From NCBI RefSeq assembly GCF_900188025.1, contig NZ_FZNO01000010.1:1-64000 (forward strand): a stretch of DNA of 64,000 bases, in the 5' to 3' direction. Positions 1 through 64,000 of this stretch are shown here, piece after piece; the first letter of the stretch is position 1, and each line of letters opens with the position of its first letter. Source of the stretch: Blastococcus mobilis (GTDB lineage Bacteria > Actinomycetota > Actinomycetes > Mycobacteriales > Geodermatophilaceae). The position numbers were made by a program, and so were the translations under genes. The notes under the pieces are model-generated. The model searched no databases. It was given only the letters and a program-made list of their open reading frames with translations, and was not told the DNA's origin.

Positions 1-96
1 GGGCTGGACGGTGTAGGAACCACCGCCCTACCAGGAGCTCGTCACATCACCCCGCCGCCACGCCGCAGCACCGCGTCAGTTCCGAGACACGTTCTA

Positions 97-124
97 AGGG
101 GCGACTCGCCACACCCGCATGCGG
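97..124 (+). repeat. Degenerate copy R0 of the tRNA-Leu-end-like repeat
   Basis: This stretch reads AAGGGGCGACTCGCCACACC and ends in CGCATGCGG. It resembles the distal half (GGGGCGACACGCTACATACG, then CACACGG) of the better copies at 772, 5031, 9002 and 11107. The match is imperfect and this is the weakest member of the family. No gene is supported between base 1 and 217. Confidence 0.3.
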
Positions 125-217
125 TTTGCGCCAGGTCGGCGACTGTCGCACGCAGGCCGGGCCCGGGAAGCTGCCCCCGGCGAGGGCTTCGCGCACGGAT
201 CACTCCGCGCTCGTGCG

Positions 218-673
218 TCAGTGCGTGTCCGCTGGCGTCGGGAGCAGCCAGAGTCCGCCCGCCAGCGCCCCGTACAGCAGTGCCGGGCCGGTGTGCGGCA
301 GCCCCTTGCCGGAGGCTGCCCGTGCCTGTCCGTAGCGAAAGGCCCACCGTTCCGCGGTGAGCACCCCGCCGACCGAACAGGCGAGCACGGCGGCCACGGA
401 CCCGAGAGCGACGGCCTTGCTCCCGGCGGGCAGCGAGCTGAAGGTCTTCGAGGGGAGGGCCTCGCCGTCAACCTCTTGCCGTTCGCGTGCGGTGGCCCAT
501 GCCGCCCGCAGGTCCGGCACGGATGCCGCGACGGTGACAGCCGTGAGCCCTGCCTTCGCCCAGCCGCGCGCCGTGCGGGAAGAGATGAAATCGGGCGTGG
601 CGTAGTACATGGCGGTCCCTACTCCGGTGACCAGAGGTGCAACCGCTCGTGAGGGCGTTGGCCGAGTGATCAT
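218..673 (-). CDS. Small membrane protein of unknown function
   Basis: A 151-residue protein that I do not recognise. Two to three hydrophobic segments are visible: near residues 14-24 (weak), around residues 85-105 (GSVAAVLACSVGGVL) and near the C-terminus (PALLYGALAGGLWLLPTP). A charged stretch around residues 55-75 separates them, so it is probably an inner-membrane protein. The composition is coherent (Ala/Gly/Leu helices, few rare residues), unlike the antisense ORFs over it. It lies alone between repeat copies R0 and R1, as if it were one unit of the repeat-bounded array. No function is claimed. Confidence 0.6.
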   Translation of the reverse strand: MITRPTPSRAVAPLVTGVGTAMYYATPDFISSRTARGWAKAGLTAVTVAASVPDLRAAWATARERQEVDGEALPSKTFSSLPAGSKAVALGSVAAVLACSVGGVLTAERWAFRYGQARAASGKGLPHTGPALLYGALAGGLWLLPTPADTH

Positions 674-739
674 GCAGCCATTCTTTCGCGCGCGAGCGAC
701 CAGCAGAACGCGATCGGCGCAGGTGCCGACACCAGGAAC

Positions 740-830
740 AGGAGAACCCCCACGGGCTCAGGGGCCGTGGGGGTTCAACTCGGTGTCCGAGGGGCGACTT
801 GCTACATCCGCACACGGCTCGGGGTCCGCG
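740..830 (+). repeat. Repeat R1: terminator hairpin plus tRNA-Leu 3'-end-like sequence
   Basis: A perfect 12-bp stem, GAACCCCCACGG (744-755) with CCGTGGGGGTTC (765-776), is followed by AACTCGG and then GTGTCCGAGGGG and GACTTG. The last part matches the acceptor/T-arm end of tRNA-Leu(GAG) at 54367-54388 except for one C for G. After it the sequence diverges into GCTACATCCGCACACGG. Hairpin then tRNA tail is the order seen downstream of tRNA genes on the other strand. All copies in the window point the same way. Confidence 0.7.
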
Positions 831-884
831 ATGCGTGAATGGCTTCCGCTGGATCCGGTCGATTGCTCCCGCGCCTGACGTGCA

Positions 885-1326
885 TCACGCGTTGCTGTAG
901 GTCCTGACCGGCTCCACGAGCACGGCGGTGCGTCGCTGCTCGGCCATGACGCGGTCGTACTCCTCCCAATCGTCGTGGTGGCCACCGGCCGCGGTGAACA
1001 CCGCGCGGAACAGCAGGCGCAGCCTCTCCGTCTCGGTCAGCCACGGCTGAGGGTCATCGGGCCCGGCCAGCTCGGCTCGGCCCTCACCGTCGCCCACTGC
1101 CATCCGTGCCGGAAGGTGAGGTGACCTGCGGGCGCGCCCGGAGGTTGGTTAGTTTGACCGGGCCGTAGGTCACGAACCCCAGGACCGGCTGCTCGGTCGC
1201 GGGATGGGGAAGCACTCCGGCGCTCACCACGGACGCCTGGATGGTCCTGTCGGCGCGCAGAGTGGAGACGACCGCCAGGTGGTTCTCGGGCGCGGCGATG
1301 GCCGAGATGTCGTCGAGGCTGGTCAT
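885..1326 (-). pseudogene. Broken F420/PPOX-type flavoprotein gene (pyridoxamine 5'-phosphate oxidase-like)
   Basis: Three reading frames must be joined to recover one protein of about 147 residues. The first frame gives MTSLDDISAIAAPENHLAVV through NLRARPQV. The second gives LTFRHGWQWATV. The third gives GEGRAELAGPDDPQPWL through EYDRVMAEQRRTAVLV and ends TYSNA. This order fits the actinobacterial PPOX-class F420-dependent oxidoreductase family (split-barrel fold, usually 140-150 residues). Two frameshifts near 1100-1140 break it. Start chosen at the ATG whose complement is at 1324-1326. Either the gene is dead or the sequence has two indel errors; other frameshifted genes nearby favour decay. 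Confidence 0.7.
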
Positions 1327-1499
1327 GACAGAACCTTGGCATGGGTCGCGGGTCCTTCTCCCGTCGCGGCCGCGGTCCGGGACTCTAGGTTGGCCGCGGA
1401 CCCGGACCATCTGGAAGCCACGTGAAGAGGCGGCCAGACCTGCGGCGTGTTCGGTCCGGCCGGAGGGGCGGCGAGGATGGGTCCAACCATCTCGAACGA

Positions 1500-2987
1500 A
1501 TGGGCGGCGATCTGGTGAGCGAGATTTCTCGGGTCCTGATGCTGGGTCTCGGGAGCGTGGCCCGTTGCGCTCTCCCGCTGATGTTCGACACCCTGCCGCT
1601 CCCGCCGTCCGCCTACACGGTGCTCGACGCACGGGACGACCCCGCTCTGGTGGAGGCGGCCCGTGAGATCCAGGCTCGCGGTGCCCGGTTCGAGTCATGC
1701 CTCATCACTCGCGACAACTACGCAGACACGCTGGCGGGCAGGCTCGGCGTCGGTGACCTGCTCGTCGACCTGGCCTGGAACATCGGGACCCTGGACCTGC
1801 TGCAGTGGTGCCGGGACAACGGGGTGCTGTACGTGAACGCCTCGCTGGAGGTGTGGGATCCCTATGCCGGTGGATGGACGGAGCCACCGACCTCCCGGAC
1901 CCTCTACCGCCGTCACCTGGAGCTGCGTGCCATGGTGGCGCGCTGGCCGGACAACGACGGACCGACGGCGGTGCTCGACCACGGCGCCAACCCGGGGCTC
2001 GTCTCACATTTCGCCAAGGTCGCCCTGCTGGACACGGCTGATGCGTGGCTCGCCGAGCCACCGGTGGCAGGGGAGTCCGACCGCCGCGACCGGGTGACTG
2101 AGGCGGCCGCTGCTCGCGACTGGGCCGCGCTCTCCCGGGCGCTGGACGTCCGGGTGATCCATGTGTCCGAGCGCGACACCCAGGTGAGCAACCGGCCCAA
2201 GCGGGTGGACGAGTTCGTCAACACCTGGTCGGTCGAGGGGTTCTACGAGGAGGGCGTCGCGCCGGCCGAGATGGGCTGGGGCACCCACGAGAGGACGCTA
2301 CCGCCGCTGGCGTACGTGCACGAGGACGGCCCCGGCAACCAAATCTGCCTGGCCCGGCCCGGCTGCCGGACGTGGGTGCGGTCGTGGGTCCCCGCGGGCG
2401 ACATCACCGGCATGGTCATCCGGCACGGCGAGTCGTTCTCCATCTCCGACTTCCTGACCGTGTGGGAGGACGGCAGACCGGTGTACCGCCCCACGGTGCA
2501 CTACGCGTACTGCCCCGCGGACGCGGCGGTCGCCAGCCTGCACGAGCTGCACATGCGCGGCTACCAGCTGCAGCCCGTCCAGCGGATCATGGCCGACGAC
2601 ATCGTCGACGGGCGGGACGAGCTCGGTGTCCTGCTCATGGGCCACCCTCTGACGAGCTGGTGGACCGGGTCGCTCCTGGACATCCACGGGGCACGGCGGC
2701 TCGCCCCGGGCCAGAACGCCACAACGCTGCAGGTCGCCGCCGGCTTGCTGGGGGCCATCCGGTGGATGTGGAACAACCCCGCCCGTGGCGTCCGCCTGCC
2801 CGACGAGCTCCCGCACGACGGGGTCCTCGCCACGGCCGAGCCCTACCTCGGCCCGTTCGTGTCCCGCCGGGTCGACTGGACGCCGCTACGGTCCCGGGTG
2901 GACGTCTTCGCCGGGTACGGGGCCGCCACGCCGGCCGCGGAGGACGTGTGGCAGTTCGCCAGCTTCCTGGTTTCCGACGGCGAGTGA
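1500..2987 (+). CDS. hss: Homospermidine synthase-like (saccharopine dehydrogenase fold)
   Basis: Predicted to transfer an aminobutyl group between polyamines (putrescine or spermidine to putrescine) with NAD+, giving sym-homospermidine. The N-terminus has a Rossmann start (RVLMLGLGSVARCALPLMF). The family core is visible: NASLEVWDP, AVLDHGANPGLVSHF, ERDTQVSNRPK, FVNTWSVEGFYEE with its conserved Trp, and TVHYAYCPADAAVASL. About 490-495 residues, slightly longer than the usual 470-480. ATG at 1500 is used; GTG at 1515 begins closer to the conserved region and may be the real start. It converges on a PLP decarboxylase that could supply putrescine, and the two genes overlap by 102 bp at their 3' ends. 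Confidence 0.78.
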   Translation: MGGDLVSEISRVLMLGLGSVARCALPLMFDTLPLPPSAYTVLDARDDPALVEAAREIQARGARFESCLITRDNYADTLAGRLGVGDLLVDLAWNIGTLDLLQWCRDNGVLYVNASLEVWDPYAGGWTEPPTSRTLYRRHLELRAMVARWPDNDGPTAVLDHGANPGLVSHFAKVALLDTADAWLAEPPVAGESDRRDRVTEAAAARDWAALSRALDVRVIHVSERDTQVSNRPKRVDEFVNTWSVEGFYEEGVAPAEMGWGTHERTLPPLAYVHEDGPGNQICLARPGCRTWVRSWVPAGDITGMVIRHGESFSISDFLTVWEDGRPVYRPTVHYAYCPADAAVASLHELHMRGYQLQPVQRIMADDIVDGRDELGVLLMGHPLTSWWTGSLLDIHGARRLAPGQNATTLQVAAGLLGAIRWMWNNPARGVRLPDELPHDGVLATAEPYLGPFVSRRVDWTPLRSRVDVFAGYGAATPAAEDVWQFASFLVSDGE

Positions 2988-4280
2988 CCGGACCTGCGCC
3001 GACGGCGGCAGGCAGTGCACCGGCATGGGGGAGAACCCGTTGAAGCCGTCCGTGCAATAGGCGCTGGTGTACGCGCCGGCGGACAGGACGTCGAGCCGGT
3101 CCCCGTCGGTGAGCGCCAGCGGCAGCTCGTACCGGTGATGCTGGTACATGATGTCCGCGCTGTCGCAGGTCGGGCCGGCCAGCACCACCGGCCCGCGCGG
3201 ACCCACACGGGACGTCACCAGCCGGTACCTGATCGCCTCCCCGGCGGTCTCGGCGAGGCCGCCGAACACGCCGGTGTCCAAGAACACCCACCGCTCGTCG
3301 TCCGCGTGAGACTTCCGGGCCACCAGGACGACCTCGGTTCGCATCACCCCGGCGTCGGCGACCAGGAACCGCCCCGGCTCCACCATCAGCCCGGGGCGGC
3401 CACCGGCCGCCCCGGGCGGGAAGTGCCGGTCGACCGAGGCCCTGATGCTGGCCGCGTACTGCTCGATAGGGGGAACGTCCTCCAGGTAGTGGGCCGGGAA
3501 TCCACCACCAAGATTCAGCACCCTCACCCGGACCTGGTCCCCGCTGCGCCGGCTCACCTCGCGGCTCACGGACGCCGCCAGGGCCACCGCGGCGTCCCAT
3601 TGCCCGGGGTCCCGCTGTTGCGACCCGACGTGAAAGCTCACGCCGCAGGCGTCCAGCCCCCGCTCGTCCGCCTCCAGCAGCAGGTCGACCGCCATGTCCG
3701 GCGTGCACCCGAACTTGCGGCTCAACGGCCAGTCGGCCTTAGTGTCGTGGGTCAGCAGCCGGCAGATGACGGCAGCACCAGGGGCCAGGGTGGCCAGCTT
3801 GTCCAGTTCCGCGGCGCTGTCGAAGGCGAACAGCCGGACCCCCAGGCCGTAGGCGTGGGCGATGTCGGCCCGCTTCTTGATGGTGTTGCCGTACGACAGA
3901 CGATGCGGGGACACTCCCGCGCGCAGGCACAGGTCGATCTCGGCCGGGCTGGCCACGTCGAAGTTGGACCCGAGAGCGGCGAGCAGTCGGATGACGTCAG
4001 GCTCCGGGTTGGCCTTGACGGCGTAGTACACGGAGGCCTCGCCCAGCGCTGTCCGCAGGGCGGTGAACCGTTCGGCGACGACGTCCAGTTCGATCACCAG
4101 GCACGGCGTCGACAGGTCGTGCTGGGCGTGGAACTGGGCAATGGCCGGCGGCAACCCCTCCGCTCCGACGGCCGTGCCGCTCTGGCTCTCGCCCGCCTCC
4201 TCGCCGGCCGCACCGGGCACTGCACCACCGCCTCGATCCGTCGCTACCCGTGGCACGATCAACGAGAGACACGCCGACAC
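2886..4280 (-). CDS. Type III PLP-dependent ornithine/lysine-type decarboxylase
   Basis: Fold-type III (alanine racemase-like) basic amino acid decarboxylase, about 464 residues. Visible motifs in order: YYAVKANPEP with the PLP lysine, FHVGSQ, LGGGFPAHY, the phosphate-binding EPGRFLV, CDSADIMY with the active-site Cys, and AYTSAYCTDGFNGF near the normal family end. With the facing homospermidine synthase, the likely substrate is ornithine, giving putrescine; lysine cannot be excluded. About 40 residues follow the usual end (from PPSAQVRSL) and are read antisense through the hss 3' end, which suggests a lost stop codon. The GTG start at 4280 gives a long unconserved leader, so the true start may lie further in. 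Confidence 0.75.
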   Translation of the reverse strand: MSACLSLIVPRVATDRGGGAVPGAAGEEAGESQSGTAVGAEGLPPAIAQFHAQHDLSTPCLVIELDVVAERFTALRTALGEASVYYAVKANPEPDVIRLLAALGSNFDVASPAEIDLCLRAGVSPHRLSYGNTIKKRADIAHAYGLGVRLFAFDSAAELDKLATLAPGAAVICRLLTHDTKADWPLSRKFGCTPDMAVDLLLEADERGLDACGVSFHVGSQQRDPGQWDAAVALAASVSREVSRRSGDQVRVRVLNLGGGFPAHYLEDVPPIEQYAASIRASVDRHFPPGAAGGRPGLMVEPGRFLVADAGVMRTEVVLVARKSHADDERWVFLDTGVFGGLAETAGEAIRYRLVTSRVGPRGPVVLAGPTCDSADIMYQHHRYELPLALTDGDRLDVLSAGAYTSAYCTDGFNGFSPMPVHCLPPSAQVRSLAVGNQEAGELPHVLRGRRGGPVPGEDVHPGP

Positions 4281-4540
4281 ACCCGTCCTCGTCCTGTCTC
4301 GACCAGCGCAGCCACGAGTTCAACGCCAGCGGACGACTACGCCGGAAGCCGGCCCTCGGACCCAGCCGCGACGACCGACCACAGGCAAGGACGCGAAGGG
4401 TATCTCGGGGATCTCCAACGGGCTGGGACAGCTGGTTGACACTGCGAGGCCGACAGGTAGCTCAGCGGCTGCCCGGCCGAGTCGATTTTCGTGGCGTCAC
4501 GGCCCGCGCGGCCGGCACGGCCTCATCCCGTGCCTCCGGG

Positions 4541-4693
4541 TCAGAGCAGCTGGTCCAGATCGTCGGGCCCGGGTCCGGTTCCGCCGGAGTCGCGGAGGGG
4601 AGACGAGTCAGGCAGGTCATCGTCCGGTGGCTCCGCTGCCACCGGTCCCTCCGCGTACAAGGTGCTCGGGTCTTTCGGGTCCATCTCGCTCAT
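4541..4693 (-). CDS. Small acidic protein, unknown
   Basis: A 50-residue ORF beginning MSEMDPKDPSTLYAEG and ending GGTGPGPDDLDQLL, rich in Asp, Glu and Pro. I do not recognise a family. The start is the ATG complementary to 4691-4693. Composition and size resemble another acidic protein at 59232-59504, which makes it more than a random ORF, but support is weak. The region 4281-4540 before it holds no gene I can support. Confidence 0.35.
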   Translation of the reverse strand: MSEMDPKDPSTLYAEGPVAAEPPDDDLPDSSPLRDSGGTGPGPDDLDQLL

Positions 4694-4999
4694 GATCCGG
4701 CTGTACCCAGCGAGGAAGGCAGTACCCGAGCAGCCAGCCGCCGGGCACCGGCCACCTGACTGCCTGCACAGCGCCGGCCCCCCCGCGGTGTTCTCCACCG
4801 AGAGAGCACCACGACGAGCAGCTGAGCGGGAAGCGGGAAGGCCTTCCAGACGCGCCGGCCCTCTGATCAGCGCAAGGGCGCGCCCTAGCCACCCGCGCAT
4901 GGAAGTAGCCCCGCCATAACTCTCGACGAGGCGCCCGCCCTAGCAGCCACGGAGCTGACCATTGAGATGAAGCGGTGGACGTGCCGCCGTCGAAAGCGC

Positions 5000-5077
5000 A
5001 GAACCCCAGCGACCCTGGAGGCCGCGGGGGTCCAACTCGGTGTCCGAGGGGCGACACGCTACATACGCACACGGCTG
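5000..5077 (+). repeat. Repeat R2 (tRNA-Leu-end-like)
   Basis: Contains GAACCCC, then a spacer and GGGGGTCC as a decayed hairpin. This is followed by AACTCGGTGTCCGAGGGGCG, then ACACGCTACATACG and CACACGGCTG. It runs straight into the upstream half of the first alpha/beta hydrolase copy (about 5067-5257), which is homologous to 9546-9750. The stretch 4694-5255 holds only this repeat and that upstream region; no other gene is supported. Confidence 0.65.
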
Positions 5078-5257
5078 CACATGGCGCCGAGGTCTTGCTA
5101 CAGAATGGACTGCGTCCCGATCTCCCGAGAGTAGGTGCCGTTCTCGGCCCCGAGCCTGGCCTTTCGAGGTGCGGTGCACGTGAAGAGCTACAACTCCCAT
5201 CCAGGCCGCCAGACCTCGCGATGAGGGGAGCGACCCGTGCCGGTCATCGACCGTTCT
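5067..5257 (+). repeat. Upstream half of the duplicated hydrolase unit, copy 1
   Basis: This segment aligns with 9546-9744 upstream of the intact hydrolase: the same ATGGCGCC, the same AGCTACAACTCC, and the same GATGAGGGGAGCGAC before a GTGCCGGTCATCGA start. After CCGTTCT (5251-5257) the homology stops because an IS110-family element begins. It resumes at 6870 with CTGACAGGGCCCGC. Together with 6872-7651 it forms a duplication of about 1 kb, of which one copy carries the insertion. Confidence 0.8.
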
Positions 5258-5292
5258 CATATGGGGACCGTCCGTTCTAGGGGCAGGGTGAG

Positions 5293-5326
5293 GCAGCCCC
5301 CTCCGGCCGTCGCTGGAGGGGGCTGC
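5293..5326 (-). terminator. Strong hairpin near the IS end
   Basis: GCAGCCCCCTCC (5293-5304) pairs perfectly with GGAGGGGGCTGC (5315-5326) around a 10-base loop. It lies inside the non-coding end of the IS, downstream of the transposase and of the candidate bridge RNA on the same strand. It could end or stabilise that transcript. No U-tract is visible. Confidence 0.55.
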
Positions 5327-5382
5327 TCTGGGCCGTTGATGCGGGCGGTGACGAGCGTGTCGGTGATTGACGCGTGGTCACT

Positions 5383-5500
5383 CTCATATGCGCGGGTCGG
5401 GACCGCAGGACGGGTTGTTCGGCGGGAGCGCTGCCGCGAATCTGAATGGTCGAGCGTGGCCCGGTCCGGGCTGCTCACAGAACGGTTGCGGGTTCGCTCC
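5383..5500 (-). ncRNA. Candidate bridge (seek) RNA guide region of the IS110 element
   Basis: Read on the minus strand, a stem GGAGCG (5500-5495) with CGCTCC (5430-5425) encloses an internal loop. Its 5' side reads ACCGTTCTG (5486-5478), identical to the reconstructed left target plus core. Its 3' side ends TCAGA (5445-5441), the complement of core plus right target TCTGA. Between them is a hairpin (CCCGG A CCGGG, inside GAGC/GCTC). Further 3' a second loop has CCGTC (5413-5409), matching the element's right end CCGTC. It also has CATATGAG (5390-5383), the complement of core plus left end CTCATATG, around a GCGGTC/GACC(C)GC hairpin. Target loop then donor loop is the known bridge-RNA order. 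The outer boundaries of the RNA are not defined. Confidence 0.6.
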
Positions 5501-5687
5501 TCACGCTTGCCGTCACTCGCCCGGTGATCATCAACGGACGTCTGTGGTTCCGTCCTCGCTCAACAGCGCCTCGGTCCGTGGGCGCGGTCGGAGGTCAACG
5601 TGGAGCACGCGCAGCGCAGCGAGCATGAACGACGTTGACCTGCGGGCGGGCTCGCGGAGGGCTTCGCCGCCGGCGAGGACGGAAGGG

Positions 5688-6776
5688 TCAGCCGTCGGGG
5701 TCCATGACTGCCAGCGCCCAGCACCAGCCTGCCAGCTCCCGGGCGATGGCGAGGTTGGCCACCACCGGGCGCTTGCGGCGCGTATCGAAGGACTGCCATC
5801 GGGCGTGCAGCCGCCGGTTGCCCTTCGCCGCGTGCGCGGCCACCGCCGCCGGTGCGCGCTGCCAGCGGCGCTGCAGCCTCGTCGAGGGCCGGTAGGGCGG
5901 GCGGTGGTGCCAGGCCGCCTCGACCAGCAGCCGACGCACGTGGCTGTTGCCGGTCTTGGTCACCCCGTGCTGCGAGCGGCTCTCCCCGGTGGAGTGCTCG
6001 CCGGGCACCAGTCCCAGATAGGCCCCGATCGTGGCCGGCGAGAGCCGTGACCAGTCGCCGATCTCGACCGCCAGCCCGAATCCGGTCAACGTCGAGATGC
6101 CGCGCAGGCAGGTCAGGCGGTCGATCACCGGGGTGAACCGGCTGGCCGCGGCCAGCTTGGTGATCGCCTCATCGAGGCGGTCCCGGCGGCCCTCGGTGGC
6201 GGCCAGCGCCTCCAGCGCCGCGTCGTAGGCGCATTGCAGTGCCGGCCGGGCGAAGCGCTGGGTGCGCAGCCAGTTCTCGTGCACCCGGGTCCACGGGGTG
6301 CCGCCAGCGTAGACGATGCCCTGGCGCAGCAGTAGATGCGTCACCCGATGCCGGGCGCTCATCAGGTCACCGCGCACATCGTCGCGGGCGCGCACCAGGT
6401 CCCGCGCGGCCTCGGTCTCCTCATCGGGGACCGCGACCGCGGTCACCTGGCCCACCGCCAGCAGCTGGGCCAGGTGCAGCGCGTCTTTGGCGTCGGTCTT
6501 CACCCGCTCCCCGGACGGGCGCAGCAGCCGCGAGGGCGCGGCCACCACACAGTCGATCCCCGCCGCCTCCAGGGCCCGGGCCAGCCCGAACCCGGTCGGC
6601 CCCGCCTCGTAGGTGACCGTCACCGGACCGGGCAACGACCGCAGCCACCCGATCACCTGCTCGTGCGCCGGCGTCAAACGCGCCCGCAACACCTCACCGG
6701 TCTGCACATCCAGCCCGCGGCCCACCACCGAACGGGCATGAACATCCAGTCCGACACTCGTACGCTGACCGATCAC
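5688..6776 (-). CDS. IS110 family transposase (DEDD recombinase), intact
   Basis: A full-length protein of 362 residues. The N-terminal RuvC-like DEDD domain begins GLDVHARSVVGRGLD and continues through VTYEAGPTGFGLARAL to KTDAKDALHLAQLL. The C-terminal transposase_20 domain has FTPVIDRLTCLRGISTLTGF, then GAYLGLVPGEHSTGESRS and GVTKTGNSHVRRLLVEAAWH, including the serine region. It recombines a circular donor into a target, guided by an RNA from the element's non-coding end. No frameshift or stop is seen, so it may be active. It is the only complete transposase gene of its type in the window; the second IS110 gene at 17892 has a nonsense codon. Confidence 0.92.
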   Translation of the reverse strand: MIGQRTSVGLDVHARSVVGRGLDVQTGEVLRARLTPAHEQVIGWLRSLPGPVTVTYEAGPTGFGLARALEAAGIDCVVAAPSRLLRPSGERVKTDAKDALHLAQLLAVGQVTAVAVPDEETEAARDLVRARDDVRGDLMSARHRVTHLLLRQGIVYAGGTPWTRVHENWLRTQRFARPALQCAYDAALEALAATEGRRDRLDEAITKLAAASRFTPVIDRLTCLRGISTLTGFGLAVEIGDWSRLSPATIGAYLGLVPGEHSTGESRSQHGVTKTGNSHVRRLLVEAAWHHRPPYRPSTRLQRRWQRAPAAVAAHAAKGNRRLHARWQSFDTRRKRPVVANLAIARELAGWCWALAVMDPDG

Positions 6777-6793
6777 TGGGGCCTCCCACGCCT

Positions 6794-7651
6794 GTGGCTC
6801 TGCCGCCAGGGCCGCCCCCTGCGCGGCAACCCACGATCATTCGTGGCGGGGCCCCAGCCCCCATACCGTCTGACAGGGCCCGCATCTCGTGGGAGTCCGA
6901 CGGGCCGGAGGACGCTCCCGCCGTCCTCCTGCTCATGGGGCTCGCCTACCCGGCCGCGATGTGGTTCCGGCTGGTGCCTGCACTGGCCGAGAGCTACCGG
7001 GTCATCCGAATCGACAACCGGGGTGCCGGCCGCACCGGTGACGTTCCTGGGGCGCCGTACACGATCGAGACCATGGCGGCGGACTGCCTGGCCGTGTTGG
7101 ACGCGGCGGATGTCGACACCGCCCACGTCGTCGGCATCTCGATGGGCGGCCTGATCGCCCAGGAGATCGTGCTCACCGCTCCGGAACGGGTCCGCTCGCT
7201 GTGCCTGATCGCCACACACCCGGGCATCGCGCACGCCGTCATGAACCCCCAGGCGATGGCGATGCTGATGCAGCGCGGCCAGATGACGCCCCAGGAGGCG
7301 GCCGAGGCCTCCATTCCCTTCAACTACGCGCCCGAGACGCCTCGCGAGCGCATCGAGGAGGACTGGGCGGTGCGGTTCCCGCTCGCCGCCACGAACGAGG
7401 GTTACCTCGCCCAGGTGGTCGGGTCGTCGCAATGGGACGGCTACGACCGCCTGGAGGGCATCACCGCCCCGACGCTGGTCGTACACGGGGAGCTCGATGC
7501 GCTCGTCCCGCCGGAGAACGGCCGCATCATCGCCGGCCGCATCCCCGGCGCCGAGCTGGTGATGATCCCGAACGCGAATCACGTGCTGATGACCGACCAG
7601 CCCGAGCACGTGTCGAAGCTGCTCGTCGAATGGCTGGATCGGAACCGATAA
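6794..7651 (+). CDS. Alpha/beta hydrolase, copy 1, N-terminus replaced by the IS end
   Basis: From ARISWESDGP onward it is nearly identical to the intact copy at 9728, with DNRGAGRT in the oxyanion region, GISMGG with the nucleophile Ser, HGELDALVP with the acid and PNANH with the catalytic His. The first 7-8 native residues are on the far side of the IS110 element at 5236-5257. Reading frame continues in-frame into the element, giving a chimeric start (MALPPGPPP) from GTG at 6794. Whether this is translated is unknown, since the native promoter and RBS are 1.6 kb away. It may be a recent pseudogene or a re-promoted gene. The substrate is unknown. Confidence 0.65.
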   Translation: MALPPGPPPARQPTIIRGGAPAPIPSDRARISWESDGPEDAPAVLLLMGLAYPAAMWFRLVPALAESYRVIRIDNRGAGRTGDVPGAPYTIETMAADCLAVLDAADVDTAHVVGISMGGLIAQEIVLTAPERVRSLCLIATHPGIAHAVMNPQAMAMLMQRGQMTPQEAAEASIPFNYAPETPRERIEEDWAVRFPLAATNEGYLAQVVGSSQWDGYDRLEGITAPTLVVHGELDALVPPENGRIIAGRIPGAELVMIPNANHVLMTDQPEHVSKLLVEWLDRNR

Positions 7652-7659
7652 CGAAGCAG

Positions 7660-8322
7660 TCATGCTGATCGTCCATCGAAGCCAAGCCCGCCCAGCCGCG
7701 ACCAGCCAACGTCGGGCGCGCCCTGTGTCGCAGCATGGTGACGGTCGTGTGTCCGACGTGTCCGCCAGTCAGTCGCGAGGCAGCCTCCACCCCCACTGCC
7801 AGGGCCAGAGGAACCGGCAGCCGTGCTGGCCAGTTCGTCATACGGGAAGCTGGCCACTCGCGCGTAGGCATCGGCGAAGGCGGCCTCGTACTGGCTGCGG
7901 TCGAAGGTGATCGGCTGGTCGAGCCGATCGACCGGCCGGGGGTCGTAGATGCCGTCCTCCCAGCGGAAATCCGACCACGAGACCTCGGCGTCCCCGACTC
8001 GGCGGGCGGCGGTGAGCGCACCGCACGCCAGGTCGCCGTCCACGTGGCACAGGAGCAGTGCAACGGCGCCCGGGAGCGAGGTCGTCGCTCGGACGTTGGC
8101 CGAGGAGCTTCTCCAACGCCTCGGGAACGCCGGCCAGCCACGGACGGTTCAGCTCCGTCACGAGTTCCGGTCCGGGTGTGGTGGTGGTGATCGAACGCAG
8201 TGACTGGCCGTTGACCACCAGGTCGAGGAAGTGCGACTCGGGGGGCGCGTGAGGTTGCCGTCGATAAGGCGGCCCGTCACGACGGCGGGCTCCAGGCGCA
8301 GCTCCGCCAACTCCAAGGTCAC
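7660..8322 (-). pseudogene. Frameshifted gene of unknown function
   Basis: Coding character is visible in three successive frames on the minus strand. The first has VTLELAELRLEPAVVTGRLI from a GTG at 8322. The second has VVNGQSLRSI, then GPELVTELNRPWLAGVPEAL. The third has DGDLACGALTAARRVGD, then VSWSDFRWEDGIYDP and ITFDRSQYEAAFADAYARV. Joined, these would make a cytoplasmic protein of about 180-200 residues. I do not recognise the family. At least two frameshifts separate the parts. It lies head-to-head with the broken WapI-type immunity gene, so both were lost in the same interval between repeat copies R2 and R3. Confidence 0.5.
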
Positions 8323-8396
8323 TGCAGGAGTATCACCATGCTGTGACGTCTGGACGCCCTGCCTCAGATGACGGCGCGCCCTGGGATGCTCGCGCC

Positions 8397-8896
8397 GTGC
8401 TGCTGACCTCTTCCGACGGCGCGAGCGTCGAGCTCCGCCCGACCCGCTATCAGTTCCCCGCTGCACACCGAGCGAGCCGGGCGACTGGGACGCGAACTGG
8501 CTGCAAGTCCGCGGTCGGATGCGGACGGTGGCGGGCGACTCCTGGGAGTTTGACGACCCCTGCCTCACCACGTGGGAGGCGCGGTAGCTCGGGGACTGGC
8601 TGAGGGCGGCCGCTGACGGGCGTGTCCCGGTGACGAACGCCCCCACCGAGGACTCGGAGGAGCTGCTCACCTTCACCGAGCCCAATCTCGGGTTCAGCGT
8701 CGGCGCCCGAGGGGACGACTCCCTCGTCGTGCGTATCCACCCGTCCCTCGAATCGGTGGCGGATCGGCCTGGGGCGGGGGAGGAGGCGCCCTACAACTTC
8801 TACGCCTACAGCGTGCCGCTCCGGGTCCGGCGCGAGGAGCTGCTTGCCGCCGCACAGGCGTGGGACGAGGACACCAGGCCGTTCCCCGAGCGGTAG
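8397..8896 (+). pseudogene. WapI-family immunity protein remnant
   Basis: Joining frames gives about 165 residues: LLTSSDGASVELRPTRYQFP, then after a frameshift GDWDANWLQVRGRMRTV and FDDPCLTTWEAR, then an in-frame TAG, then LGDWLRAAADGRVPV and EELLTFTEPNLGFSVGA, ending LLAAAQAWDEDTRPFPER. This pattern (paired DWDANWL and DPCLTTWEA motifs, FTEPNL, final PFPER) fits the WapI family immunity proteins that protect against polymorphic toxins. The stop replaces the Glu expected in EARELGDWL. One frameshift near 8460 and one nonsense codon make it dead. No toxin gene is seen beside it, so it was an orphan immunity gene. Confidence 0.65.
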
Positions 8897-8989
8897 GCGT
8901 TCGACACCAGCCAGGTGCAGCGGGCCTGACCCGTGAACGACGACAGGGCGTCCACGACGTGGGCGCCCTGTACCTTCAGCACTGGCGTG

Positions 8990-9037
8990 AGCCAGTGATC
9001 TTGTGTCCGAGGGGCGACACGCTACATACGCACACGG
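8990..9037 (+). repeat. Repeat R3 (tRNA-Leu-end-like, truncated on the left)
   Basis: GTGTCCGAGGGGCGACACGC followed by TACATACGCACACGGG. The terminator-like left half seen in R1 is replaced by TGGCGTGAGCCAGTGATC, itself a small inverted repeat. Confidence 0.6.
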
Positions 9038-9064
9038 GTCCGGCCTTGACGAGGCGACCGCTGG

Positions 9065-9424
9065 TCATCCCTGCTCGACGTCAGTCTCCTCCGCGAACTC
9101 CCGAAAGGCGGCGAACGCGCGTGGCCCGTACACGGTCGCCGGTCCGCCGTTCATCGCGATGGTGACGCCGAGCGCCTCGGCAACTTCCGACTCGGTGGCA
9201 CCCGTGCGGGCGGCGCCACGAGCGTGGGACGCGATGCACCCGTCGCATTCCTTGCTCACTGCGATGGCGAGCGCGATCGGCTCCTTGGTCTTCTCCTCCA
9301 GCGCACCCGGGGCGTATGCGGCGGCATGCATTCGGCGGTAGCCGTCGTAGACCTCGGGGATCGCGCGACGCAGCGCGCGGGCCGGTTCGCGGAGCTCCTC
9401 CTGGACGGCGTGGCCGTAGCTCAT
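9065..9424 (-). CDS. Carboxymuconolactone decarboxylase / AhpD-like protein
   Basis: A 119-residue single-domain protein. The redox motif CDGC followed by IASH (residues about 60-67) is the AhpD/CMD signature, with a flanking helix EEKTKEPIALAIAVSKE and TESEVAEALGVTIAMNGG after it. Members act as trimeric or hexameric peroxidase-like disulfide enzymes or as true decarboxylases; the CxxC-x3-H points to the thiol-redox type. Length is normal for the family. Start chosen at the ATG complementary to 9422-9424. It stands alone between repeats, with no visible operon partner. Confidence 0.85.
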   Translation of the reverse strand: MSYGHAVQEELREPARALRRAIPEVYDGYRRMHAAAYAPGALEEKTKEPIALAIAVSKECDGCIASHARGAARTGATESEVAEALGVTIAMNGGPATVYGPRAFAAFREFAEETDVEQG

Positions 9425-9727
9425 GGCGTGATGGTGTCAGCCGCCGTGCCGATGGGCGCGATGAGATCCGTACATCCCGGCGTTGCGCGGACCACCTGGA
9501 GGTGGTTGTCGCAGGTGCGCCGCGCTCGAAGAGTTCGCTCGGGCCAGCAGGAGTACGCACACAGCTGCTCATGGCGCCCAAGTCCTGCTAGAAAATGGAC
9601 TGGGTCGTGGTCTCCCGAGACCAGGTGCCACTGCCTGCGGCCGGACCTGACCTCTCGAGGTGCGGTGCACTCGAGGAGCTACAACTCCGATCGAGGCCGC
9701 CAGATCTCGCGATGAGGGGAGCGACTC

Positions 9728-10528
9728 GTGCCGGTCATCGAGCGTCCTGACACGGCCCGCATCTCGTGGGAGTCCGACGGGCCACAGGACGCTCCCGCCG
9801 TCCTCCTGCTCATGGGGCTCGCCTACCCGGCCGCGATGTGGTTCCGGCTGGTGCCCGCGCTGGCCGAGAGATACCGGGTCATCCGAATCGACAACCGGGG
9901 TGCCGGCCGCACCGGTGACGTTCCTGGGGCGCCGTACACGATCGAGACCATGGCGGCGGACTCCCTGGCCGTGCTGGAGGCGGCAGATGTGGAGACCGCC
10001 CACATCGTCGGCATCTCGATGGGCGGCCTGATCGCCCAGGAGATCGTGCTCACCGCTCCGGAACGGGTCCGCTCGCTGTGCCTGATCGCCACACACCCGG
10101 GCATCGCGCACGCCGTCATGAACCCCCAGGCGATGGCGATGCTGATGCAGCGCGGCCAGATGACGCCCCAGGAGGCGGCCGAGGCCTCCATTCCCTTCAA
10201 CTACGCGCCCGAGACGCCTCGCGAGCGCATCGAGGAGGACTGGGCGGTGCGGTTCCCGCTCGCCGCCACGAACGAGGGTTACCTCGCCCAGGTGGTCGGG
10301 TCGTCGCAATGGGACGGCTACGACCGCCTGGAGGGCATCACCGCCCCGACGCTGGTCGTACACGGGGAGCTCGATGCGCTCGTCCCGCCGGAGAACGGCC
10401 GCATCATCGCCGGCCGCATCCCCGGCGCCGAGCTCGTGATGATCCCGAACGCGAATCACGTGCTGATGACCGACCAGCCCGAGCACGTGTCGAAGCTGCT
10501 CGTCGAATGGCTGGATCGGAACCGCTGA
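9728..10528 (+). CDS. Alpha/beta hydrolase, copy 2, intact
   Basis: A 266-residue hydrolase with the full catalytic set: DNRGAGRTGDVPGAPYT, GISMGGLIAQE (nucleophile Ser), VVHGELDALVPPENG (acid) and IPNANHVLM (His). It has the single-domain length of the pimeloyl-ACP esterase/3-oxoadipate enol-lactonase group; the substrate cannot be inferred. The GTG start at 9728 follows GAGGGGAG with good spacing. It is nearly identical to copy 1 at 6794, and its upstream region (9546-9727) matches 5067-5235. It supplies the empty-site sequence that defines the IS110 insertion in the other copy. Confidence 0.88.
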   Translation: MPVIERPDTARISWESDGPQDAPAVLLLMGLAYPAAMWFRLVPALAERYRVIRIDNRGAGRTGDVPGAPYTIETMAADSLAVLEAADVETAHIVGISMGGLIAQEIVLTAPERVRSLCLIATHPGIAHAVMNPQAMAMLMQRGQMTPQEAAEASIPFNYAPETPRERIEEDWAVRFPLAATNEGYLAQVVGSSQWDGYDRLEGITAPTLVVHGELDALVPPENGRIIAGRIPGAELVMIPNANHVLMTDQPEHVSKLLVEWLDRNR

Positions 10529-11077
10529 TCAGTCCGATAGCCGTGCCCGGTCCGGATGGTGGACGACCGGCGTGCGGTCCGGGGAGTCCGCAGCCTCCCA
10601 CGGCGGGGATGCACGTGCCGGATGACCTGCCCGTCCCGCAGGTCGCCGCAGACGTCGCGTCCGGCGTCGGCCTCGTCACCGTGGGCGCTGTGGGCGCTGC
10701 GGGCGCCCGGTGTCGTCCCGCTCCTCGGGTACCAGGTCCAGTCGTGGGCAGCGGCGTACCCGCGCTGTTCGGCCGGCGGGGTGTCGAGGAATTCGGTCGG
10801 CGGCACTAACCAGCCCGGGTGCCGGCCGCCCCGCACGCCGGTGCGGCGTGGGACCACGAGGCAGCGCTGACGGCACAGACCCAGCGGGGCGTGGAATGCG
10901 GCCACGGTGAGGAGCTGGGTGCCGCAGGCGCTTCGGCCGGGAGCAGCTCTCGGCAACGTCGCCGGCGGCCGCTGCTGGAAACTGCCACCGGTCCAGTTGC
11001 TGCATCGCCCGGGAGGGGGGTCGGCAGCGGGCCGCCGGCCGATGTGGGCTTTCAAGCATTGAGCCGACTTCAGAGAC
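10529..11077 (-). other. Region without a supported gene; possible degenerate coding remnant
   Basis: On the minus strand a stretch reading GWLVPPTEFLDTPPAEQRGY, then AAAHDWTWYP, looks protein-like, but it is interrupted on both sides and no family can be named. It may be another decayed gene of the repeat-bounded array. Nothing else is supported here. Confidence 0.3.
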
Positions 11078-11153
11078 AGGAGACTCCAGCGGCCTGAGGC
11101 CGTAGGGGTTCAACTCGGTGTCCGAGGGCGACACGCTACATACGCACACGGCT
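11078..11153 (+). repeat. Repeat R4 (tRNA-Leu-end-like)
   Basis: GTTCAACTCGGTGTCCGAGG, then GCGACACGCTACATACGCAC and ACGGCTG. The left part has CAGGAGACTCC and GGCCTGAGGCC. The similarity to R5 extends further left, to GGCCGGCCGATGTGG in R5 and GGCCGATGTGG here (near 11036 and 12096), so the two copies share over 110 bases. Confidence 0.65.
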
Positions 11154-11250
11154 GGGAGCCGGCTGAACGGAGACCGGCGGACCTACGCCTCCGCGGAGCA
11201 GTCGGTCGGCGCTCCCTACGACGAAGCCTGAGCTGACAGGTCCTGGGTCA

Positions 11251-11775
11251 TCAGCGGCCCGCTCTGATCGTGCGGATCCGCTGCTGAACGTTGGCACCCA
11301 GCGCCATGAGGGAGGTCATCCGGCGTTCGGCGGAACTGCCCAGTGGCGGCAGCAGCCCGAGCTGTCTCAGCAGCGAGGCACTGTCGTAGTACGCGTGGAG
11401 CGAAGTGATCCTCCCCTCGTGCACGTGGAAGAGCTCGGCGAGCCGGAGCTCGATCGTCCGGCCCGTGGGAGGGATGGTCCCCCCGGGACCGACCAGGGGC
11501 CCGCGGTGGGACCCACGCCCGACGTGCTCGGTTGCAACGCGAGGCCCCTCCGCCACGACGGTGACCAACTCGGCGGTCGCGTCGGGGAGCGCTGTCCGGA
11601 ACATGCCCAGCCATCGCCGGCAACCGTCAGGGCCGCTCAGCGTCTGTCCCGAGGCGACGTCGGTGAGCTGGAAATCGTCGGATACGAGGGCGGCAGCGCC
11701 GTCCAGATCTCCTGCGTTGAAGGCGTCGTACAGCGCGCGGACGATCTTGGTCCCGGGTCGCTCCACGTCCTTCAC
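11251..11775 (-). CDS. SnoaL-like / ester cyclase domain protein
   Basis: A 174-residue protein with the SnoaL-like NTF2 fold. The N-terminal ALYDAFNAGDLDGAAALVSD is the classic opening helix. It is followed by GPDGCRRWLGMFRTALPDA, then RTIELRLAELFHVHEGRI and HAYYDSASLLRQLGLLPP. Such proteins act as polyketide cyclases, ketosteroid isomerase-like enzymes or binding proteins; no neighbouring pathway indicates a substrate. A 30-residue basic tail (SSAERRMTSL to RTIRAGR) is longer than usual. It sits alone between R4 and R5. Confidence 0.8.
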   Translation of the reverse strand: MKDVERPGTKIVRALYDAFNAGDLDGAAALVSDDFQLTDVASGQTLSGPDGCRRWLGMFRTALPDATAELVTVVAEGPRVATEHVGRGSHRGPLVGPGGTIPPTGRTIELRLAELFHVHEGRITSLHAYYDSASLLRQLGLLPPLGSSAERRMTSLMALGANVQQRIRTIRAGR

Positions 11776-12149
11776 GAACCCTCCCGGTCAACCGGAGCAC
11801 CAGCTCGGCCCCCGTTCGAGGCCGGCGGTCCAGCAGCATCCTGATCAGCGCGTCGGCGCCGTTCCGAACACCACGTCCGCGAGGTCCATCTCCACGATGC
11901 CGAGTGCGCATCCCGCGCGCACGCGAAGGGTGCTCCGGCGCGGTAGTGGAGGCAACACCTTCTGGCCTGGTGACGCCGCGACGCTCATGTCGAGCCGCCG
12001 TCCGCGCACTCATCAGGATCTGGACGGACGGAGGCGGGTCGAGTCGACCCATCGCCCATGGGGCCAGGGGCAGCGGCGTCTGAGACTGGGGCCGGCCTGC
12101 CGGCCGATGTGGCCATTCAGGGATCGAGCGGACGTGCCGACGTCAGAAG
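11776..12149. other. Intergenic region, no supported gene
   Basis: No convincing coding sequence on either strand. A minus-strand fragment LGIVEMDLADVVFG near 11865-11915 is protein-like but isolated. Confidence 0.3.
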
Positions 12150-12222
12150 CAGGAAACCTTCCCCCGACCTGAAGACCACGGAGGGTCAACTCGGCGTCCG
12201 AGGGACAACACGCTACATACGG
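12150..12222 (+). repeat. Repeat R5 (tRNA-Leu-end-like, degenerate)
   Basis: GTCAACTCGGCGTCCGAGGG followed by ACAACACGCTACATACGG. The left part GACGTGCCGACGTCAGAAGC matches the left part of R2 (GACGTGCCGCCGTCGAAAGC). No gene is supported between here and the start of the oxidoreductase at 12475. Confidence 0.6.
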
Positions 12223-12474
12223 TGGCCGCCTCTACGTGCAGGGCCCGATGGTCACCGGGGCCGTCGCACACCACCCTGGTGGACGCCACTGGAGCCTGCG
12301 GCTTTAACACGTGGTTCCGACACCGAGCAAGGGTCTTGCGGAGGTGGCCCGGGGGCGACGCGCCTCGCCAAGATTGAATACGGGTTCCTCTGTTCCGGAC
12401 GCGTCCGCTGGGGGGCGGTTCTCAAGGGGGGCCTTGCGGGGGACGTCCCATGCCGCAGCCACGGAGGTGCTCAC

Positions 12475-13854
12475 ATGACCGGATCGATGTTGGCCAGTGG
12501 CCTGTCGGGGGAACTGATCGAGGCCTTCCGAGCAGAGCATCGTGGCGATTGCTTCACACCCTCCGACGACGCATACGACGCGCGACGAGCGCTGTGGAAC
12601 GGCATGGTGGACAAGCGGCCCGCGCTCATCGCACGCTGCGCAGGCGTGGCAGATGTACTGCGCACTCTGACGCTCGCGCGTGACGCCGGGCTACCGCTTG
12701 CTGTCCGTGGGGGTGGGCACAACGTTGCGGGCCTGGCGCTGTGCGACGGTGCGGTCGTCGCGGACCTCTCCGCCATGAGGTCTGTCCGGGTCGATCCGAA
12801 GAACAGGAAGGTGCGAGCGGAGGCCGGGGTGCTCTGGGGGGAGTTGGACCGGGAGACGCAGGCCTTCGGACTGGCCACCACGGGGGGGATCGTCAGTACG
12901 ACCGGCATCGCCGGGCTCACCCTCGGCGGCGGAGTCGGCTGGCTGGCTCGCAAGTACGGCCATTCATGCGACAACCTCGTCTCGGTCGACGTAGTCACCC
13001 CGGACGGCGTCCTCCGCACGGCCAGCGCGGAAGACCACGCGGATCTGTTCTGGGGGATGCGCGGTGGTGGCGGGAACCTCGGGATCGCGACGTCGCTCGA
13101 GTACCGGCTGCATCCCGTCGGCCCGACCGTCGTGGGCGGCATGATCCTGCACCCCGCTGATCGTGCGGCAGACGTCCTGCGCTTCTATCGCGAGTTCATC
13201 CCTGCGGCTCCTGAGGAGTTGGGCCTGTACTGCGGCCTGCTCTCGGCTCCTGACGGCACGCCCGTCGTCGCTCTCATCGGCTGCTACCACGGGCCGCTCG
13301 ACGACGCCGAAGCGGTTCTCGCGCCGGTGCGCTCCTTCGGAACGCCCATCGTGGACATGTTCCAGCAACGCCCGTACGTCGAGATGCAATCGCTGCTCGA
13401 TGCGGCGTTCCCCGCAGGAGCCCGGTACCGCTGGAGGTCCTCGTTCCTACGGGACCTGGCGGACGGTGCCGTCGACGCGATCGTGGAGGCGGCGGCCTCA
13501 CGAACCTCGCCGTTCTCGGCCATCGTCCTCGAGTGGTATGGCGGCGCCCCCAACCGCGTCTCGGAAGACGCGACGGCGTTCCCCCATCGCGAACCCCAGT
13601 TCGACCTCATCGTCAGCGCAATGTGGATGGACCCCGGCGAGGACGACCTGCACACCGACTGGGTGCGGCGGGTCTGGGGTGATCTGGCCCCCTACGGCAG
13701 CGGTCGGGTCTACTCCAACGTCGTTGACCGAGGGGAGGAGGGCCGCGTCCGGGAGGCCTACGGCGCCGGCTTCTCGCGCCTGCGGGAGCTGAAGGAACGC
13801 TATGACCCCGACAACATGCTGCGCTACAACCACAACGTGGCCACGGCCGGCTGA
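12475..13854 (+). CDS. FAD-linked oxidoreductase of the berberine bridge enzyme type
   Basis: A 459-residue flavoprotein. It has a PCMH/VAO FAD-binding domain: PLAVRGGGHNVAGLALCDG is the FAD-His attachment region (His in GGGHNVAG), then GGIVSTTGIAGLTLGGGVGW and FWGMRGGGGNLGIATSLEYR. The substrate domain follows, and the C-terminal BBE segment is YGAGFSRLRELKERYDPDNM with LRYNHNV. The usual Cys for a second FAD bond is not evident. The enzyme oxidises sugars, alkaloids or lactones in known cases; the substrate here is unknown. ATG at 12475 is preceded by GGAGG at 12463-12467. Frame remains open upstream to 12058, but that part has no family similarity. Confidence 0.88.
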   Translation: MTGSMLASGLSGELIEAFRAEHRGDCFTPSDDAYDARRALWNGMVDKRPALIARCAGVADVLRTLTLARDAGLPLAVRGGGHNVAGLALCDGAVVADLSAMRSVRVDPKNRKVRAEAGVLWGELDRETQAFGLATTGGIVSTTGIAGLTLGGGVGWLARKYGHSCDNLVSVDVVTPDGVLRTASAEDHADLFWGMRGGGGNLGIATSLEYRLHPVGPTVVGGMILHPADRAADVLRFYREFIPAAPEELGLYCGLLSAPDGTPVVALIGCYHGPLDDAEAVLAPVRSFGTPIVDMFQQRPYVEMQSLLDAAFPAGARYRWRSSFLRDLADGAVDAIVEAAASRTSPFSAIVLEWYGGAPNRVSEDATAFPHREPQFDLIVSAMWMDPGEDDLHTDWVRRVWGDLAPYGSGRVYSNVVDRGEEGRVREAYGAGFSRLRELKERYDPDNMLRYNHNVATAG

Positions 13855-14191
13855 ACGCCGCCGCTACCAGGACGAGACCGCCCCGACACCGGTGGACAGC
13901 CCACTGGGACTGCGCGCTCCACCCTCGATCGCCGCTTCGTCATGGAGAGCAGCCCACCAGGCAGCCGAAGCAGTCGAGCCGGCTCAGGCCCAGGCAAGCG
14001 CCACATGGTCGTCGGCGCTTGGCGCGCAGGCGCGACTTCTGGCGTAGCAGGCGACCGCCCCGAGCATGGCCCTGGACGACCAGTCGCTCACGAAGTCCGC
14101 CAGTCCGCCCACAATCCTTCGGTCGACGGGCGACTCGCCGACGTGCAGAAAAGCGACCCTTCACTGGCTGGATGCCGTGCGGTTCAACTCG
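13855..14191. other. Intergenic region leading to the att-like site
   Basis: No gene is supported. The right end (from about 14110, GCCGACGTGCAGAAAAGCGA) resembles the left half of the repeat family, so the att-like site at 14192 is also copy R6 of that family. Confidence 0.4.
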
Positions 14192-14213
14192 GTGTCCGAG
14201 GGGGGACTTGAAC
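14192..14213 (+). repeat. Copy of the tRNA-Leu(GAG) 3' end: candidate attachment site (R6)
   Basis: These 22 bases (GTGTCCGAGGGG to ACTTGAAC) are identical to 54367-54388, the acceptor and T-arm end of the intact tRNA-Leu(GAG), in the same orientation. After one mismatch the match continues CCC. To the left is the AACTCGG flank of the repeat family; to the right the tRNA similarity fades within about 30 bases. This is the pattern of the distal end of an element that integrated at the tRNA 3' end. Because T-arms are shared by tRNA paralogues, a different tRNA-Leu could be the source. Confidence 0.6.
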
Positions 14214-14333
14214 TCCCGTCGAAGGGCAAGCATCCAGATGCCTACAGGCGCCCTGAGCTGTGCTTTCGCCCTGGGTCCGAGGCTTGGGCGGTCCCGAAAT
14301 CCCGTCCTGATACGCCCGAATACGCCGTCGGCG

Positions 14334-14353
14334 GTATCACGGGAAGTATCACG
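14334..14353 (+). repeat. Paired GTATCACG sites (candidate integrase arm sites)
   Basis: GTATCACG at 14334-14341 and again at 14346-14353, 12 bp apart and about 120 bp inside the att-like site. The same octamer occurs twice 11 bp apart at 54280-54298, beside the integrase and the tRNA-Leu end. Short direct repeats on both sides of a core are typical arm-binding sites of tyrosine integrases. Confidence 0.5.
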
Positions 14354-14510
14354 ACCGGGTCCTCGGGGAGGGCTGACTCGTGGGCTGATCCGCCCCTTCG
14401 GTCCCGAGCGTTTGTCGGCCGGGGAGCAGACGTGAAGGAGCCGGCGAGGTGGTTGGTGCTGGGACTTGATCCTCACGGTTGGGGCCGGTGAGCCTCGCTG
14501 GGTCGTGTCG

Positions 14511-14861
14511 CTACCGGTCCCTGGAGTCGGCGCCCTGAGCCTCTGGGAGAGAGTCGTGGACGATCACGCCCAGGACGGCAAGTAAGGGCAGGCGGGGGAT
14601 CAGCACTCGTCGACCCAGACGGAGAGCCGGCAGCTCGCCGTTCTCGATCGCGCGAGACACCGTGCGCACGTCGACGCCGAAGACTGAGGCCGCCTGCGCG
14701 ACCGTCACGACGGCGGAGCGGCTGGCCCTGAGATCGTCGAGGTTCACCGCAACTTCTGCGCCCGAGCGGGGACATGGGGGCTGCGCCAGCGCCGCCCGTC
14801 GCATCAATAGTGGGGGAGGGACCTTCCGTCGTTCTGCAGTTTCACGGCGGTAGGGGCGCAT
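14511..14861 (-). CDS. Excisionase-like helix-turn-helix protein
   Basis: A short protein with one HTH_17/MerR-type DNA-binding domain: VTVAQAASVFGVDVRTVSRA is the HTH and IENGELPALRLGRRVLIPRL is the wing. This fold is used by phage and integrative-element excisionases. The N-terminal 35-40 residues from ATG 14861 are Pro/Arg-rich and not conserved-looking, so a GTG start near NLDDLRASRSA is likely. It lies just inside the att-like repeat and reads toward it. With the integrase at the far end, it would sit next to attP in a circularised element. Confidence 0.7.
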   Translation of the reverse strand: MRPYRRETAERRKVPPPLLMRRAALAQPPCPRSGAEVAVNLDDLRASRSAVVTVAQAASVFGVDVRTVSRAIENGELPALRLGRRVLIPRLPLLAVLGVIVHDSLPEAQGADSRDR

Positions 14862-14934
14862 GTCAGCGTGACCACTGCTGAGTGGAGCTCGGGCCCATGC
14901 CCTCTGCTACTGGAGGAGTTCTGGAGACCCAGGT

Positions 14935-15423
14935 TCAGTGCATGGCCGGGGCGCCGGTCGCACGGGCGCGTCTCCGGTAGGCCTCTAGTACGGGCTCCAG
15001 TTCCCGCGCCAGGCCGGGCAGGTCGCGGTCGTACACGCGACCGTCGTTCAGCTGGCGGGCAAGCGCGCCGAGCAGCCCCGGCCAGTCACGACGGGTCGGA
15101 TCGAGAGGAACGCGGACCTCGACGCGCCGTTCCACCACCTCCACCGCTGAGCGACCCGAGGATGTCGCCCGGGTCTGCTCCCAGGCTCGGTGACGACAGG
15201 TGGCTGAACACCACTTGGGGATCGGCCCTCGGCGACGCGGCGTGATGGGCCCTCCGCACCACCCACAGGATGCCGCGGCGGTCCGTCGTTCACGACCGTC
15301 TACTGGGACGCCATCCGGGTCCGGAGGAGGCTTCATGACCGGCGTCCGCGCAACCTGTTGACGCCGTTGCCGCTCGCGCTGGCGTCGTCGAGCTCGGTAC
15401 TCCGGGGTGCCGCTGGTTCCCAT
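14935..15423 (-). CDS. Zinc-finger protein of unknown function
   Basis: A 162-residue protein starting MGTSGTPEYRARRRQRERQR. A CGWC pair and, 15 residues on, a CSATCRHRAWEQ pair form a likely Cys4 zinc-binding centre around residues 55-85. The C-terminal half is helical and basic (VEVRVPLDPTRRDWPGLL to AYRRRARATGAPAMH). I do not know the family by name. It precedes the excisionase-like gene on the same strand with a 73-bp gap, suggesting a two-gene unit of an integrative element. Start is the ATG complementary to 15421-15423, because the longer frame upstream runs into the group II intron. Confidence 0.6.
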   Translation of the reverse strand: MGTSGTPEYRARRRQRERQRRQQVARTPVMKPPPDPDGVPVDGRERRTAAASCGWCGGPITPRRRGPIPKWCSATCRHRAWEQTRATSSGRSAVEVVERRVEVRVPLDPTRRDWPGLLGALARQLNDGRVYDRDLPGLARELEPVLEAYRRRARATGAPAMH

Positions 15424-16229
15424 GCCCACGACGGTCCAGACGAGCCTCCAGTAACTCGTCACCACGAGTTTGGTGACCCGAGGTGCAAGAGGTGTAAGGG
15501 CTTGCGATCTTGAATCGCTGCCCCTGGGGATGAGAATTCTCCAGTCGTCCGGCGACGTCGGAACACACTGGTGCGGGCGAGCCCGCTGAGGTGTATGGCG
15601 CGGGGTCCTCGGGTGCCCTTGATTGCTGCTGCGAGCGGTGCGCCACGAGGCGCTGTTTGTCCGGATGGAGGTGGGAGACCTTCGTCGCCTTGCCGTCGTA
15701 GCGGTGGGGTGAAGCTGGAGGCAGCCGTTCCCGGGGGTCGCCGGGAGGGGTGGGAGCAGCCTCGACAAAGTCGGGCCGGTTCAGCACTGCCGGATGGGCC
15801 GGGCCCGGTGAGCGAGACGAGAAGGCATACGCGAGGAACCGGTGTCGTAACGCCTCTTGAGGCAGCGCCAGCTCCAACCCGGTGGATGTGGGCTGGTCAG
15901 CGGTGCGTCCCCCCTCGAGGTCGGGGGTAGGGAACTTCTGGTTCGGTGCGCTCGCCAGGGCCAGGAGGCCACGGTGAAGGTCTACGGCGTAGCCGTGGCG
16001 AGGCCGCAGGGGCAGAGCCGGGTGCCTAACTCGTCGACCGGACAGCAGTGAACGTGGGAACCATCCGCGGTCGTTCCACCGTCCGCGCCCGGCCAGGGCG
16101 AGGGCTCGGGGGATGGGCGCGACGCCGGCCGAGGGCGCGGATGGGGCGGAGCCGTCGTAGTACTCCGAGCCGGGGAGAGCCCGGCACATGGGGAAGGGCG
16201 GCAGCGTGTCGAGCAAGGAGGAGCATGCA

Positions 16230-17699
16230 ATGGTCGAAGACGCGCCGGTGAATACCGGCGCCGCCACGTGGCCGGACCCGGTGTCGGCTGCGGCGGCGGT
16301 ACGACGGATGCAGACCAAGTTGCACCGTTGGGCGGCAGACGACGTCTGCCGCCGGTTCGGCGATCTGTTCAACCTCGCCTATGACCCGGCGTTCCTGGTG
16401 CACGCGTGGCACCGGGTGGCCGCCAATGCCGGGGCGAAGACCCCCGGGGTCGACCGGGCCACCGTGGCCCGGATCGAATCCGGCATCGGGGTGCAGGCGT
16501 TTCTGGGCCAGATCCGCGACTCGCTGAAGTCCGGCGAGTTCGCCCCGGTCGAGGTGCGGCAGGTGCTGATTCCGAAGGCGAGCGGCAAGCTGCGCGCCCT
16601 CGGCATCCCCACCGTCGCCGACCGGGTGGTCCAGGCGGCGCTGAAGGCAGTGCTGGAACCCATCTTCGAGGCGGATTTTTTGCCGTGCTCGTATGGGTTC
16701 CGCCCCAACCGGCGGGCGCAGGACGCGATCGCCGAGATCCACTTTCTGGCCACTCACGGGTATGAGTGGGTGCTGGAGGCCGACATCCAGGCGTGTTTCG
16801 ACTCCATCGAGCACACGCCGCTGACCGATCGGATGCGGCGACGGATCTCGGACAAACGCGTTCTGGCGCTGGTCAAGGCGTTCCTGAAGGCCGGGGTGAT
16901 GACCCAGACCGGCGATCGGGAACAGACGCTGACCGGCACTCCGCAGGGCGGGATCCTCTCCCCGCTGCTGGCCAACATCGCCCTGTCGGCGCTGGATGAG
17001 CACTTCGACGTCCACCGGCGGCGGGAGATGGGCACCAGCGAGCAGCGGGCCACGCGCCGACGCAAGGGCCTGGGCAACTGGCGGCTGATCCGGTACGCCG
17101 ACGACTTCGTCGTCATGGTGTCCGGCCAGCGCGAGCACGCCCAGGCGCGGCGAGAGGAGGTGGCGGCCGTGCTCGCCCCGCTGGGGCTGCGGCTGGCACC
17201 GGAGAAGACCCGCGTGGTCTCCATCGACGAGGGCTTCGACTTCCTCGGCTTCGCCATTCGCAGGAGGGCGAAGCGAGGAACTCTGAAGAAGGCCGTGTAC
17301 ACCGTGCCGTCCAAGAAGGCCGTGCAGGCGATCAAGGACAGGATGTCACGCCGCACATACAGATCGACCCGGCAGCAGAGCCTGGCCGAGGTGATCGGCG
17401 GGCTGAACCTGATGCTGCGGGGATGGGCGAACTACTTCCGTCACGGAGTCTCCGCGCGCGTGTTCCATTCGGTCGACGATCACGCCTGGCGGCGGCTCGT
17501 CGGCTGGATCCGCGCCAAGTACTCACGGATCGGGATGAGGGAACTCCGCCGCCGGTTCTGTGACCGCGGCTGGAGGATCGCCCACGAGGGGATCGTGTTC
17601 ACCGGCGCATCCAGCGTCGCGGTGACCCGCTACCGCTACCGCGGCAGCACCATCCCGACCCCCTGGACCCCGAACCGAGCAGCCGCCACGGCGGCCTGA
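16230..17699 (+). CDS. ltrA: Group II intron reverse transcriptase/maturase
   Basis: A 489-residue intron-encoded protein. The RT domain runs from about residue 60 to 330, with GKLRALGIPTVADRVVQAAL, then FLPCSYGFRPNRRAQDAI, ADIQACFDSI, GTPQGGILSPLLANI and the catalytic RYADDFVV. The maturase (X) domain follows with LAEVIGGLNLMLRGWANYFR. The C-terminal tail resembles group II maturase-specific domains; no H-N-H endonuclease motif is seen. It promotes splicing and retrohoming of its own intron RNA. The ATG at 16230 follows AAGGAGGAG at 16215; the upstream ATG at 16188 belongs to the structured intron RNA. The protein appears intact. Confidence 0.92.
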   Translation: MVEDAPVNTGAATWPDPVSAAAAVRRMQTKLHRWAADDVCRRFGDLFNLAYDPAFLVHAWHRVAANAGAKTPGVDRATVARIESGIGVQAFLGQIRDSLKSGEFAPVEVRQVLIPKASGKLRALGIPTVADRVVQAALKAVLEPIFEADFLPCSYGFRPNRRAQDAIAEIHFLATHGYEWVLEADIQACFDSIEHTPLTDRMRRRISDKRVLALVKAFLKAGVMTQTGDREQTLTGTPQGGILSPLLANIALSALDEHFDVHRRREMGTSEQRATRRRKGLGNWRLIRYADDFVVMVSGQREHAQARREEVAAVLAPLGLRLAPEKTRVVSIDEGFDFLGFAIRRRAKRGTLKKAVYTVPSKKAVQAIKDRMSRRTYRSTRQQSLAEVIGGLNLMLRGWANYFRHGVSARVFHSVDDHAWRRLVGWIRAKYSRIGMRELRRRFCDRGWRIAHEGIVFTGASSVAVTRYRYRGSTIPTPWTPNRAAATAA

Positions 17700-17718
17700 C
17701 CAACGGGTAAGACACGTG

Positions 17719-17753
17719 GAGCGCCCGGTGCGTGGAGACGCGCACGCCGGGTG
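17719..17753 (+). ncRNA. Group II intron domain V
   Basis: The hairpin begins GAGCGCCCGG, with the AGC catalytic triad at 17720-17722. It has a terminal stem capped by a GAGA (GNRA) tetraloop, a two-base CG bulge on the 3' side, and closes with CCGGGTGC. These are the hallmark features of the catalytic domain V. It follows the maturase stop by 19 bases. Confidence 0.8.
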
Positions 17754-17891
17754 CGGTGAGCGGGCCGGGGAAACGCGCTGGCCGCAAGGCCAGCACCGCG
17801 CCCCGGCCCGACTCGACCGCGGGTCTGTGTCCTGGCAGAGGACCCTCCGGATGACGCACCACAGGTCGTCGACCGCAGGGAGGGATGGAAG

Positions 17892-19112
17892 GTGGAAGTT
17901 CTGTACGAGCGGGTTGCCGGGCTCGACATCGGTAAGGCGACGCTGACCGTCTGCGTGCGCACACCCGGGCCGCGGGGTGGCCGGCGGGCGCAGACGCGGA
18001 CGTTCTCGACGATGACCCGGTCGTTGCAGGTGATGCGGGACTGGCTGCTGGCCGAGGGCGTGACGGTGGCGGCGATGGAGTCGACCTCGACCTACTGGAA
18101 GGCGCCGTTCTACTGCCTGGAGGAGGTCATGGAGGTCTGGCTGGTCAACGCCGCGCACATCAAGGCGATCTCGCGGCGCAAGACCGACGCCAAGGACGCC
18201 GAGTGGATCGCCCAGCTGCTGGAGTGCGGGCTCCTGCGCCCCTCCTTCGTGCCACCGGCAGACATCCGCCGACTGCGGATGCTCACTCGCTACCGGGTAC
18301 AGCTGATGGGCGACCGCACCCGAGAGATCACTCGGCTGGAGCTGATGCTCGAGGACGCCTCTGTGAAGCTTTCGTCGGTGGCGGCGAGCCTGACCAGCGT
18401 CTCCGCTCGGGCCATGCTCGGCGCGCTGATCAGCGGAGAGAGCGATCCGCAGGTTCTTGCCGAACTAGCCAAGGGGAAGATGCGCCGCAAGATCCCGGCC
18501 CTGACCGAGGCGCTGACCGGGCACTTCGACGCCGGCCACGCGCAGCTGGCCCGCGCCATCCTGGATCGCCTGGACCGGGTGGAAGCCGCGCTGGCCGAGC
18601 TAGATGCGGTGCTCGCGGAGGCCTTCACCCCGTGGACGCGGCAACTGCAACTGCTGCAGACCATTCCCGGCGTCTGACCGCGGGTGGCCCAGGTGATCAT
18701 CGCCGAGACCGGTGGAGACATGTCCCGCTTCCCCTCGGCGGCGCACCTGGCGGCCTGGGCCGGAGTGGCGCCGGCGATCTACGAGTCGGCCGGCAAGCGC
18801 AGCCCGGCCGGCGCTCGGCACGGCAACAAGTGGCTCAATCACATGCTCGTCGAGGCCGCTGGGTCGGTCGCCCGGATGAAGGGCGCCAACTACCTCTCCG
18901 CGCAGCACGCCCGGCTGACCGCCCGCCGCGGCATGGGTCGTGCCCAGGTCGCGGTCGCGCACTCGATCCTGGTCTCGACGTACTACATGCTCCGCGACGA
19001 CGAGCCCTATCAGGAGCTGGGCGCGGACTGGCTGGCCCGCCGCAACGACGAAGCCCACACCCGCCGCTTGATCGCCCAGCTCGAACGCCTCGGCCACACG
19101 GCCCACGTCTGA
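17892..19112 (+). pseudogene. IS110 family transposase with an in-frame stop
   Basis: Two ORFs in the same frame (17892-18677 and 18684-19112) together encode a full 406-residue IS110 transposase. Visible are RVAGLDIGKATLTVCVRTPG, MESTSTYWKAPFYCL, SRRKTDAKDAEWIAQLLECG, then LQTIPGV, the stop, and VAQVIIAETGGDMSRFPSA, GKRSPAGARHGNKWLNHMLV. The TGA at 18675-18677 lies where GGA (Gly) is expected before PRVAQVI, so a single G-to-T change would explain it. The 3' non-coding end expected for an IS110 element is missing: the tRNA-Pro-like 3' half begins right after the stop codon. Confidence 0.85.
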
Positions 19113-19150
19113 GGGTCAAGGGGTCGCAGGTTCAAATCCTGTCAGCCCGA
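19113..19150 (+). other. 3' half of a tRNA-Pro-like gene (remnant)
   Basis: Reads GGGTCAAGGGGTCGCAGG TTCAAAT and then CCTGTCAGCCCGA: the 3' anticodon-stem strand, variable loop, T-arm (GCAGG TTCAAAT CCTGT) and acceptor strand CAGCCCG plus discriminator A. An acceptor partner CGGGCTG and the bases before TCAAG fit a tRNA-Pro(GGG). The 5' half is absent; the IS110 remnant takes its place. Breakage near the anticodon is common where elements integrate into tRNA genes. It cannot be functional as it stands. Confidence 0.65.
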
Positions 19151-19217
19151 CAGTGTGATGTCTCAGGACATCGCGGACGCCCGAACCCACGAGTCGTGGG
19201 TTCGGGCGTCCGTCATT
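19139..19217 (+). repeat. Direct repeat flanking the IS481 remnant, left copy
   Basis: About 79 bases, from CTGTCAGCCCGACAG through TGATGTCTCAGGACATC and a GGACGCCCGAACCCACGA hairpin to CGTCAT, recur at 20084-20162 with few differences. The copies include the tRNA-Pro acceptor end, an IS481-type terminal sequence and a terminator-like hairpin. Confidence 0.75.
19174..19212. terminator. Perfect 19-bp hairpin
   Basis: CGGACGCCCGAACCCACGA pairs with TCGTGGGTTCGGGCGTCCG around a single central G. It lies downstream of the tRNA-Pro remnant (plus strand) and of the IS481 transposase stop (minus strand, 19213), so it could terminate either. A slightly decayed second copy is at about 20119-20157. 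Confidence 0.7.
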
Positions 19218-20013
19218 TCCGTGCTGGGCCGGGTGGTCGGCCGGTGGGCTGGTAGCCCGCGCGGGGGTCGAGGATCAGGTCGCGGTGGAGCTCGCCGGTG
19301 GCGGCGTGGATGACGCGGATGTGCAGGTCCTGAACGAGCAGCAGGACGTCGGTTCCGGTGAGGGTTCGGCCGACGCCCATGTGGTGTAGGCGGCCGGCCA
19401 CGCGCAGGGTGACGCAGCCGTCGGTGAGCGTGGCGGCCGGGTAGCCGTGTTCGGTGGTGGCCTGGGTGAAGGTGGCGGCCGTGATCGGGCCGGTGATGCG
19501 CGGGTGGGCGGAGACGTGCAGGGCGTAGCGGGAGTGGTCGTCGAGCCAGGTGATGCTCTGGGTCGTGGCGCCGGTGGTCAGGCGGTAGTGGGTGAAGTCC
19601 GACTGCCAGGTCCCGTTGGGCATCTCCGCGGCGAAGCGCAGGTAGGAGGCCGTCGGTCGCTTGCCGGGGTCGGGGTTGACCTGACCGGCGCGGGTCAGGA
19701 CCCGGTGGATGGTGGCCCGCGACAGCGTGCGCTGGTGATGGTGGGTCAGATGCCAGCCGATGGTGTCCGCGCCGGCGTCCAGGCCGGCCTCGGTGAGTTG
19801 CACCGCAGCACCAGCTCGGTGGTCGCCGGATCGGTGGCGGTCGGGCTGGTGTGCGGCCGGCGGGAACGGGGCTCGAACGCGGCTTCGCCCTCGACGGCGT
19901 AGCGGGCACATCAACCGGCTGATCCAGGACTGGGTGACGCCGTAGGAGCGGGCCACCTCCGACTGCGACGATCCGGCCAGGACAGCGGTGATCACCAGAC
20001 GGCGCTTGGACAC
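19213..20013 (-). pseudogene. IS481 family transposase remnant with internal deletion
   Basis: The N-terminus SQSEVARSYGVTQSWISRLM is the IS481 HTH. The following segment is shifted in frame (RRGRSRVRAPFPP instead of the AAFEPRSRRPH seen in another frame). Then TEAGLDAGADTIGWHLTHHH, a DDE start (PNGTWQSDFTHYRL) and TWLDDHSRYALHVSAH follow. After AATLTDG the protein jumps directly to the family's C-terminal tail (VTLRVAGRLHHMGVGRTLTG), losing about 100-150 residues including the catalytic Glu. Terminal inverted repeats are visible: TGATGTCTCAGGACATC near 19157 and the complement of GATGTCCTGAGCCACGACA near 20065. The element is dead. Confidence 0.8.
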
Positions 20014-20083
20014 CTCGCATCGTCGAGCCCGGACCTATGCCGATGTCTTGAGACACCCCATTCCGATGTCCTGAGCCACGACA

Positions 20084-20162
20084 CTGTCAGCCCGACAGTC
20101 TGATGTCTCAGGACATCCCGGACGCCCGAACCCACGATTCGGGGGTTCGGGCGTTCGTCATC
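20084..20162 (+). repeat. Direct repeat flanking the IS481 remnant, right copy
   Basis: Second copy of the 79-base unit at 19139, again with CTGTCAGCCCGACAG, TGATGTCTCAGGACATC and the GGACGCCCGAACC hairpin ending CGTCAT. It marks the right edge of the mobile block; the betaine genes start about 330 bp later. Confidence 0.75.
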
Positions 20163-20488
20163 TCTCGCCCTCGGGTCGATGAGCCGCGCCGGACATGGTG
20201 ACAGGCGCAGCGCTTGCCGAGCCGGTGACGGGGTCAGGCCGCAGGAGGACAGTGATGTGCAGCCGGATGGCGCGTGCGTGGGAGGAGTAGCGCGCGATGA
20301 GACCACCGAGCACGTCCTCGGGTCGGACTTCGGCGGGATCGACTCCGCCCTCGTCACGGGGGTGTCACGCACAGTCTCGTCTCCGCATGAGTGTGCGAAA
20401 AATCACGTGCGGGTCTTGTGCCAGTGACACGCCTCTGGTTCCCTCATGCGAAACCAGTCTCGGATGACGCAACACATTGAGGAGTGTC
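20163..20488. other. Leader region of the BCCT transporter gene
   Basis: No gene is supported. Any promoter for the transporter should lie here. I see no clear copy of the TGTTGCG or CTGATATACCA motifs found at the other promoters of the cluster. Confidence 0.35.
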
Positions 20489-22465
20489 ATGGAGCACCCG
20501 CGCGACGAGCAACGCTCGCTCTCCCGCCCACCGAGCAGGTCCCAGGTCGGAGCCGAACCGCTCTCTGCCGACGGTGCCGGCGTGCTGGGGGAGGAGCATT
20601 CAGCCCTCAGGGCCACCGATGCGACCGTCACCGGGACGCATCCGGCCATCGCGGACACACCGCCGTGTCAGGCCGACCGGCACTGGGCTGTGGACAGGGT
20701 TCTGTTCGCCATCGCCGCAGCCATGGCGCTGGGCTTCGTGGCCTGGGGCTTCGTCTCTCCCACGGGCTTGGGCACTGCCAGCGGATCGGTCCTCGGCTGG
20801 GTCACCGGCAATCTCGGCTGGCTGTTCGTACTGCTGGCATCGGCATTCGTGGTGTTCGTGATCTGGCTCGCCGCCGGCAAGTACGGGCGGATCCCGCTGG
20901 GGCGCGACCACGAGCGGCCGGAGTTCCGCACCATCTCGTGGATCGCGATGATGTTCAGTGCAGGCATGGGGATCGGCCTGATGTTCTTCGGGGTGGCCGA
21001 GCCACTGTCGCACTTCGTCGCCCCGCCACCGCTCACGACCGAGGCCGAGTCGTCCGAGGCCATCCAGACGGCGATGGCAACCACACTGTTCCACTGGACA
21101 CTGCACCCCTGGGCGATGTACGCCGTGGTCGGGCTGGCCATCGCTTACGGCACCTTCCGGAGGGGCCGCCGTCAGCTGATCAGCTCCGCCTTCATCCCGC
21201 TGCTCGGAGAGCGGCGGGCCGCGGGTCCGGCCGGCCGGGTCATCGACGTCCTGGCCATCTTCGCGACGCTGTTCGGATCGGCCGCCTCTCTCGGCCTGGG
21301 TGCCCTGCAGATCGGCAGCGGTGTCGAGATCCTCGGCTGGGCGGGGAACGTCGGGAACGGCGTCCTGGTCGGGATCATCGCTCTGCTGACCGCCGCGTTC
21401 GTCGCCTCGGCCGTCTCGGGGATCGCCCGCGGGATCCAGTGGCTGTCCAACACCAACATGGTCCTGGCCATCCTGCTCGCGGCCTTCGTCTTCGTGGTCG
21501 GCCCGACGATCTTCATCCTCAACCTGATCCCCGACGCAGTCGGCAGCTACTTCTCCGACCTCGGCGAGATGGCGGCGCGCACGGAGGCCACCGGTGGTGA
21601 CCCGATGGCCGCCTGGCTCCGCGGCTGGACGGTCTTCTACTGGGCCTGGTGGATCAGTTGGACGCCCTTCGTCGGACTGTTCATCGCGCGCATCAGTCGC
21701 GGCCGGACCATCCGCCAGTTCGTGACGGGCGTGCTTCTGGTGCCCAGCCTGGTCAGCTTGCTGTGGTTCGCCATCTTCGGAGGCGCCGGCATCGCCGCAC
21801 AGCGCGACGGCGTCGACGTCAGCGGGTCGGGCACCACGGAAGGGCAGCTGTTCGCCGTTCTGGGGCAGTACCCCCTCGCGACCGCCGCGACCGTCCTCGT
21901 GATGATCCTGGTGGCGATCTTCTTCGTCTCCGGTGCGGACGCGGCCTCGATCGTCATGGGTTCGCTCTCGCAGCGCGGCACCCTGGAACCGAGCCGATCG
22001 GTCGTCGTCTTCTGGGGCGTCGTGATGGGCTCCGTCGCAGCGATCATGCTGCTCCTGGGCGAGGAGGGTGCAGCCCTGACGGGGCTGCAGAACCTGACGA
22101 TCATCGCGGCGCTGCCCTTCGCGCTGGTGATGGCGGCAATGGCCGTCAGCCTGGTCAAGGACCTGCGCAAGGATCCCATCGTCCTGCGCGGCAACTACGC
22201 CACGTTGGCAGTGGAGCAGGCTGTCGTCGACGGCATCCGCCGCCACGGCGACAACTTCGTCCTCGTGGTGGAGAAGACCTCGGTCCCACCGGCGGACGTT
22301 GCTGCAGCCGAGGCGCAGTCGTCCCCGGCGGGCCCGGACTCGGACGGACGGCAGTCGGGCGGCCGGGGGAGCCGCTTCCTGCCGCCGAACGGGAACGTGG
22401 CCGTTCCCCCGCAGGGTCAGCCCAAGGCGGAGGTGATCGGCAGACCGATGGGTCCCCGCACCTAG
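20489..22465 (+). CDS. BCCT family glycine betaine/choline transporter
   Basis: A 658-residue sodium- or proton-coupled symporter with about 12 membrane segments. The N-terminal ~65 residues are polar and cytoplasmic, and the C-terminal ~75 residues are Gly/Pro/Gln-rich. Family motifs: SAGMGIGLMFFGVAEPLSHF (glycine-rich TM3), the Trp-rich substrate segment TVFYWAWWISWTPFVGLFIA, and RISRGRTIRQF. It is the likely importer of betaine (or choline/carnitine) for the catabolic genes downstream. ATG at 20489 follows GAGGAG at 20479-20484; an in-frame TTG at 20477 is less likely. It has its own terminator, so it is a single-gene unit. Whether it serves osmoprotection or nutrition cannot be read directly; the context favours nutrition. 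Confidence 0.9.
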   Translation: MEHPRDEQRSLSRPPSRSQVGAEPLSADGAGVLGEEHSALRATDATVTGTHPAIADTPPCQADRHWAVDRVLFAIAAAMALGFVAWGFVSPTGLGTASGSVLGWVTGNLGWLFVLLASAFVVFVIWLAAGKYGRIPLGRDHERPEFRTISWIAMMFSAGMGIGLMFFGVAEPLSHFVAPPPLTTEAESSEAIQTAMATTLFHWTLHPWAMYAVVGLAIAYGTFRRGRRQLISSAFIPLLGERRAAGPAGRVIDVLAIFATLFGSAASLGLGALQIGSGVEILGWAGNVGNGVLVGIIALLTAAFVASAVSGIARGIQWLSNTNMVLAILLAAFVFVVGPTIFILNLIPDAVGSYFSDLGEMAARTEATGGDPMAAWLRGWTVFYWAWWISWTPFVGLFIARISRGRTIRQFVTGVLLVPSLVSLLWFAIFGGAGIAAQRDGVDVSGSGTTEGQLFAVLGQYPLATAATVLVMILVAIFFVSGADAASIVMGSLSQRGTLEPSRSVVVFWGVVMGSVAAIMLLLGEEGAALTGLQNLTIIAALPFALVMAAMAVSLVKDLRKDPIVLRGNYATLAVEQAVVDGIRRHGDNFVLVVEKTSVPPADVAAAEAQSSPAGPDSDGRQSGGRGSRFLPPNGNVAVPPQGQPKAEVIGRPMGPRT

Positions 22466-22485
22466 GGACACCACCCCACCGGTGA

Positions 22486-22535
22486 GGGCCTCCCGGCGTC
22501 GGAACGGCGAGAACCGTTCCGACGCCGGGAGGCCC
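22486..22535 (+). terminator. Rho-independent-like terminator after the BCCT gene
   Basis: A perfect 22-bp stem: GGGCCTCCCGGCGTCGGAAC GG (22486-22507) with its complement at 22514-22535, six-base loop CGAGAA, followed by TTCTCGTT. The remaining 22536-22932 holds no supported gene. Confidence 0.85.
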
Positions 22536-22932
22536 TTCTCGTTGAGGTGACCTCGGTCGAGGCACGGTACGACGGGGGACACGCATCTGCCGCGGATTCG
22601 GAACTTCCGAGGAGCCGCGGCATCGACGTGGCGCCGGCCGGGTTCACCAGAGCTCGCAGACGGACGTATCTCCGGCGGCTCCGGACGCCGCGCCCGGGCT
22701 CGGCTCCGGCCCGGACGACCGTGACAGCCGCGGACGCGCCAGCAGCTTTCCGTCGCCGGGGGTATCCGAGACGCGCCGGGTGTCCTGAGGGCCCCAGGGA
22801 GATCCATGCAGAGGACCAGCGTGCGGCTGTCCGGTTTCTCACGAGCGCTGCGCGACGTGGCGCGTGTCGCCGGGGACTCAGTCAGGTCGGTCGACTGCTC
22901 GCAGCGGGGCATCGTCTGCCTCCGCACGACGA

Positions 22933-22975
22933 CGCCCGCCTGAACCGCCGAGTCGAGCAGCGGTTCAGGCGGGCG
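22933..22975 (-). terminator. Terminator hairpin downstream of the ferredoxin reductase gene
   Basis: CGCCCGCCTGAACCG (22933-22947) pairs with CGGTTCAGGCGGGCG (22961-22975). It lies 8 bases beyond the stop of the reductase on the minus strand. Confidence 0.75.
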
Positions 22976-22982
22976 CTCGGGA

Positions 22983-24155
22983 TCAGGAGAGTGCCGCCAC
23001 GCTGGAGCGAAGCTGTCGGCGCCAGCGGGTGAAGAGGCGGGGCTGGTTCATCCCGAGCACGGCGACGGGTTCACCGTCGCGCTCGTAGAGCACCAGGAAG
23101 CTGCGGTCGGCGCAGCTGCCCTCCACGACCCGCGCGACGTCGGTCTCGCGGCGCGAGCCTGCGAACTGGATGCGAGCGCCGTACTGGTCGGACCAGAAGT
23201 AGGGGACCGGGGACGGCGCCGGATCCGCGCTGCCCAACAGCGTGGCGACCGCGGTGGCCGGCTGCTCGAGCGCGTTGGTCCAGTGCTCGATGCGGACGTG
23301 CCGCTCCGCGGAGGTCGACCACGTCGCGGCGCAGTCGCCGACGGCGACCACGCCCGGGATGTTGGTGGCACCGCGGGCGTCGGTGAGGACGCCGTTCCCG
23401 AGGGCCACGCCGGAGTCGACCAGCCACTCGATGTTCGGTGTGGCGCCGATGCCCACCAGCACCACATCGGCGGGCAGGGGGGTTCCGTCGGTCAGTTCCA
23501 CGGCCTCGACCCGGTCGGTGCCGATCAGTCCGGCGACCCCGGTCCCGGTCAGCAGGCGGGTGCCGTGATCGGCGTGCAACTCGGCGCAGACGGCGCCCAT
23601 GTCGGGGCCCAACGGACCGGCGAGGGGGACGGGCTGCGTCTCGACGACCGTGACGTCGAGCCCGAGCTTGCGGGCCGTGGAGGCGACCTCCGCCCCGATG
23701 AAGCCGGCGCCGATCACCACGAGCCGCTCGGCGGCAGCCAGGTCCTCTCGAAGAGCGATTGCATCGTCCAGCGAGCGCAGCGCGTGGACACCGTCGAGCC
23801 CCTCACCCCCCGGTAGGCGCCGAGCACGGGCTCCCGTGGCGAGAACCACGCCGTCGGCTTCGACCTCGCTACCGTCGCGCAGCAGTACCGAGCGGCTGAG
23901 GTGGTCCAGGCCGACCGCCGTGGTGCCCAGCCGCCACTCGAGACCGAGATCCGCGTCGTCCGGGGAGCTCAGGGCGATGTCCTCCAGCGACGCCGTGCCG
24001 GCCAGGAAGTCCTTGGAGAGCGGCGGGCGGTCGTAGGGGAGATGCTCCTCGTCACCGATGACCACGATCCGGCCGTCGTAGCACTGGTTCCGCAGGGCGC
24101 GTGCAGCCGAGAGACCGGCCAGCGAGGCGCCGACCACGGCGACCGTCGGGCTCAT
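22983..24155 (-). CDS. FAD-dependent ferredoxin reductase for the Rieske oxygenase
   Basis: A 390-residue NAD(P)H:ferredoxin reductase of the BphA4/rhodocoxin reductase class. FAD site AVVGASLAGLSAARALR at the N-terminus; EHLPYDRPPLSKDFL; the NAD-binding LVVIGAGFIGAEVASTARKL; and the second FAD motif NIPGVVAVGDCA. The C-terminal reductase domain ends in RWRRQL. It would pass electrons from NADH to the Rieske ferredoxin encoded just upstream, whose stop overlaps this start by 4 bp (ATGA). In Pseudomonas GbcB a single flavin/iron-sulfur protein does this job, so the arrangement here is a three-component system. Confidence 0.88.
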   Translation of the reverse strand: MSPTVAVVGASLAGLSAARALRNQCYDGRIVVIGDEEHLPYDRPPLSKDFLAGTASLEDIALSSPDDADLGLEWRLGTTAVGLDHLSRSVLLRDGSEVEADGVVLATGARARRLPGGEGLDGVHALRSLDDAIALREDLAAAERLVVIGAGFIGAEVASTARKLGLDVTVVETQPVPLAGPLGPDMGAVCAELHADHGTRLLTGTGVAGLIGTDRVEAVELTDGTPLPADVVLVGIGATPNIEWLVDSGVALGNGVLTDARGATNIPGVVAVGDCAATWSTSAERHVRIEHWTNALEQPATAVATLLGSADPAPSPVPYFWSDQYGARIQFAGSRRETDVARVVEGSCADRSFLVLYERDGEPVAVLGMNQPRLFTRWRRQLRSSVAALS

Positions 24156-24472
24156 GCGGCGCCGTCCGCGGCGATCCCTGCCTCCACGTAGACCATGCCG
24201 TCCTGGACGACGACCCGGTGGGTGCGGACCGGTGTCTTGGCCGGGGGACCGGAGACCTTGCCGGTGCGCAGATCGAAGCAGGATGCATGCAGGGGGCACT
24301 CCACGGCGCAGCCGTCGATCCAGCCGTCGGCGAGGGAGGCGTCCTGGTGAGTGCACGTGTCGTCGATCGCGTAGAAGTCGCCGTCGACGTTGAAGACCGC
24401 GATGGGCTCCTCGCCGTCGACTCGGATCGCTTCACCAGGGGGCAGTGCGGTCGTCGGGCAGACCGGGATCAT
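24152..24472 (-). CDS. Rieske [2Fe-2S] ferredoxin
   Basis: A 106-residue single-domain Rieske protein (bifunctional nitrite reductase/ring-hydroxylating ferredoxin type). Cluster ligands are C40-T-H42 and C59-P-L-H62 in AIDDTCTHQDASLADG and ECPLHASCFDLRTG. It should carry electrons from the downstream reductase to the oxygenase alpha subunit at 25757. Start chosen at the ATG complementary to 24470-24472, which follows a GGAG at suitable spacing; a GTG 12 codons upstream is possible. Divergent from the IclR regulator; the intergenic region holds a candidate operator. Confidence 0.9.
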   Translation of the reverse strand: MIPVCPTTALPPGEAIRVDGEEPIAVFNVDGDFYAIDDTCTHQDASLADGWIDGCAVECPLHASCFDLRTGKVSGPPAKTPVRTHRVVVQDGMVYVEAGIAADGAA

Positions 24473-24493
24473 GGGGGCTCCAGGCTTCGTGAG

Positions 24494-24531
24494 TGTTGCG
24501 TATGTCACAACTCATCGCCGATAGCGCAACA
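24494..24531. promoter_or_regulatory. Candidate IclR operator, divergent promoter
   Basis: TGTTGCG (24494-24500) and its inverted partner CGCAACA (24525-24531) have centres 31 bp apart, about three helical turns. The same pair with the same spacing occurs at 25604-25641 before the oxygenase gene. It lies between the ferredoxin and iclR starts and may control both. Confidence 0.6.
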
Positions 24532-24602
24532 GCATGCCTCGGTCGGGGGGCAACGTCAAGAGCGCTCGGTCGCCCTGCGCGGTCGGGACCTACGCTGAGG
24601 TC

Positions 24603-25394
24603 ATGAGTGGGCCGCAGGGTGTGAACGGTGAGCGGGGCTCGGTCGCCGCGGTCCAGTCCGTCGACCGCGCGCTGAGCGTCCTGGAGATCCTCGCGGCGCA
24701 CGGGGAGGCCGGCGTCACGGACGTGGCTGCCGAGCTGGGGGTGCACAAGTCGACGGCATTCCGGCTGATCGCCGTGCTCGAGAGTCGAGGTTTCGTCGAG
24801 CAGTTGGCCGATCGAGGCAAGTACCGGTTGGGGTTCGGTGTCGTGCGCCTGGCCGGCGCCGCCGCCGCGCAGTTGGACATCGCTCAGGAGGGGCGGCGGA
24901 TCTGCGAGGCGCTGGCAGCCGACGTCGAAGAGACCGTCAACATCGCGATCCTGGACAGTGACCGCGCGGTGAACGTCAGCCAGGTCCGTGGACCGGCGGC
25001 CCTCAGTACCCACAACTGGGTGGGGCAGGGCACTCCGCTGCATGCCACCTCCAGCGGCAAGGTGCTCTTGGCCCACGCTGCCGACGCCGTCCGCAAGGGA
25101 GTGCTCTCCCGGGATCTGCAGCGCTTCACTCCTGCGACGATCACCGATCCGGAGGTGCTGAGGCAGCACCTCGACCGCATCGTCGAGCAGGGCTGGGGGT
25201 CGACCGTCGAGGAGTACGAGGTCGGGCTCAGTGCCGTCGCGGCGCCCGTGCGCGGCGCGGACGGTGATGTGATCGCGGCACTCAGCGTCTCGGGGCCGTT
25301 ATTCCGCATGGAAGCGGAGCGCTTTCCGCGGCTCGCCCGCCGGGTGATGGCGAGCGCGGACGAGCTGAGCAGAAGGCTCGGCTTCTTCAGCTGA
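24603..25394 (+). CDS. IclR family transcriptional regulator
   Basis: A 263-residue regulator. The N-terminal winged HTH is VDRALSVLEILAAHGEAGVT DVAAELGVHKSTAFRLIAVL (residues about 17-57). The C-terminal IclR effector domain has QEGRRICEALAADVEETVNI, PLHATSSGKVLLAH and YEVGLSAVAAPVRGADG. It is placed between the oxygenase and its electron-transfer genes, and both flanks carry the same split inverted repeat, so it probably controls betaine demethylation. Effector and sign of control are not evident. ATG at 24603 is used; an upstream GTG/ATG gives 23 extra unconserved residues. Confidence 0.88.
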   Translation: MSGPQGVNGERGSVAAVQSVDRALSVLEILAAHGEAGVTDVAAELGVHKSTAFRLIAVLESRGFVEQLADRGKYRLGFGVVRLAGAAAAQLDIAQEGRRICEALAADVEETVNIAILDSDRAVNVSQVRGPAALSTHNWVGQGTPLHATSSGKVLLAHAADAVRKGVLSRDLQRFTPATITDPEVLRQHLDRIVEQGWGSTVEEYEVGLSAVAAPVRGADGDVIAALSVSGPLFRMEAERFPRLARRVMASADELSRRLGFFS

Positions 25395-25603
25395 CGGGAC
25401 GCTCGGCGGACTGCCGCCGAGCGGAGGGCCAGACGCTCCGGCGCGGACGAGTCGCCGCATGTGGGAGGCGACGGGCGGAGCGGGCGCCACGCCCCCTCTG
25501 GCCCGTGCGGGTGCCCACCGACGGTGCTGGGACCGGCGGCCCGGGGTCGGCCATGCCCTGGCGACGCGACTCCCATACGCGGCGAACGGGCGGTGCAGCT
25601 GAC

Positions 25604-25641
25604 TGTTGCGCAGGGCGCATCGGAGTGTGTAATTTGCAACA
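25604..25641. promoter_or_regulatory. Candidate IclR operator upstream of the oxygenase gene
   Basis: TGTTGCG (25604-25610) and TGCAACA (25635-25641), centres 31 bp apart, repeat the arrangement at 24494. The right half is also part of TGTGTAATTTGCAACACA, a partial palindrome. It is about 115 bp upstream of the oxygenase start. Confidence 0.6.
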
Positions 25642-25756
25642 CATCGGTCGTCATGCAGCGAGTTGGCGGACGACGGCCGTGCAGTGACACAGACCTGCGC
25701 TGTCCGACCTTCTGACGTGTCCCACAGATCGCCCGACGGAAATCCCGAGGTGCCGT

Positions 25757-26878
25757 ATGACCACCACCGACCTGCCCGCGAGCCTGATCTCCACGCTGCC
25801 GGGCCAGTACTACACCGACCCGGCCATCTTCGCGCTGGAGCAGTCCCACGTCTTCGAGGACATGTGGTTCTGCGCCGTGCGCTCGAGCGACCTGCCGACG
25901 CCTGGCTCCTTCAAGAAGGTCCAGGTGGGCAGGGAGAGCGTGCTCGTGGTCCGCAGCCGGGACGGGCAGCTGCGTTCCTTCCTCAACATCTGCCGACACC
26001 GCGGTGCGCAGATCTGCACGGACGACTCCGGAACCGTCAAGCGGGCCTTCCAGTGTCCCTACCACGCCTGGACCTACGACCTCGAGGGCAAGCTCATCGC
26101 GGCGCCCAACCTGACGAAGATGCCCGACATCGACCGGCTCGAGTACGGCCTGGTGCCGGTGGCGCTGCGCGAATGGCTGGGCTACGCGTGGGTGTGCCTG
26201 GCCAAGGAGCCGCCGTCCTTCGAAGACGACGTCGTGGCCTCGGTGGTGGAACGGCTCGGTGACGTCGACTCCATCGAGCACTACCAGCTCGATTCGCTGT
26301 CCGTGGGGCGCCGCATCACCTACGACGTCCAGGCGAACTGGAAGCTCATCATCGAGAACTTCATGGAGTGCTACCACTGCGCGACGATCCACCCCGAGCT
26401 CACCGAGGTGCTCCCCGAGTTCGCCGACGGCTACGCGGCGCAGTACTTCGTCGGACACGGCGCGGAGTTCGGGGAAGACGTCCAGGGCTTCACCGTCGAC
26501 GGCAGCGAAGGCTTCGACCGGCTCCCGGGCGTCGACGAGGACCAGGACCGTCGCTACTACGCGATCACGATCAGGCCGACCGTCTTCGTCAACCTGGTGC
26601 CCGATCACGTGGTCTTCCACCGCATGTTCCCGATCTCGGCCGACCGGACGATCGTTGAGTGCGACTGGCTGTACTCGCACGACGTCGTCGAGTCGGGCAA
26701 GGACGTGACTCGGTCGGTGGAGCTCTTCCACCGGGTGAACGAGCAGGATTTCGCCGCCTGCGAGCGGACCCAGCCGGCCATGTCGTCCCGTGCCTACGCC
26801 CACGGCGGTGTGCTCGTGCCCTCCGAGCACCACATCGGGGCCTTCCACGAGTGGCTGACGCAGCGCATTTCCCGCTGA
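25757..26878 (+). CDS. gbcA: Rieske-type glycine betaine monooxygenase, alpha subunit (GbcA-like)
   Basis: Predicted to N-demethylate glycine betaine to dimethylglycine plus formaldehyde with O2 and two electrons. 373 residues. The Rieske domain has C79-R-H81 and C100-P-Y-H103 (ICRHRGAQ, CPYHAWTYD). The catalytic domain has NWKLIIENFMECYHCATIHP, with mononuclear iron ligands H207 and H212. Glu204 sits where ring-hydroxylating dioxygenases carry the bridging Asp; Glu is known there in the carnitine/betaine type. Downstream dimethylglycine and sarcosine oxidases support betaine as substrate; carnitine or stachydrine are alternatives. The electron partners are the ferredoxin and reductase genes at 22983-24472, on the opposite strand. 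Confidence 0.85.
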   Translation: MTTTDLPASLISTLPGQYYTDPAIFALEQSHVFEDMWFCAVRSSDLPTPGSFKKVQVGRESVLVVRSRDGQLRSFLNICRHRGAQICTDDSGTVKRAFQCPYHAWTYDLEGKLIAAPNLTKMPDIDRLEYGLVPVALREWLGYAWVCLAKEPPSFEDDVVASVVERLGDVDSIEHYQLDSLSVGRRITYDVQANWKLIIENFMECYHCATIHPELTEVLPEFADGYAAQYFVGHGAEFGEDVQGFTVDGSEGFDRLPGVDEDQDRRYYAITIRPTVFVNLVPDHVVFHRMFPISADRTIVECDWLYSHDVVESGKDVTRSVELFHRVNEQDFAACERTQPAMSSRAYAHGGVLVPSEHHIGAFHEWLTQRISR

Positions 26879-26904
26879 CCCCGGAGGGACCGCCGTCCAG
26901 GCAG

Positions 26905-26941
26905 CGCGGGGCCGGGAGGACGACGTCCTCCCGGCCCCGCG
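26905..26941. terminator. Bidirectional terminator hairpin
   Basis: An 18-bp perfect inverted repeat (CGCGGGGCCGGGAGGACG and its complement, 26905-26922 with 26924-26941). It lies between two convergent genes, the oxygenase (stop 26878) and the reductase-like gene (stop 26964). Confidence 0.8.
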
Positions 26942-26963
26942 GCGTGCGACCGCGTAACTGTCG

Positions 26964-27896
26964 CTAGTCCGTAACTGCGTAGGACAGGCGAGCCAGCCAC
27001 TCTTGCCGCCACGCCTCCGTCCGCGCCACCTCGTTGAACGTGAACAGGGGGAAGCCCTGCAGCTTGTTCTCCGGACTCGCGAGCGCGGGCGCGAGACGTT
27101 CCACGAGCCTGTCCGGTCGGTAGCCGTGGGGCAGGAAGAAGCGCCAGAACATGCTCTGCTGCTTCGCCAGGAAGCGGGCCGACTGGCCGAGGCCGAGGCC
27201 GGCCGAGATGCGGACCAGTTTCTGGCGCGTCACCGCGCCGGGCAGACCGATCCGGATCGGCAGGTCGACGCCGCGCAGCTGCACCTGCCGTGCCCAGGCC
27301 GTCGTCGTCGAGGGGTGAAAGCACAGCTGCGTGATGATGTGGGTCGCGTGCGGGGCCTTCCGCTCGAGGGCCCGTTCGATCAGCTCCGCGCTGATGTGTC
27401 CGTGGCCTTCGGGATACCCGCCGATCCCCACGTGCCGGAAGTGGTGGCCGATCGTCTCGAGTTTCTCGAGCAGGGAGAACGCATCGGGGAACGTCCCCGC
27501 CGGCTCGGCGGCGTCGCCCCCGATGACGAACACCCCGTTCACGCCGGCTGCACGCAGGCGGGCCACGATGTCGGTGAGATGGGACTCGTCCCGGACCAGC
27601 CGGGCGGCCAGGTGCGGCGTCGCATCGAACCCGTGGCCCGACAAACGCTCGGCCAGCCCGATGGTCGGGGTCAGGCCCTTGGCCTCGGTCGTCGTGATCG
27701 TCAGGGGAACGTCGCGCGGCACGTGCCCGACGACGGCCTCCTCCGCGGTGCGCAGGGGAAGGACCTCGTAGCTCGCCCCGCGCAGCGCGCCTCTCAGCAC
27801 CTCACGCGGTCGACGTGGCGCCGGCCGGTCGTCGGGCGACCTCGCGGAGGCCCGGCCGTCCCGCGCGGTGGCGACGTCGCGTCCCTCAGTGGACAT
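26964..27896 (-). CDS. Methylenetetrahydrofolate reductase-like protein
   Basis: A 310-residue MTHFR-fold (TIM barrel) protein. Visible family features: DVPLTITTTEAKGLTPTIGL, then LAARLVRDESHLTDIVARLR, GVNGVFVIGGDAAEPAGTFP, the GIGGYPEGHGHIS segment, ITQLCFHPSTT and LPIRIGLPGAVTRQKLVRIS. Such paralogues occur in methylamine and betaine catabolic clusters, where they interconvert methylene- and methyl-THF or, as proposed, help route C1 units. The N-terminal 30 residues are poorly conserved. It ends a three-gene operon with the MBL-fold gene (11-bp overlap) and the mycothiol formaldehyde dehydrogenase. It is probably not the only methionine-pathway MetF. Confidence 0.82.
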   Translation of the reverse strand: MSTEGRDVATARDGRASARSPDDRPAPRRPREVLRGALRGASYEVLPLRTAEEAVVGHVPRDVPLTITTTEAKGLTPTIGLAERLSGHGFDATPHLAARLVRDESHLTDIVARLRAAGVNGVFVIGGDAAEPAGTFPDAFSLLEKLETIGHHFRHVGIGGYPEGHGHISAELIERALERKAPHATHIITQLCFHPSTTTAWARQVQLRGVDLPIRIGLPGAVTRQKLVRISAGLGLGQSARFLAKQQSMFWRFFLPHGYRPDRLVERLAPALASPENKLQGFPLFTFNEVARTEAWRQEWLARLSYAVTD

Positions 27897-28494
27897 GGCT
27901 CAGTTCCGCCGCGATGGTCGTGTCGTCGCCGTGGCCGGTCCGGACGACGGTGTCGCCGTTCAGGCTCAACAGCTGCGATCGGATGGAGGCCACGATCGTC
28001 GGGTGGTCGCTGAACGAGCGGCCGGTCGCGCCGGGGCCACCGCAGAACAGCGTGTCGCCGGTGAAGACCGTGCTCAGCTCGGGCGCGTGCAGGCAGGTGC
28101 TGCCGGGCGAGTGCCCGGGGGTGTGCAGGGCGTGCAGCGTCATCCCGGCGACGGTGAACCGGGTACCTGCGGCCAGGTCGCGGTCCGGGGCGGTGTCGGG
28201 ATGGGTCATGTCCCAGAGCATCCGGTCGGCCGGGTGGAACCAGAGCTCGGCGCCGGTGGCCGCGCGCAGGGCGGGTGCGGCGGTGATGTGGTCGTTGTGC
28301 CCGTGGGTGAGCACGATCGCCGTCACGCGGCGGCCGCCGATCGCCTCGACGATCGGGGCGGCGTCGTGCGGCGCGTCCATCACGAGGACCTCGTCGTCGT
28401 CCCCGATCAGCCAGACGTTGTTCTCGACGTCGAAGTCCTGCCCGTCGAGGCTGAAGACCCCGGGGACGACGACCTTGTCGATGCGGGCGGTCAC
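27886..28494 (-). CDS. MBL-fold hydrolase paired with mycothiol formaldehyde oxidation
   Basis: A 202-residue metallo-beta-lactamase fold protein with the metal motif HGHNDH (in [18 protein letters not shown]), later [26 protein letters not shown] and a final [10 protein letters not shown]. In actinobacteria such genes follow the S-hydroxymethylmycothiol dehydrogenase gene and are thought to hydrolyse S-formylmycothiol to formate and mycothiol. The GTG start at 28494 overlaps the dehydrogenase stop by 4 bp, so translation is likely coupled. The assigned substrate is inference from context. Confidence 0.85.
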
Positions 28495-29582
28495 TTGTCC
28501 AACACCACGACGGAGCGCAGTACCTCCCCCTGGCGCAGGTTGTCGAAGGCCTCCTCGACGTCGTCCAGGCCGATGGCCTCGGTGACGAACTCGTCGAGCG
28601 GGAAGCGGCCCTGCAGGTAGAGGTCGATGAGCATCGGGAAGTCGCGGCTGGGCAGGCAGTCGCCGTACCAGGAGGACTTGATCGCGCCACCACGGCCGAA
28701 GATTTCGATCGCCGGCAGCTCGATCGTCATGTCGGGCGTCGGGACCCCGACCATGACCACGCGGCCGGCGAGGTCGCGGGCGTAGAAGGCCTGCTCGAAC
28801 ACCTTCGGGTGGCCGACGGCGTCGATGGCGACGTCGACGCCGAAACCGCCGGTGAGCGCCTTGATCCCCTCGACAGCGTCGGTGGACCGCGAGTTGACGG
28901 TGTGGGTCGCGCCGAACTTTCGCGCCCACTCCAGCTTCCGGTCGTCGATGTCGACGGCGACGATCGTCGTCGCACCGGCCAGCTTCGCGCCGGCGATCGC
29001 GGCGTCCCCGACGCCGCCGCAGCCGAACACCGCCACGGTCTCGCCGCGCTGGACGGCCCCGGTGTTCATGGCGGCGCCGGCGCCGGCCATCACGCCGCAG
29101 CCGAGCAGACCGGCGGCACTGGCCGGCGCGGCCGGGTCGACCTTCGTGCACTGCCCGGAGTGGACCAGGGTCTTCTCGGCGAACGCGCCGATGCCCAGCG
29201 CCGGGGACAGCTCCGTGCCGTCGGTCAGCGTCATCTTCTGGGCCGCGTTGTGGGTGTCGAAGCAGTACTTCGGCTCGCCCTTGAGGCAGGCGCGGCACTG
29301 GCCGCAGACCGCGCGCCAGTTGAGGACGACGTAGTCGCCGACGGCCACGTTCGTGACGCCCTCGCCCACGGCGGAGACGATGCCGGCGGCCTCGTGGCCG
29401 AGCAGGAACGGGAAGTCGTCGTTGATGTTGCCCTCGCGGTAGTGCAGGTCCGTCGCGCAGACCCCACAGGCCTGCACGTCGACGACCACTTCACCGGAGG
29501 CGGGATCGGGGACGACGATCGTCTCGACGGTCACCGGTGCGCCCTTGCTGCGGGCGACGACGCCTTTCACTTCGTACGGCAT
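28491..29582 (-). CDS. mscR: S-(hydroxymethyl)mycothiol dehydrogenase
   Basis: A 363-residue zinc alcohol dehydrogenase (class III-like). Catalytic zinc region [15 protein letters not shown] and GHEAAGIV; structural zinc Cys cluster [18 protein letters not shown] site [20 protein letters not shown] with DIDD. It oxidises the adduct of formaldehyde and mycothiol, the actinobacterial thiol, to S-formylmycothiol. Formaldehyde is released by betaine, dimethylglycine and sarcosine demethylation, which explains its place here. The ATG at 29582 starts the [14 protein letters not shown] sequence. It is the first gene of an operon with the MBL and MTHFR-like genes, divergent from glyA. Confidence 0.9.
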
Positions 29583-29730
29583 GGCGGCGAAATTCCTCTC
29601 GGGGATGTGTGGACCGGACGCAGCGGCCTCCCTGCAGGGACCCGCGGCGAGCGTGTGAGCGGTGGGGGGCAGGGAGGTCCTTTCCGGCACCCCTTGACCC
29701 TGCCTGACGACCACCCTACTGTGATGGACA

Positions 29731-29744
29731 ACTGATATACCAGT
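29731..29744. promoter_or_regulatory. Candidate GntR operator upstream of glyA
   Basis: ACTGATATACCAGT is a near-perfect palindrome (one mismatched pair) 36 bp before the glyA ATG. The 11-mer CTGATATACCA within it recurs at 41817-41827, between gntR and sdaA. The position also allows control of the divergent mscR operon. Confidence 0.65.
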
Positions 29745-29780
29745 CTTCGTCTCCAATTCACGGACAGGAGAGATCCCGGC

Positions 29781-31109
29781 ATGGTCGTCGAGGTTGAAGA
29801 AGCTCTGCGGGTCGCGGCCGTTCCGGATCGGGTGCTCGACCGGTCGCTGGCGGACACCGACCCGGAGGTCCACGCCGCGATCTCCGCCGAACTGGAGCGG
29901 CAGCAGAACACGCTCGAGATGATCGCCAGCGAGAACTTCGCCCCGGTGGCCGTCATGCAGGCGCAGGGCTCGGTGCTGACCAACAAGTACGCCGAGGGTT
30001 ATCCCGGCCGGCGGTACTACGGCGGCTGTGAGCACGTCGACGTGATCGAGCAGCTGGCGATCGACCGGCTGAAGGACCTGTTCGGCGCGGAGTACGCCAA
30101 CGTGCAGCCGCACTCCGGTGCGCAGGCGAACGCCGCGGCGATGTCGGCCCTGCTGGCGCCCGGCGACACCATCCTGGGGCTGGACCTCGCCCACGGGGGC
30201 CACCTGACGCACGGGATGAGGCTCAACTTCTCCGGCAAGCTCTACGACGTCGCGGCCTATCACGTACGCGCCGACGACCACCTCGTGGACATGGCCGAGG
30301 TCGAGCGGCTGGCCCACGAGCGGCGGCCCCGGCTCATCGTGGCGGGCTGGTCGGCATATCCGAGGCAGCTCGACTTCGCCGAGTTCCGGCGGATCGCCGA
30401 CGAGGTCGGGGCGTACCTGATGGTCGACATGGCGCACTTCGCGGGGCTGGTCGCCGCCGGGCTGCACCCGTCGCCCGTCCCGCACGCACACGTGGTCACC
30501 TCCACCACGCACAAGACGCTCGGCGGCCCGCGCGGCGGCGTCATCCTCGCCGCGGGCGACCTGGCCAAGAAGTTCAACTCCTCGGTCTTCCCCGGCCAGC
30601 AGGGCGGCCCGCTCGAGCACGTGATCGCCGCCAAGGCCGTCGCCTTCAAGCTGGCCGGCGAGCCGGCCTTCCGGGAGCGCCAGGAGCGCACCCTGGCCGG
30701 CGCGCGCCTGCTGGCCGAGCGGCTGCTGGCCCCCGACTCCCACGAGGCCGGCATCGACGTGGTCAGCGGCGGAACCGACGTCCACCTCGTGCTGGTGGAC
30801 CTGCGGGCATCAGAGCTGGACGGCCGGCAGGCCGAGGATCGGCTGCACGCGATCGGGATCACCGTGAACCGCAACGCGGTGCCCTTCGACCCACGCCCGC
30901 CGATGGTCAGCTCCGGTGTCCGCATCGGCACTCCTGCCCTGGCGGCGCGCGGCTTCGACCTCGACGACTTCGCGGAGGTCTCCGACGTGATCGCCGCTGC
31001 GCTGCGGCCCTCGGTGAGCGAGGAGCAGCTGGCCGGCCTCCGCGCGCGGGTCACCCGGCTGGCCGAACGGCACCCCCTCTACCCCGACCTGACGGAGGTC
31101 CCCCGATGA
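29781..31109 (+). CDS. glyA: Serine hydroxymethyltransferase
   Basis: PLP enzyme that joins glycine and 5,10-methylene-THF to serine. 442 residues, normal length plus a 20-residue leader. Motifs: [40 protein letters not shown], the PLP lysine in [16 protein letters not shown], and [20 protein letters not shown]. In this cluster both substrates come from sarcosine oxidation: glycine as product, methylene-THF from the SoxA/SoxG folate site. ATG at 29781 follows GGAGAG. The stop overlaps soxB by 4 bp, so it heads a long operon. It is likely a catabolic paralogue of the housekeeping glyA. Confidence 0.93.
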
Positions 31110-32338
31110 GCCCCCGCACCCCCGGCGCGGACCTGCCGGAGCACCCGGACTTCCTGTGGCGGAACCCCGAGCCGAAGCGTTCGTACGACGTGGTCATCGT
31201 GGGTGGGGGCGGGCACGGCCTGGCCACCGCGCACTACCTGGCGAAGAACCACGGCATCACGAACGTCGCCGTCCTGGAGAAGGGCTGGCTGGCCGGCGGC
31301 AACATGGCCCGCAACACCACGATCATCCGGTCCAACTACCTGTGGGACGAGAGCTCGGCGATCTACGAGCAGGCGCTCAAGCTGTGGGAGGGGCTCGAGG
31401 AGGACCTCGGCTACCCCATCCTGTTCAGCCAGCGCGGCGTCCTCAACCTCGCCCACACCCTGCAGGACGTCCGCGACAGCGTGCGGCGGGTCGAGGCCAA
31501 CAAGCTCAACGGTGTCGACGCGGAGTGGCTCGAGCCGGACGAGGTCCGCAAGGTCTGCCCGATCGTCAACACCTCCGCCGACATCCGCTATCCCGTCCTG
31601 GGGGCCACGTACCAGCCCCGGGCCGGCATCGCCAAGCACGACTACGTCGCCTGGGGCTTCGCCCGCCGCGCCTACGAGGCCGGCATCGACCTCATCCAGG
31701 ACTGCGAGGTCACGGGGTTCGCCACCGACGGCAACCGGGTCAGCGGGGTGCAGACCACACGCGGCACCATCGCGGCCGGCACGGTCGCCCTGTGCGCGGC
31801 CGGCCACACCTCGGTGCTCACCGACATGCTCGGCATCCGGGTGCCGGTGCAGAGTCACCCGCTGCAGGCGCTGGTCTCCGAGCTGCTCGAGCCGGTGCAC
31901 CCCACGGTGGTCATGTCCAACGCCGTGCACGTGTACGTCTCCCAGGCGCACAAGGGCGAGCTGGTCATGGGCGCCGGTGTCGACTCGTACAACGGCTACG
32001 GCCAGCGCGGCGCCTTCCACATCATCGAGCGGCAGATGGCCGCCGCTGTCGAGCTCTTCCCGGTGTTCGCGCGCGCGCACCTGCTCCGCACCTGGGCCGG
32101 GATCGTCGACACCAGCCCCGACGCCTCGCCGATCGTGGGCCGGACCCCCTACGACAACGTCTACCTGAACTGCGGATGGGGCACCGGCGGGTTCAAGGCC
32201 ACGCCAGGCATCGGCTGGGCCTTGGCGCACACCATCGCCCACGACGAGCCCCACGCCAACGTGGCGCCGTTCAGCCTCGACCGCTTCGTGACCGGGGCAC
32301 TCGTCGACGAGCACGGCGCTGCCGCCGTGGCCCACTGA
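31106..32338 (+). CDS. soxB: Sarcosine oxidase beta subunit
   Basis: Beta subunit of heterotetrameric sarcosine oxidase; oxidises sarcosine to glycine and a C1 unit. 410 residues. N-terminal FAD-binding [20 protein letters not shown]; substrate-domain [19 protein letters not shown]; His178 in [14 protein letters not shown], at the position of the covalent-FMN His of the family; C-terminal [23 protein letters not shown] accepts electrons from sarcosine and the FMN relays them to O2. Length is close to the Corynebacterium and Pseudomonas enzymes. Overlaps glyA by 4 bp. Confidence 0.94.
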
Positions 32339-32353
32339 TCCAGGGAGTTTCCC

Positions 32354-32632
32354 GTGCAACTCATCGAATGCCCGTGGTGCGGCCCCCGCGAGGAGGTCGA
32401 GTTCCACTACGGCGGCCAGGCCCACGTCCCGTACCCGGACAACCCCGCCGAGGTCTCGGACGAGGAGTGGGCGCACTACGTCTTCTTCCGCGACAACACC
32501 AAGGGCCGCTTCGCCGAGCGCTGGAACCACACCGCCGGCTGCCGCCGCTGGTTCAACGCGATCCGCGACACCGCCACCTACCGATTCGAGCGCGTCTACC
32601 GCCTCGATGGCCCGAAGCCGGTGACCCCATGA
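32354..32632 (+). CDS. soxD: Sarcosine oxidase delta subunit
   Basis: A 92-residue zinc-binding subunit. Ligands are visible as Cys6 and Cys9 in ECPWCGPRE and His59/Cys63 in NHTAGCRRWFN. Other family features: EVSDEEWAHYVFFRDN and KGRFAERWNH. It binds structurally to the alpha subunit in the heterotetramer. The GTG start at 32354 is followed by LIECPWCG, where the family begins. The stop overlaps soxA by 4 bp. Gene order B-D-A-G is the standard one. Confidence 0.93.
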   Translation: MQLIECPWCGPREEVEFHYGGQAHVPYPDNPAEVSDEEWAHYVFFRDNTKGRFAERWNHTAGCRRWFNAIRDTATYRFERVYRLDGPKPVTP

Positions 32633-35491
32633 CCAGCACCTTCCGCGCCACGGACGGCGGCCGCATCGACCGATCCGCCACCGTCGATTTCACGTTCGAC
32701 GGGCAGGTCTACACCGGCCACCCCGGCGACACCCTGGCCTCGGCCCTCCTCGCCGCGGGCCGGCACCAGATCGCCACGAGCATCAAGCTCGGCCGGCCCC
32801 GCGGCATCGCCGCGGCCTGGGCCGAGGACCCGGGCGGCCTGGTGCAGATCGAGGAGCCCTTCCCCGAGCCCATGCTCCTGGCCACCACGGTCGAGCTCCA
32901 CGAGGGACTGGCTGCCCACGGTCTGCCGGGGCAGGGCCGCCTCGCCGAGGTCCCCGACTCCGCCCGTTACGACGCCGTCCACCACCACGTCGACGTGCTC
33001 GTGGTGGGCGCCGGCCCGGCGGGGCTGGCCGCTGCGCTCACCGCCGCCCGCGCCGGTGCCCGCGTCGCCCTCGTCGACGAGCAGTCCGAGGCAGGCGGGT
33101 CGCTGCTGGGGGGCACCGACCGTCTCGACGACGCCCCGGCCCTGGAGTGGGTCACCGCAGCGGTCGCCGAACTGGCCGGCCACCCGGACGTGCTGCACCT
33201 GCAGCGGACCACCGCCTTCGGCAGCTACGACGACGGCTTCGTCCTGGCACTGGAGCGGCGCACCGACCACCTCGGGACGGCGGCGCCCAAGCACATCTCC
33301 CGCCAGCGGGTGTGGCGCCTCCGGGCCCGGTCGATCGTCGTCGCGACGGGGGCCCACGAGCGTCCGGTCGTGTTCGCGGACAACGACCGCCCGGGCATCA
33401 TGCTGGCCGGTGCCGCCCGGACGTTCCTGCACCACTACGGCGTGCTCCCCGGTCGCGAGGCCGTCGTCTTCACCACGAACGACAGCGCCTACGACGCCGC
33501 CCTCGACCTGCACCGCGCGGGCGTGCGCGTGCAGGCGGTGGTCGACGCACGGCCGGAGGGCTCGCCGCGCCGCCGCGAGGAGTGCGAGCGCGCCGGGATC
33601 CGGGTCCTCCCCGGGGCCGTCGTGACGGGCACGCGGGGTGTCGAGCGGGTCACGCACGCCCTCGTCGCCCCGTTCGCGGACGGAGACGTCGGCGCCGGCA
33701 GCGCGATCGCCTGCGATCTGCTCCTGGTCAGCGGTGGCTGGAACCCGGCGGTGCACCTGTTCAGCCAGGCCCGCGGCCGGCTCCGCTACGACGAGGCCCT
33801 CGGGGCGTTCCTCCCCGGGGAGGAACTCGACGGCCTGTCGGTCACCGGCGCGGCCGCCGGCGTGTTCGACCTGGCCGGATGCCTGGCCGACGGACGGCGG
33901 GTGGCTCGGGCGGCACTGACGGCACAGACGATCGATCCGGCGGGGGTGGACCGGCTGCCCACCGCGCCGGAGCCCGTCGTGCCGACCGCGCCCCTGGTGC
34001 TGTGGCGGGTGCCGGACACCTCCGGGGCCGAGGGGAGCACCTCGTTCGTCGACCTGCAGCGGGACGCCACGGTCGCCGACATCGCCCGCGCGGTGGGCGC
34101 GGGACTGCGCTCCATCGAGCACATCAAGCGCTACACGACCATCGGCACCGCGCACGACCAGGGGAAGACCTCCGGGGTGCTCACCTCGGGGATCACCGCC
34201 GAACTGCTCGGGATCCCGGTGCAGGCCACCGGCACCACCACGTTCCGGCCGCCCTACACCCCGGTGGCCTTCGCCGCCCTGGCCGGCCGCGACCGCGGAC
34301 GGCTGTTCGACCCCGAGCGGGTCACGTCGCTGCACGACTGGCACGTCGCGGCCGGGGCGGTGTTCGAGGACGTCGGTCAGTGGAAGCGTCCCCGCTACTA
34401 CCCGCGCCCCGGCGAGGACATGGAGGCCGCGGTCCTTCGCGAGTGCGCCGCGGCCCGCACCGGCGTCGGGATCCTCGACGGCTCCACCCTCGGCAAGATC
34501 GACGTCCAGGGCCCTGATGCCGCCGTCCTCCTCGACCGGCTCTACACGAACATGATGAGCAGCCTGAAGGTCGGCTCCGTCCGCTACGGCGTCATGTGCG
34601 GCGTCGACGGCATGGTGATCGACGACGGCACGGTGCTGCGCCTGGCCGAGGACCGCTTCCTCGTGCTGACCACCACCGGCGGCGCGGCGAAGATCCTCGA
34701 CTGGATGGAGGAGTGGGCCCAGACCGAGTGGCCGGACCTGCGGGTGCACTGCACCTCGGTGACCGAGCAGTGGAACACCTTTCCGGTCGTCGGTCCTCGG
34801 TCCCGCGACGTCATCGGCGCCGTCTTCCCGCAGGTGGACGTCTCCAACGAGGCCTTCCCCTTCATGGCCTGGCGGGACACCACCCTCGACGGGGTGCCGG
34901 TCCGGCTGGCCCGGATCAGCTTCTCCGGCGAGCTCGCCTTCGAGGTCTACGTCAGCCCCTGGTACGGGGTCGCGGTCTGGCAGCGGCTGCTCGAGGCCGG
35001 GCACCGGTACGGCATCACGCCGTACGGGACGGAGACCATGCACGTCCTCCGGGCAGAGAAGGGTTACCCGATCATCGGGCAGGACACCGACGGCACCGTC
35101 ACCCCGCAGGACCTCGGCATGGAGTGGGCGATCTCGAAGAAGAAGGCCGACTTCGTCGGCAAGCGCTCGTTCGCCCGCCGGGCCAACCAGGACCCACTGC
35201 GCAAGCAGCTGGTCGGCCTGCTGCCCGTGGACCGGCGGACCGTGCTGCCGGAGGGCTCGCAGATCGTGGAGCTCCACGCCGACGGCCAGCTGCCGCCTCC
35301 GCCGGTGCCCATGCTCGGCCACGTCACCTCCAGCTACCGCAGCGCCGAACTGGCGCGTCCCTTCGCCCTCGCCCTGGTCAAGGGAGGCCGGTCGCGGATC
35401 GGCGACACCGTCCACGTCCCCGTCAACGGCACGCTCGTCCCGGTCGAGGTCACCGGGTCGGTGCTGGTCGATCCCGAAGGAGCCCGTCGCG

Positions 35492-35499
<8 letters not shown>
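32629..35499 (+). CDS. soxA: Sarcosine oxidase alpha subunit
   Basis: A 956-residue subunit. An N-terminal ferredoxin-like fold (FTFDGQVYTGHPGDTLASAL, residues about 20-100). A pyridine nucleotide-binding domain (DVLVVGAGPAGLAAALTAAR, about 123-560) that holds NAD+ without catalysis. The C-terminal half is a GcvT/aminomethyltransferase-like folate domain (GILDGSTLGKIDVQGPDAAV to AMEWAISKKKADFVGKRSFA region), where the imine from sarcosine reacts with THF to give 5,10-methylene-THF. That product feeds glyA. Start ATG 32629 overlaps soxD by 4 bp; the longer open frame upstream is not coding. Confidence 0.94.
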
Positions 35500-38610
<3,111 letters not shown>

Positions 38611-38634
38611 ACTCGCCTACCCGAAGGACGACCC

Positions 38635-39255
38635 ATGCGTACCGACACCATCGAGACCTTCCTGGCGCAGCTCGCCGCCAGGGTGCCCGCCCCGGGGGGA
38701 GGGGCCACCGCCGCACTGCACGCCGCCCAGGCCGCTGCCCTCGTGGCGATGGTTGCCCGATACAGCGATTCGGCGAAGTTCGCCGACCATGCCGAGGAGA
38801 TCGGCATCATCACGGCGACCGCGGACCGGCTGCGCGACAACGCGCTGGGCCTGGCCGAGGAGGACGCCGCGGCCTTCACCGCGGTCACTCAGGCCTACGG
38901 GCTCCCGAAGGGGACGCCGGACCAAGCCGCGGCGCGGTCCGGGGCGATCGCGAAGGCACTGGTCGGCGCCGCGCAGGTGCCGGCGATCGTCATCGCCGTC
39001 GCGGATCAGGTGCTGAGCCTGACCGAGCAGCTGCTGCCGATCGGCAATCGCAATGTCATCAGCGACGTCGCGGCGGCCGCCGAGGGAGCGCGGGCCGCGG
39101 CGACGACCGCCCGGGTGAACGTGGAGATCAACCTCGGCGGCATCAAGGACCCGGCTACCTGGGGACAGCTCTCTGCGGTCGCCGAGAGCGTCGACGACCT
39201 CGTCCTGCGCGCGGACAAGGTCACCGCCGCCGTCCGGGACGGACTGGCGCCATGA
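38635..39255 (+). CDS. Cyclodeaminase/cyclohydrolase family protein (FchA-like)
   Basis: A 206-residue all-helical protein of the formiminotransferase-cyclodeaminase C-terminal family: APGGGATAALHAAQAAALVA at the N-terminus, then LAEEDAAAFTAVTQAYGLPK and IGNRNVISDVAAAAEGARAA. Members act as methenyl-THF cyclohydrolase or formimino-THF cyclodeaminase. Followed with 4-bp overlap by folD, it most likely converts methenyl-THF to 10-formyl-THF in the oxidation of surplus methylene-THF. FolD usually has both activities, so this protein may boost the cyclohydrolase step. Confidence 0.87.
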   Translation: MRTDTIETFLAQLAARVPAPGGGATAALHAAQAAALVAMVARYSDSAKFADHAEEIGIITATADRLRDNALGLAEEDAAAFTAVTQAYGLPKGTPDQAAARSGAIAKALVGAAQVPAIVIAVADQVLSLTEQLLPIGNRNVISDVAAAAEGARAAATTARVNVEINLGGIKDPATWGQLSAVAESVDDLVLRADKVTAAVRDGLAP

Positions 39256-40091
39256 CGACGCGCCTCAGCGGGAGTGAGCTGGCCGCCGGCATCCGAGCCG
39301 AGGTCGCCGCCGCGGCCGCGGAGCTGGCCGCCGCTGGGACCCCGCCCCGGCTGGCCGTGGTCGTGGCGACGGCGGACGAGTCCAGCGCCTGGTACGTCCG
39401 CTCCATCGCCCGAGCCGCGGAAAAGACCGGCATCGCCTGCTCGGTCGTCGACCTGGGGGAGACGGCGACGCCGGACCGGATCCGCGCCGAGCTGGCCGCG
39501 CTCAGCCGCGACCCCGCGGTGCACGGGATCATCCTGCAGACCCCGCTGCCGGCCGACGCCGTCTTCGAGGACCTCGCCGCCTCCATCGACCCGGCCAAGG
39601 ACGTCGACGGCGCCAACCCGCTCAGCCTGGGCCGGCTGGCCGCGGGACTGCCCGCCTTCGCGCCTGCCACCGCCGCGGCCGTGCTCGCGCTCTTGGACCA
39701 CCACGGGATCCCGCTGTCCGGCGCTCACGCCGTGGTGGTGGGGCGCTCGAACGTCGTCGGCAAGCCCGCGGCGCACCTGCTGCTCCAGCGGGACGCGACC
39801 GTGACCATCTGCCACAGCCGCACCAAGGAGCTGGCCGAGGTCACCCGTTCCGCGGACGTCCTCGTCGCCGCCGTCGGGCGGCCCGGCCTCGTCGCCGCCG
39901 AGCACGTGGCCGAGGACGCCGTGGTCATCGACGTCGGGACCAACCCCATGCCCGACGGCGGGCTGGTCGGCGACGTCGACGCGGGGTCGGTGTCCGGGCG
40001 GGTCGCGGCGCTGACCCCGGTGCCCGGCGGCGTCGGGCCGGTCACCACCGCCCTCCTCCTGCACCAGACGATCCAGGCGGCGCGCTCCTAG
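39252..40091 (+). CDS. folD: Methylene-THF dehydrogenase/cyclohydrolase
   Basis: A 279-residue bifunctional enzyme oxidising 5,10-methylene-THF to methenyl-THF (NADP+) and hydrolysing it to 10-formyl-THF. Motifs: SSAWYVRSIARAAEKTGIAC, with Tyr then Ser rather than the usual VGSxxYVxxK lysine order; HGIILQTPLPADAVFED; PAKDVDGANPLSLGRL; AVVVGRSNVVGKPAAHLLL; TPVPGGVGPVTTALLL. The catalytic Lys usually found after YV is replaced by SIARAAEK here, with the Lys further on, so this enzyme's cyclohydrolase activity should be checked. That could explain why a separate cyclohydrolase-like gene precedes it. ATG at 39252 overlaps that gene by 4 bp. Confidence 0.88.
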   Translation: MTTRLSGSELAAGIRAEVAAAAAELAAAGTPPRLAVVVATADESSAWYVRSIARAAEKTGIACSVVDLGETATPDRIRAELAALSRDPAVHGIILQTPLPADAVFEDLAASIDPAKDVDGANPLSLGRLAAGLPAFAPATAAAVLALLDHHGIPLSGAHAVVVGRSNVVGKPAAHLLLQRDATVTICHSRTKELAEVTRSADVLVAAVGRPGLVAAEHVAEDAVVIDVGTNPMPDGGLVGDVDAGSVSGRVAALTPVPGGVGPVTTALLLHQTIQAARS

Positions 40092-40186
40092 CTCGTGCCG
40101 GTCCGGGCGAGGCGGCCGTGCCCCCGCCACCCCGCCCATCCACCTCGACCCGCGTGGGTGCACGACGGCCCGGCGCAGGAGACGTC

Positions 40187-41050
40187 ATGCTGAGTTCCGT
40201 CCGCGCGACCGCGGTTGCCGGTCCCTCGCCCCGCCCGCTGAGCCGGACGTTCGCGCAGAGGCGGCCGCTGGTCTGCGGCATCCTCAATGTCACCCCCGAC
40301 TCCTTCTCCGACGGCGGGCGGTTCGACAGCTTCGACCGGGCCGTGGAGCACGGACGTGCCCTTGCCGCCGACGGGGCCGACCTGATCGACGTCGGCGGGG
40401 AGTCCACGCGACCCGGCGCCCGCCCGCCGACCCTCGCCGAGGAGCTGGACCGCGTCATCCCGGTCGTCGATGCTCTGGTGCGGCGGATTCCGGTGCCGCT
40501 GTCCGTGGACACTTCGCGTCCCGAGGTCATGCGGGCAGCCGTGGCCGCGGGGGCGAGCATGATCAACGACGTTCGCGCGCTGCGCTCGCCGGGCGCTCTG
40601 GAGGCCGCCGCGGAGCTGGGCGTGCCGGTGTGCCTCATGCACATGCGGCGCTCGCCGGAGACCATGCAGCAGGATCCCCGCTACAAGGACGTCGTCGCCG
40701 AGGTGCGCAACTTCCTGGCCGAGCGGATGGGCGCCTGCCTCGACGCCGGAATACGGCCCGAGCACCTGCTGGTGGACCCCGGGTTCGGGTTCGGCAAGAC
40801 GCTGGCACACAACGTGGCGCTGCTGGCGTCGCTCGACAGTCTCACCAGCCTGGGGGTCCCGATCATGGTGGGCCTCTCCCGCAAGTCCATGCTCGGGCAG
40901 CTCACCGGGCGGGCGGTGGCGGATCGGCTGCCCGGCTCCCTGGCTGCGGCCCTCCTCGCCGCCCAGCGAGGCGCCGCGATCCTGCGCGTGCACGACGTGG
41001 CGGCCACGCGGGACGTCCTCGCGATCCTGGACGCCGTCGGCGCCGGCTGA
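40187..41050 (+). CDS. folP: Dihydropteroate synthase
   Basis: A 287-residue TIM-barrel enzyme joining p-aminobenzoate to hydroxymethyl-dihydropterin diphosphate. Signature motifs: GILNVTPDSFSDGG, DVGGESTRPGA, LSVDTSRPEVMRAA, MINDVRAL, LMHMRRSPETMQ, LVDPGFGFGKTL and GLSRKSML. ATG at 40187 with AGGAGA just upstream; the open frame from 40118 is not conserved. Last gene of the glyA-sox-dmg-folD run (96-bp gap after folD). Probably a second copy in the genome, here increasing folate supply for betaine catabolism; that is inference. Confidence 0.9.
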   Translation: MLSSVRATAVAGPSPRPLSRTFAQRRPLVCGILNVTPDSFSDGGRFDSFDRAVEHGRALAADGADLIDVGGESTRPGARPPTLAEELDRVIPVVDALVRRIPVPLSVDTSRPEVMRAAVAAGASMINDVRALRSPGALEAAAELGVPVCLMHMRRSPETMQQDPRYKDVVAEVRNFLAERMGACLDAGIRPEHLLVDPGFGFGKTLAHNVALLASLDSLTSLGVPIMVGLSRKSMLGQLTGRAVADRLPGSLAAALLAAQRGAAILRVHDVAATRDVLAILDAVGAG

Positions 41051-41078
41051 GGCTTTGCGCGCGCAGCCGGTCCTCGGT

Positions 41079-41744
41079 TCAGATGACCGCGCGGATCGCC
41101 CGCTCGAAGCCCAGGACGTGCTCACGGGCGAGGTCGTCGGCCCGATCGGCGTCACCGGCCGCGATCGCGCGGAGCAGCTCCACGTGCTCCCCGACGTGCT
41201 CGTCCACCGTGGGCAGCCGGTCGAGGAACAGGCAGAAGATCCGCGTCGCCAGGTTGTCGTAGCGGATGAGGACGTCCTCCAGGTGTGGATTGGCGGCCGC
41301 CCGGTAGATGGCCCGGTGCACGGCGAGGTCCCAGCGCATCAGCTCCGTCCGGTCCACCTCCGTGACGTCCAGCTGTTCCGTCCGGGAGGCCAGCTGTTCG
41401 AGCTCCACGTGGATCGTGCGGGGGGCGCGCTCGGCGGCGCGGCGGGCGGCCAGCGGCTCGAGCTGGGCGCGGATGTCCGAGATGTGCGCCAGATCGGAGA
41501 TGTCCATCCCGGTCGCGAAGGTGCCCCGTCGCGGGTAGGAGACGACGAGCCGGTCGACCTCCAGGCGTTTGAGCGCCTCGCGCACCGGGGTGCGGCCCAC
41601 CCCGAGGGCCTCGGCCAACTCGTCGTCGTCGATGGGGTCGCCCGGCCGGATGTCCAGCATGATCAGCTGGTCCCGGATGGCGACGTAGGCCTTGTCCGCC
41701 AGCGAAGCGGCGGAGGGGTCCAGGTCCAGCGCGGTAACGGTCAC
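41079..41744 (-). CDS. GntR family regulator (FCD domain)
   Basis: A 221-residue regulator. N-terminal winged HTH: KAYVAIRDQLIMLDIRPGDP IDDDELAEALGVGRTPVREA LKRLE. The C-terminal FCD ligand domain carries metal-type ligands (FDxxLH-like RWDLAVHRAIYRAAANPHLE, then EHVGEHVELLRAIAAGD). Convergent with folP and divergent from sdaA. The CTGATATACCA motif in its own promoter region and before glyA suggests it controls both the glyA-sox and sdaA operons and itself. The GTG start at 41744 was chosen because the family begins there; the longer frame runs through sdaA antisense. Confidence 0.88.
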   Translation of the reverse strand: MTVTALDLDPSAASLADKAYVAIRDQLIMLDIRPGDPIDDDELAEALGVGRTPVREALKRLEVDRLVVSYPRRGTFATGMDISDLAHISDIRAQLEPLAARRAAERAPRTIHVELEQLASRTEQLDVTEVDRTELMRWDLAVHRAIYRAAANPHLEDVLIRYDNLATRIFCLFLDRLPTVDEHVGEHVELLRAIAAGDADRADDLAREHVLGFERAIRAVI

Positions 41745-41816
41745 GGCGAGATCGTACGGGCTGAGAGCCCGAGGGTCTTGCCTCGTCAGAGGGATCAACA
41801 TATCGTCATCGTACTT

Positions 41817-41827
41817 CTGATATACCA
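41817..41827. promoter_or_regulatory. Candidate GntR operator between gntR and sdaA
   Basis: CTGATATACCA, identical to 11 bases of the palindrome before glyA (29732-29742). It lies 73 bp before the gntR start and 48 bp before sdaA. The right arm (ACC instead of GT) is less symmetric than in the glyA copy. Confidence 0.6.
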
Positions 41828-41874
41828 ACCGTGTACCTGTCGGTCCCGGTTGGCCCAGCACCGGGAGAACACCG

Positions 41875-43248
41875 ATGACGATCAGCGCCTTCGACCTCTT
41901 CAAGGTCGGCATCGGTCCGTCCAGCTCGCACACCGTCGGCCCCATGCGGGCCGCCTCGTCCTTCGCTGCGCGCCTGCGGGAACAGCGGCTGCTGGCCCGG
42001 GTGGCCGGGGTGCGGTGCGAACTCTTCGGCTCGCTGGGCGCGACCGGCCACGGGCACGGCAGCGTCAAGGCCGTCGTCCTCGGCCTGGAGGGCGAGGAGC
42101 CCGACCTCGTCGACCCGGTCGCCGCCGAGCCGCGCGTCGAGACCATCCGCCACGAGGGCAAGCTCCGGCTGGCCGGCGACCACCTCATCGCCTTCTCGGT
42201 GGACGACGACGTCGTCCTGCACCGGCGCAAGCGGCTGGACTTCCACAGCAACGGCATGCTCTTCGTGGCGAGCGACGCCGACGGGACGGAGCTGAGCCGG
42301 CGGGAGTACTACTCGGTCGGCGGCGGCTTCGTCCTCGACGAGGACGAAGCCGGGAACCGCGTGATCGTCGAGGACAGCACGCCGGTGCGGTATCCGTTCC
42401 GCACCGGCGAGCAGCTGCTGGCGCACACACGCGAGACGGGGCTCCGGATCAGCGACCTGATGCTGGCCAACGAACTCTCCTGGCGCGGCGAGTCGGAGAT
42501 CCGCGCGGGACTGCTGCACATCTGGTCGGTGATGCAGGAGTGCGTAGAGCGGGGCACCCGCACCACCGGCGTCCTGCCCGGCGGCCTGAAGGTCCGGCGG
42601 CGCGCGGCGTCGCTTCGGGCGCAACTGGAGGAGCACCGGGACGACGCCGACGCGCTGCGCGCGATGGAGTGGGTGACGCTCTACGCCCTCGCGGTGAACG
42701 AGGAGAACGCCGCCGGCGGGCGTGTGGTGACCGCGCCGACCAACGGCGCCGCCGGGATCGTCCCCGCAGTCCTGCACTACTACCGGGACTTCCTGGACTT
42801 CTACGCCGAGGACGGCGTGGTCCGCTTCCTGCTGACCGCGGCCGCCATCGGGCTGCTGTTCAAGGAGAACGCCTCCATCTCGGGGGCCGAGGTGGGCTGC
42901 CAGGGCGAGGTCGGCTCGGCCTGCTCCATGGCGGCCGCGGGTCTTGCTGAGGTCCTCGGTGGCACGCCGGAGCAGGTGGAGAACGCCGCCGAGATCGGCA
43001 TCGAGCACAACCTCGGACTCACCTGCGACCCCGTCGGGGGGCTCGTGCAGATCCCGTGCATCGAGCGCAACGCGGTGGGTTCGGTCAAGGCGATCACCGC
43101 GGCGCGGATGGCCGTGCGCGGGGACGGCCGGCATCACGTCTCGCTGGACAAGGCCATCAAGACGATGCGCGAGACCGGCGCGGACATGAAGGACAAGTAC
43201 AAGGAGACCGCCCGCGGCGGGCTGGCCCTCAACATCGTCGAGTGCTGA
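41875..43248 (+). CDS. sdaA: L-serine ammonia-lyase (iron-sulfur type)
   Basis: A 457-residue single-chain serine dehydratase converting serine to pyruvate and ammonia. The beta domain begins [20 protein letters not shown]. The alpha domain has [20 protein letters not shown] and the [4Fe-4S] cysteines in [20 protein letters not shown] and [18 protein letters not shown]. The enzyme is oxygen-sensitive in other bacteria. It consumes the serine made by glyA and gives the pyruvate used by the PEP synthase nearby. Start ATG 41875. First gene of an operon with purU, folC and pabB-pabC (10-bp gap to purU). Confidence 0.94.
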
Positions 43249-43258
43249 GGAGGCACCC

Positions 43259-44107
43259 ATGTCCCATCCCTTCACCCTCACGCTGAGCTGCCCGGAGCGT
43301 CCGGGCATCGTGCACGCGGTGACCTCGTTCCTGTTCGAGCACGGCTGCGACATCGTCGAGCACCAGCAGTTCGACGATCCCCTCCGCGGGCAGTTGTTCC
43401 TGCGTACCGAGTTCGTGTGCAGCCAGGCCACCGACGCCGACCGCCTGTCGGAGGAATTCCAGGCGGTCGCCGACGACTTCGGCATGACCTACCGGGTGAC
43501 CGGGGGCCAGCCGCAGCGGGTGCTCGTCCTGGTGTCCAAGCTCGGCCACTGCCTCAACGACCTGATCTTCCGCTGGCGGGCCGGCAGCCTCGGCGCCGAG
43601 CTCGTCGCCGTGGTCTCCAACCACGAAGACCTGCGCGCGATGGCGGAGGCAGCCGGTCTGCCGTTCGTCTACGTTCCCGTGACGCCGGCGACCAAGCGGC
43701 AGGCTGAGGCCCGGCTGCTCGAGCTCGTCGACGAGCACCGGGCCGACCTGGTCGTCCTGGCCCGCTACATGCAAATCCTCTCCGACGAGACCTGCGCCGC
43801 CCTGCACGGGCGGGCGATCAACATCCACCACTCGTTCCTGCCGGGATTCAAGGGCGCCAAGCCCTACCACCAGGCTTTCGACCGGGGCGTCAAGCTCGTA
43901 GGCGCGACTGCGCACTACGTCACGGCGGACCTGGACGAGGGCCCGATCATCGAGCAGGAGGTGATTCGGATCGACCACACGTATGACCCTCGAGCACTGG
44001 CCACCGTCGGCCAGGACGCCGAGGCCCTCGCGCTCTCCCGCGCGGTGCGCTGGCACAGCGAGCGGCGCGTGTTGCTGAACGGGCACAGCACCGTCGTCTT
44101 CCGTTGA
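43259..44107 (+). CDS. purU: Formyltetrahydrofolate deformylase
   Basis: A 282-residue enzyme hydrolysing 10-formyl-THF to THF and formate. N-terminal ACT domain ([20 protein letters not shown]). The formyltransferase-like catalytic domain has [66 protein letters not shown] with the catalytic Asn/His, and DEGPIIEQ with the Asp. It releases surplus C1 as formate and returns THF to the sarcosine and dimethylglycine oxidases. Its stop overlaps the folC start. Confidence 0.94.
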
Positions 44108-45501
44108 CCGGGGTCGTCGAGGCCATGTCGAGCAAAGCCCTGCAGCAGCCGGCGTCCGTCGATCCTCCGCCGTCCTCGGCGGCGCTCGACCGGGTCCTGC
44201 GATACCTGCTGGAGGAGATGGGGCCACAGCAGGGCCCGACCGGGGCGGGACTCGACCGCGCTCGCGCACTGTTGGCTGCGCTGGGAGATCCGCAGGACCG
44301 CTACCCGGCCGTGCACGTCGCCGGGACCGCCGGCAAGGGCTCGGTCAGCGTCTTCGTCGCGAGCCTGCTACGGGCACACGGGTTCCAGGTCGGTGCGCAT
44401 CTCTCGCCGCACGCCTACTGCCTGCTCGAACGCTTCCAGATGGACGGCGGGCCGGCTCCGGCCGAACTCGTCGATGCCGAGCTGCAGAGGATCCGGCCGG
44501 CGGTGGCGGCGGTGGAGCGCGCCGGGCACGGTCGGCCCTCCTTCTTCGAGGTCACCAACGCCATCGCCTTCAGCCTGTTCGCCGGACGGGTCGACTACGG
44601 GGTGATCGAGACGGGGGTAGGGGGTCTGCTCGACTCCACGAACACCATCGCCCGCGCCGACAAGCTGGCGGTCATCACGCCCATCGGGCTCGACCACCAG
44701 GAACTGCTCGGGACGACCGTCGCCGAGATCGCGCGCCAGAAGGCCGGCATCTTCCCGGTCGGCGGTCGTGCGGTCGCGGCTCGCCCACGCAGCGCCGAGG
44801 TGGCGGACGTGCTGACCGCAGAGGCAGCCCGCCGGGGGTGCGACCTCGGCTGGGTGGACCTCGGGCCCCCAGCGGTGCGGGCCCGCACCGGCCCGGACGG
44901 CACCGACATCCTCCTACGCGGCCACCCGCCCCTGCGCCTGGGGCTGACCGGGCGACACCAGGCCGGCAACGCCCGTCTGGCGCTGCGTGCCGTCGAGGCG
45001 ATCGCTGCCCGGGACGCGTGGACGGTCGATGCGGATGCTGTCCGGCTGGGATTGCGGAGCACCACGCTGCCGGGTCGGTTCGAGCGTCGGCTCATCGGCG
45101 GCCGGACGACCCTGCTCGACGGAGCGCACAACCCGATGAAGCTCGCGGCGCTGGTCGCGACGCTGCAGGAGGTCTATCCCGGCGCCCGGTTGCCGTGGGT
45201 GCTCGCCCTCAAACAGGGCAAGGACCTCCACGCCGCCCTCGAGGTGATCGCACCCACGGCAGCCCTGGTGGTCGCCACAGAGTTCGCCACCGAGGACGGC
45301 GACCACCCCGCCGCGGCATCCGTGCCCGCGACGCAGATCGCCATGGCGGCCAGGGAGCGCGGGCTCCAGGCGGTGGTCGAGGAGGAGCCGGCGTGCGCGG
45401 TGACCCGTGCCTCGCAGCACGCTGACCTCGACCTGCCGGTCGTGGTCAGCGGCTCGTTCCACCTCCTCGCCACCGTGCGACCCGGGACGACGGCGGCGTG
45501 A
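44104..45501 (+). CDS. folC: Folylpolyglutamate/dihydrofolate synthase
   Basis: A 465-residue Mur-ligase-like enzyme adding glutamate to folates. The P-loop is VHVAGTAGKGSVSVFVASLL; then HLSPHAYCLLERFQMDG (in place of the usual SPHL.NEREQ), ETGVGGLLDSTN, ITPIGLDHQELLGTTVAEIA with QKAGIFP, and the C-terminal LLDGAHNPMKLAALVATL. The TTG at 44104 overlaps the purU stop; ATG at 44125 (MSSKALQQ) is an alternative start. Polyglutamylation would retain folate in the cell. Its place with C1 catabolic genes suggests a dedicated copy. Confidence 0.9.
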   Translation: MTGVVEAMSSKALQQPASVDPPPSSAALDRVLRYLLEEMGPQQGPTGAGLDRARALLAALGDPQDRYPAVHVAGTAGKGSVSVFVASLLRAHGFQVGAHLSPHAYCLLERFQMDGGPAPAELVDAELQRIRPAVAAVERAGHGRPSFFEVTNAIAFSLFAGRVDYGVIETGVGGLLDSTNTIARADKLAVITPIGLDHQELLGTTVAEIARQKAGIFPVGGRAVAARPRSAEVADVLTAEAARRGCDLGWVDLGPPAVRARTGPDGTDILLRGHPPLRLGLTGRHQAGNARLALRAVEAIAARDAWTVDADAVRLGLRSTTLPGRFERRLIGGRTTLLDGAHNPMKLAALVATLQEVYPGARLPWVLALKQGKDLHAALEVIAPTAALVVATEFATEDGDHPAAASVPATQIAMAARERGLQAVVEEEPACAVTRASQHADLDLPVVVSGSFHLLATVRPGTTAA

Positions 45502-47495
45502 CATCCGGCCGCCGGCCCGCGCTTCCGTGGGCACGCTTCGACGACCTCCGTGCCGGGACCGCGGTCCGATGCCCGTCGCCCCGGCGGGTGCTGGTAGCCG
45601 AGCGCCCCGAGGAGGTCGTCGACGTCCTGGCTGAGGTGGAGCGGGCGACTGACGCCGGGTCGTGGGCTTTCGGCTACGTCGCCTACGAGGCGGCCGCAGG
45701 GCTGGACCCGCGGCTTCCCGTCCACGGCACCACCCCCATGGGCATGCCGCTGATGTGGTTCGGGCTCTGCGACGAGCCGGTTCCAGTGCCCCCGGTGGCG
45801 GCAACCGGGCCGAACGCCACGGTACCGGTCGCGGCCGCCCGATGCCGACCCACGTGGACGCCGGACGGGCACGCCTCTGGCGTCCGGGAGATCCGGGAGC
45901 GGATCGCCGCCGGCGACACCTACCAGTGCAACCTCACCGTGCGGATGTCGGGCTTCGTCCCGGGCGACCCGTTCGATCTGTACGAGGATCTCGCGCTGGG
46001 GCAGCGGGGCGCCCACAACGCCTACATCGACCTGGGCCGCTTCGCCGTGGCCAGCGCCAGCCCCGAGTTGTTCTTCGAGCGTCGCGGGAACTCCGTCCTG
46101 CTCCGCCCCATGAAGGGAACCGCACGGCGGGGACGCGACGAGGACGAAGACCGGCACCTGGCCGACCGGCTGCGCTCCAGCCCCAAGGAGCGGGCGGAAA
46201 ACGTGATGATCGTCGACCTGATGCGCAACGACGTCGGCCGGGTCGCGGAGATCGGCAGCGTCGAGGTGCCGGCGCTGTTCACCGTCGAGCGCTACGAGAC
46301 GGTGCAGCAGCTCACTTCCGACGTCACGGCTCGCCTCCGCCCGGGAACGGGCTTGGTAGAAGTCTTCCAGGCACTCTTCCCCTGCGGCTCCGTCACGGGG
46401 GCGCCCAAGGCGAGCTCCATGGGGATCATCCGGTCCTTGGAGGCCGAACCCCGGGGCGTCTACTGCGGAGCAATCGGCCTCGTGGGCCCATCGGGCTCCC
46501 CGGTGCGGGCCCGCTTCAGCGTGGCCATCCGGACGGCGGTGGTGGACACCTACTCGGGGGAGGCCGTGTACGGCACCGGAGGCGGCATCACCTGGGGGTC
46601 GGAGGAGGCGGCGGAGCACGACGAGGTGCTCGCCAAGGCCGCCGTCCTGGCCGTCCGGCCCCGCGAGTTCGAGCTGCTGGAGACGATGGCGCACGACCCG
46701 CAGCGCGGCCTGCGCAACCGCGAGAGGCACCTGCAGCGGCTGGCCGCCTCGGCCGACCACCTGCGGTTCCGATTCGACGGGGCAGAAACGCGACGGCTGC
46801 TGGACGAGCGGCTGGTGAGCGAGACGCCCGCGCGCGTCCGGCTACGGCTCCGCCGTGACGGGACGGTCGCCGTCGACGTCGCGGCTCTCCCTGCCTTCCC
46901 GGCTGGACCGGTACTGCTGGCGCTCGACGACGAGCCGGTCGACCCGGGATCGAGGTGGCTCCGCCACAAGACGAGCATGCGTGACCCCTACGACCGGCGC
47001 CGCGACCGGCGCCCGGACGTCGACGACGTGATCATGGTGAACACGAGAGGCGAGCTCACCGAGGTCACCCGGGCCACGCTCGCCGTGCAGATCGACGGGC
47101 AATGGTGGACACCACCTGTCGAGTCCGGTTGCCTGCCCGGCGTCGAGCGCGCGCGCTTGATCGAGGTGGGCAGGCTGCGGGAGCGGGTGCTCCGTGTGGC
47201 CGACCTCGAGCGGGCAGAGGGGGTAGCGGTGGTCAGTTCTCTGCGCGGTTGGCGCGCCGCAGCCCTGAGCCCCGTTCGTCGTGAGGCCGCACCCACCGCG
47301 GAGCCTGGTCAGGACCGTGTGGACGTCCCATCGGCCGGGAGCCCCCAGCCAGCAGTCGGTGGCGGCAGGGGACGGCGAGCCGCCGCGTTCCGATCGTGCG
47401 TGCCGTTCCCGCCGAGCGAGGCGCGGTCGTCCGGACCCCCATCACTCCCTGTCGGGGGGCGACTGCTGACCTCCGTGCTGCGGTGGGACGGATGA
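45498..47495 (+). CDS. PabB-PabC fusion: aminodeoxychorismate synthase/lyase
   Basis: A 665-residue two-domain enzyme for p-aminobenzoate. Residues about 100-400 are the chorismate-binding domain: RIAAGDTYQCNLTVRM, ASASPELFFER, RPMKGTARRGRD, ENVMIVDLMRNDVGRVAEIG, FPCGSVTGAPKASSM, YGTGGGITWGS. Residues about 405-590 are a class IV PLP aminotransferase-like lyase: LRNRERHLQRLAASADHLRF, LRHKTSMRDPYD with the probable PLP Lys, VNTRGELTEVTRATLAVQ and LPGVERARLIE. The last ~75 residues (from RREAAPTAEP) are low-complexity. The glutaminase partner PabA is not in this window. Its 4-bp overlap with folC puts folate making and folate use in one operon. Confidence 0.9.
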   Translation: MTSGRRPALPWARFDDLRAGTAVRCPSPRRVLVAERPEEVVDVLAEVERATDAGSWAFGYVAYEAAAGLDPRLPVHGTTPMGMPLMWFGLCDEPVPVPPVAATGPNATVPVAAARCRPTWTPDGHASGVREIRERIAAGDTYQCNLTVRMSGFVPGDPFDLYEDLALGQRGAHNAYIDLGRFAVASASPELFFERRGNSVLLRPMKGTARRGRDEDEDRHLADRLRSSPKERAENVMIVDLMRNDVGRVAEIGSVEVPALFTVERYETVQQLTSDVTARLRPGTGLVEVFQALFPCGSVTGAPKASSMGIIRSLEAEPRGVYCGAIGLVGPSGSPVRARFSVAIRTAVVDTYSGEAVYGTGGGITWGSEEAAEHDEVLAKAAVLAVRPREFELLETMAHDPQRGLRNRERHLQRLAASADHLRFRFDGAETRRLLDERLVSETPARVRLRLRRDGTVAVDVAALPAFPAGPVLLALDDEPVDPGSRWLRHKTSMRDPYDRRRDRRPDVDDVIMVNTRGELTEVTRATLAVQIDGQWWTPPVESGCLPGVERARLIEVGRLRERVLRVADLERAEGVAVVSSLRGWRAAALSPVRREAAPTAEPGQDRVDVPSAGSPQPAVGGGRGRRAAAFRSCVPFPPSEARSSGPPSLPVGGRLLTSVLRWDG

Positions 47496-47500
47496 GCAGC

Positions 47501-48904
47501 TCAGTCGATGGTCATGGCGCGCCTGCGGACCCGTTCGTCGAAGCGGTCCCGCTCACCGCTGACCGGCCTGCCGAGGTACTCACCCAGCGTCACGCCGGCA
47601 GCGAGAGCGAGACCGACGGCCAGCGCTCCGACGAGGGCGGCCAGTGCGCCCTCGATGTCGGCGCCGACGACGATCCTGAACAGGCCCTGGTAGACGGCCA
47701 GTCCCGGCAGCAGCGGAACGATGCCGCAGACCGCGACGAGCTGCGGGGGGACCCGCAGCCGCTGGGTCAGCACCTCTCCGGAGAACCCGATGACGACGGC
47801 CGCGATCCCGCTGGCCAGGGGAGTTCCGGCCCCCACTGCGCTGAGCGCCCAGAATGTCGTCCACGCGAGCGCTCCGGCGATCGCGGCGAGTCCGACGGCG
47901 CGCGGCCGGGCATGGCTGGCCAAGGACCAGAAGCCGGCGATCCCGACCGATGCCGCGAGCGCGACGGGGAAGGGCACAGGGGAGGGCGCGGTGGTGACGA
48001 CGGTCAGCGGCAGTTCGGCGCGCCGAGCCAGATCGAGCACGCCGGCGATGCCCACCACGATGCCGGCGGTCAGCGTCACCACCTCGAAGGCTCGCGCCCC
48101 GGCGGTCACCGGAAACCCGTTGATCGCGTCCTGCGCCGCACTGACGAGGGAGAGGCCGGCAAGGAGCACGACGATGCCGGCGGCGACGACCAGCGACGTC
48201 CGGACCTCGACGCCCCAGGCGAGCAGGAGAACGGCGACCCCTGTGGCGAGCGCGGCCCCCGCTACCTGCTGGAAGAAGACCGGCAGGCTCCGCCGGTTGA
48301 GCACCCGCATCACCTGCTCGATCAGGGCGGTCGTCAGGGCTGCGAGCAGCGCCTCCAGCCAGCCACCGCCGAGAACGAGGCAGAAACAACCGGCCACACC
48401 GGCCCATGCCATTGCATTCACGGTCCGGCGGTAGGTGGCAGGCGCCGCGACCACACGGTCCAGCCTGCGGTGTGCCTCCTCGATGTCGAGGTCACCTGCG
48501 CCGATGGCGCGGGCGAGGTCGGTGACTCCCTGGAAGCGGGTGTAGTCGAGACGGCTCATCCGCACGATCCGCATCGCGGTGAGCGGTACTGCGTCCTCCC
48601 GGTCGAAGCTGACCGTGATGGACGTGAACGTGATGTCGACCTGGCAGCTGGTCAGCCCGTAGGCGGCGGCGACCCGCAGCATCGTCGAGGTGACGTCGGC
48701 GCAGGAAGCTCCGACGGCGAGCATGGACGCGCCGATGCGCAGCGCCAGGCCCAGCGCCGCGTGCGCCGTGAGGTCGTCCATCCGGCTGGGCAGGGCCCGA
48801 AGGCCGATCGGTGCGGTGGGTGGGTTGTTCCCCGCGACCGCACGCCAGGCCCGCTCCGGGAGACGCGAGTACGGCACACGGCGACGCGGGGGCCAGGCGG
48901 GCAC
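47501..48904 (-). CDS. thrE: Threonine/serine exporter family protein (ThrE)
   Basis: A 467-residue membrane protein. The N-terminal ThrE domain has a soluble part (AALGLALRIGASMLAVGASC, then VDITFTSITVSFDREDA) followed by about five membrane segments. The C-terminal ThrE_2 domain adds about five more (VALAASVGIAGFWSLASHAR to LGEYLGRPV). It exports threonine and serine in Corynebacterium. Beside sdaA and glyA it may relieve serine overflow during betaine use, which is inference. The first 41 residues lack conservation; ATG at 48781 (MDDLTAHAALG) may be the true start. Converges with pabB-pabC, 5 bp apart. Confidence 0.88.
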   Translation of the reverse strand: MPAWPPRRRVPYSRLPERAWRAVAGNNPPTAPIGLRALPSRMDDLTAHAALGLALRIGASMLAVGASCADVTSTMLRVAAAYGLTSCQVDITFTSITVSFDREDAVPLTAMRIVRMSRLDYTRFQGVTDLARAIGAGDLDIEEAHRRLDRVVAAPATYRRTVNAMAWAGVAGCFCLVLGGGWLEALLAALTTALIEQVMRVLNRRSLPVFFQQVAGAALATGVAVLLLAWGVEVRTSLVVAAGIVVLLAGLSLVSAAQDAINGFPVTAGARAFEVVTLTAGIVVGIAGVLDLARRAELPLTVVTTAPSPVPFPVALAASVGIAGFWSLASHARPRAVGLAAIAGALAWTTFWALSAVGAGTPLASGIAAVVIGFSGEVLTQRLRVPPQLVAVCGIVPLLPGLAVYQGLFRIVVGADIEGALAALVGALAVGLALAAGVTLGEYLGRPVSGERDRFDERVRRRAMTID

Positions 48905-49169
48905 AGACCCAGGCTATGGCTTCGAAGGAGAGCTGACCGATGTGGCCAGGACGCTCCCGGAGTGCCGGTCACCCTCGTCGGCGGGCCCGGACGGCGGTCG
49001 GTCCGGGGGGCCGAACCGACCGCATCGGGCTACGAACCGACATGGTCACCCGGGTGGGAAACCGCCCGTCGGCACCACAGCGGGAGGCTGAGGGCATGAT
49101 CCCGTGCACTCGGCCGGCGAGCCGTTCAGCTGGCGGTCGGCAGACCTCCTCTTTCCGGGCAGCGCCGCG

Positions 49170-50087
49170 ATGACCGACGAGGCACGTCTCCCGGGGGAAC
49201 CCGCCGACGACCACGCGCGGGCCGTCCCGGTGTTCTTCCTGTCCGACAGCACCGGGATCAGCGCGGAGACGATGGGCAATGCGCTGCTCATCCAGTTCCC
49301 GGACATGCGCTTCGAGCGCACCGTGATCCCCTTCATCTCCTCGGTCCAGGAGGCCCGGGAGGTCGTGGCCCAGCTGGACGAGGTGATGGCGGGGCCCGTT
49401 CCCCCGCTGGTCTTCACCACCGCCGCCGTCGACGAGGTGCGTGCGGAGCTGCTGAAGACCAAGGCTCCGATCATTGACTTCTTCGGGCTGCACATGGAGC
49501 GGGTGGAGGCGCAGCTCGGGGCTCGGGGACTGCACGAGGCCCGGCGACTGCACGGGGTCGGGGACGTGCGTCGCTACAACGACCGGATGGCGGCCATCGA
49601 GTTCGCCATCGAGCACGACGACGGTCTGAGCCCCCGGGGCCTGGACCGGGCCGACGTGGTGCTGCTGGCGCCGTCCCGGTGCGGCAAGACGCCGACCGCG
49701 ATGTACCTGGCGCTGCAGCACGGCCTGTTCGTGGCCAACTATCCACTGGTCGACGAGGATCTGGAGTCCACCGAGCTGCCCGGACCGGTCCGGGGCCTCG
49801 CCGACCGCTGCTTCGGGTTGACCACCACGGTGACGCGCCTGAGCCGGGTCCGGCAGGAGCGCCGCCCGGACTCCCGCTACGCCTCCGAGGAGCAGTGCCG
49901 CTTCGAGCTGCGCCGGGCGATGGCGATCTACGCCGCCCACGACCTCCCCACCGTGGACACCACGACGGCCTCCGTCGAGGAGATCGCCACCGTGGTCATC
50001 CAGACCCTGGCCCGGCAACGGCGGCGCTCCGGCGCACGCCCGCAGTCCGGCCACAACCTCCCCCGAGGAAGGACCCTCCGATCATGA
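49170..50087 (+). CDS. ppsR: PEP synthase regulatory protein (kinase/pyrophosphorylase)
   Basis: A 305-residue DUF299-family bifunctional ADP-dependent kinase/phosphate-dependent pyrophosphorylase. It inactivates PEP synthase by phosphorylating a Thr near the catalytic His, and reverses it. Motifs: [32 protein letters not shown] and the P-loop [20 protein letters not shown], followed by [15 protein letters not shown] at 49170 begins [11 protein letters not shown]; the frame from 49104 adds 22 unconserved residues. Its stop overlaps the ppsA start (ATGA), so enzyme and regulator are made together. Confidence 0.92.
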
Positions 50088-52504
50088 GCACCGACACCGC
50101 ACGCGAGGCACAGACCGGGGGAACGGCCGACGACGGCGACAACGTCCGGTGGTTCGCCGAGCTGGGGCTCGCCGACCTCGAGGTGGTCGGCGGGAAGAAC
50201 TCCTCGCTGGGCGAGATGATCTCCCATCTCGCCGATGCCGGGGTCAGCGTCCCCGACGGCTTCGCCACCACGGCGGCGGCCTACCAGCGCTTCCTCGGCG
50301 ACACCGGGCTGGCCGGCCGGATCGCGGAGCGGCTGCGCGGGCTGGACATCGACGACGTCCGGGCGCTGGCCGAGGCCGGCCGGGAGATCCGGCGGCAGGT
50401 GGTCGAGCAGCCCTTCCCGCCGGCCCTGGAGGCCGACATCCGCGCGGCATACGACCGGCTGGCCGGCGGCGACGCGGAGGCCTCCTTCGCGGTCCGCTCC
50501 AGTGCCACCGCCGAGGACCTCCCGGACGCCTCCTTCGCCGGGCAGCAGGAGACCTTCCTCAACGTGCGTGGCGTCGACGCGGTGCTGCAGGCCGTCCGGG
50601 AGGTGTACGCCTCGCTGTACAACGACCGGGCCATCGCCTACCGGGTGCACCACGGCTTCGACCACGAGGCGGTCTCGCTGTCGGCGGGGGTGCAGCGGAT
50701 GGTGCGCTCGGACGTCGGGGCCTCGGGCGTCATGTTCACCATGGACACCGAGTCCGGTTTCCGCGACGCCGTCTTCATCACCTCGGCCTACGGCCTCGGC
50801 GAAGGGGTGGTGCAGGGGGCGGTCAACCCGGACGAGTTCTACGTCTACAAGCCGGCCCTGCGGGCCGGGCGCCCGGCCATCCTCAAGCGGGGTGTGGGGG
50901 AGAAGGCCACCAAGATGGTCTACACCGAGCACGCCGAGGTCGGCCGTACGACCCAGTTCGTCGACGTCGACCCCGCGGAACGCCGGCTGCTGTCCCTCAC
51001 CGACGAGGAGGTCCTCGAGCTGGCCCGACAAGCGCTCAAGATCGAGGAGCACTACGGCCGGCCCATGGACATCGAGTGGGGCAAGGACGGCCTCACGGGG
51101 CAGCTCTACATCCTGCAGGCCCGTCCGGAGACCGTGCAGTCCCGCTCCGGCAACACCTCCGAGCGGTACATCCTCACCGGCACCGGGGAGGTTCTGGTCG
51201 AGGGGCGGGCGATCGGGCAGAAGATCGGCGCCGGCGCCGTCCGGGTGCTCACCGACATCGACCAGATGGACCAGTTCACCGCCGGGGACGTGCTGGTCGC
51301 CGACATGACCGACCCGGACTGGGAACCGATCATGAAGCGGGCCGCGGCGATCGTGACCAACCGCGGCGGGCGGACCTGCCACGCGGCGATCATCGCCCGC
51401 GAGCTGGGCATCCCCGCCGTCGTGGGCACCGGCACGGCCACCCGGAAGCTGTCCGACGGCGACCCGGTCACCGTCTCCTGCGCCGAGGGCGACACCGGTC
51501 TGGTCTACGCCGGCGAGATCGGCTTCGAGGTGGCGGAGACCGAGCTGGACGCCATGCCGGAGATCCCGACCAAGATCATGATGAACGTGGGGACGCCGGA
51601 GCAGGCCTTCGCGTTCTCCCGGCTGCCCCACGCCGGCGTCGGGCTGGCCCGGCTGGAGTTCATCATCAACCGGCAGATCGGCATCCACCCGCGGGCGCTG
51701 CTCGACCTCGAGCGGCTCGACGCCCCGCTGAAAGCGCAGATCGAGGAACGGATCGTCGCCTACCCCTCGGCGCGGGACTTCTTCGTGCACCGGGTCGCCG
51801 AGGGCGTCTCGATGATCGCCGCGGCGTTCGCGCCCGAGCCGGTGATCGTGCGGATGAGCGACTTCAAGTCCAACGAGTACGCCAACCTCCTCGGCGGCGA
51901 CCTGTACGAGCCGCACGAGGAGAACCCGATGCTGGGTTATCGCGGGGCCTCGCGGTACCTGTCGGCCGACTTCGCCGACTGCTTCGCCATGGAGTGCGAG
52001 GCGCTGCGCTACGTCCGCGACGAGATGGGGCTGACCAACGTCAAGATCATGATCCCGTTCGTCCGGACCGTCGCCGAGATCGAGGGCGTGGTCCGCCTGC
52101 TGGGCGAGCACGGTCTGCGCCGCGGGGAGAACGGCCTGTCGGTCGTGATGATGTGCGAGCTGCCCTCCAACGCGCTGCTGGCCGGGGACTTCCTCGAGCA
52201 CGTCGACGGGTTCTCCATCGGCTCCAACGACATGACCCAGCTGGCCCTCGGCCTCGACCGCGACTCCGCCCTCGTCGCGGCAGGTTTCGACGAGCGTGAC
52301 CCCGCCGTGCTCGCCCTGCTGAAGATGGCGATCGAGGCCTGCCTGGACCGAGGGAAGTACGTCGGCATCTGCGGCCAGGGCCCCAGCGACCACCCCGATC
52401 TCGCCGACTGGCTGGTCGGGCAGGGCATCGAGTCGATGTCGCTGAACCCCGACACCGTCGTCGACACCTGGCAGCACATCGCCAAGTCACCCCACGTCAG
52501 CTGA
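50084..52504 (+). CDS. ppsA: Phosphoenolpyruvate synthase
   Basis: An 806-residue enzyme converting pyruvate, ATP and water to PEP, AMP and phosphate. ATP-grasp domain at the N-terminus ([38 protein letters not shown]). The central swivel domain has the catalytic His and target Thr in [20 protein letters not shown]. The C-terminal PEP/pyruvate TIM barrel carries [35 protein letters not shown] and [18 protein letters not shown] with the active-site Cys. It turns pyruvate from serine into PEP, allowing growth on betaine as carbon source. The length is typical of PpsA rather than pyruvate phosphate dikinase. Confidence 0.94.
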
Positions 52505-53064
52505 CGCGGCGTCTCGGCGTGACCACGGCACCAGTGTCATGGTCACGGTCAGCTACGGCTTTCCGGCCGGGGTGGGCCGGTAAGCGTGGTGCGAGGCGGC
52601 GATTCCTGACCACCACTCTGACCACCATTGAGCCCCGTTCCGGGCCGTTCGGCACCGTTCGCCGTCGTCTCGTGCACCGCTCGACCTGCGCAGATGGACT
52701 CGGGCGAACCACCGCAGACCCCCGGCCGACGGCTGGGGGTCTTGAGGTCGCAATGGGGGCAGAGATTGACCTGTCCCGCATCGGGCACCCGCATTGCGGC
52801 TCTGCGACGTGCCAAGTGGGCGGTCCGAGCGACTCCGGGGCCACTGGAGAAAAACAGGAGACTGCTGCGCGAGGCTCTGGTGACCGTGTTCACGGCACCG
52901 CCTGAGCGCTGACCCACGGTTCCACAGGCCGCCTACTCGTCCACAGGTTTGCCACTGCGGCAGCGAAGCCCCCTAGTCGCCAGTAAGTCGGGAGAGAGCC
53001 TGACAGCCGAGAGACGGCCAGAGCTGGGCCTCTCGAGGCGGGCCAGCAGGAGGAGGTCGGCGGG
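52505..53064. other. Region between ppsA and the integrase, no supported gene
   Basis: Overlapping ORFs here lack recognisable domains. A direct repeat CTGACCACCA occurs twice, about 14 bp apart, near 52607-52630 and could be a protein-binding site of the integrase unit. Nothing else stands out. Confidence 0.4.
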
Positions 53065-54267
53065 ATGGGGAAGCCACGGCGGCGGCAGGCGGGCGAGGGC
53101 GGGATCAGTGAGTACGAGACCAAAGCCGGCCGGCGCTTCCTGATCAAGTTCACGGTTCAGCGCGAAGACGGGACCAGGCGTGTCGTCCTCAAGCGCGGAT
53201 TTCTGTCCCGGAGGGACGCCGCGGCGGCCCTCCGTGCCGAGATCCGCAAGGCTGAGGTGGGGGAGTGGGTGGAGCCGTCGAAGCAGCGCCTCGACGCCTA
53301 CCTTGCGGAGTGGATCAAGGGGCAAAGGCTGAGCCCTTCCACGCTGTCGTCGTACCGGAAGAACATCCGGCTGCACATCGACCCTTACCTGGGTGAGCAG
53401 CTCGTCGCCCGTCTCACCGGCTCGGCGGTCGACGCGTGGATGCGGAAGTTGGAGGCGTCCGGTCGTGCCGACGGCCAGGGTGGGCTTTCCGCGCGCACAG
53501 TGCGCTACGTGTTCACCATCCTGCGGTCGGCACTGAGCGATGCGGTCAGTCAGGGGCGGCTCGCGGTCAATCCGACGGACCGATCTACGGCGCCGACCCC
53601 CTCGGAGGCCCGTCCCCCGGAGATGAAGGCCTGGACCGCGCCGGAGCTCGCCCGCTTCCTCGGCTGGGCGGAAGCGTACGACCCGGACTTGGCCATAGGT
53701 TGGCGGCTGCTCGCGACGACCGGGATGCGCCGCGGAGAGGCGCTCGCCCTGCGCTGGCGGGACGTCGACTTGGACGCCGCGCGGCTTGCAGTTCGTCGCA
53801 GTGTCGGGGTGGTGAAGAACAAGGGCGCCGGCGAGGAGCTGGTCGAAGGCCCGACCAAGACGGGCCAAGCCCGAGTCGTCGACCTCGACGCGGGCACCGT
53901 GGCAGCGCTCCGCAGGTACCGGACGGTCCGCGGCTTACTGACTCTCGAGCTCGTTCGGGACTCTGCGCTCGTGCTGAGCGAGCTCGACGGCGCCCATCGG
54001 CACCCGGAGCGATTCTCCCGCCGTTTCGCCGGCCAGCTCCTCCGAGCGCGCAGGGCGCTGGGCGAGGAGCAGCTGCCGGTGATCCGGCTGCACGATCTCC
54101 GTCACACGCACGCCACGCTGCTGCTTGCCGACGGCGTACCGGTGAAAGTCGTGTCGGAGCGGCTGGGCCACGCCAGCGCCACCATCACGCTTACCGTCTA
54201 CCAGCACGTTCACCCCGGCATGGGCCGCCAGGCCGCTAACCGCTTCGCCGCCCTGTTGGAAGGCTGA
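53065..54267 (+). CDS. int: Tyrosine recombinase (integrase) next to tRNA-Leu
   Basis: A 400-residue integrase. An N-terminal AP2-like arm-binding domain (GGISEYETKAGRRFLIKFTV to LSRRDAAAAL). A SAM-like core-binding domain (LDAYLAEWIKGQRLSPSTLS). The catalytic domain holds TGMRRGEALALRW with the first Arg, LHDLRHTHATLLLADG with His-x-x-Arg, ERLGHASATIT and the nucleophile Tyr in TVYQHVHPGM. It reads toward the tRNA-Leu gene, whose 3' end is 100 bp beyond its stop, with paired GTATCACG sites between. Intact by length and motifs. It should integrate and, with an excisionase, excise the element ending in the tRNA. Confidence 0.93.
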   Translation: MGKPRRRQAGEGGISEYETKAGRRFLIKFTVQREDGTRRVVLKRGFLSRRDAAAALRAEIRKAEVGEWVEPSKQRLDAYLAEWIKGQRLSPSTLSSYRKNIRLHIDPYLGEQLVARLTGSAVDAWMRKLEASGRADGQGGLSARTVRYVFTILRSALSDAVSQGRLAVNPTDRSTAPTPSEARPPEMKAWTAPELARFLGWAEAYDPDLAIGWRLLATTGMRRGEALALRWRDVDLDAARLAVRRSVGVVKNKGAGEELVEGPTKTGQARVVDLDAGTVAALRRYRTVRGLLTLELVRDSALVLSELDGAHRHPERFSRRFAGQLLRARRALGEEQLPVIRLHDLRHTHATLLLADGVPVKVVSERLGHASATITLTVYQHVHPGMGRQAANRFAALLEG

Positions 54268-54278
54268 GTCGGGCACGA

Positions 54279-54298
54279 AGTATCACGCGAGTATCACG
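54279..54298 (+). repeat. Paired AGTATCACG sites (candidate integrase arm sites)
   Basis: AGTATCACG at 54279-54287 and 54290-54298, 11 bp apart, directly after the integrase gene and about 70 bp from the tRNA 3' end. The same motif pair occurs inside the att-like copy at 14334-14353. Confidence 0.55.
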
Positions 54299-54366
54299 AG
54301 GGCCTCCGAGGCCTCAACACGAAATTACCCCGGGTCCCTGACCTGCAGGAAGACCGGGGTGAGGCT

Positions 54367-54388
54367 GTGTCCGAGGGGGGACTTGAAC
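54367..54388 (+). repeat. att core candidate within the tRNA-Leu 3' end
   Basis: These 22 bases are identical to 14192-14213 and in the same orientation. They cover the acceptor 3' strand and half of the T-arm. The copy here keeps the tRNA whole, as expected for the integrase-proximal end of an element. Confidence 0.6.
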
Positions 54389-54452
54389 CCCCACGCCCAA
54401 TAAAGGGCACTAGCACCTCAAGCTAGCGCGTCTGCCATTCCGCCACCCGGAC
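54368..54452 (-). tRNA. tRNA-Leu (anticodon GAG)
   Basis: 85 nt. The acceptor stem GTCCGGG pairs with CTCGGAC (one G-U pair) and the discriminator is A. The anticodon loop TTGAGGT, within the stem CTAGC/GCTAG, gives anticodon GAG. A long variable arm (TGCCCTTTATTGGGC) is typical of class II tRNA-Leu, and the T-arm is GGGGGTTCAAGTCCCCC. CCA is not encoded. The gene is complete, so integration preserved it. Confidence 0.95.
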
Positions 54453-54462
54453 GAGTGTGCGA

Positions 54463-55545
54463 TCAGCCTACCGGACCAGTTGAGCGTTCCGGTGCACCCC
54501 CCACCGGTCGGGTTGCCGCGACGGAGACGCGGCCCCGGCCGGCGCGCTTGGCGTCGTAGAGAGCGTTGTCGGCGGCGGTGTAGAGCCCGCGCCGGTCGCT
54601 CGAGTGCTGCGGCAGGTGGGCCACGCCGACGCTGATCGACAGGGCCAGGAGGGTGCCGTCGGCCAGGGTCATGGGCGAGGAGCGGACGGCCTGGAGCAGG
54701 TTCTCCGCGCGGAGTGCCGCCACGTCCCTGCGACACCCGGGCATCAGGACGGCGAGCTCGTCCCCGCCCAGCCGGGAGAGGACGGCGTCCTCGGCCCGGA
54801 CCCGGGTGCGCAGGACGGTCGACAGATGAACCAGGACGTCGTCGCGCACCGGGTGACCGTGGCTGTCGTTGATCGATTTGAACGAGTCGACGTCGATGAG
54901 CACGAGCGCGGTCCCACCCGGTACCGATCGGTCCAGTGCGCGCTCGAGGGCGCGGTCGAAGGCCCGCCGCGTAGCAAGGCCGGTCAGCGAGTCCACGGTG
55001 ACCTGCGCCCGGAGCGCGGTGACCAGCCGTTCCTGCTTTTCGTTGGCGCGCACGAGCAGCACCGCCATCACGACCAGCACCGCGCCGAAGAAGATCATGT
55101 CGGTCAGGGCCGCGGCCGGCGGCAGGAGGAGGAAGAGCGTCAGGCAGTTCCCGGCCAGCGCCACAGCGGTCACCAGCACCACCCCGGGTGCCCGGAGGTG
55201 CGAGGCGGCCCAGAAGATCGGGAAGGCGAAGAACGCCTGCGCCGCGGCCGAGGTGTCCTCGGTGAGCACGTTCAGCGTGCTGGTCAGGATCACGCCGAGC
55301 AGGGCGGCGATGACGCTGAGACCGAGCCGGTCGAGCATCCGCGGGGACAGCACCGAACACGCGGCGGCACCGGCGAGCAGCAGGGCGACGGCGACCCAGT
55401 GGACGGCGAGGACGAGGGCGCCGGCGTCGGCCTGGTCGAACACCGCCAGGCCGGCGACCACCGCGGAACAGACCAGCAGGATCAGCCGCGTGCTGTGCGC
55501 GGCCGCCTGTGGCTCCCGTGCCCGAAGCGCCCGGCCCATCCTCAT
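54463..55545 (-). CDS. Membrane diguanylate cyclase (GGDEF domain)
   Basis: A 360-residue protein with six predicted membrane helices (residues about 20-165), a short helical linker (RANEKQERLVTALRAQVTVD) and a C-terminal GGDEF domain. That domain opens DSLTGLATRRAFDRALERAL, with DVDSFKSINDSHGHPVRDDV and the active-site LSRLGGDELAVLMPG. The signature reads GGDEL, an accepted variant. The domain ends ALYDAKRAGRGRV. It would make cyclic di-GMP at the membrane. No EAL domain is present. It lies outside the putative element and starts with MRMGRALRAREPQ. Confidence 0.9.
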   Translation of the reverse strand: MRMGRALRAREPQAAAHSTRLILLVCSAVVAGLAVFDQADAGALVLAVHWVAVALLLAGAAACSVLSPRMLDRLGLSVIAALLGVILTSTLNVLTEDTSAAAQAFFAFPIFWAASHLRAPGVVLVTAVALAGNCLTLFLLLPPAAALTDMIFFGAVLVVMAVLLVRANEKQERLVTALRAQVTVDSLTGLATRRAFDRALERALDRSVPGGTALVLIDVDSFKSINDSHGHPVRDDVLVHLSTVLRTRVRAEDAVLSRLGGDELAVLMPGCRRDVAALRAENLLQAVRSSPMTLADGTLLALSISVGVAHLPQHSSDRRGLYTAADNALYDAKRAGRGRVSVAATRPVGGAPERSTGPVG

Positions 55546-55632
55546 GGGGGAGGTATCGACGGACGGTATCGGACGGTGGAGTACCTATTCACCCTCGCGA
55601 GGGAAGGCCCCGGGAATGGCACGATCACGTCC

Positions 55633-56961
55633 ATGGCCGAGCCCTTCGCACAGCCCCTCGCCGCAGCCCAGAGCGAGGTCGCCGAACTGTTGTCCGATCT
55701 CATCCGGATCGACACCACCAACACCGGTGACACCGCCACCAGCGCGGGCGAGCGGGCCGCCGCCGAGTGGATGGCCTGCAAGCTCGCCGACGTCGGCATC
55801 GACTCCGAGATCCACGAGTCGGAGCCCGGCCGGGCGAGCCTGGTGGCCCGGATCGAGGGTGCAGACCGCTCCCGGCCCGCCCTGCTGGTGCACGGGCACC
55901 TCGACGTCGTGCCCGCGGACCCGGGGGAGTGGAGCGTCCACCCGTTCTCCGGCGAGGAGCGTGACGGCTACATCTGGGGCCGGGGGGCCGTGGACATGAA
56001 GGACATGGACGCCATGGTGCTGGCACTGGTCCGCGACTGGGCCCGCACCGGCGTCCAGCCGCCCCGCGACATCGTGCTGGCCTACGTCGCCGACGAGGAG
56101 GCCGGCGGCAAGCTCGGCGCCCGCTGGCTGGTCGACGAGCACCCGGATCTGTTCGAGGGCTGCACCGAGGCGATCAGCGAGGTCGGCGGCTTCAGCATCA
56201 CCGTCCGCGACGACCTGCGCCTGTACCTGGTGCAGACCGCGGAGAAGGGCCTGGCCTGGATGCGGCTCACCGCCTCCGGCAAGCCCGGCCACGGCTCCTT
56301 CGTGCACGACGACAACGCCGTCACCCGGCTCTGCCAGGCCGTCGCCCGCCTCGGCTCCGCTCGGCTGCCCACCGTGCTCACCCCGCCGATGCGCCAGTTC
56401 CTCGACGCGGTCAGCGACGCCTACGGCATCGAGATCGACCCCGACCAGCCCGAGGAGGCGCTCGCCCGCCTCGGCAGCATCAGCCGCATGATCGGGGCGG
56501 CCCTGCGCAACACCGCCAACCCGACGATGGTCGACGCCGGCTACAAGGCCAACGTCATCCCGGGGACGGCCAGTGCCACCGTCGACGGCCGGTTCCTGTA
56601 CGGCCAGCAGGAGGAATTCGAGCGCCAGCTCGCCGGGCTGATCGGCGAGGGCATCCAGCGCGAATGGATCGTCCACGACCAGGCCGTCGAGACGACGTTC
56701 GACGGCCCGCTGGTCGACCAGATGGTCGCCGCGCTCAAGGCCGAGGACGACGGCGCCCGACCGGTGCCCTTCACGATGAGCGGCGGCACCGATGCCAAGA
56801 GCTTCGAGCGCCTGGGGATGCGCTGCTTCGGGTTCTCCCCGCTGCGCCTGCCGGCCGACCTGGACTTCGCGTCGCTGTTCCACGGCATCGACGAGCGGGT
56901 GCCCGTCGAGTCGCTGCAGTTCGGCATCCGGGTCCTCGACCGGTTCCTGCGCAACGCGTGA
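55633..56961 (+). CDS. M20/M28 family metallopeptidase (acylase/deacetylase type)
   Basis: A 442-residue zinc-dependent hydrolase. Metal-binding motifs: LLVHGHLDVVPADPGEW, IWGRGAVDMKDMDAMVLALV, AYVADEEAGGKLGARWL with the catalytic Glu pair, and a final LFHGIDERVPVESLQ with a His. The dimerisation domain has ASGKPGHGSFVHDDNAV. Members cleave dipeptides or N-acyl amino acids; the substrate is unknown. ATG at 55633 (MAEPFAQPLAAAQ) is chosen, because the long frame upstream is antisense to the GGDEF gene. The SDR gene starts 12 bp after it, so the two are likely cotranscribed. Confidence 0.92.
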   Translation: MAEPFAQPLAAAQSEVAELLSDLIRIDTTNTGDTATSAGERAAAEWMACKLADVGIDSEIHESEPGRASLVARIEGADRSRPALLVHGHLDVVPADPGEWSVHPFSGEERDGYIWGRGAVDMKDMDAMVLALVRDWARTGVQPPRDIVLAYVADEEAGGKLGARWLVDEHPDLFEGCTEAISEVGGFSITVRDDLRLYLVQTAEKGLAWMRLTASGKPGHGSFVHDDNAVTRLCQAVARLGSARLPTVLTPPMRQFLDAVSDAYGIEIDPDQPEEALARLGSISRMIGAALRNTANPTMVDAGYKANVIPGTASATVDGRFLYGQQEEFERQLAGLIGEGIQREWIVHDQAVETTFDGPLVDQMVAALKAEDDGARPVPFTMSGGTDAKSFERLGMRCFGFSPLRLPADLDFASLFHGIDERVPVESLQFGIRVLDRFLRNA

Positions 56962-56973
56962 TGTGATGCGGGC

Positions 56974-57774
56974 GTGACCTCTCCCACACCTGCCCCTGGC
57001 TCCGTCGCTCTGATCACCGGGGGAACCGGCGGCTTCGGCCGTGCCCTCGCCACCAAGCTGCGGGCGCTCGACGTCACCGTCGTCCTCGCCGACCTCGACA
57101 GCGAGCGCAACCGGCAGGTCGCCAAGGACCTCGACAGCCACTTCGTCGTCCTCGACGTCACCGACCGCGCCGCCAACCAGGCAGTGGTCACCCAGGTCGA
57201 GGCCGAGCACGGCCGCCTGGACGCCGCGTTCCTCAACGCCGGCATCGCCGGGAAGTCCCGCGAGACCCTCGACGTCGACGAGTTCCTCCGTGTCGTCGAC
57301 ATCGACCTGTTCGGGGTCGTCTACGGCACCGAGGCCGCGCTGCCGGCGCTGCGCCGGGCCGGCGGCGGCTCGATCGTCGTGACGGCGTCGCTGGCCGGCC
57401 TCTCGCCCATGGCCACCGACCCGGGGTACAGCGTGGCCAAGGGCGGAGCGGTGGCGTTCGTGCGCTCGATGGCCCCGCGACTGGTGGGCGAGGACATCGT
57501 CGTCACCGCGATCTGCCCCGGTTTCGCCGACACCGCGATCATCGATCCGATTCGCGAGGAGTTCGAGAAGGCCGGCTTCCCGGTGCTCACCGCCGAGGAG
57601 GTCGCCGACGCCATGATCGCGGCCTGGACCTCCGGTGAGCCGGGTGCGGCCTACATCATCCAGCCGGGCGTCGGCGCCGTGCCCTACAAGTTCAAGGGCG
57701 TGCCGTCTGCGAAGACCCGGAGCGGCGAGACCGCCGTCGTCCCCGAGGCGCTGCGCCCACCCGGCATGCGCTGA
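56974..57774 (+). CDS. Short-chain dehydrogenase/reductase
   Basis: A 266-residue classical SDR. The cofactor motif is ALITGGTGGFGRALATKLRA, followed by VLDVTDRA and FLNAGIAG (NAG motif). The catalytic Ser lies in TASLAGLSP, with Tyr and Lys in GYSVAKGGAVAF. The C-terminal ~35 residues (VGAVPYKFKGVPSAKTRSG) are an extension beyond the core. Substrate unknown. GTG start at 56974, 12 bp after the peptidase stop. Confidence 0.9.
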   Translation: MTSPTPAPGSVALITGGTGGFGRALATKLRALDVTVVLADLDSERNRQVAKDLDSHFVVLDVTDRAANQAVVTQVEAEHGRLDAAFLNAGIAGKSRETLDVDEFLRVVDIDLFGVVYGTEAALPALRRAGGGSIVVTASLAGLSPMATDPGYSVAKGGAVAFVRSMAPRLVGEDIVVTAICPGFADTAIIDPIREEFEKAGFPVLTAEEVADAMIAAWTSGEPGAAYIIQPGVGAVPYKFKGVPSAKTRSGETAVVPEALRPPGMR

Positions 57775-57827
57775 CGCCCGGGGGCACCCCGTGACCACGG
57801 TCACGGAGCGTCTGGCAAGGTCGCGAC

Positions 57828-58784
57828 ATGCGTGCATGGCGGGTACACGAACTCGGGGATCCCTCGAAGGTCATGAGCCTCGACGAGGTGGAGCAGCCGA
57901 CCCCCGACGAGGGACAGGTCCTGGTCCGGGTGCGGGCGGCGGCACTGAACTTCCCCGACGTCCTCATGGCCATGGGCATGTACCAGGAGAAGCCGCCACT
58001 GCCCTACACCCCGGGTGTCGAGCTGTGCGGGGAGATCGTCGAGACCGGCCAGCGGGTGATCGGCTCGCCGTCGCGCGGCCCGGGGGCCTTCGCCGAGTAC
58101 GCGCTGATGGACACCGACAACGCGTGGCCGGTGCCCGACGGCATGAGCGACGAGAAGGCGGCCTCGCTCTACCTGACCTACCAGACGGGGTACGTCGGCC
58201 TGCACCGCCGCGCGAACATCCAGGCCGGTGACTGGCTGCTGGTGCACGCCGGGGCGGGCGGCGTCGGGACGGCGGCCATCCAGCTCGGCAAGGCCGCCGG
58301 CGCGAAGGTGATCGCGACGGCCGGCGGCGCCCGCAAGACCGAGGTCTGCCGGGAGCTGGGCGCCGACCACGTCATCGACTACACGACCGAGGACTTCGTC
58401 CCCATCGTGAAGGAGGTGACCGGTGGGCACGGCGCCGACATCGTCTACGACCCGGTCGGCGGTGACGTCTTCGACAAGTCGCGCAAGTGCATCGCCTTCG
58501 AGGGCCGGATCGTCGTGGTGGGCTTCACCAGCGGCCGCATCCCCGAGGCGCCGGCCAACCACCTGCTGGTGAAGAACTACAGCGTCGTCGGTCTGCACTG
58601 GGGCCTCTACCGGAAGATGGACCCGGCGCGAATCGGGCAGGTCCACGAGGCGCTGACCACGCTCGTCGAGTCCGGCGCGGTCGACCCCCTGGTGGGGGAG
58701 CGCCTGCCCCTGGACCAGGCGCCCGAGGCGCTGGCCAAGCTTGCTGACCGGAGCACGGTCGGTAAGGTCGTCCTCGTCCCCTGA
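57828..58784 (+). CDS. Zinc-independent quinone oxidoreductase (MDR family)
   Basis: A 318-residue NADPH:quinone reductase-like protein. The N-terminal GroES-like fold has AAALNFPDVLMAMGMYQEKP and YTPGVELCGEIVE without zinc-binding Cys/His patterns. The nucleotide site is LLVHAGAGGVGTAAIQLGKA, then DPVGGDVFDKSRKCIAFEGR. Likely reduces quinones or enones with NADPH; the natural substrate is unknown. Third in line after the peptidase and SDR genes with a 53-bp gap. Confidence 0.9.
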   Translation: MRAWRVHELGDPSKVMSLDEVEQPTPDEGQVLVRVRAAALNFPDVLMAMGMYQEKPPLPYTPGVELCGEIVETGQRVIGSPSRGPGAFAEYALMDTDNAWPVPDGMSDEKAASLYLTYQTGYVGLHRRANIQAGDWLLVHAGAGGVGTAAIQLGKAAGAKVIATAGGARKTEVCRELGADHVIDYTTEDFVPIVKEVTGGHGADIVYDPVGGDVFDKSRKCIAFEGRIVVVGFTSGRIPEAPANHLLVKNYSVVGLHWGLYRKMDPARIGQVHEALTTLVESGAVDPLVGERLPLDQAPEALAKLADRSTVGKVVLVP

Positions 58785-58894
58785 GGGCAACGCCTGACCT
58801 GGGCGCGCGACCCTCACCCAACCCGAGGTGGAGGCGGCGCCGGGCGACGGCTCGACCCGTGTCCCCGCGGCGGTACGCCGCGCGCCGCACTGGG

Positions 58895-59098
58895 TCAGAT
58901 GACGGGAAGCGGCAGGTAGGACAGCCGGGCGCGGCGCCGGAGGATGACCTTGCGGGTGCCGTCGGGGTGCAGTTGCAGGCGGGCCAGCTCCCAGCCGCCG
59001 GTGTCGGCCTGCAGGCTCAGCATGGTCGCCGCTGCGGACCGGGACGTGCCCGGCGGGATCCGCAGCGGCGCGTACTGGTAGTCCGCGGCCGCCTCCAT
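58895..59098 (-). CDS. Small conserved actinobacterial protein (DUF5703-like)
   Basis: A 67-residue protein: MEAAADYQYAPLRIPPGTSR, then SAAATMLSLQADTGGWELAR and LQLHPDGTRKVILRRR, ending YLPLPVI. The pattern of an N-terminal YxYxPLxxPPG followed by WELARLQLHPDGTRKV matches the small DUF5703 family of actinobacteria, whose function is unknown. ATG complementary to 59096-59098; an adjacent upstream GTG is possible. Confidence 0.75.
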   Translation of the reverse strand: MEAAADYQYAPLRIPPGTSRSAAATMLSLQADTGGWELARLQLHPDGTRKVILRRRARLSYLPLPVI

Positions 59099-59231
59099 CA
59101 CGCCGATTGTGCCCGGCCCGCGCCGATCGGTCACGCGATCGTGACCCGGTCGGCAGACCCGGCCTGCCGGGCCCGGGCGCGTTCGGCAGGATGGATGGCG
59201 AGCCCCGCCGACCCACGACGAGGAGGACGAC

Positions 59232-59504
59232 GTGACCGGACCCGGCATCCCGAGCGAGGTGCCCGACGCCGACCGTGCGGAGCAGGAGGCGCTCCTCGAC
59301 CCGCCCGCCGTGACCTCGGCCGCCGAGGCGAACGCCCCTGCGCCGGGCGTTCCGGAGGCCGACGCCCTGGAGCAGCAGCTCGCGGCACGCCCGGGGGAAG
59401 CCGGCAACCCGCTGCGGCCGGTCGATGACCGGGAGGCGAACGAGGCCGACATCCTCGAGCAGGACGCCGATGTGCCGCTGGACGACGACGACATCCTGAC
59501 CTGA
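59232..59504 (+). CDS. Small acidic protein, unknown
   Basis: A 90-residue, strongly acidic, Ala/Pro/Asp-rich protein: a GTG start, then TGPGIPSEVPDADRAEQEAL and DDREANEADILEQDADVPLD, ending DDDDILT. It is probably disordered. Similar acidic proteins with ADILEQ-type motifs are common beside DUF5703-like genes in actinobacteria, from memory. Function unknown. Confidence 0.65.
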   Translation: MTGPGIPSEVPDADRAEQEALLDPPAVTSAAEANAPAPGVPEADALEQQLAARPGEAGNPLRPVDDREANEADILEQDADVPLDDDDILT

Positions 59505-59600
59505 CCCGCTCGCGGTCACCGTCTCGGTGTCGAGCCGTGGTCGCTCCCGTGTTCTGTGACGCCCCCCCGGCCGACGCCGGCCACGGGCGGCCGGACCGGC

Positions 59601-61592
59601 TCAGCCGGCCGGGTCGCCGTGCTCCGCCAGCAGCGAGGCCAGCCGGGTGCGCCGGGGGCGGACGTCGACCTCGCGCACCGCTCGCGCCAGGGCGGCACCG
59701 CTGGCGTGCACGATCGACAGGTGCTGCTGGGCGCGTGTCACGGCGGTGTAGACCAGCGGCCGCGACAGCATCCCACCGGCCTCCGGCGGCAGGACGACGA
59801 CCACCCCCGGCCACTCCGAGCCCTGCGCCCGGTGCACGGTGATCGCCCAGCCGTGCCGGAGGTCCGACAGTGCCTGGCCCGACACCGTCACGGGGCCGGA
59901 CGCGAAGGAGACGTCGATCGAGCCCTCCCCGGTCCCCGTGACCACGCCCACCTCACCGTTGGCGAAGCCGGTGGGCTCCAGGTCGAGATGGTTGGCGGTG
60001 GCCACGACGCGGTCGCCGGGGTCGAAGCCGAAGACCGTGCCGGTACCCGGGTTGAGCTCGTCCTTCAGCGCCTTGTTGAGCTCGATGGTGCCTGCGGGCC
60101 CGCGGTGGACCGGCGTCACGACCTGCACCGCGCCCGGCTCGATGCCGAGCGCACGGGGGATCGAGTCGGTGACCAGCTGGACCACCCGCCGTGCGGCCTC
60201 GGCGCTTCCGGTCGCCGGGACGACGACCACTTCACGGTCGGGGGAGTCCACCGGCGGCAGTTCGCCGCGCCGCATCGCCGTGGCGAGCCGGGCGATGGCG
60301 CCACCCTCCGCCTGCCGGTACAGCGTGGTGAGCTCGGTCACCGGGACCGCGCCGGAGTCGATCAGGTCGCCGAGCACGTGACCCGGGCCGATCGACGGCA
60401 GCTGAGCCGGGTCGCCCACCAGCAGCAGGTGGGTGCCGTCGGGACAGGCCTCCAGCAGCGCCGCGGTGAGCTCGACGTCGAGCATCGAGGCCTCGTCGAC
60501 GACGATCACGTCGGCGTCCAGCGGCCACTCCTCGTTGCGGGCGAACCCGCCGGTGGTGCCCTGCGCGCCGAGCAGCCGGTGCACCGTGACCGCCGGATGG
60601 TCGGTGAGCTCCTCCAGCCGCTTGGCCGCGCGCCCGGTGGGAGCGGCGAGCGCGATGTCGGTGCCCTTCGCCCGCAGCAGCTTCACCACCGCGGCGACCG
60701 TGCGGCTCTTGCCGGTGCCGGGTCCACCCGTGAGCAGGCTGACCCCGGACTCGAGCGCCTGCGCCACGGCGGCCTTCTGCGCCTCGTCCAGTCCCTTCGC
60801 GACGGACCGCACCGACGCCGGGTCGGCGATCCGCTCGGCCGAGGCCGCGAGCCGGGCCACACCCTCGGCCACCGCCTCCTCGGCCATGCCGTAGCGGGCC
60901 AGCGACAGCGACCGCAGCGCCGGCTCGGGCTCCGGGTCGGACTCGGTGGCCTCGGTCGGGGTTCCCTCGCGAGGTTGCGAGCGGAGGGGGGATCGAGGTC
61001 CTCCTTCGTGCTCCAGCACGTCCCCGGACTCCACCGCGGCCACGATCGCCGCCACCGGATCACTCACGCCCTCGGCCCGCAGCGCGGCGACGACCAGGTC
61101 GGCCGGCAGCGTGGTGTGCCCGTCGCGGGTCGCCGTCCGGAGGGTGAGGCCGACGATGGCGCGGCCGCGGCGGCTGTCCTGCCGGTCGGCCCCCTTGAGC
61201 ACGGCGATGGCCAGCCGGTCCGCGTCGCCGAGGGCGACGCCGGTGAGGCTCAGCAGAGCCCAGGGGTCGTCGCGCAGCCGCCGGGCGGCGTCGGGGCCGA
61301 GAGTGTCCGTGACACCCGCGGCCAGCTTGGCCTGCAGCCCGGCGCCGACGAGCAGTTCGACGACCTCGTAGGTCGGCTGCGCGGACAGGAAGCTGGAGAA
61401 CAGCCGCTCGGCCCGCTGCCGTCCCACCCGGGGGAGCTTGATCAGCCGATCGGCGGTGACGTCGTCGGGTGCGGTGATGCCGGCGGCCGGCAGCTCGGCC
61501 GCCGTCCGCCGACCCAGGCCCGGCCAGAGACCGGCGGCGCAGAACGCGGCGAAGACCGGGTCACCCCCGGCCGCCGGGGTTGCCGCCGTCAT
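59601..61592 (-). CDS. RecD2-like ATP-dependent DNA helicase
   Basis: A 663-residue SF1B helicase. The N-terminal region has two helix-hairpin-helix-like parts (GLWPGLGRRTAAELPAAGIT, LIKLPRVGRQRAERLFSSF). The helicase core has SLLTGGPGTGKSRTVAAVVK (motif I), ALAAPTGRAAKRLEELT, VIVVDEASMLDVEL (motif II), LVGDPAQLPSIGPGHVLGDL, TLYRQAEGGAIARLA and WAITVHRAQGSEWPGVVVV, ending in TAVTRAQQHLSIVH. A low-complexity insert (EGGPRSPLRSQPREGTPTEA, about residue 190-215) lies between N-terminal and helicase parts. Likely acts in DNA repair, independent of RecBC. Confidence 0.9.
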   Translation of the reverse strand: MTAATPAAGGDPVFAAFCAAGLWPGLGRRTAAELPAAGITAPDDVTADRLIKLPRVGRQRAERLFSSFLSAQPTYEVVELLVGAGLQAKLAAGVTDTLGPDAARRLRDDPWALLSLTGVALGDADRLAIAVLKGADRQDSRRGRAIVGLTLRTATRDGHTTLPADLVVAALRAEGVSDPVAAIVAAVESGDVLEHEGGPRSPLRSQPREGTPTEATESDPEPEPALRSLSLARYGMAEEAVAEGVARLAASAERIADPASVRSVAKGLDEAQKAAVAQALESGVSLLTGGPGTGKSRTVAAVVKLLRAKGTDIALAAPTGRAAKRLEELTDHPAVTVHRLLGAQGTTGGFARNEEWPLDADVIVVDEASMLDVELTAALLEACPDGTHLLLVGDPAQLPSIGPGHVLGDLIDSGAVPVTELTTLYRQAEGGAIARLATAMRRGELPPVDSPDREVVVVPATGSAEAARRVVQLVTDSIPRALGIEPGAVQVVTPVHRGPAGTIELNKALKDELNPGTGTVFGFDPGDRVVATANHLDLEPTGFANGEVGVVTGTGEGSIDVSFASGPVTVSGQALSDLRHGWAITVHRAQGSEWPGVVVVLPPEAGGMLSRPLVYTAVTRAQQHLSIVHASGAALARAVREVDVRPRRTRLASLLAEHGDPAG

Positions 61593-61665
61593 GCCACCTC
61601 CTCGCCGGCGCCCGCCGGCCGCCCGACCACCGGTTCCCTGTCTCCCCGTGAGCCGGCGAACCGGC

Positions 61666-62646
61666 TCACGTCGCCGACCGGCGTTCGGGGTAGCTGAAGG
61701 CCGGCGCGGAGACGTCCTCCAGAGCGGTGCGGATCGCGGCGGGCAGGCGCACGCCCTCGGCGTCCAGGCTGGCCTGCAGCTGCTGCGCGGTGCGCGCGCC
61801 GACGATGGGGGCCACCACCCCCGGCCGGTCGCGCACCCAGGCGAGGGCGACGGCCAGGGGAGTGGTGCCCAGCCCCTCGGCCGCGGTGATCACGGCCTCG
61901 ACGATCCGATCGGCCTTCGCCGAGCGCAGGCCGTCGATGAAGCCCTGCCACTGCGGAGAGGCGCCGCGGGACTCCGACGGGGTGCTGTGCCGGTACTTGC
62001 CCGTGAGCAGACCACGGCCCAGGGGCGACCAGGGCAGCACGCCCAGGCTGAGCGACTCGGCGGCGGGGATCACCTCGCGCTCGACCCCGCGCTGCAGCAG
62101 CGAGTACTCGACCTGCGTGCTGACGACCGGGGTGCGCCCCGGCCAGGCGCGCTGCCAGGTGGCCGCCTGCGCGGTCTGCCAGCCGGTGAAGTTGCTGATG
62201 CCTACGTACCGTGCCCGCCCGGAGGAGACGGCGGCGTCACAGGCGGCGAGGGTCTCCTCGAGGGGGGTGGTCTCGTCCCAGGCGTGCAGCTGCCACAGGT
62301 CGACGTAGTCCAGGCCGAGGCGCTCCAGGGAGGCGTCCAGCGCGGTCAGCAGGTGACCACGGGAGGCGCCCCGGCCCATCGGTCCCGGCGCGGTGCGGCC
62401 GACGGCCTTGGTGGCGACCAGCACCTCGGAGCGGGGGACGACGTCGGCGAGCAGGTGGCCGAGGGTGCGCTCGCTCTCGCCGTCGCAGTAGACGTCGGCG
62501 GTGTCCACCAGCGTGCCGCCCGCGTCGACGAAGGCGGTCAGCTGCATGGCGGCCTCGTCCTCGTCGGTGTCCCGGCCCCACGTCATCGTGCCGAGCGCCA
62601 GCCGGGATACGACCAGACCACTCCGTCCCAGCGTGCGTTGCTCCAC
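61666..62646 (-). CDS. Aldo/keto reductase
   Basis: A 326-residue AKR with TIM-barrel motifs: LGRSGLVVSRLALGTMTWGR, the catalytic Asp/Tyr in GGTLVDTADVYCDGESE, VLVATKAVG with Lys, DYVDLWQLHAWDETTPLEE with His, and VAPIVGARTAQQLQASLD for NADPH. The YajO/general stress-protein-like group is closest by eye. The GTG at 62646 (VEQRTLGRSG) is chosen over the longer frame. Substrate unknown. The 72-bp gap after it separates it from the helicase gene on the same strand. Confidence 0.9.
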   Translation of the reverse strand: MEQRTLGRSGLVVSRLALGTMTWGRDTDEDEAAMQLTAFVDAGGTLVDTADVYCDGESERTLGHLLADVVPRSEVLVATKAVGRTAPGPMGRGASRGHLLTALDASLERLGLDYVDLWQLHAWDETTPLEETLAACDAAVSSGRARYVGISNFTGWQTAQAATWQRAWPGRTPVVSTQVEYSLLQRGVEREVIPAAESLSLGVLPWSPLGRGLLTGKYRHSTPSESRGASPQWQGFIDGLRSAKADRIVEAVITAAEGLGTTPLAVALAWVRDRPGVVAPIVGARTAQQLQASLDAEGVRLPAAIRTALEDVSAPAFSYPERRSAT

Positions 62647-62780
62647 GACCGGCCAACCTACCGGCGCGCCCGGCCCGGCACCGGGGAGCACCCGGCCGCC
62701 CGGAGCGGCGCGGCGGGTCGCCCGCGCCCGCCGCCTAGGGTGACCTGTCGTGCCCGGACGACACGCTCAGACCCTGGCCG

Positions 62781-62843
62781 CCGCGAGATCTGCCCAGTGG
62801 TGGTCATCAGCGCCTGATGGCCACCACTGTGCAGATCTCGCGG
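62781..62843. repeat. Long imperfect palindrome upstream of uppP
   Basis: Arms of about 30 bases, CCGCGAGATCTGCCCAGTGG then TGGTCATCAG (62781-62810), with CTGATGGCCACCACTGTGCA then GATCTCGCGG (62814-62843), pair with two mismatches around a 3-base loop. It ends 16 bases before the uppP start codon. It looks like a dispersed palindromic (REP-like) element or a strong attenuator. Confidence 0.7.
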
Positions 62844-62859
62844 CCACGGGAACGCGCTG

Positions 62860-63690
62860 ATGGGCTGGATCGAGGCCGTCGTCCTGGGCGTCGTCCAGGG
62901 GCTGACCGAGTTCCTGCCGATCTCCTCCAGCGCCCACCTGCGCCTCGTCGGCGAGCTGTTCGGTTGGGACGACCCGGGCGCGGCGTTCACCGCGATCATC
63001 CAGATCGGCACCGAGGCCGCCGTCCTCCTGTACTTCCGCAAGGACATCTGGCGGATCGTCGTGGCCTGGCTCGCCTCGCTGACCGGCCGGCGGAAGGGCG
63101 ATCCCGACGCCCGGATGGGCTGGCTGATCATCGTCGGCAGCATCCCGATCGTCGTCCTCGGGCTGCTGTTCCAGGACGACATCGAGACGACGCTGCGCGA
63201 CCTGCGCATCGTGGCGATCTGCCTCGTCGGGTTCTCCCTGATCCTCTTCTGGGCCGATCGCGGCGGTGCCAAGAAGCGGGAGCTCCGGGATCTCACGGTC
63301 GGGCACGGCATCGGTTTCGGCTTCGCGCAGGCGATGGCGCTGATCCCCGGGGTCTCCCGCTCCGGCGGGACGATCACCGCCGGCCTGTTCCTCGGCTACT
63401 CCCGGGCGGCTGCGGCGCGGTACTCCTTCCTGCTCGCCATCCCCGCCGTCCTCGGGTCCGGGTTCTTCCAGGCCTACGAGGCGCTCACCGGGGACGTCGC
63501 CGGTCAGGGCGTCGCCTGGGGGCCGACGATCCTGGCCACCGTCATCGGCTTCGGCGTCGGTCTGACGGTGATCGCGTGGCTGCTGCGCTACCTCGACCGC
63601 GGCAGCTTCCTGCCGTTCGTGGTCTACCGCGTCGTGCTGGGGCTGCTGGTCCTCGCGCTGGTCGGCGCGGGGGTGCTCAGCCCGACCTGA
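62860..63690 (+). CDS. uppP: Undecaprenyl-diphosphatase
   Basis: A 276-residue integral membrane phosphatase recycling the undecaprenyl carrier in cell-wall synthesis; it confers bacitracin tolerance. Motif 1: VVQGLTEFLPISSSAHLRLV at the N-terminus, with the Glu. Motif 2: MALIPGVSRSGGTITAGLFL with Arg and Ser. About eight membrane segments. Length is standard. ATG at 62860 begins MGWIEAVVLGVVQG, exactly where the family starts, placing the start just after the palindrome. Confidence 0.95.
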   Translation: MGWIEAVVLGVVQGLTEFLPISSSAHLRLVGELFGWDDPGAAFTAIIQIGTEAAVLLYFRKDIWRIVVAWLASLTGRRKGDPDARMGWLIIVGSIPIVVLGLLFQDDIETTLRDLRIVAICLVGFSLILFWADRGGAKKRELRDLTVGHGIGFGFAQAMALIPGVSRSGGTITAGLFLGYSRAAAARYSFLLAIPAVLGSGFFQAYEALTGDVAGQGVAWGPTILATVIGFGVGLTVIAWLLRYLDRGSFLPFVVYRVVLGLLVLALVGAGVLSPT

Positions 63691-63705
63691 GAGAGGAACC
63701 CGCTG

Positions 63706-63774
63706 CCCTCACCCCTCGCACGCTCGGGGCGGTGGAAGGACCCCGTCCTCCTCACCCCTCGCACCCTCGGGGCG
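63706..63774 (+). repeat. Two direct copies of a GC-rich intergenic repeat
   Basis: CCTCACCCCTCGCACGCTCG then GGGCGG at about 63707-63732, and the same with one change (CACCCTCG) at about 63749-63774. Each copy can fold CCCC with GGGG around CGCACGC. The tract lies between uppP and the phosphatase gene. Confidence 0.6.
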
Positions 63775-63821
63775 GGCCTCGGGACGGGGCCCGACGGGAC
63801 CGGCGTCATACCCTGCTGCCC

Positions 63822-64000
63822 GTGACGACGGTGATCCTGCTCCGGCACGGCCGGACGACGGCGAACACCGGCGGCGTCCTCGCCGGCTGGACGCCGGGTG
63901 TGCGGCTCGACGAGACCGGGGACGCCCAGGTCGCCGCCGTGGGGGAGCGGCTGGCGAAGGTCCCGCTGGCCGCCGTCGTCAGCAGCCCGCTCGAGCGCTG
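63822..64000 (+). CDS. Histidine phosphatase family protein, 5' part only
   Basis: The first 59 codons of a histidine phosphatase (phosphoglycerate mutase-like) gene, cut by the window end. The opening VTTVILLRHGRTTANTGGVL holds the RHG catalytic motif, then LAGWTPGVRLDETGDAQVAA and VVSSPLERC. The RHGRTTANTGGVLAG start fits the actinobacterial MSMEG_4193-type putative phosphomutase family. GTG at 63822. Confidence 0.85.
   Translation, partial: MTTVILLRHGRTTANTGGVLAGWTPGVRLDETGDAQVAAVGERLAKVPLAAVVSSPLER

Follow-up and report, generated by a model that had tools for sequence, protein, structure and literature searches.

The DNA from 14192 to 54366 of the 64-kb stretch analysed here (the window) most probably represents a single element with a betaine payload, integrated at tRNA-Leu(GAG), and the newest unit of an array that is accreting at this gene. 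We put the probability of this reading at about 0.9. The features on which it is based are collected in Table 1.

Table 1. Features of the element and of the array to its left, in window coordinates.
Feature	Position	Strand	Remarks
Array unit 1	783..5039	+	saccharopine dehydrogenase-like, PLP decarboxylase
Array unit 2	5040..9002	+	IS110, alpha/beta hydrolase, WapI-like
Array unit 3	9003..11117	+	second copy of alpha/beta hydrolase
Array unit 4	11118..12193	+	SnoaL-like
Array unit 5	12194..14191	+	FAD-linked oxidase
Left 22-bp core	14192..14213	+	left end of element
Pair of GTATCACG sites, putative arm-type	14334..14353	+	+142/+154 from core
Excisionase-like HTH protein	14511..14861	-	HTH_17 and TIGR01764, both above cut-off
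Small Zn-ribbon-like protein, probable	14938..15495	-	Zn ribbon judged by eye
Insertions near left end	16188..20164		group II intron RT/maturase, IS110, rve-type transposase
Cargo	20434..52504		betaine uptake and demethylation, one-carbon and serine metabolism, PEP synthase
Tyrosine integrase, 400 aa	53065..54267	+	PF00589, E 1.4e-21
Pair of GTATCACG sites, putative arm-type	54280..54298	+	-87/-76 from core
Hairpin adjoining tRNA 3' end	54327..54360	-	-19.4 kcal/mol alone
Right 22-bp core	54367..54388	+	tRNA 3' end
tRNA-Leu(GAG), intact	54367..54452	-	putative integration target

Ends, recombination genes and candidate arm-type sites

The two cores are copies of GTGTCCGAGGGGGGACTTGAAC on the plus strand, with 0 mismatches. 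There is no third match in the window at up to 3 mismatches (0 expected, from 100 shuffles), and the 5.1-Mb genome contains one additional match when 2 mismatches are allowed. The identical repeats in the same orientation, and the identity of the right copy with the 3' end of an intact tRNA-Leu, had been pointed out in a preliminary description of this DNA and are confirmed here. When the 3' part of this tRNA was used as a query, a single match was obtained in 49 of the 50 relatives searched; the remaining one (G092) has a second match, with 2 mismatches. The hairpin next to the tRNA is possibly a tRNA terminator brought by the element.

The gene beside the right copy does encode a tyrosine recombinase, as proposed, and ends 99 bases before the core. 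Full-length relatives that are 75-88% identical adjoin the same tRNA in other genomes, and in the 18 genomes in which both positions are known the integrase gene lies no more than about 120 bp from the tRNA core, although it is broken in two of them (G008 and G111). The gene by the left copy had been called excisionase-like, and its matches to HTH_17 and to TIGR01764 ("excisionase family DNA-binding protein") bear this out. A homologue was present at 7 of the 7 other left ends compared; G004, with two, and G022, with one, have further element-like left ends outside this set. The neighbouring Zn-ribbon-like protein has no Pfam match, and its homologues lie at the left ends of G008, G041 and G087 and also adjoin integrases elsewhere. 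On both strands of the window, exact copies of GTATCACG occur only at 14334, 14346, 54280 and 54291; these are the paired sites that had been noticed inside both ends. Flanking the core in this manner, and at positions that are conserved among relatives, the pairs qualify as candidate arm-type sites. Judged from the DNA itself, we consider the ends, sites and genes of the element to be well established.

Sister elements at the same tRNA

In each of five other Geodermatophilaceae genomes, a unit that ends in this way occupies the tRNA, with the integrase on the right, 101-116 bp from the tRNA, and a xis homologue at the far end. As compared with 40.2 kb in the window, these units measure 11.9 kb (G041), 13.5 kb (G087), 27.7 kb (G006), 30.4 kb (G008, with int split into two frames) and 115 kb (G003, of which about 48 kb were read, an inner boundary being possible). 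In the sister units GTATCACG is kept at or near +142/+154 and -87/-76, with some ends having a single site: the left end of G087 and several right ends have one exact copy instead of two, and the right end of G003, which is without an exact copy, has a single site with a mismatch. GTATCACG is absent from the three additional element-like left ends mentioned above. On the right flank, 12 genomes of the window's genus align with the window. The aligned sequence starts at the tRNA core in nine of these and at 53.05-53.08 kb in the integrase-bearing G003, G006 and G008. The element is present in some relatives and absent from others at the same tRNA site. An exact empty site, in which 14191 would be joined to the tRNA as the preliminary description anticipated, was not found in the relatives. 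A blastn search for a shared chromosomal left flank recovered only scattered common segments in changed order, and because the region to the left of the array is so little conserved, an empty site cannot be defined.

A foreign cargo

The cargo block is collinear with Geodermatophilus blocks in G043, G053 and G047, with best-piece identities of 87-90%. Thirteen of the 15 other genomes of the window's genus gave no match to the dimethylglycine-oxidase-like protein at E <= 1e-150 (completeness is below 90% for five of them), and the other two have homologues at 62-64%. Orthologues of the betaine cargo were not found in the compared parts of the five sister units. Within the window's genus, the betaine cargo is, by these comparisons, foreign to the tRNA-Leu site. 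Since both ends recur in register in five genomes with different cargo, and since the cargo is foreign to this site in the genus, the earlier proposal that the betaine-to-PEP block is the cargo of a tRNA-Leu integrative element is supported. In the insertion zone near the left end, 81-bp repeats flank the rve-type transposase.

Two other origins of the 40-kb interval may be weighed against these data. The copy at 14.2 kb had been flagged as perhaps marking an older, separate element, and the two 22-bp copies would then derive from different elements, with the betaine block having reached the tRNA in some other way. The core at 14192 does also belong to the repeat family on its left. The left half of this repeat copy (GGTTCAACTCG) forms the neighbouring unit's right end. 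From the core onward, the sequence is the element's own left end, with the core, GTATCACG near +142/+154 and xis, a layout found as well in G003, G006, G008, G015, G020 and G041, and no further core of the same kind lies between 14192 and 54367. The caution is largely resolved by this layout, and we regard separate origins as extremely improbable. A degraded conjugative element (AICE or ICE) or an integrated plasmid is also improbable, if slightly less so. AICEs likewise have an integrase, an excisionase and a tRNA site, and the protein on the xis side recurs beside other integrases. Against this origin, no conjugation genes were detected among the ORFs of the element that were scanned (a part of the total), with FtsK-type, relaxase, T4SS and replication matches all absent, and none of these matches was obtained with 19 ORFs of the sister elements (5 from G041, 5 from G006 and 9 from G008). 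A single integrated element remains the reading that we prefer.

An array of small units

The repeats to the left of the element mark an array anchored at tRNA-Leu(GAG). All of the 78 listed sites that share a contig with the tRNA (32 genomes) are on its 3' side and in one orientation. Most units are small (median 3 kb), and what they carry includes defence genes, enzymes and toxin-antitoxin pairs. Two of them are found complete in different genera, one next to a different neighbour. This recurrence and the common orientation are also well established. A 34-bp left end, with no more than 3 mismatches, is shared by 54 of 112 family genomes; its conservation is partly built in because the sites were selected for resembling it. 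The stretch of the tRNA end found in the small units is 12-16 bases long, against 20 in the Dehalococcoides islands discussed below. Folding of the 60 nt preceding 141 sites yielded a mean z of -1.6, with 37% of the values below -2. Left-end repeats farther from the tRNA are not significantly more decayed than nearer ones (n=66; P 0.14 by rank and 0.71 by distance), and the order of insertion is consequently without independent support.

What might move the small units? The repeat is present in 20 of 35 int-positive genomes versus 30-34 of 73 int-negative genomes (Fisher P 0.15-0.41; the range is given because two samples, of 112 and 108 genomes, differed), and this co-occurrence gives no support to the window's integrase family as the mover. 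PF00589 is absent within the arrays of G001 and G005, and among the 16 repeat-bearing genomes whose PF00589 matches were listed, no recombinase other than Xer was found to occur in all. G017 has only four such matches, one beside tRNA-Lys and one partial, and two of the four are presumably Xer-like, to go by their scores. Among 16 integrase loci examined, eight are near tRNA-Ala, tRNA-Lys or tRNA-Gly and eight are near no tRNA. In G065 and G015 the tRNA is adjoined by a divergent recombinase of 442 aa; it was set aside as a candidate, its relatives occurring in a few units only. The motif CGAAGCG/CGCTTCG, which on first look seemed enriched at unit ends, was also rejected; it is partly made up of the integrase's own C-terminal codons and is otherwise scattered.

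The small units may be decayed remnants of elements that each once bore an integrase, retained next to one another and shuffled by ordinary homologous recombination, rather than mobile cassettes. We consider this quite plausible, though short of even odds. Intact or broken pieces of the integrase family are retained within about 250 bp of 14 of 137 right ends (18 of 137 when pieces up to 1.3 kb away are counted, some of these in the neighbouring unit), hybrid units exist in G111 and G056, and other tyrosine recombinases, of atypical kinds, are present in several of the large units. On the other hand, complete small units with both ends intact recur across genera without an integrase, and the wide occurrence of the 34-bp left end does not favour decay. 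Alternatively, and more tentatively, the odds being somewhat against it, the 3' end of tRNA-Leu(GAG) may act like an integron attI, at which small integrase-free cassettes would be captured serially by a recombinase acting in trans, with the int/xis elements sharing the site. Each cassette would then have the conserved 34 bp at its left end, while its right end would vary and often bear a hairpin.

Relation to known systems

The element has end repeats, one with an intact tRNA, an integrase by the att site and, by sequence, a directionality factor, as is expected of a tyrosine-integrase tRNA island. Integrons have small cassettes in the same orientation by a fixed site, toxin-antitoxin cassettes, and hairpins at unit ends. 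The array resembles them in its layout of small units in one orientation at a fixed site, in its toxin-antitoxin genes and in its hairpins; it is unlike them in that the fixed site is a tRNA gene and the most conserved part is the start of the unit. No integron integrase was found in the two arrays checked with PF00589 (G001 and G005), and the window's integrase scores 46.8 bits against TIGR02249, for which the cut-off is 265. The ICESt1-related elements of Streptococcus thermophilus are said to accrete in tandem at one shared att site; they are reportedly conjugative and at another site. As far as such accounts go, the array is like them in the shared att site, but ICESt1 is conjugative and no conjugative elements were seen here.

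The ssrA islands of Dehalococcoides lie in tandem downstream of a single-copy RNA gene, within 100 kb, and have 20-bp repeats of its 3' end as their boundaries; their catabolic cargo varies by strain and 15 of 31 are without an integration module (PMC3146451). The Geodermatophilaceae array is similar in having many tRNA 3'-end copies on one side of a single-copy tRNA, and units with and without integration genes. The Dehalococcoides system, according to the same account, involves the serine recombinase DsiB and tmRNA, whereas here there are a tyrosine integrase, putative arm-type sites and tRNA-Leu(GAG). Many units here also measure 0.6-3 kb, and their conserved left end consists of sequence other than that of the RNA gene. 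Additive flexible genomic islands are a further parallel. One of them, fGI-2 at tRNA-Lys of Ca. Methylopumilus, ranges from 330 bp to 42 kb and has repeats of the last 20 tRNA bases next to it (PMC10872708); in those of Alteromonas, cassettes are gained and lost largely via site-directed recombination (PMC5217437). The array is like these in its tRNA-end repeats and, putatively, in cassette gain and loss; a conserved non-tRNA unit end, arm-type sites and complete units shared across genera do not figure in those islands as there described. Tycheposons, as described in PMC10872708, are islands that have tRNA boundaries, a tyrosine recombinase and cargo genes of metabolism, and by that description they share these three properties with the betaine element. 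In a collection of open-access literature, searched by titles and the starts of abstracts, we found no paper on such arrays in Geodermatophilaceae.

Proposed mechanism and implications

In a circular form of the element, attP would have the order int, two GTATCACG, hairpin, 22-bp core, two GTATCACG, xis. The integrase would recombine this site with the 3' end of tRNA-Leu(GAG), rebuilding the tRNA on the right and leaving a 22-bp copy on the left, and Xis would favour excision. The payload would be the betaine-to-PEP block of about 32 kb, of Geodermatophilus type. Successive insertions at the one tRNA would push older units leftward, the betaine element being the newest.

Among the many gene packages lined up at a tRNA in this family of soil and rock bacteria, the 40-kb island, with its genes for the use of glycine betaine as food, is apparently the most recent. 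It offers a precise and testable att system, with core, putative arm-type sites, int and xis, and points to a platform, shared across this family of actinobacteria of stone and desert, where catabolic, defence and toxin-antitoxin genes are gathered at a single tRNA gene that looks essential. Should the small units move alone, they would make up a natural device for the capture of genes that does not belong to the integron family, and if the tRNA end does act like attI, a cassette system that resembles integrons without descending from them. If they are not mobile, the array would document, with unusual legibility, how units accreted and decayed at one tRNA.

The two ends of the 40-kb element

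Genomes compared are designated G, loci fetched from them L and genus codes g; G000 is the genome containing the window, which is positions 1-64000 of its contig C66. To judge from their sequences, the left and right ends of the 40-kb element (14192-54366) are a matched pair. The preliminary description had placed direct repeats of a tRNA-Leu 3' end at its borders, with integrase and excisionase genes at opposite ends, and this arrangement was borne out. Each 22-base repeat matches the other without mismatch, and the window has no further copy at up to 3 mismatches, where shuffling predicts 0; a whole-genome pattern search located a third copy, with 2 mismatches, elsewhere in G000. The right-hand repeat forms the 3' end of a tRNA-Leu(GAG) gene, intact and on the minus strand; the integrase is a tyrosine recombinase of 400 aa, and the excisionase-type HTH protein exceeds the NCBIfam cut-off. 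The arm-type sites GTATCACG number 4 in 64 kb, both strands counted, and each adjoins one of the two ends.

Coordinates of features in the window and in array units of other genomes
Feature	Position	Strand	Contents
Core repeat, left	14192-14213		
Core repeat, right	54367-54388		
Excisionase gene	14511-14861	minus	
Integrase gene	53065-54267		
Betaine-to-PEP cargo	20434-52504		BCCT transporter, Rieske oxygenase, ferredoxin reductase, SHMT, sarcosine oxidase, dimethylglycine-oxidase-like protein, FolC, serine dehydratase, PurU, PEP synthase
Atypical tyrosine recombinase	L058:17919-18839		
Atypical tyrosine recombinase	L091:1431-2411		
Atypical tyrosine recombinase	L137:23-1048		
Atypical tyrosine recombinase	L184:8978-9862		

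Homologues of the integrase were sought in 16 genomes of the genus and in 108 of the family, 35 of which gave a match (E <= 1e-60). In 18 genomes where both positions are known the gene and the tRNA-Leu(GAG) core are no more than about 120 bp apart, and the gene is broken in 2 of these. Five further units (G003, G006, G008, G041, G087; 11.9 to 115 kb, with about 48 of the 115 kb read in G003) carry the integrase at the tRNA end and an excisionase homologue at the other, and such homologues (59-84% identity) occur at all 7 left ends compared. When nine integrase-bearing genomes were compared, with most left flanks taken over 6-13 kb, the shared DNA at the score used was about 1.3-1.8 kb beside the tRNA, essentially the integrase. 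Alignment of the GTATCACG sites with homologous elements, which had been proposed as a check, showed that their positions recur at both ends, some ends having one site. At left ends they lie at +142/+154, within 2 bases, in G000, G003, G006, G008, G015, G020 and G041, and G087 retains one; at right ends they lie near -87/-76, and in several genomes just one of the two is still exact. Among array-set right ends (n=137) an exact GTATCACG accompanies integrase homology with a single exception, in G023; G056, outside the integrase-remnant comparison, also carries these sites. They are absent from two E-like left ends in G004 and from one in G022.

Homologues of a Zn-ribbon-like protein (window 14938-15495) occur at 8 of the 16 integrase loci retrieved, including tRNA-Ala(GGC) loci; the protein may be a partner that tRNA elements of the family commonly share.

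The betaine block as cargo

The proposal that the betaine-to-PEP block is cargo of the tRNA-Leu element was supported: by sequence comparison the block is foreign to this site, and its dimethylglycine-oxidase-like protein is unmatched in most other genomes of the genus at the threshold used. The dimethylglycine-oxidase-like protein is found in 48 of 108 family genomes (E <= 1e-150); within the genus a close copy occurs in G000 alone, 13 of the 15 other genomes have no match at that threshold, and G001 and G015 carry 62-64% homologues elsewhere. Window segments 20434-47344 and 22993-48921 are collinear with pieces of G043 and G053, respectively, and 26947-52486 with G047 in two chains; best-piece identity is 87-90%, and no single genome contains the full span. 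For the Rieske oxygenase GbcA is the best model match, below its cut-off.

The sister units carry other genes: a multicopper oxidase, nitrate-reductase-like subunits and an MFS protein in G006; SIR2, GGDEF/EAL, FliG and thiamine genes in G008; a second integrase and a two-component system in G041. The window's cargo proteins are unmatched in G006, G008, G041 and G087 (E <= 1e-6 or 1e-8) save for a 33% dehydrogenase in shared flank, and in the portion of G003 read they have weak matches alone (25-56%). In other genera a shorter version of the dimethylglycine-oxidase-like protein lies left of the tRNA or shares a contig with array repeats (G036, G085, G089, G101); in G103 it lies on a contig with no array repeat in the stretch read. 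These occurrences near the tRNA or array repeats suggest that related blocks may have entered the region more than once. A transposase gene lies beside the start of the block between 81-bp direct repeats (19139-19219 and 20084-20164, 93% identical).

The repeat array at tRNA-Leu(GAG)

The repeats left of the element share a core, GTGTCCGAGGGG, followed by the non-tRNA sequence CGACACGCTACATACGCACACG. Their 34-bp pattern (<= 3 mismatches) was found in 54 of 112 family genomes and, in a sample of the order, in 23 of 51 family genomes versus 2 of 247 from outside the family; the control with the pattern reversed gave 0 throughout. Named exact matches (28 stretches) were from Geodermatophilus, Blastococcus, Modestobacter and records labelled Geodermatophilaceae bacterium; the rest of these matches, labelled Pseudonocardiales, Frankiales and Tetrasphaera, are MAGs. 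Among listed sites sharing the tRNA's contig, a count that excludes other contigs and genomes without a located tRNA, 78 of 78 (32 genomes) lie on the same strand 3' of the tRNA, at distances of 0.8 to 160 kb; for the seven contigs >3 Mb, 22 of 22 listed sites are on that side within 118 kb. In stretches oriented by tRNA or majority, all 195 sites point forward and 0 point in reverse, a count that takes in tRNA cores and some loci that overlap. G000 has 22 non-tRNA sites over seven contigs, with matches on two more.

Intervals starting with a cassette-type end number 121 (a few double-counted through overlapping loci), with a median of 3.0 kb and a minimum of 554 bp. In 141 ORFs scanned, picked from 275 usable, the most frequent Pfam families, with 6 members each, were those of alpha/beta hydrolases and PIN; defence-type finds were Wadjet JetA (1), JetD (1) and TOTE-type primase proteins (2). 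Small units also encode a PIN toxin alongside a VapB-like protein, which scores below its cut-off, and proteins of the Phd/YefM-ParE type. Whole units are common to G001 (g1) and G024 (g2) (4.5 kb, 89%, matched end to end in either direction, adjoining the tRNA in both), to G102 (g9) and G108 (g11) (0.78 kb, 87%, inside the array in one genome, tRNA-adjacent in the other) and to G020 and G024, both g2 (0.79 kb, 80%). Different genera here means different genus codes; g1, the window's genus, and g2 (G017, G019, G020, G023) both include Blastococcus-titled members.

Several observations concern individual units. An alpha/beta hydrolase segment is nearly identical (98%) in two adjacent units (window 6870-7647 and 9747-10524). 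Window 12220-12291 recurs at G001:C1:1094542 (96%) and on G000 contigs C87 and C31 (90% and 86%), as if an unrelated repeat element ended there. A block that ends at the tRNA-Leu(GAG) gene, measures at least 12.2 kb and carries Wadjet-like genes together with a divergent tyrosine recombinase is 99.5% identical in two genera (L206:1-12254 in G065, L061:522-12766 in G015), and the right flanks match at best at 85%, non-collinearly; this would be a recent cross-genus transfer unless an assembly error at the conserved tRNA has joined the wrong sequences. In G065 a gene for a 318-aa protein starts beside the tRNA, and partial homologues of this protein occur in L133, L157, L128 and L192; in the last two its start abuts, by coordinates, the right end of a unit.

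Mechanism and relation to known systems

In lambda-type integration the integrase binds core and arm sites and the excisionase directs excision. The 40-kb element would move in this manner, and some recombinase would join the small units to the same tRNA target. The window's integrase family does not track the array repeat across genomes (Fisher P 0.15-0.41), and a search for PF00589 inside the G001 and G005 arrays gave zero matches. Diverse atypical tyrosine recombinases occur in units of G004, G047, URHA0031 and G015/G065 and are leads for the mover of the small units. Hairpins beside the tRNA 3' end are frequent, with a modest excess over shuffled sequence, and a terminator role is plausible.

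The array layout is integron-like, but the integron's own features were either missing, as with its integrase in the G001 and G005 arrays, or gave no clear pass. The closest relative is the Dehalococcoides ssrA system, in which 15 of 31 islands are reported to be without an integration module (PMC3146451). Two other papers describe additive islands bearing tRNA-Lys repeats in Methylopumilus (PMC10872708) and cassette-wise additive islands in Alteromonas (PMC5217437).
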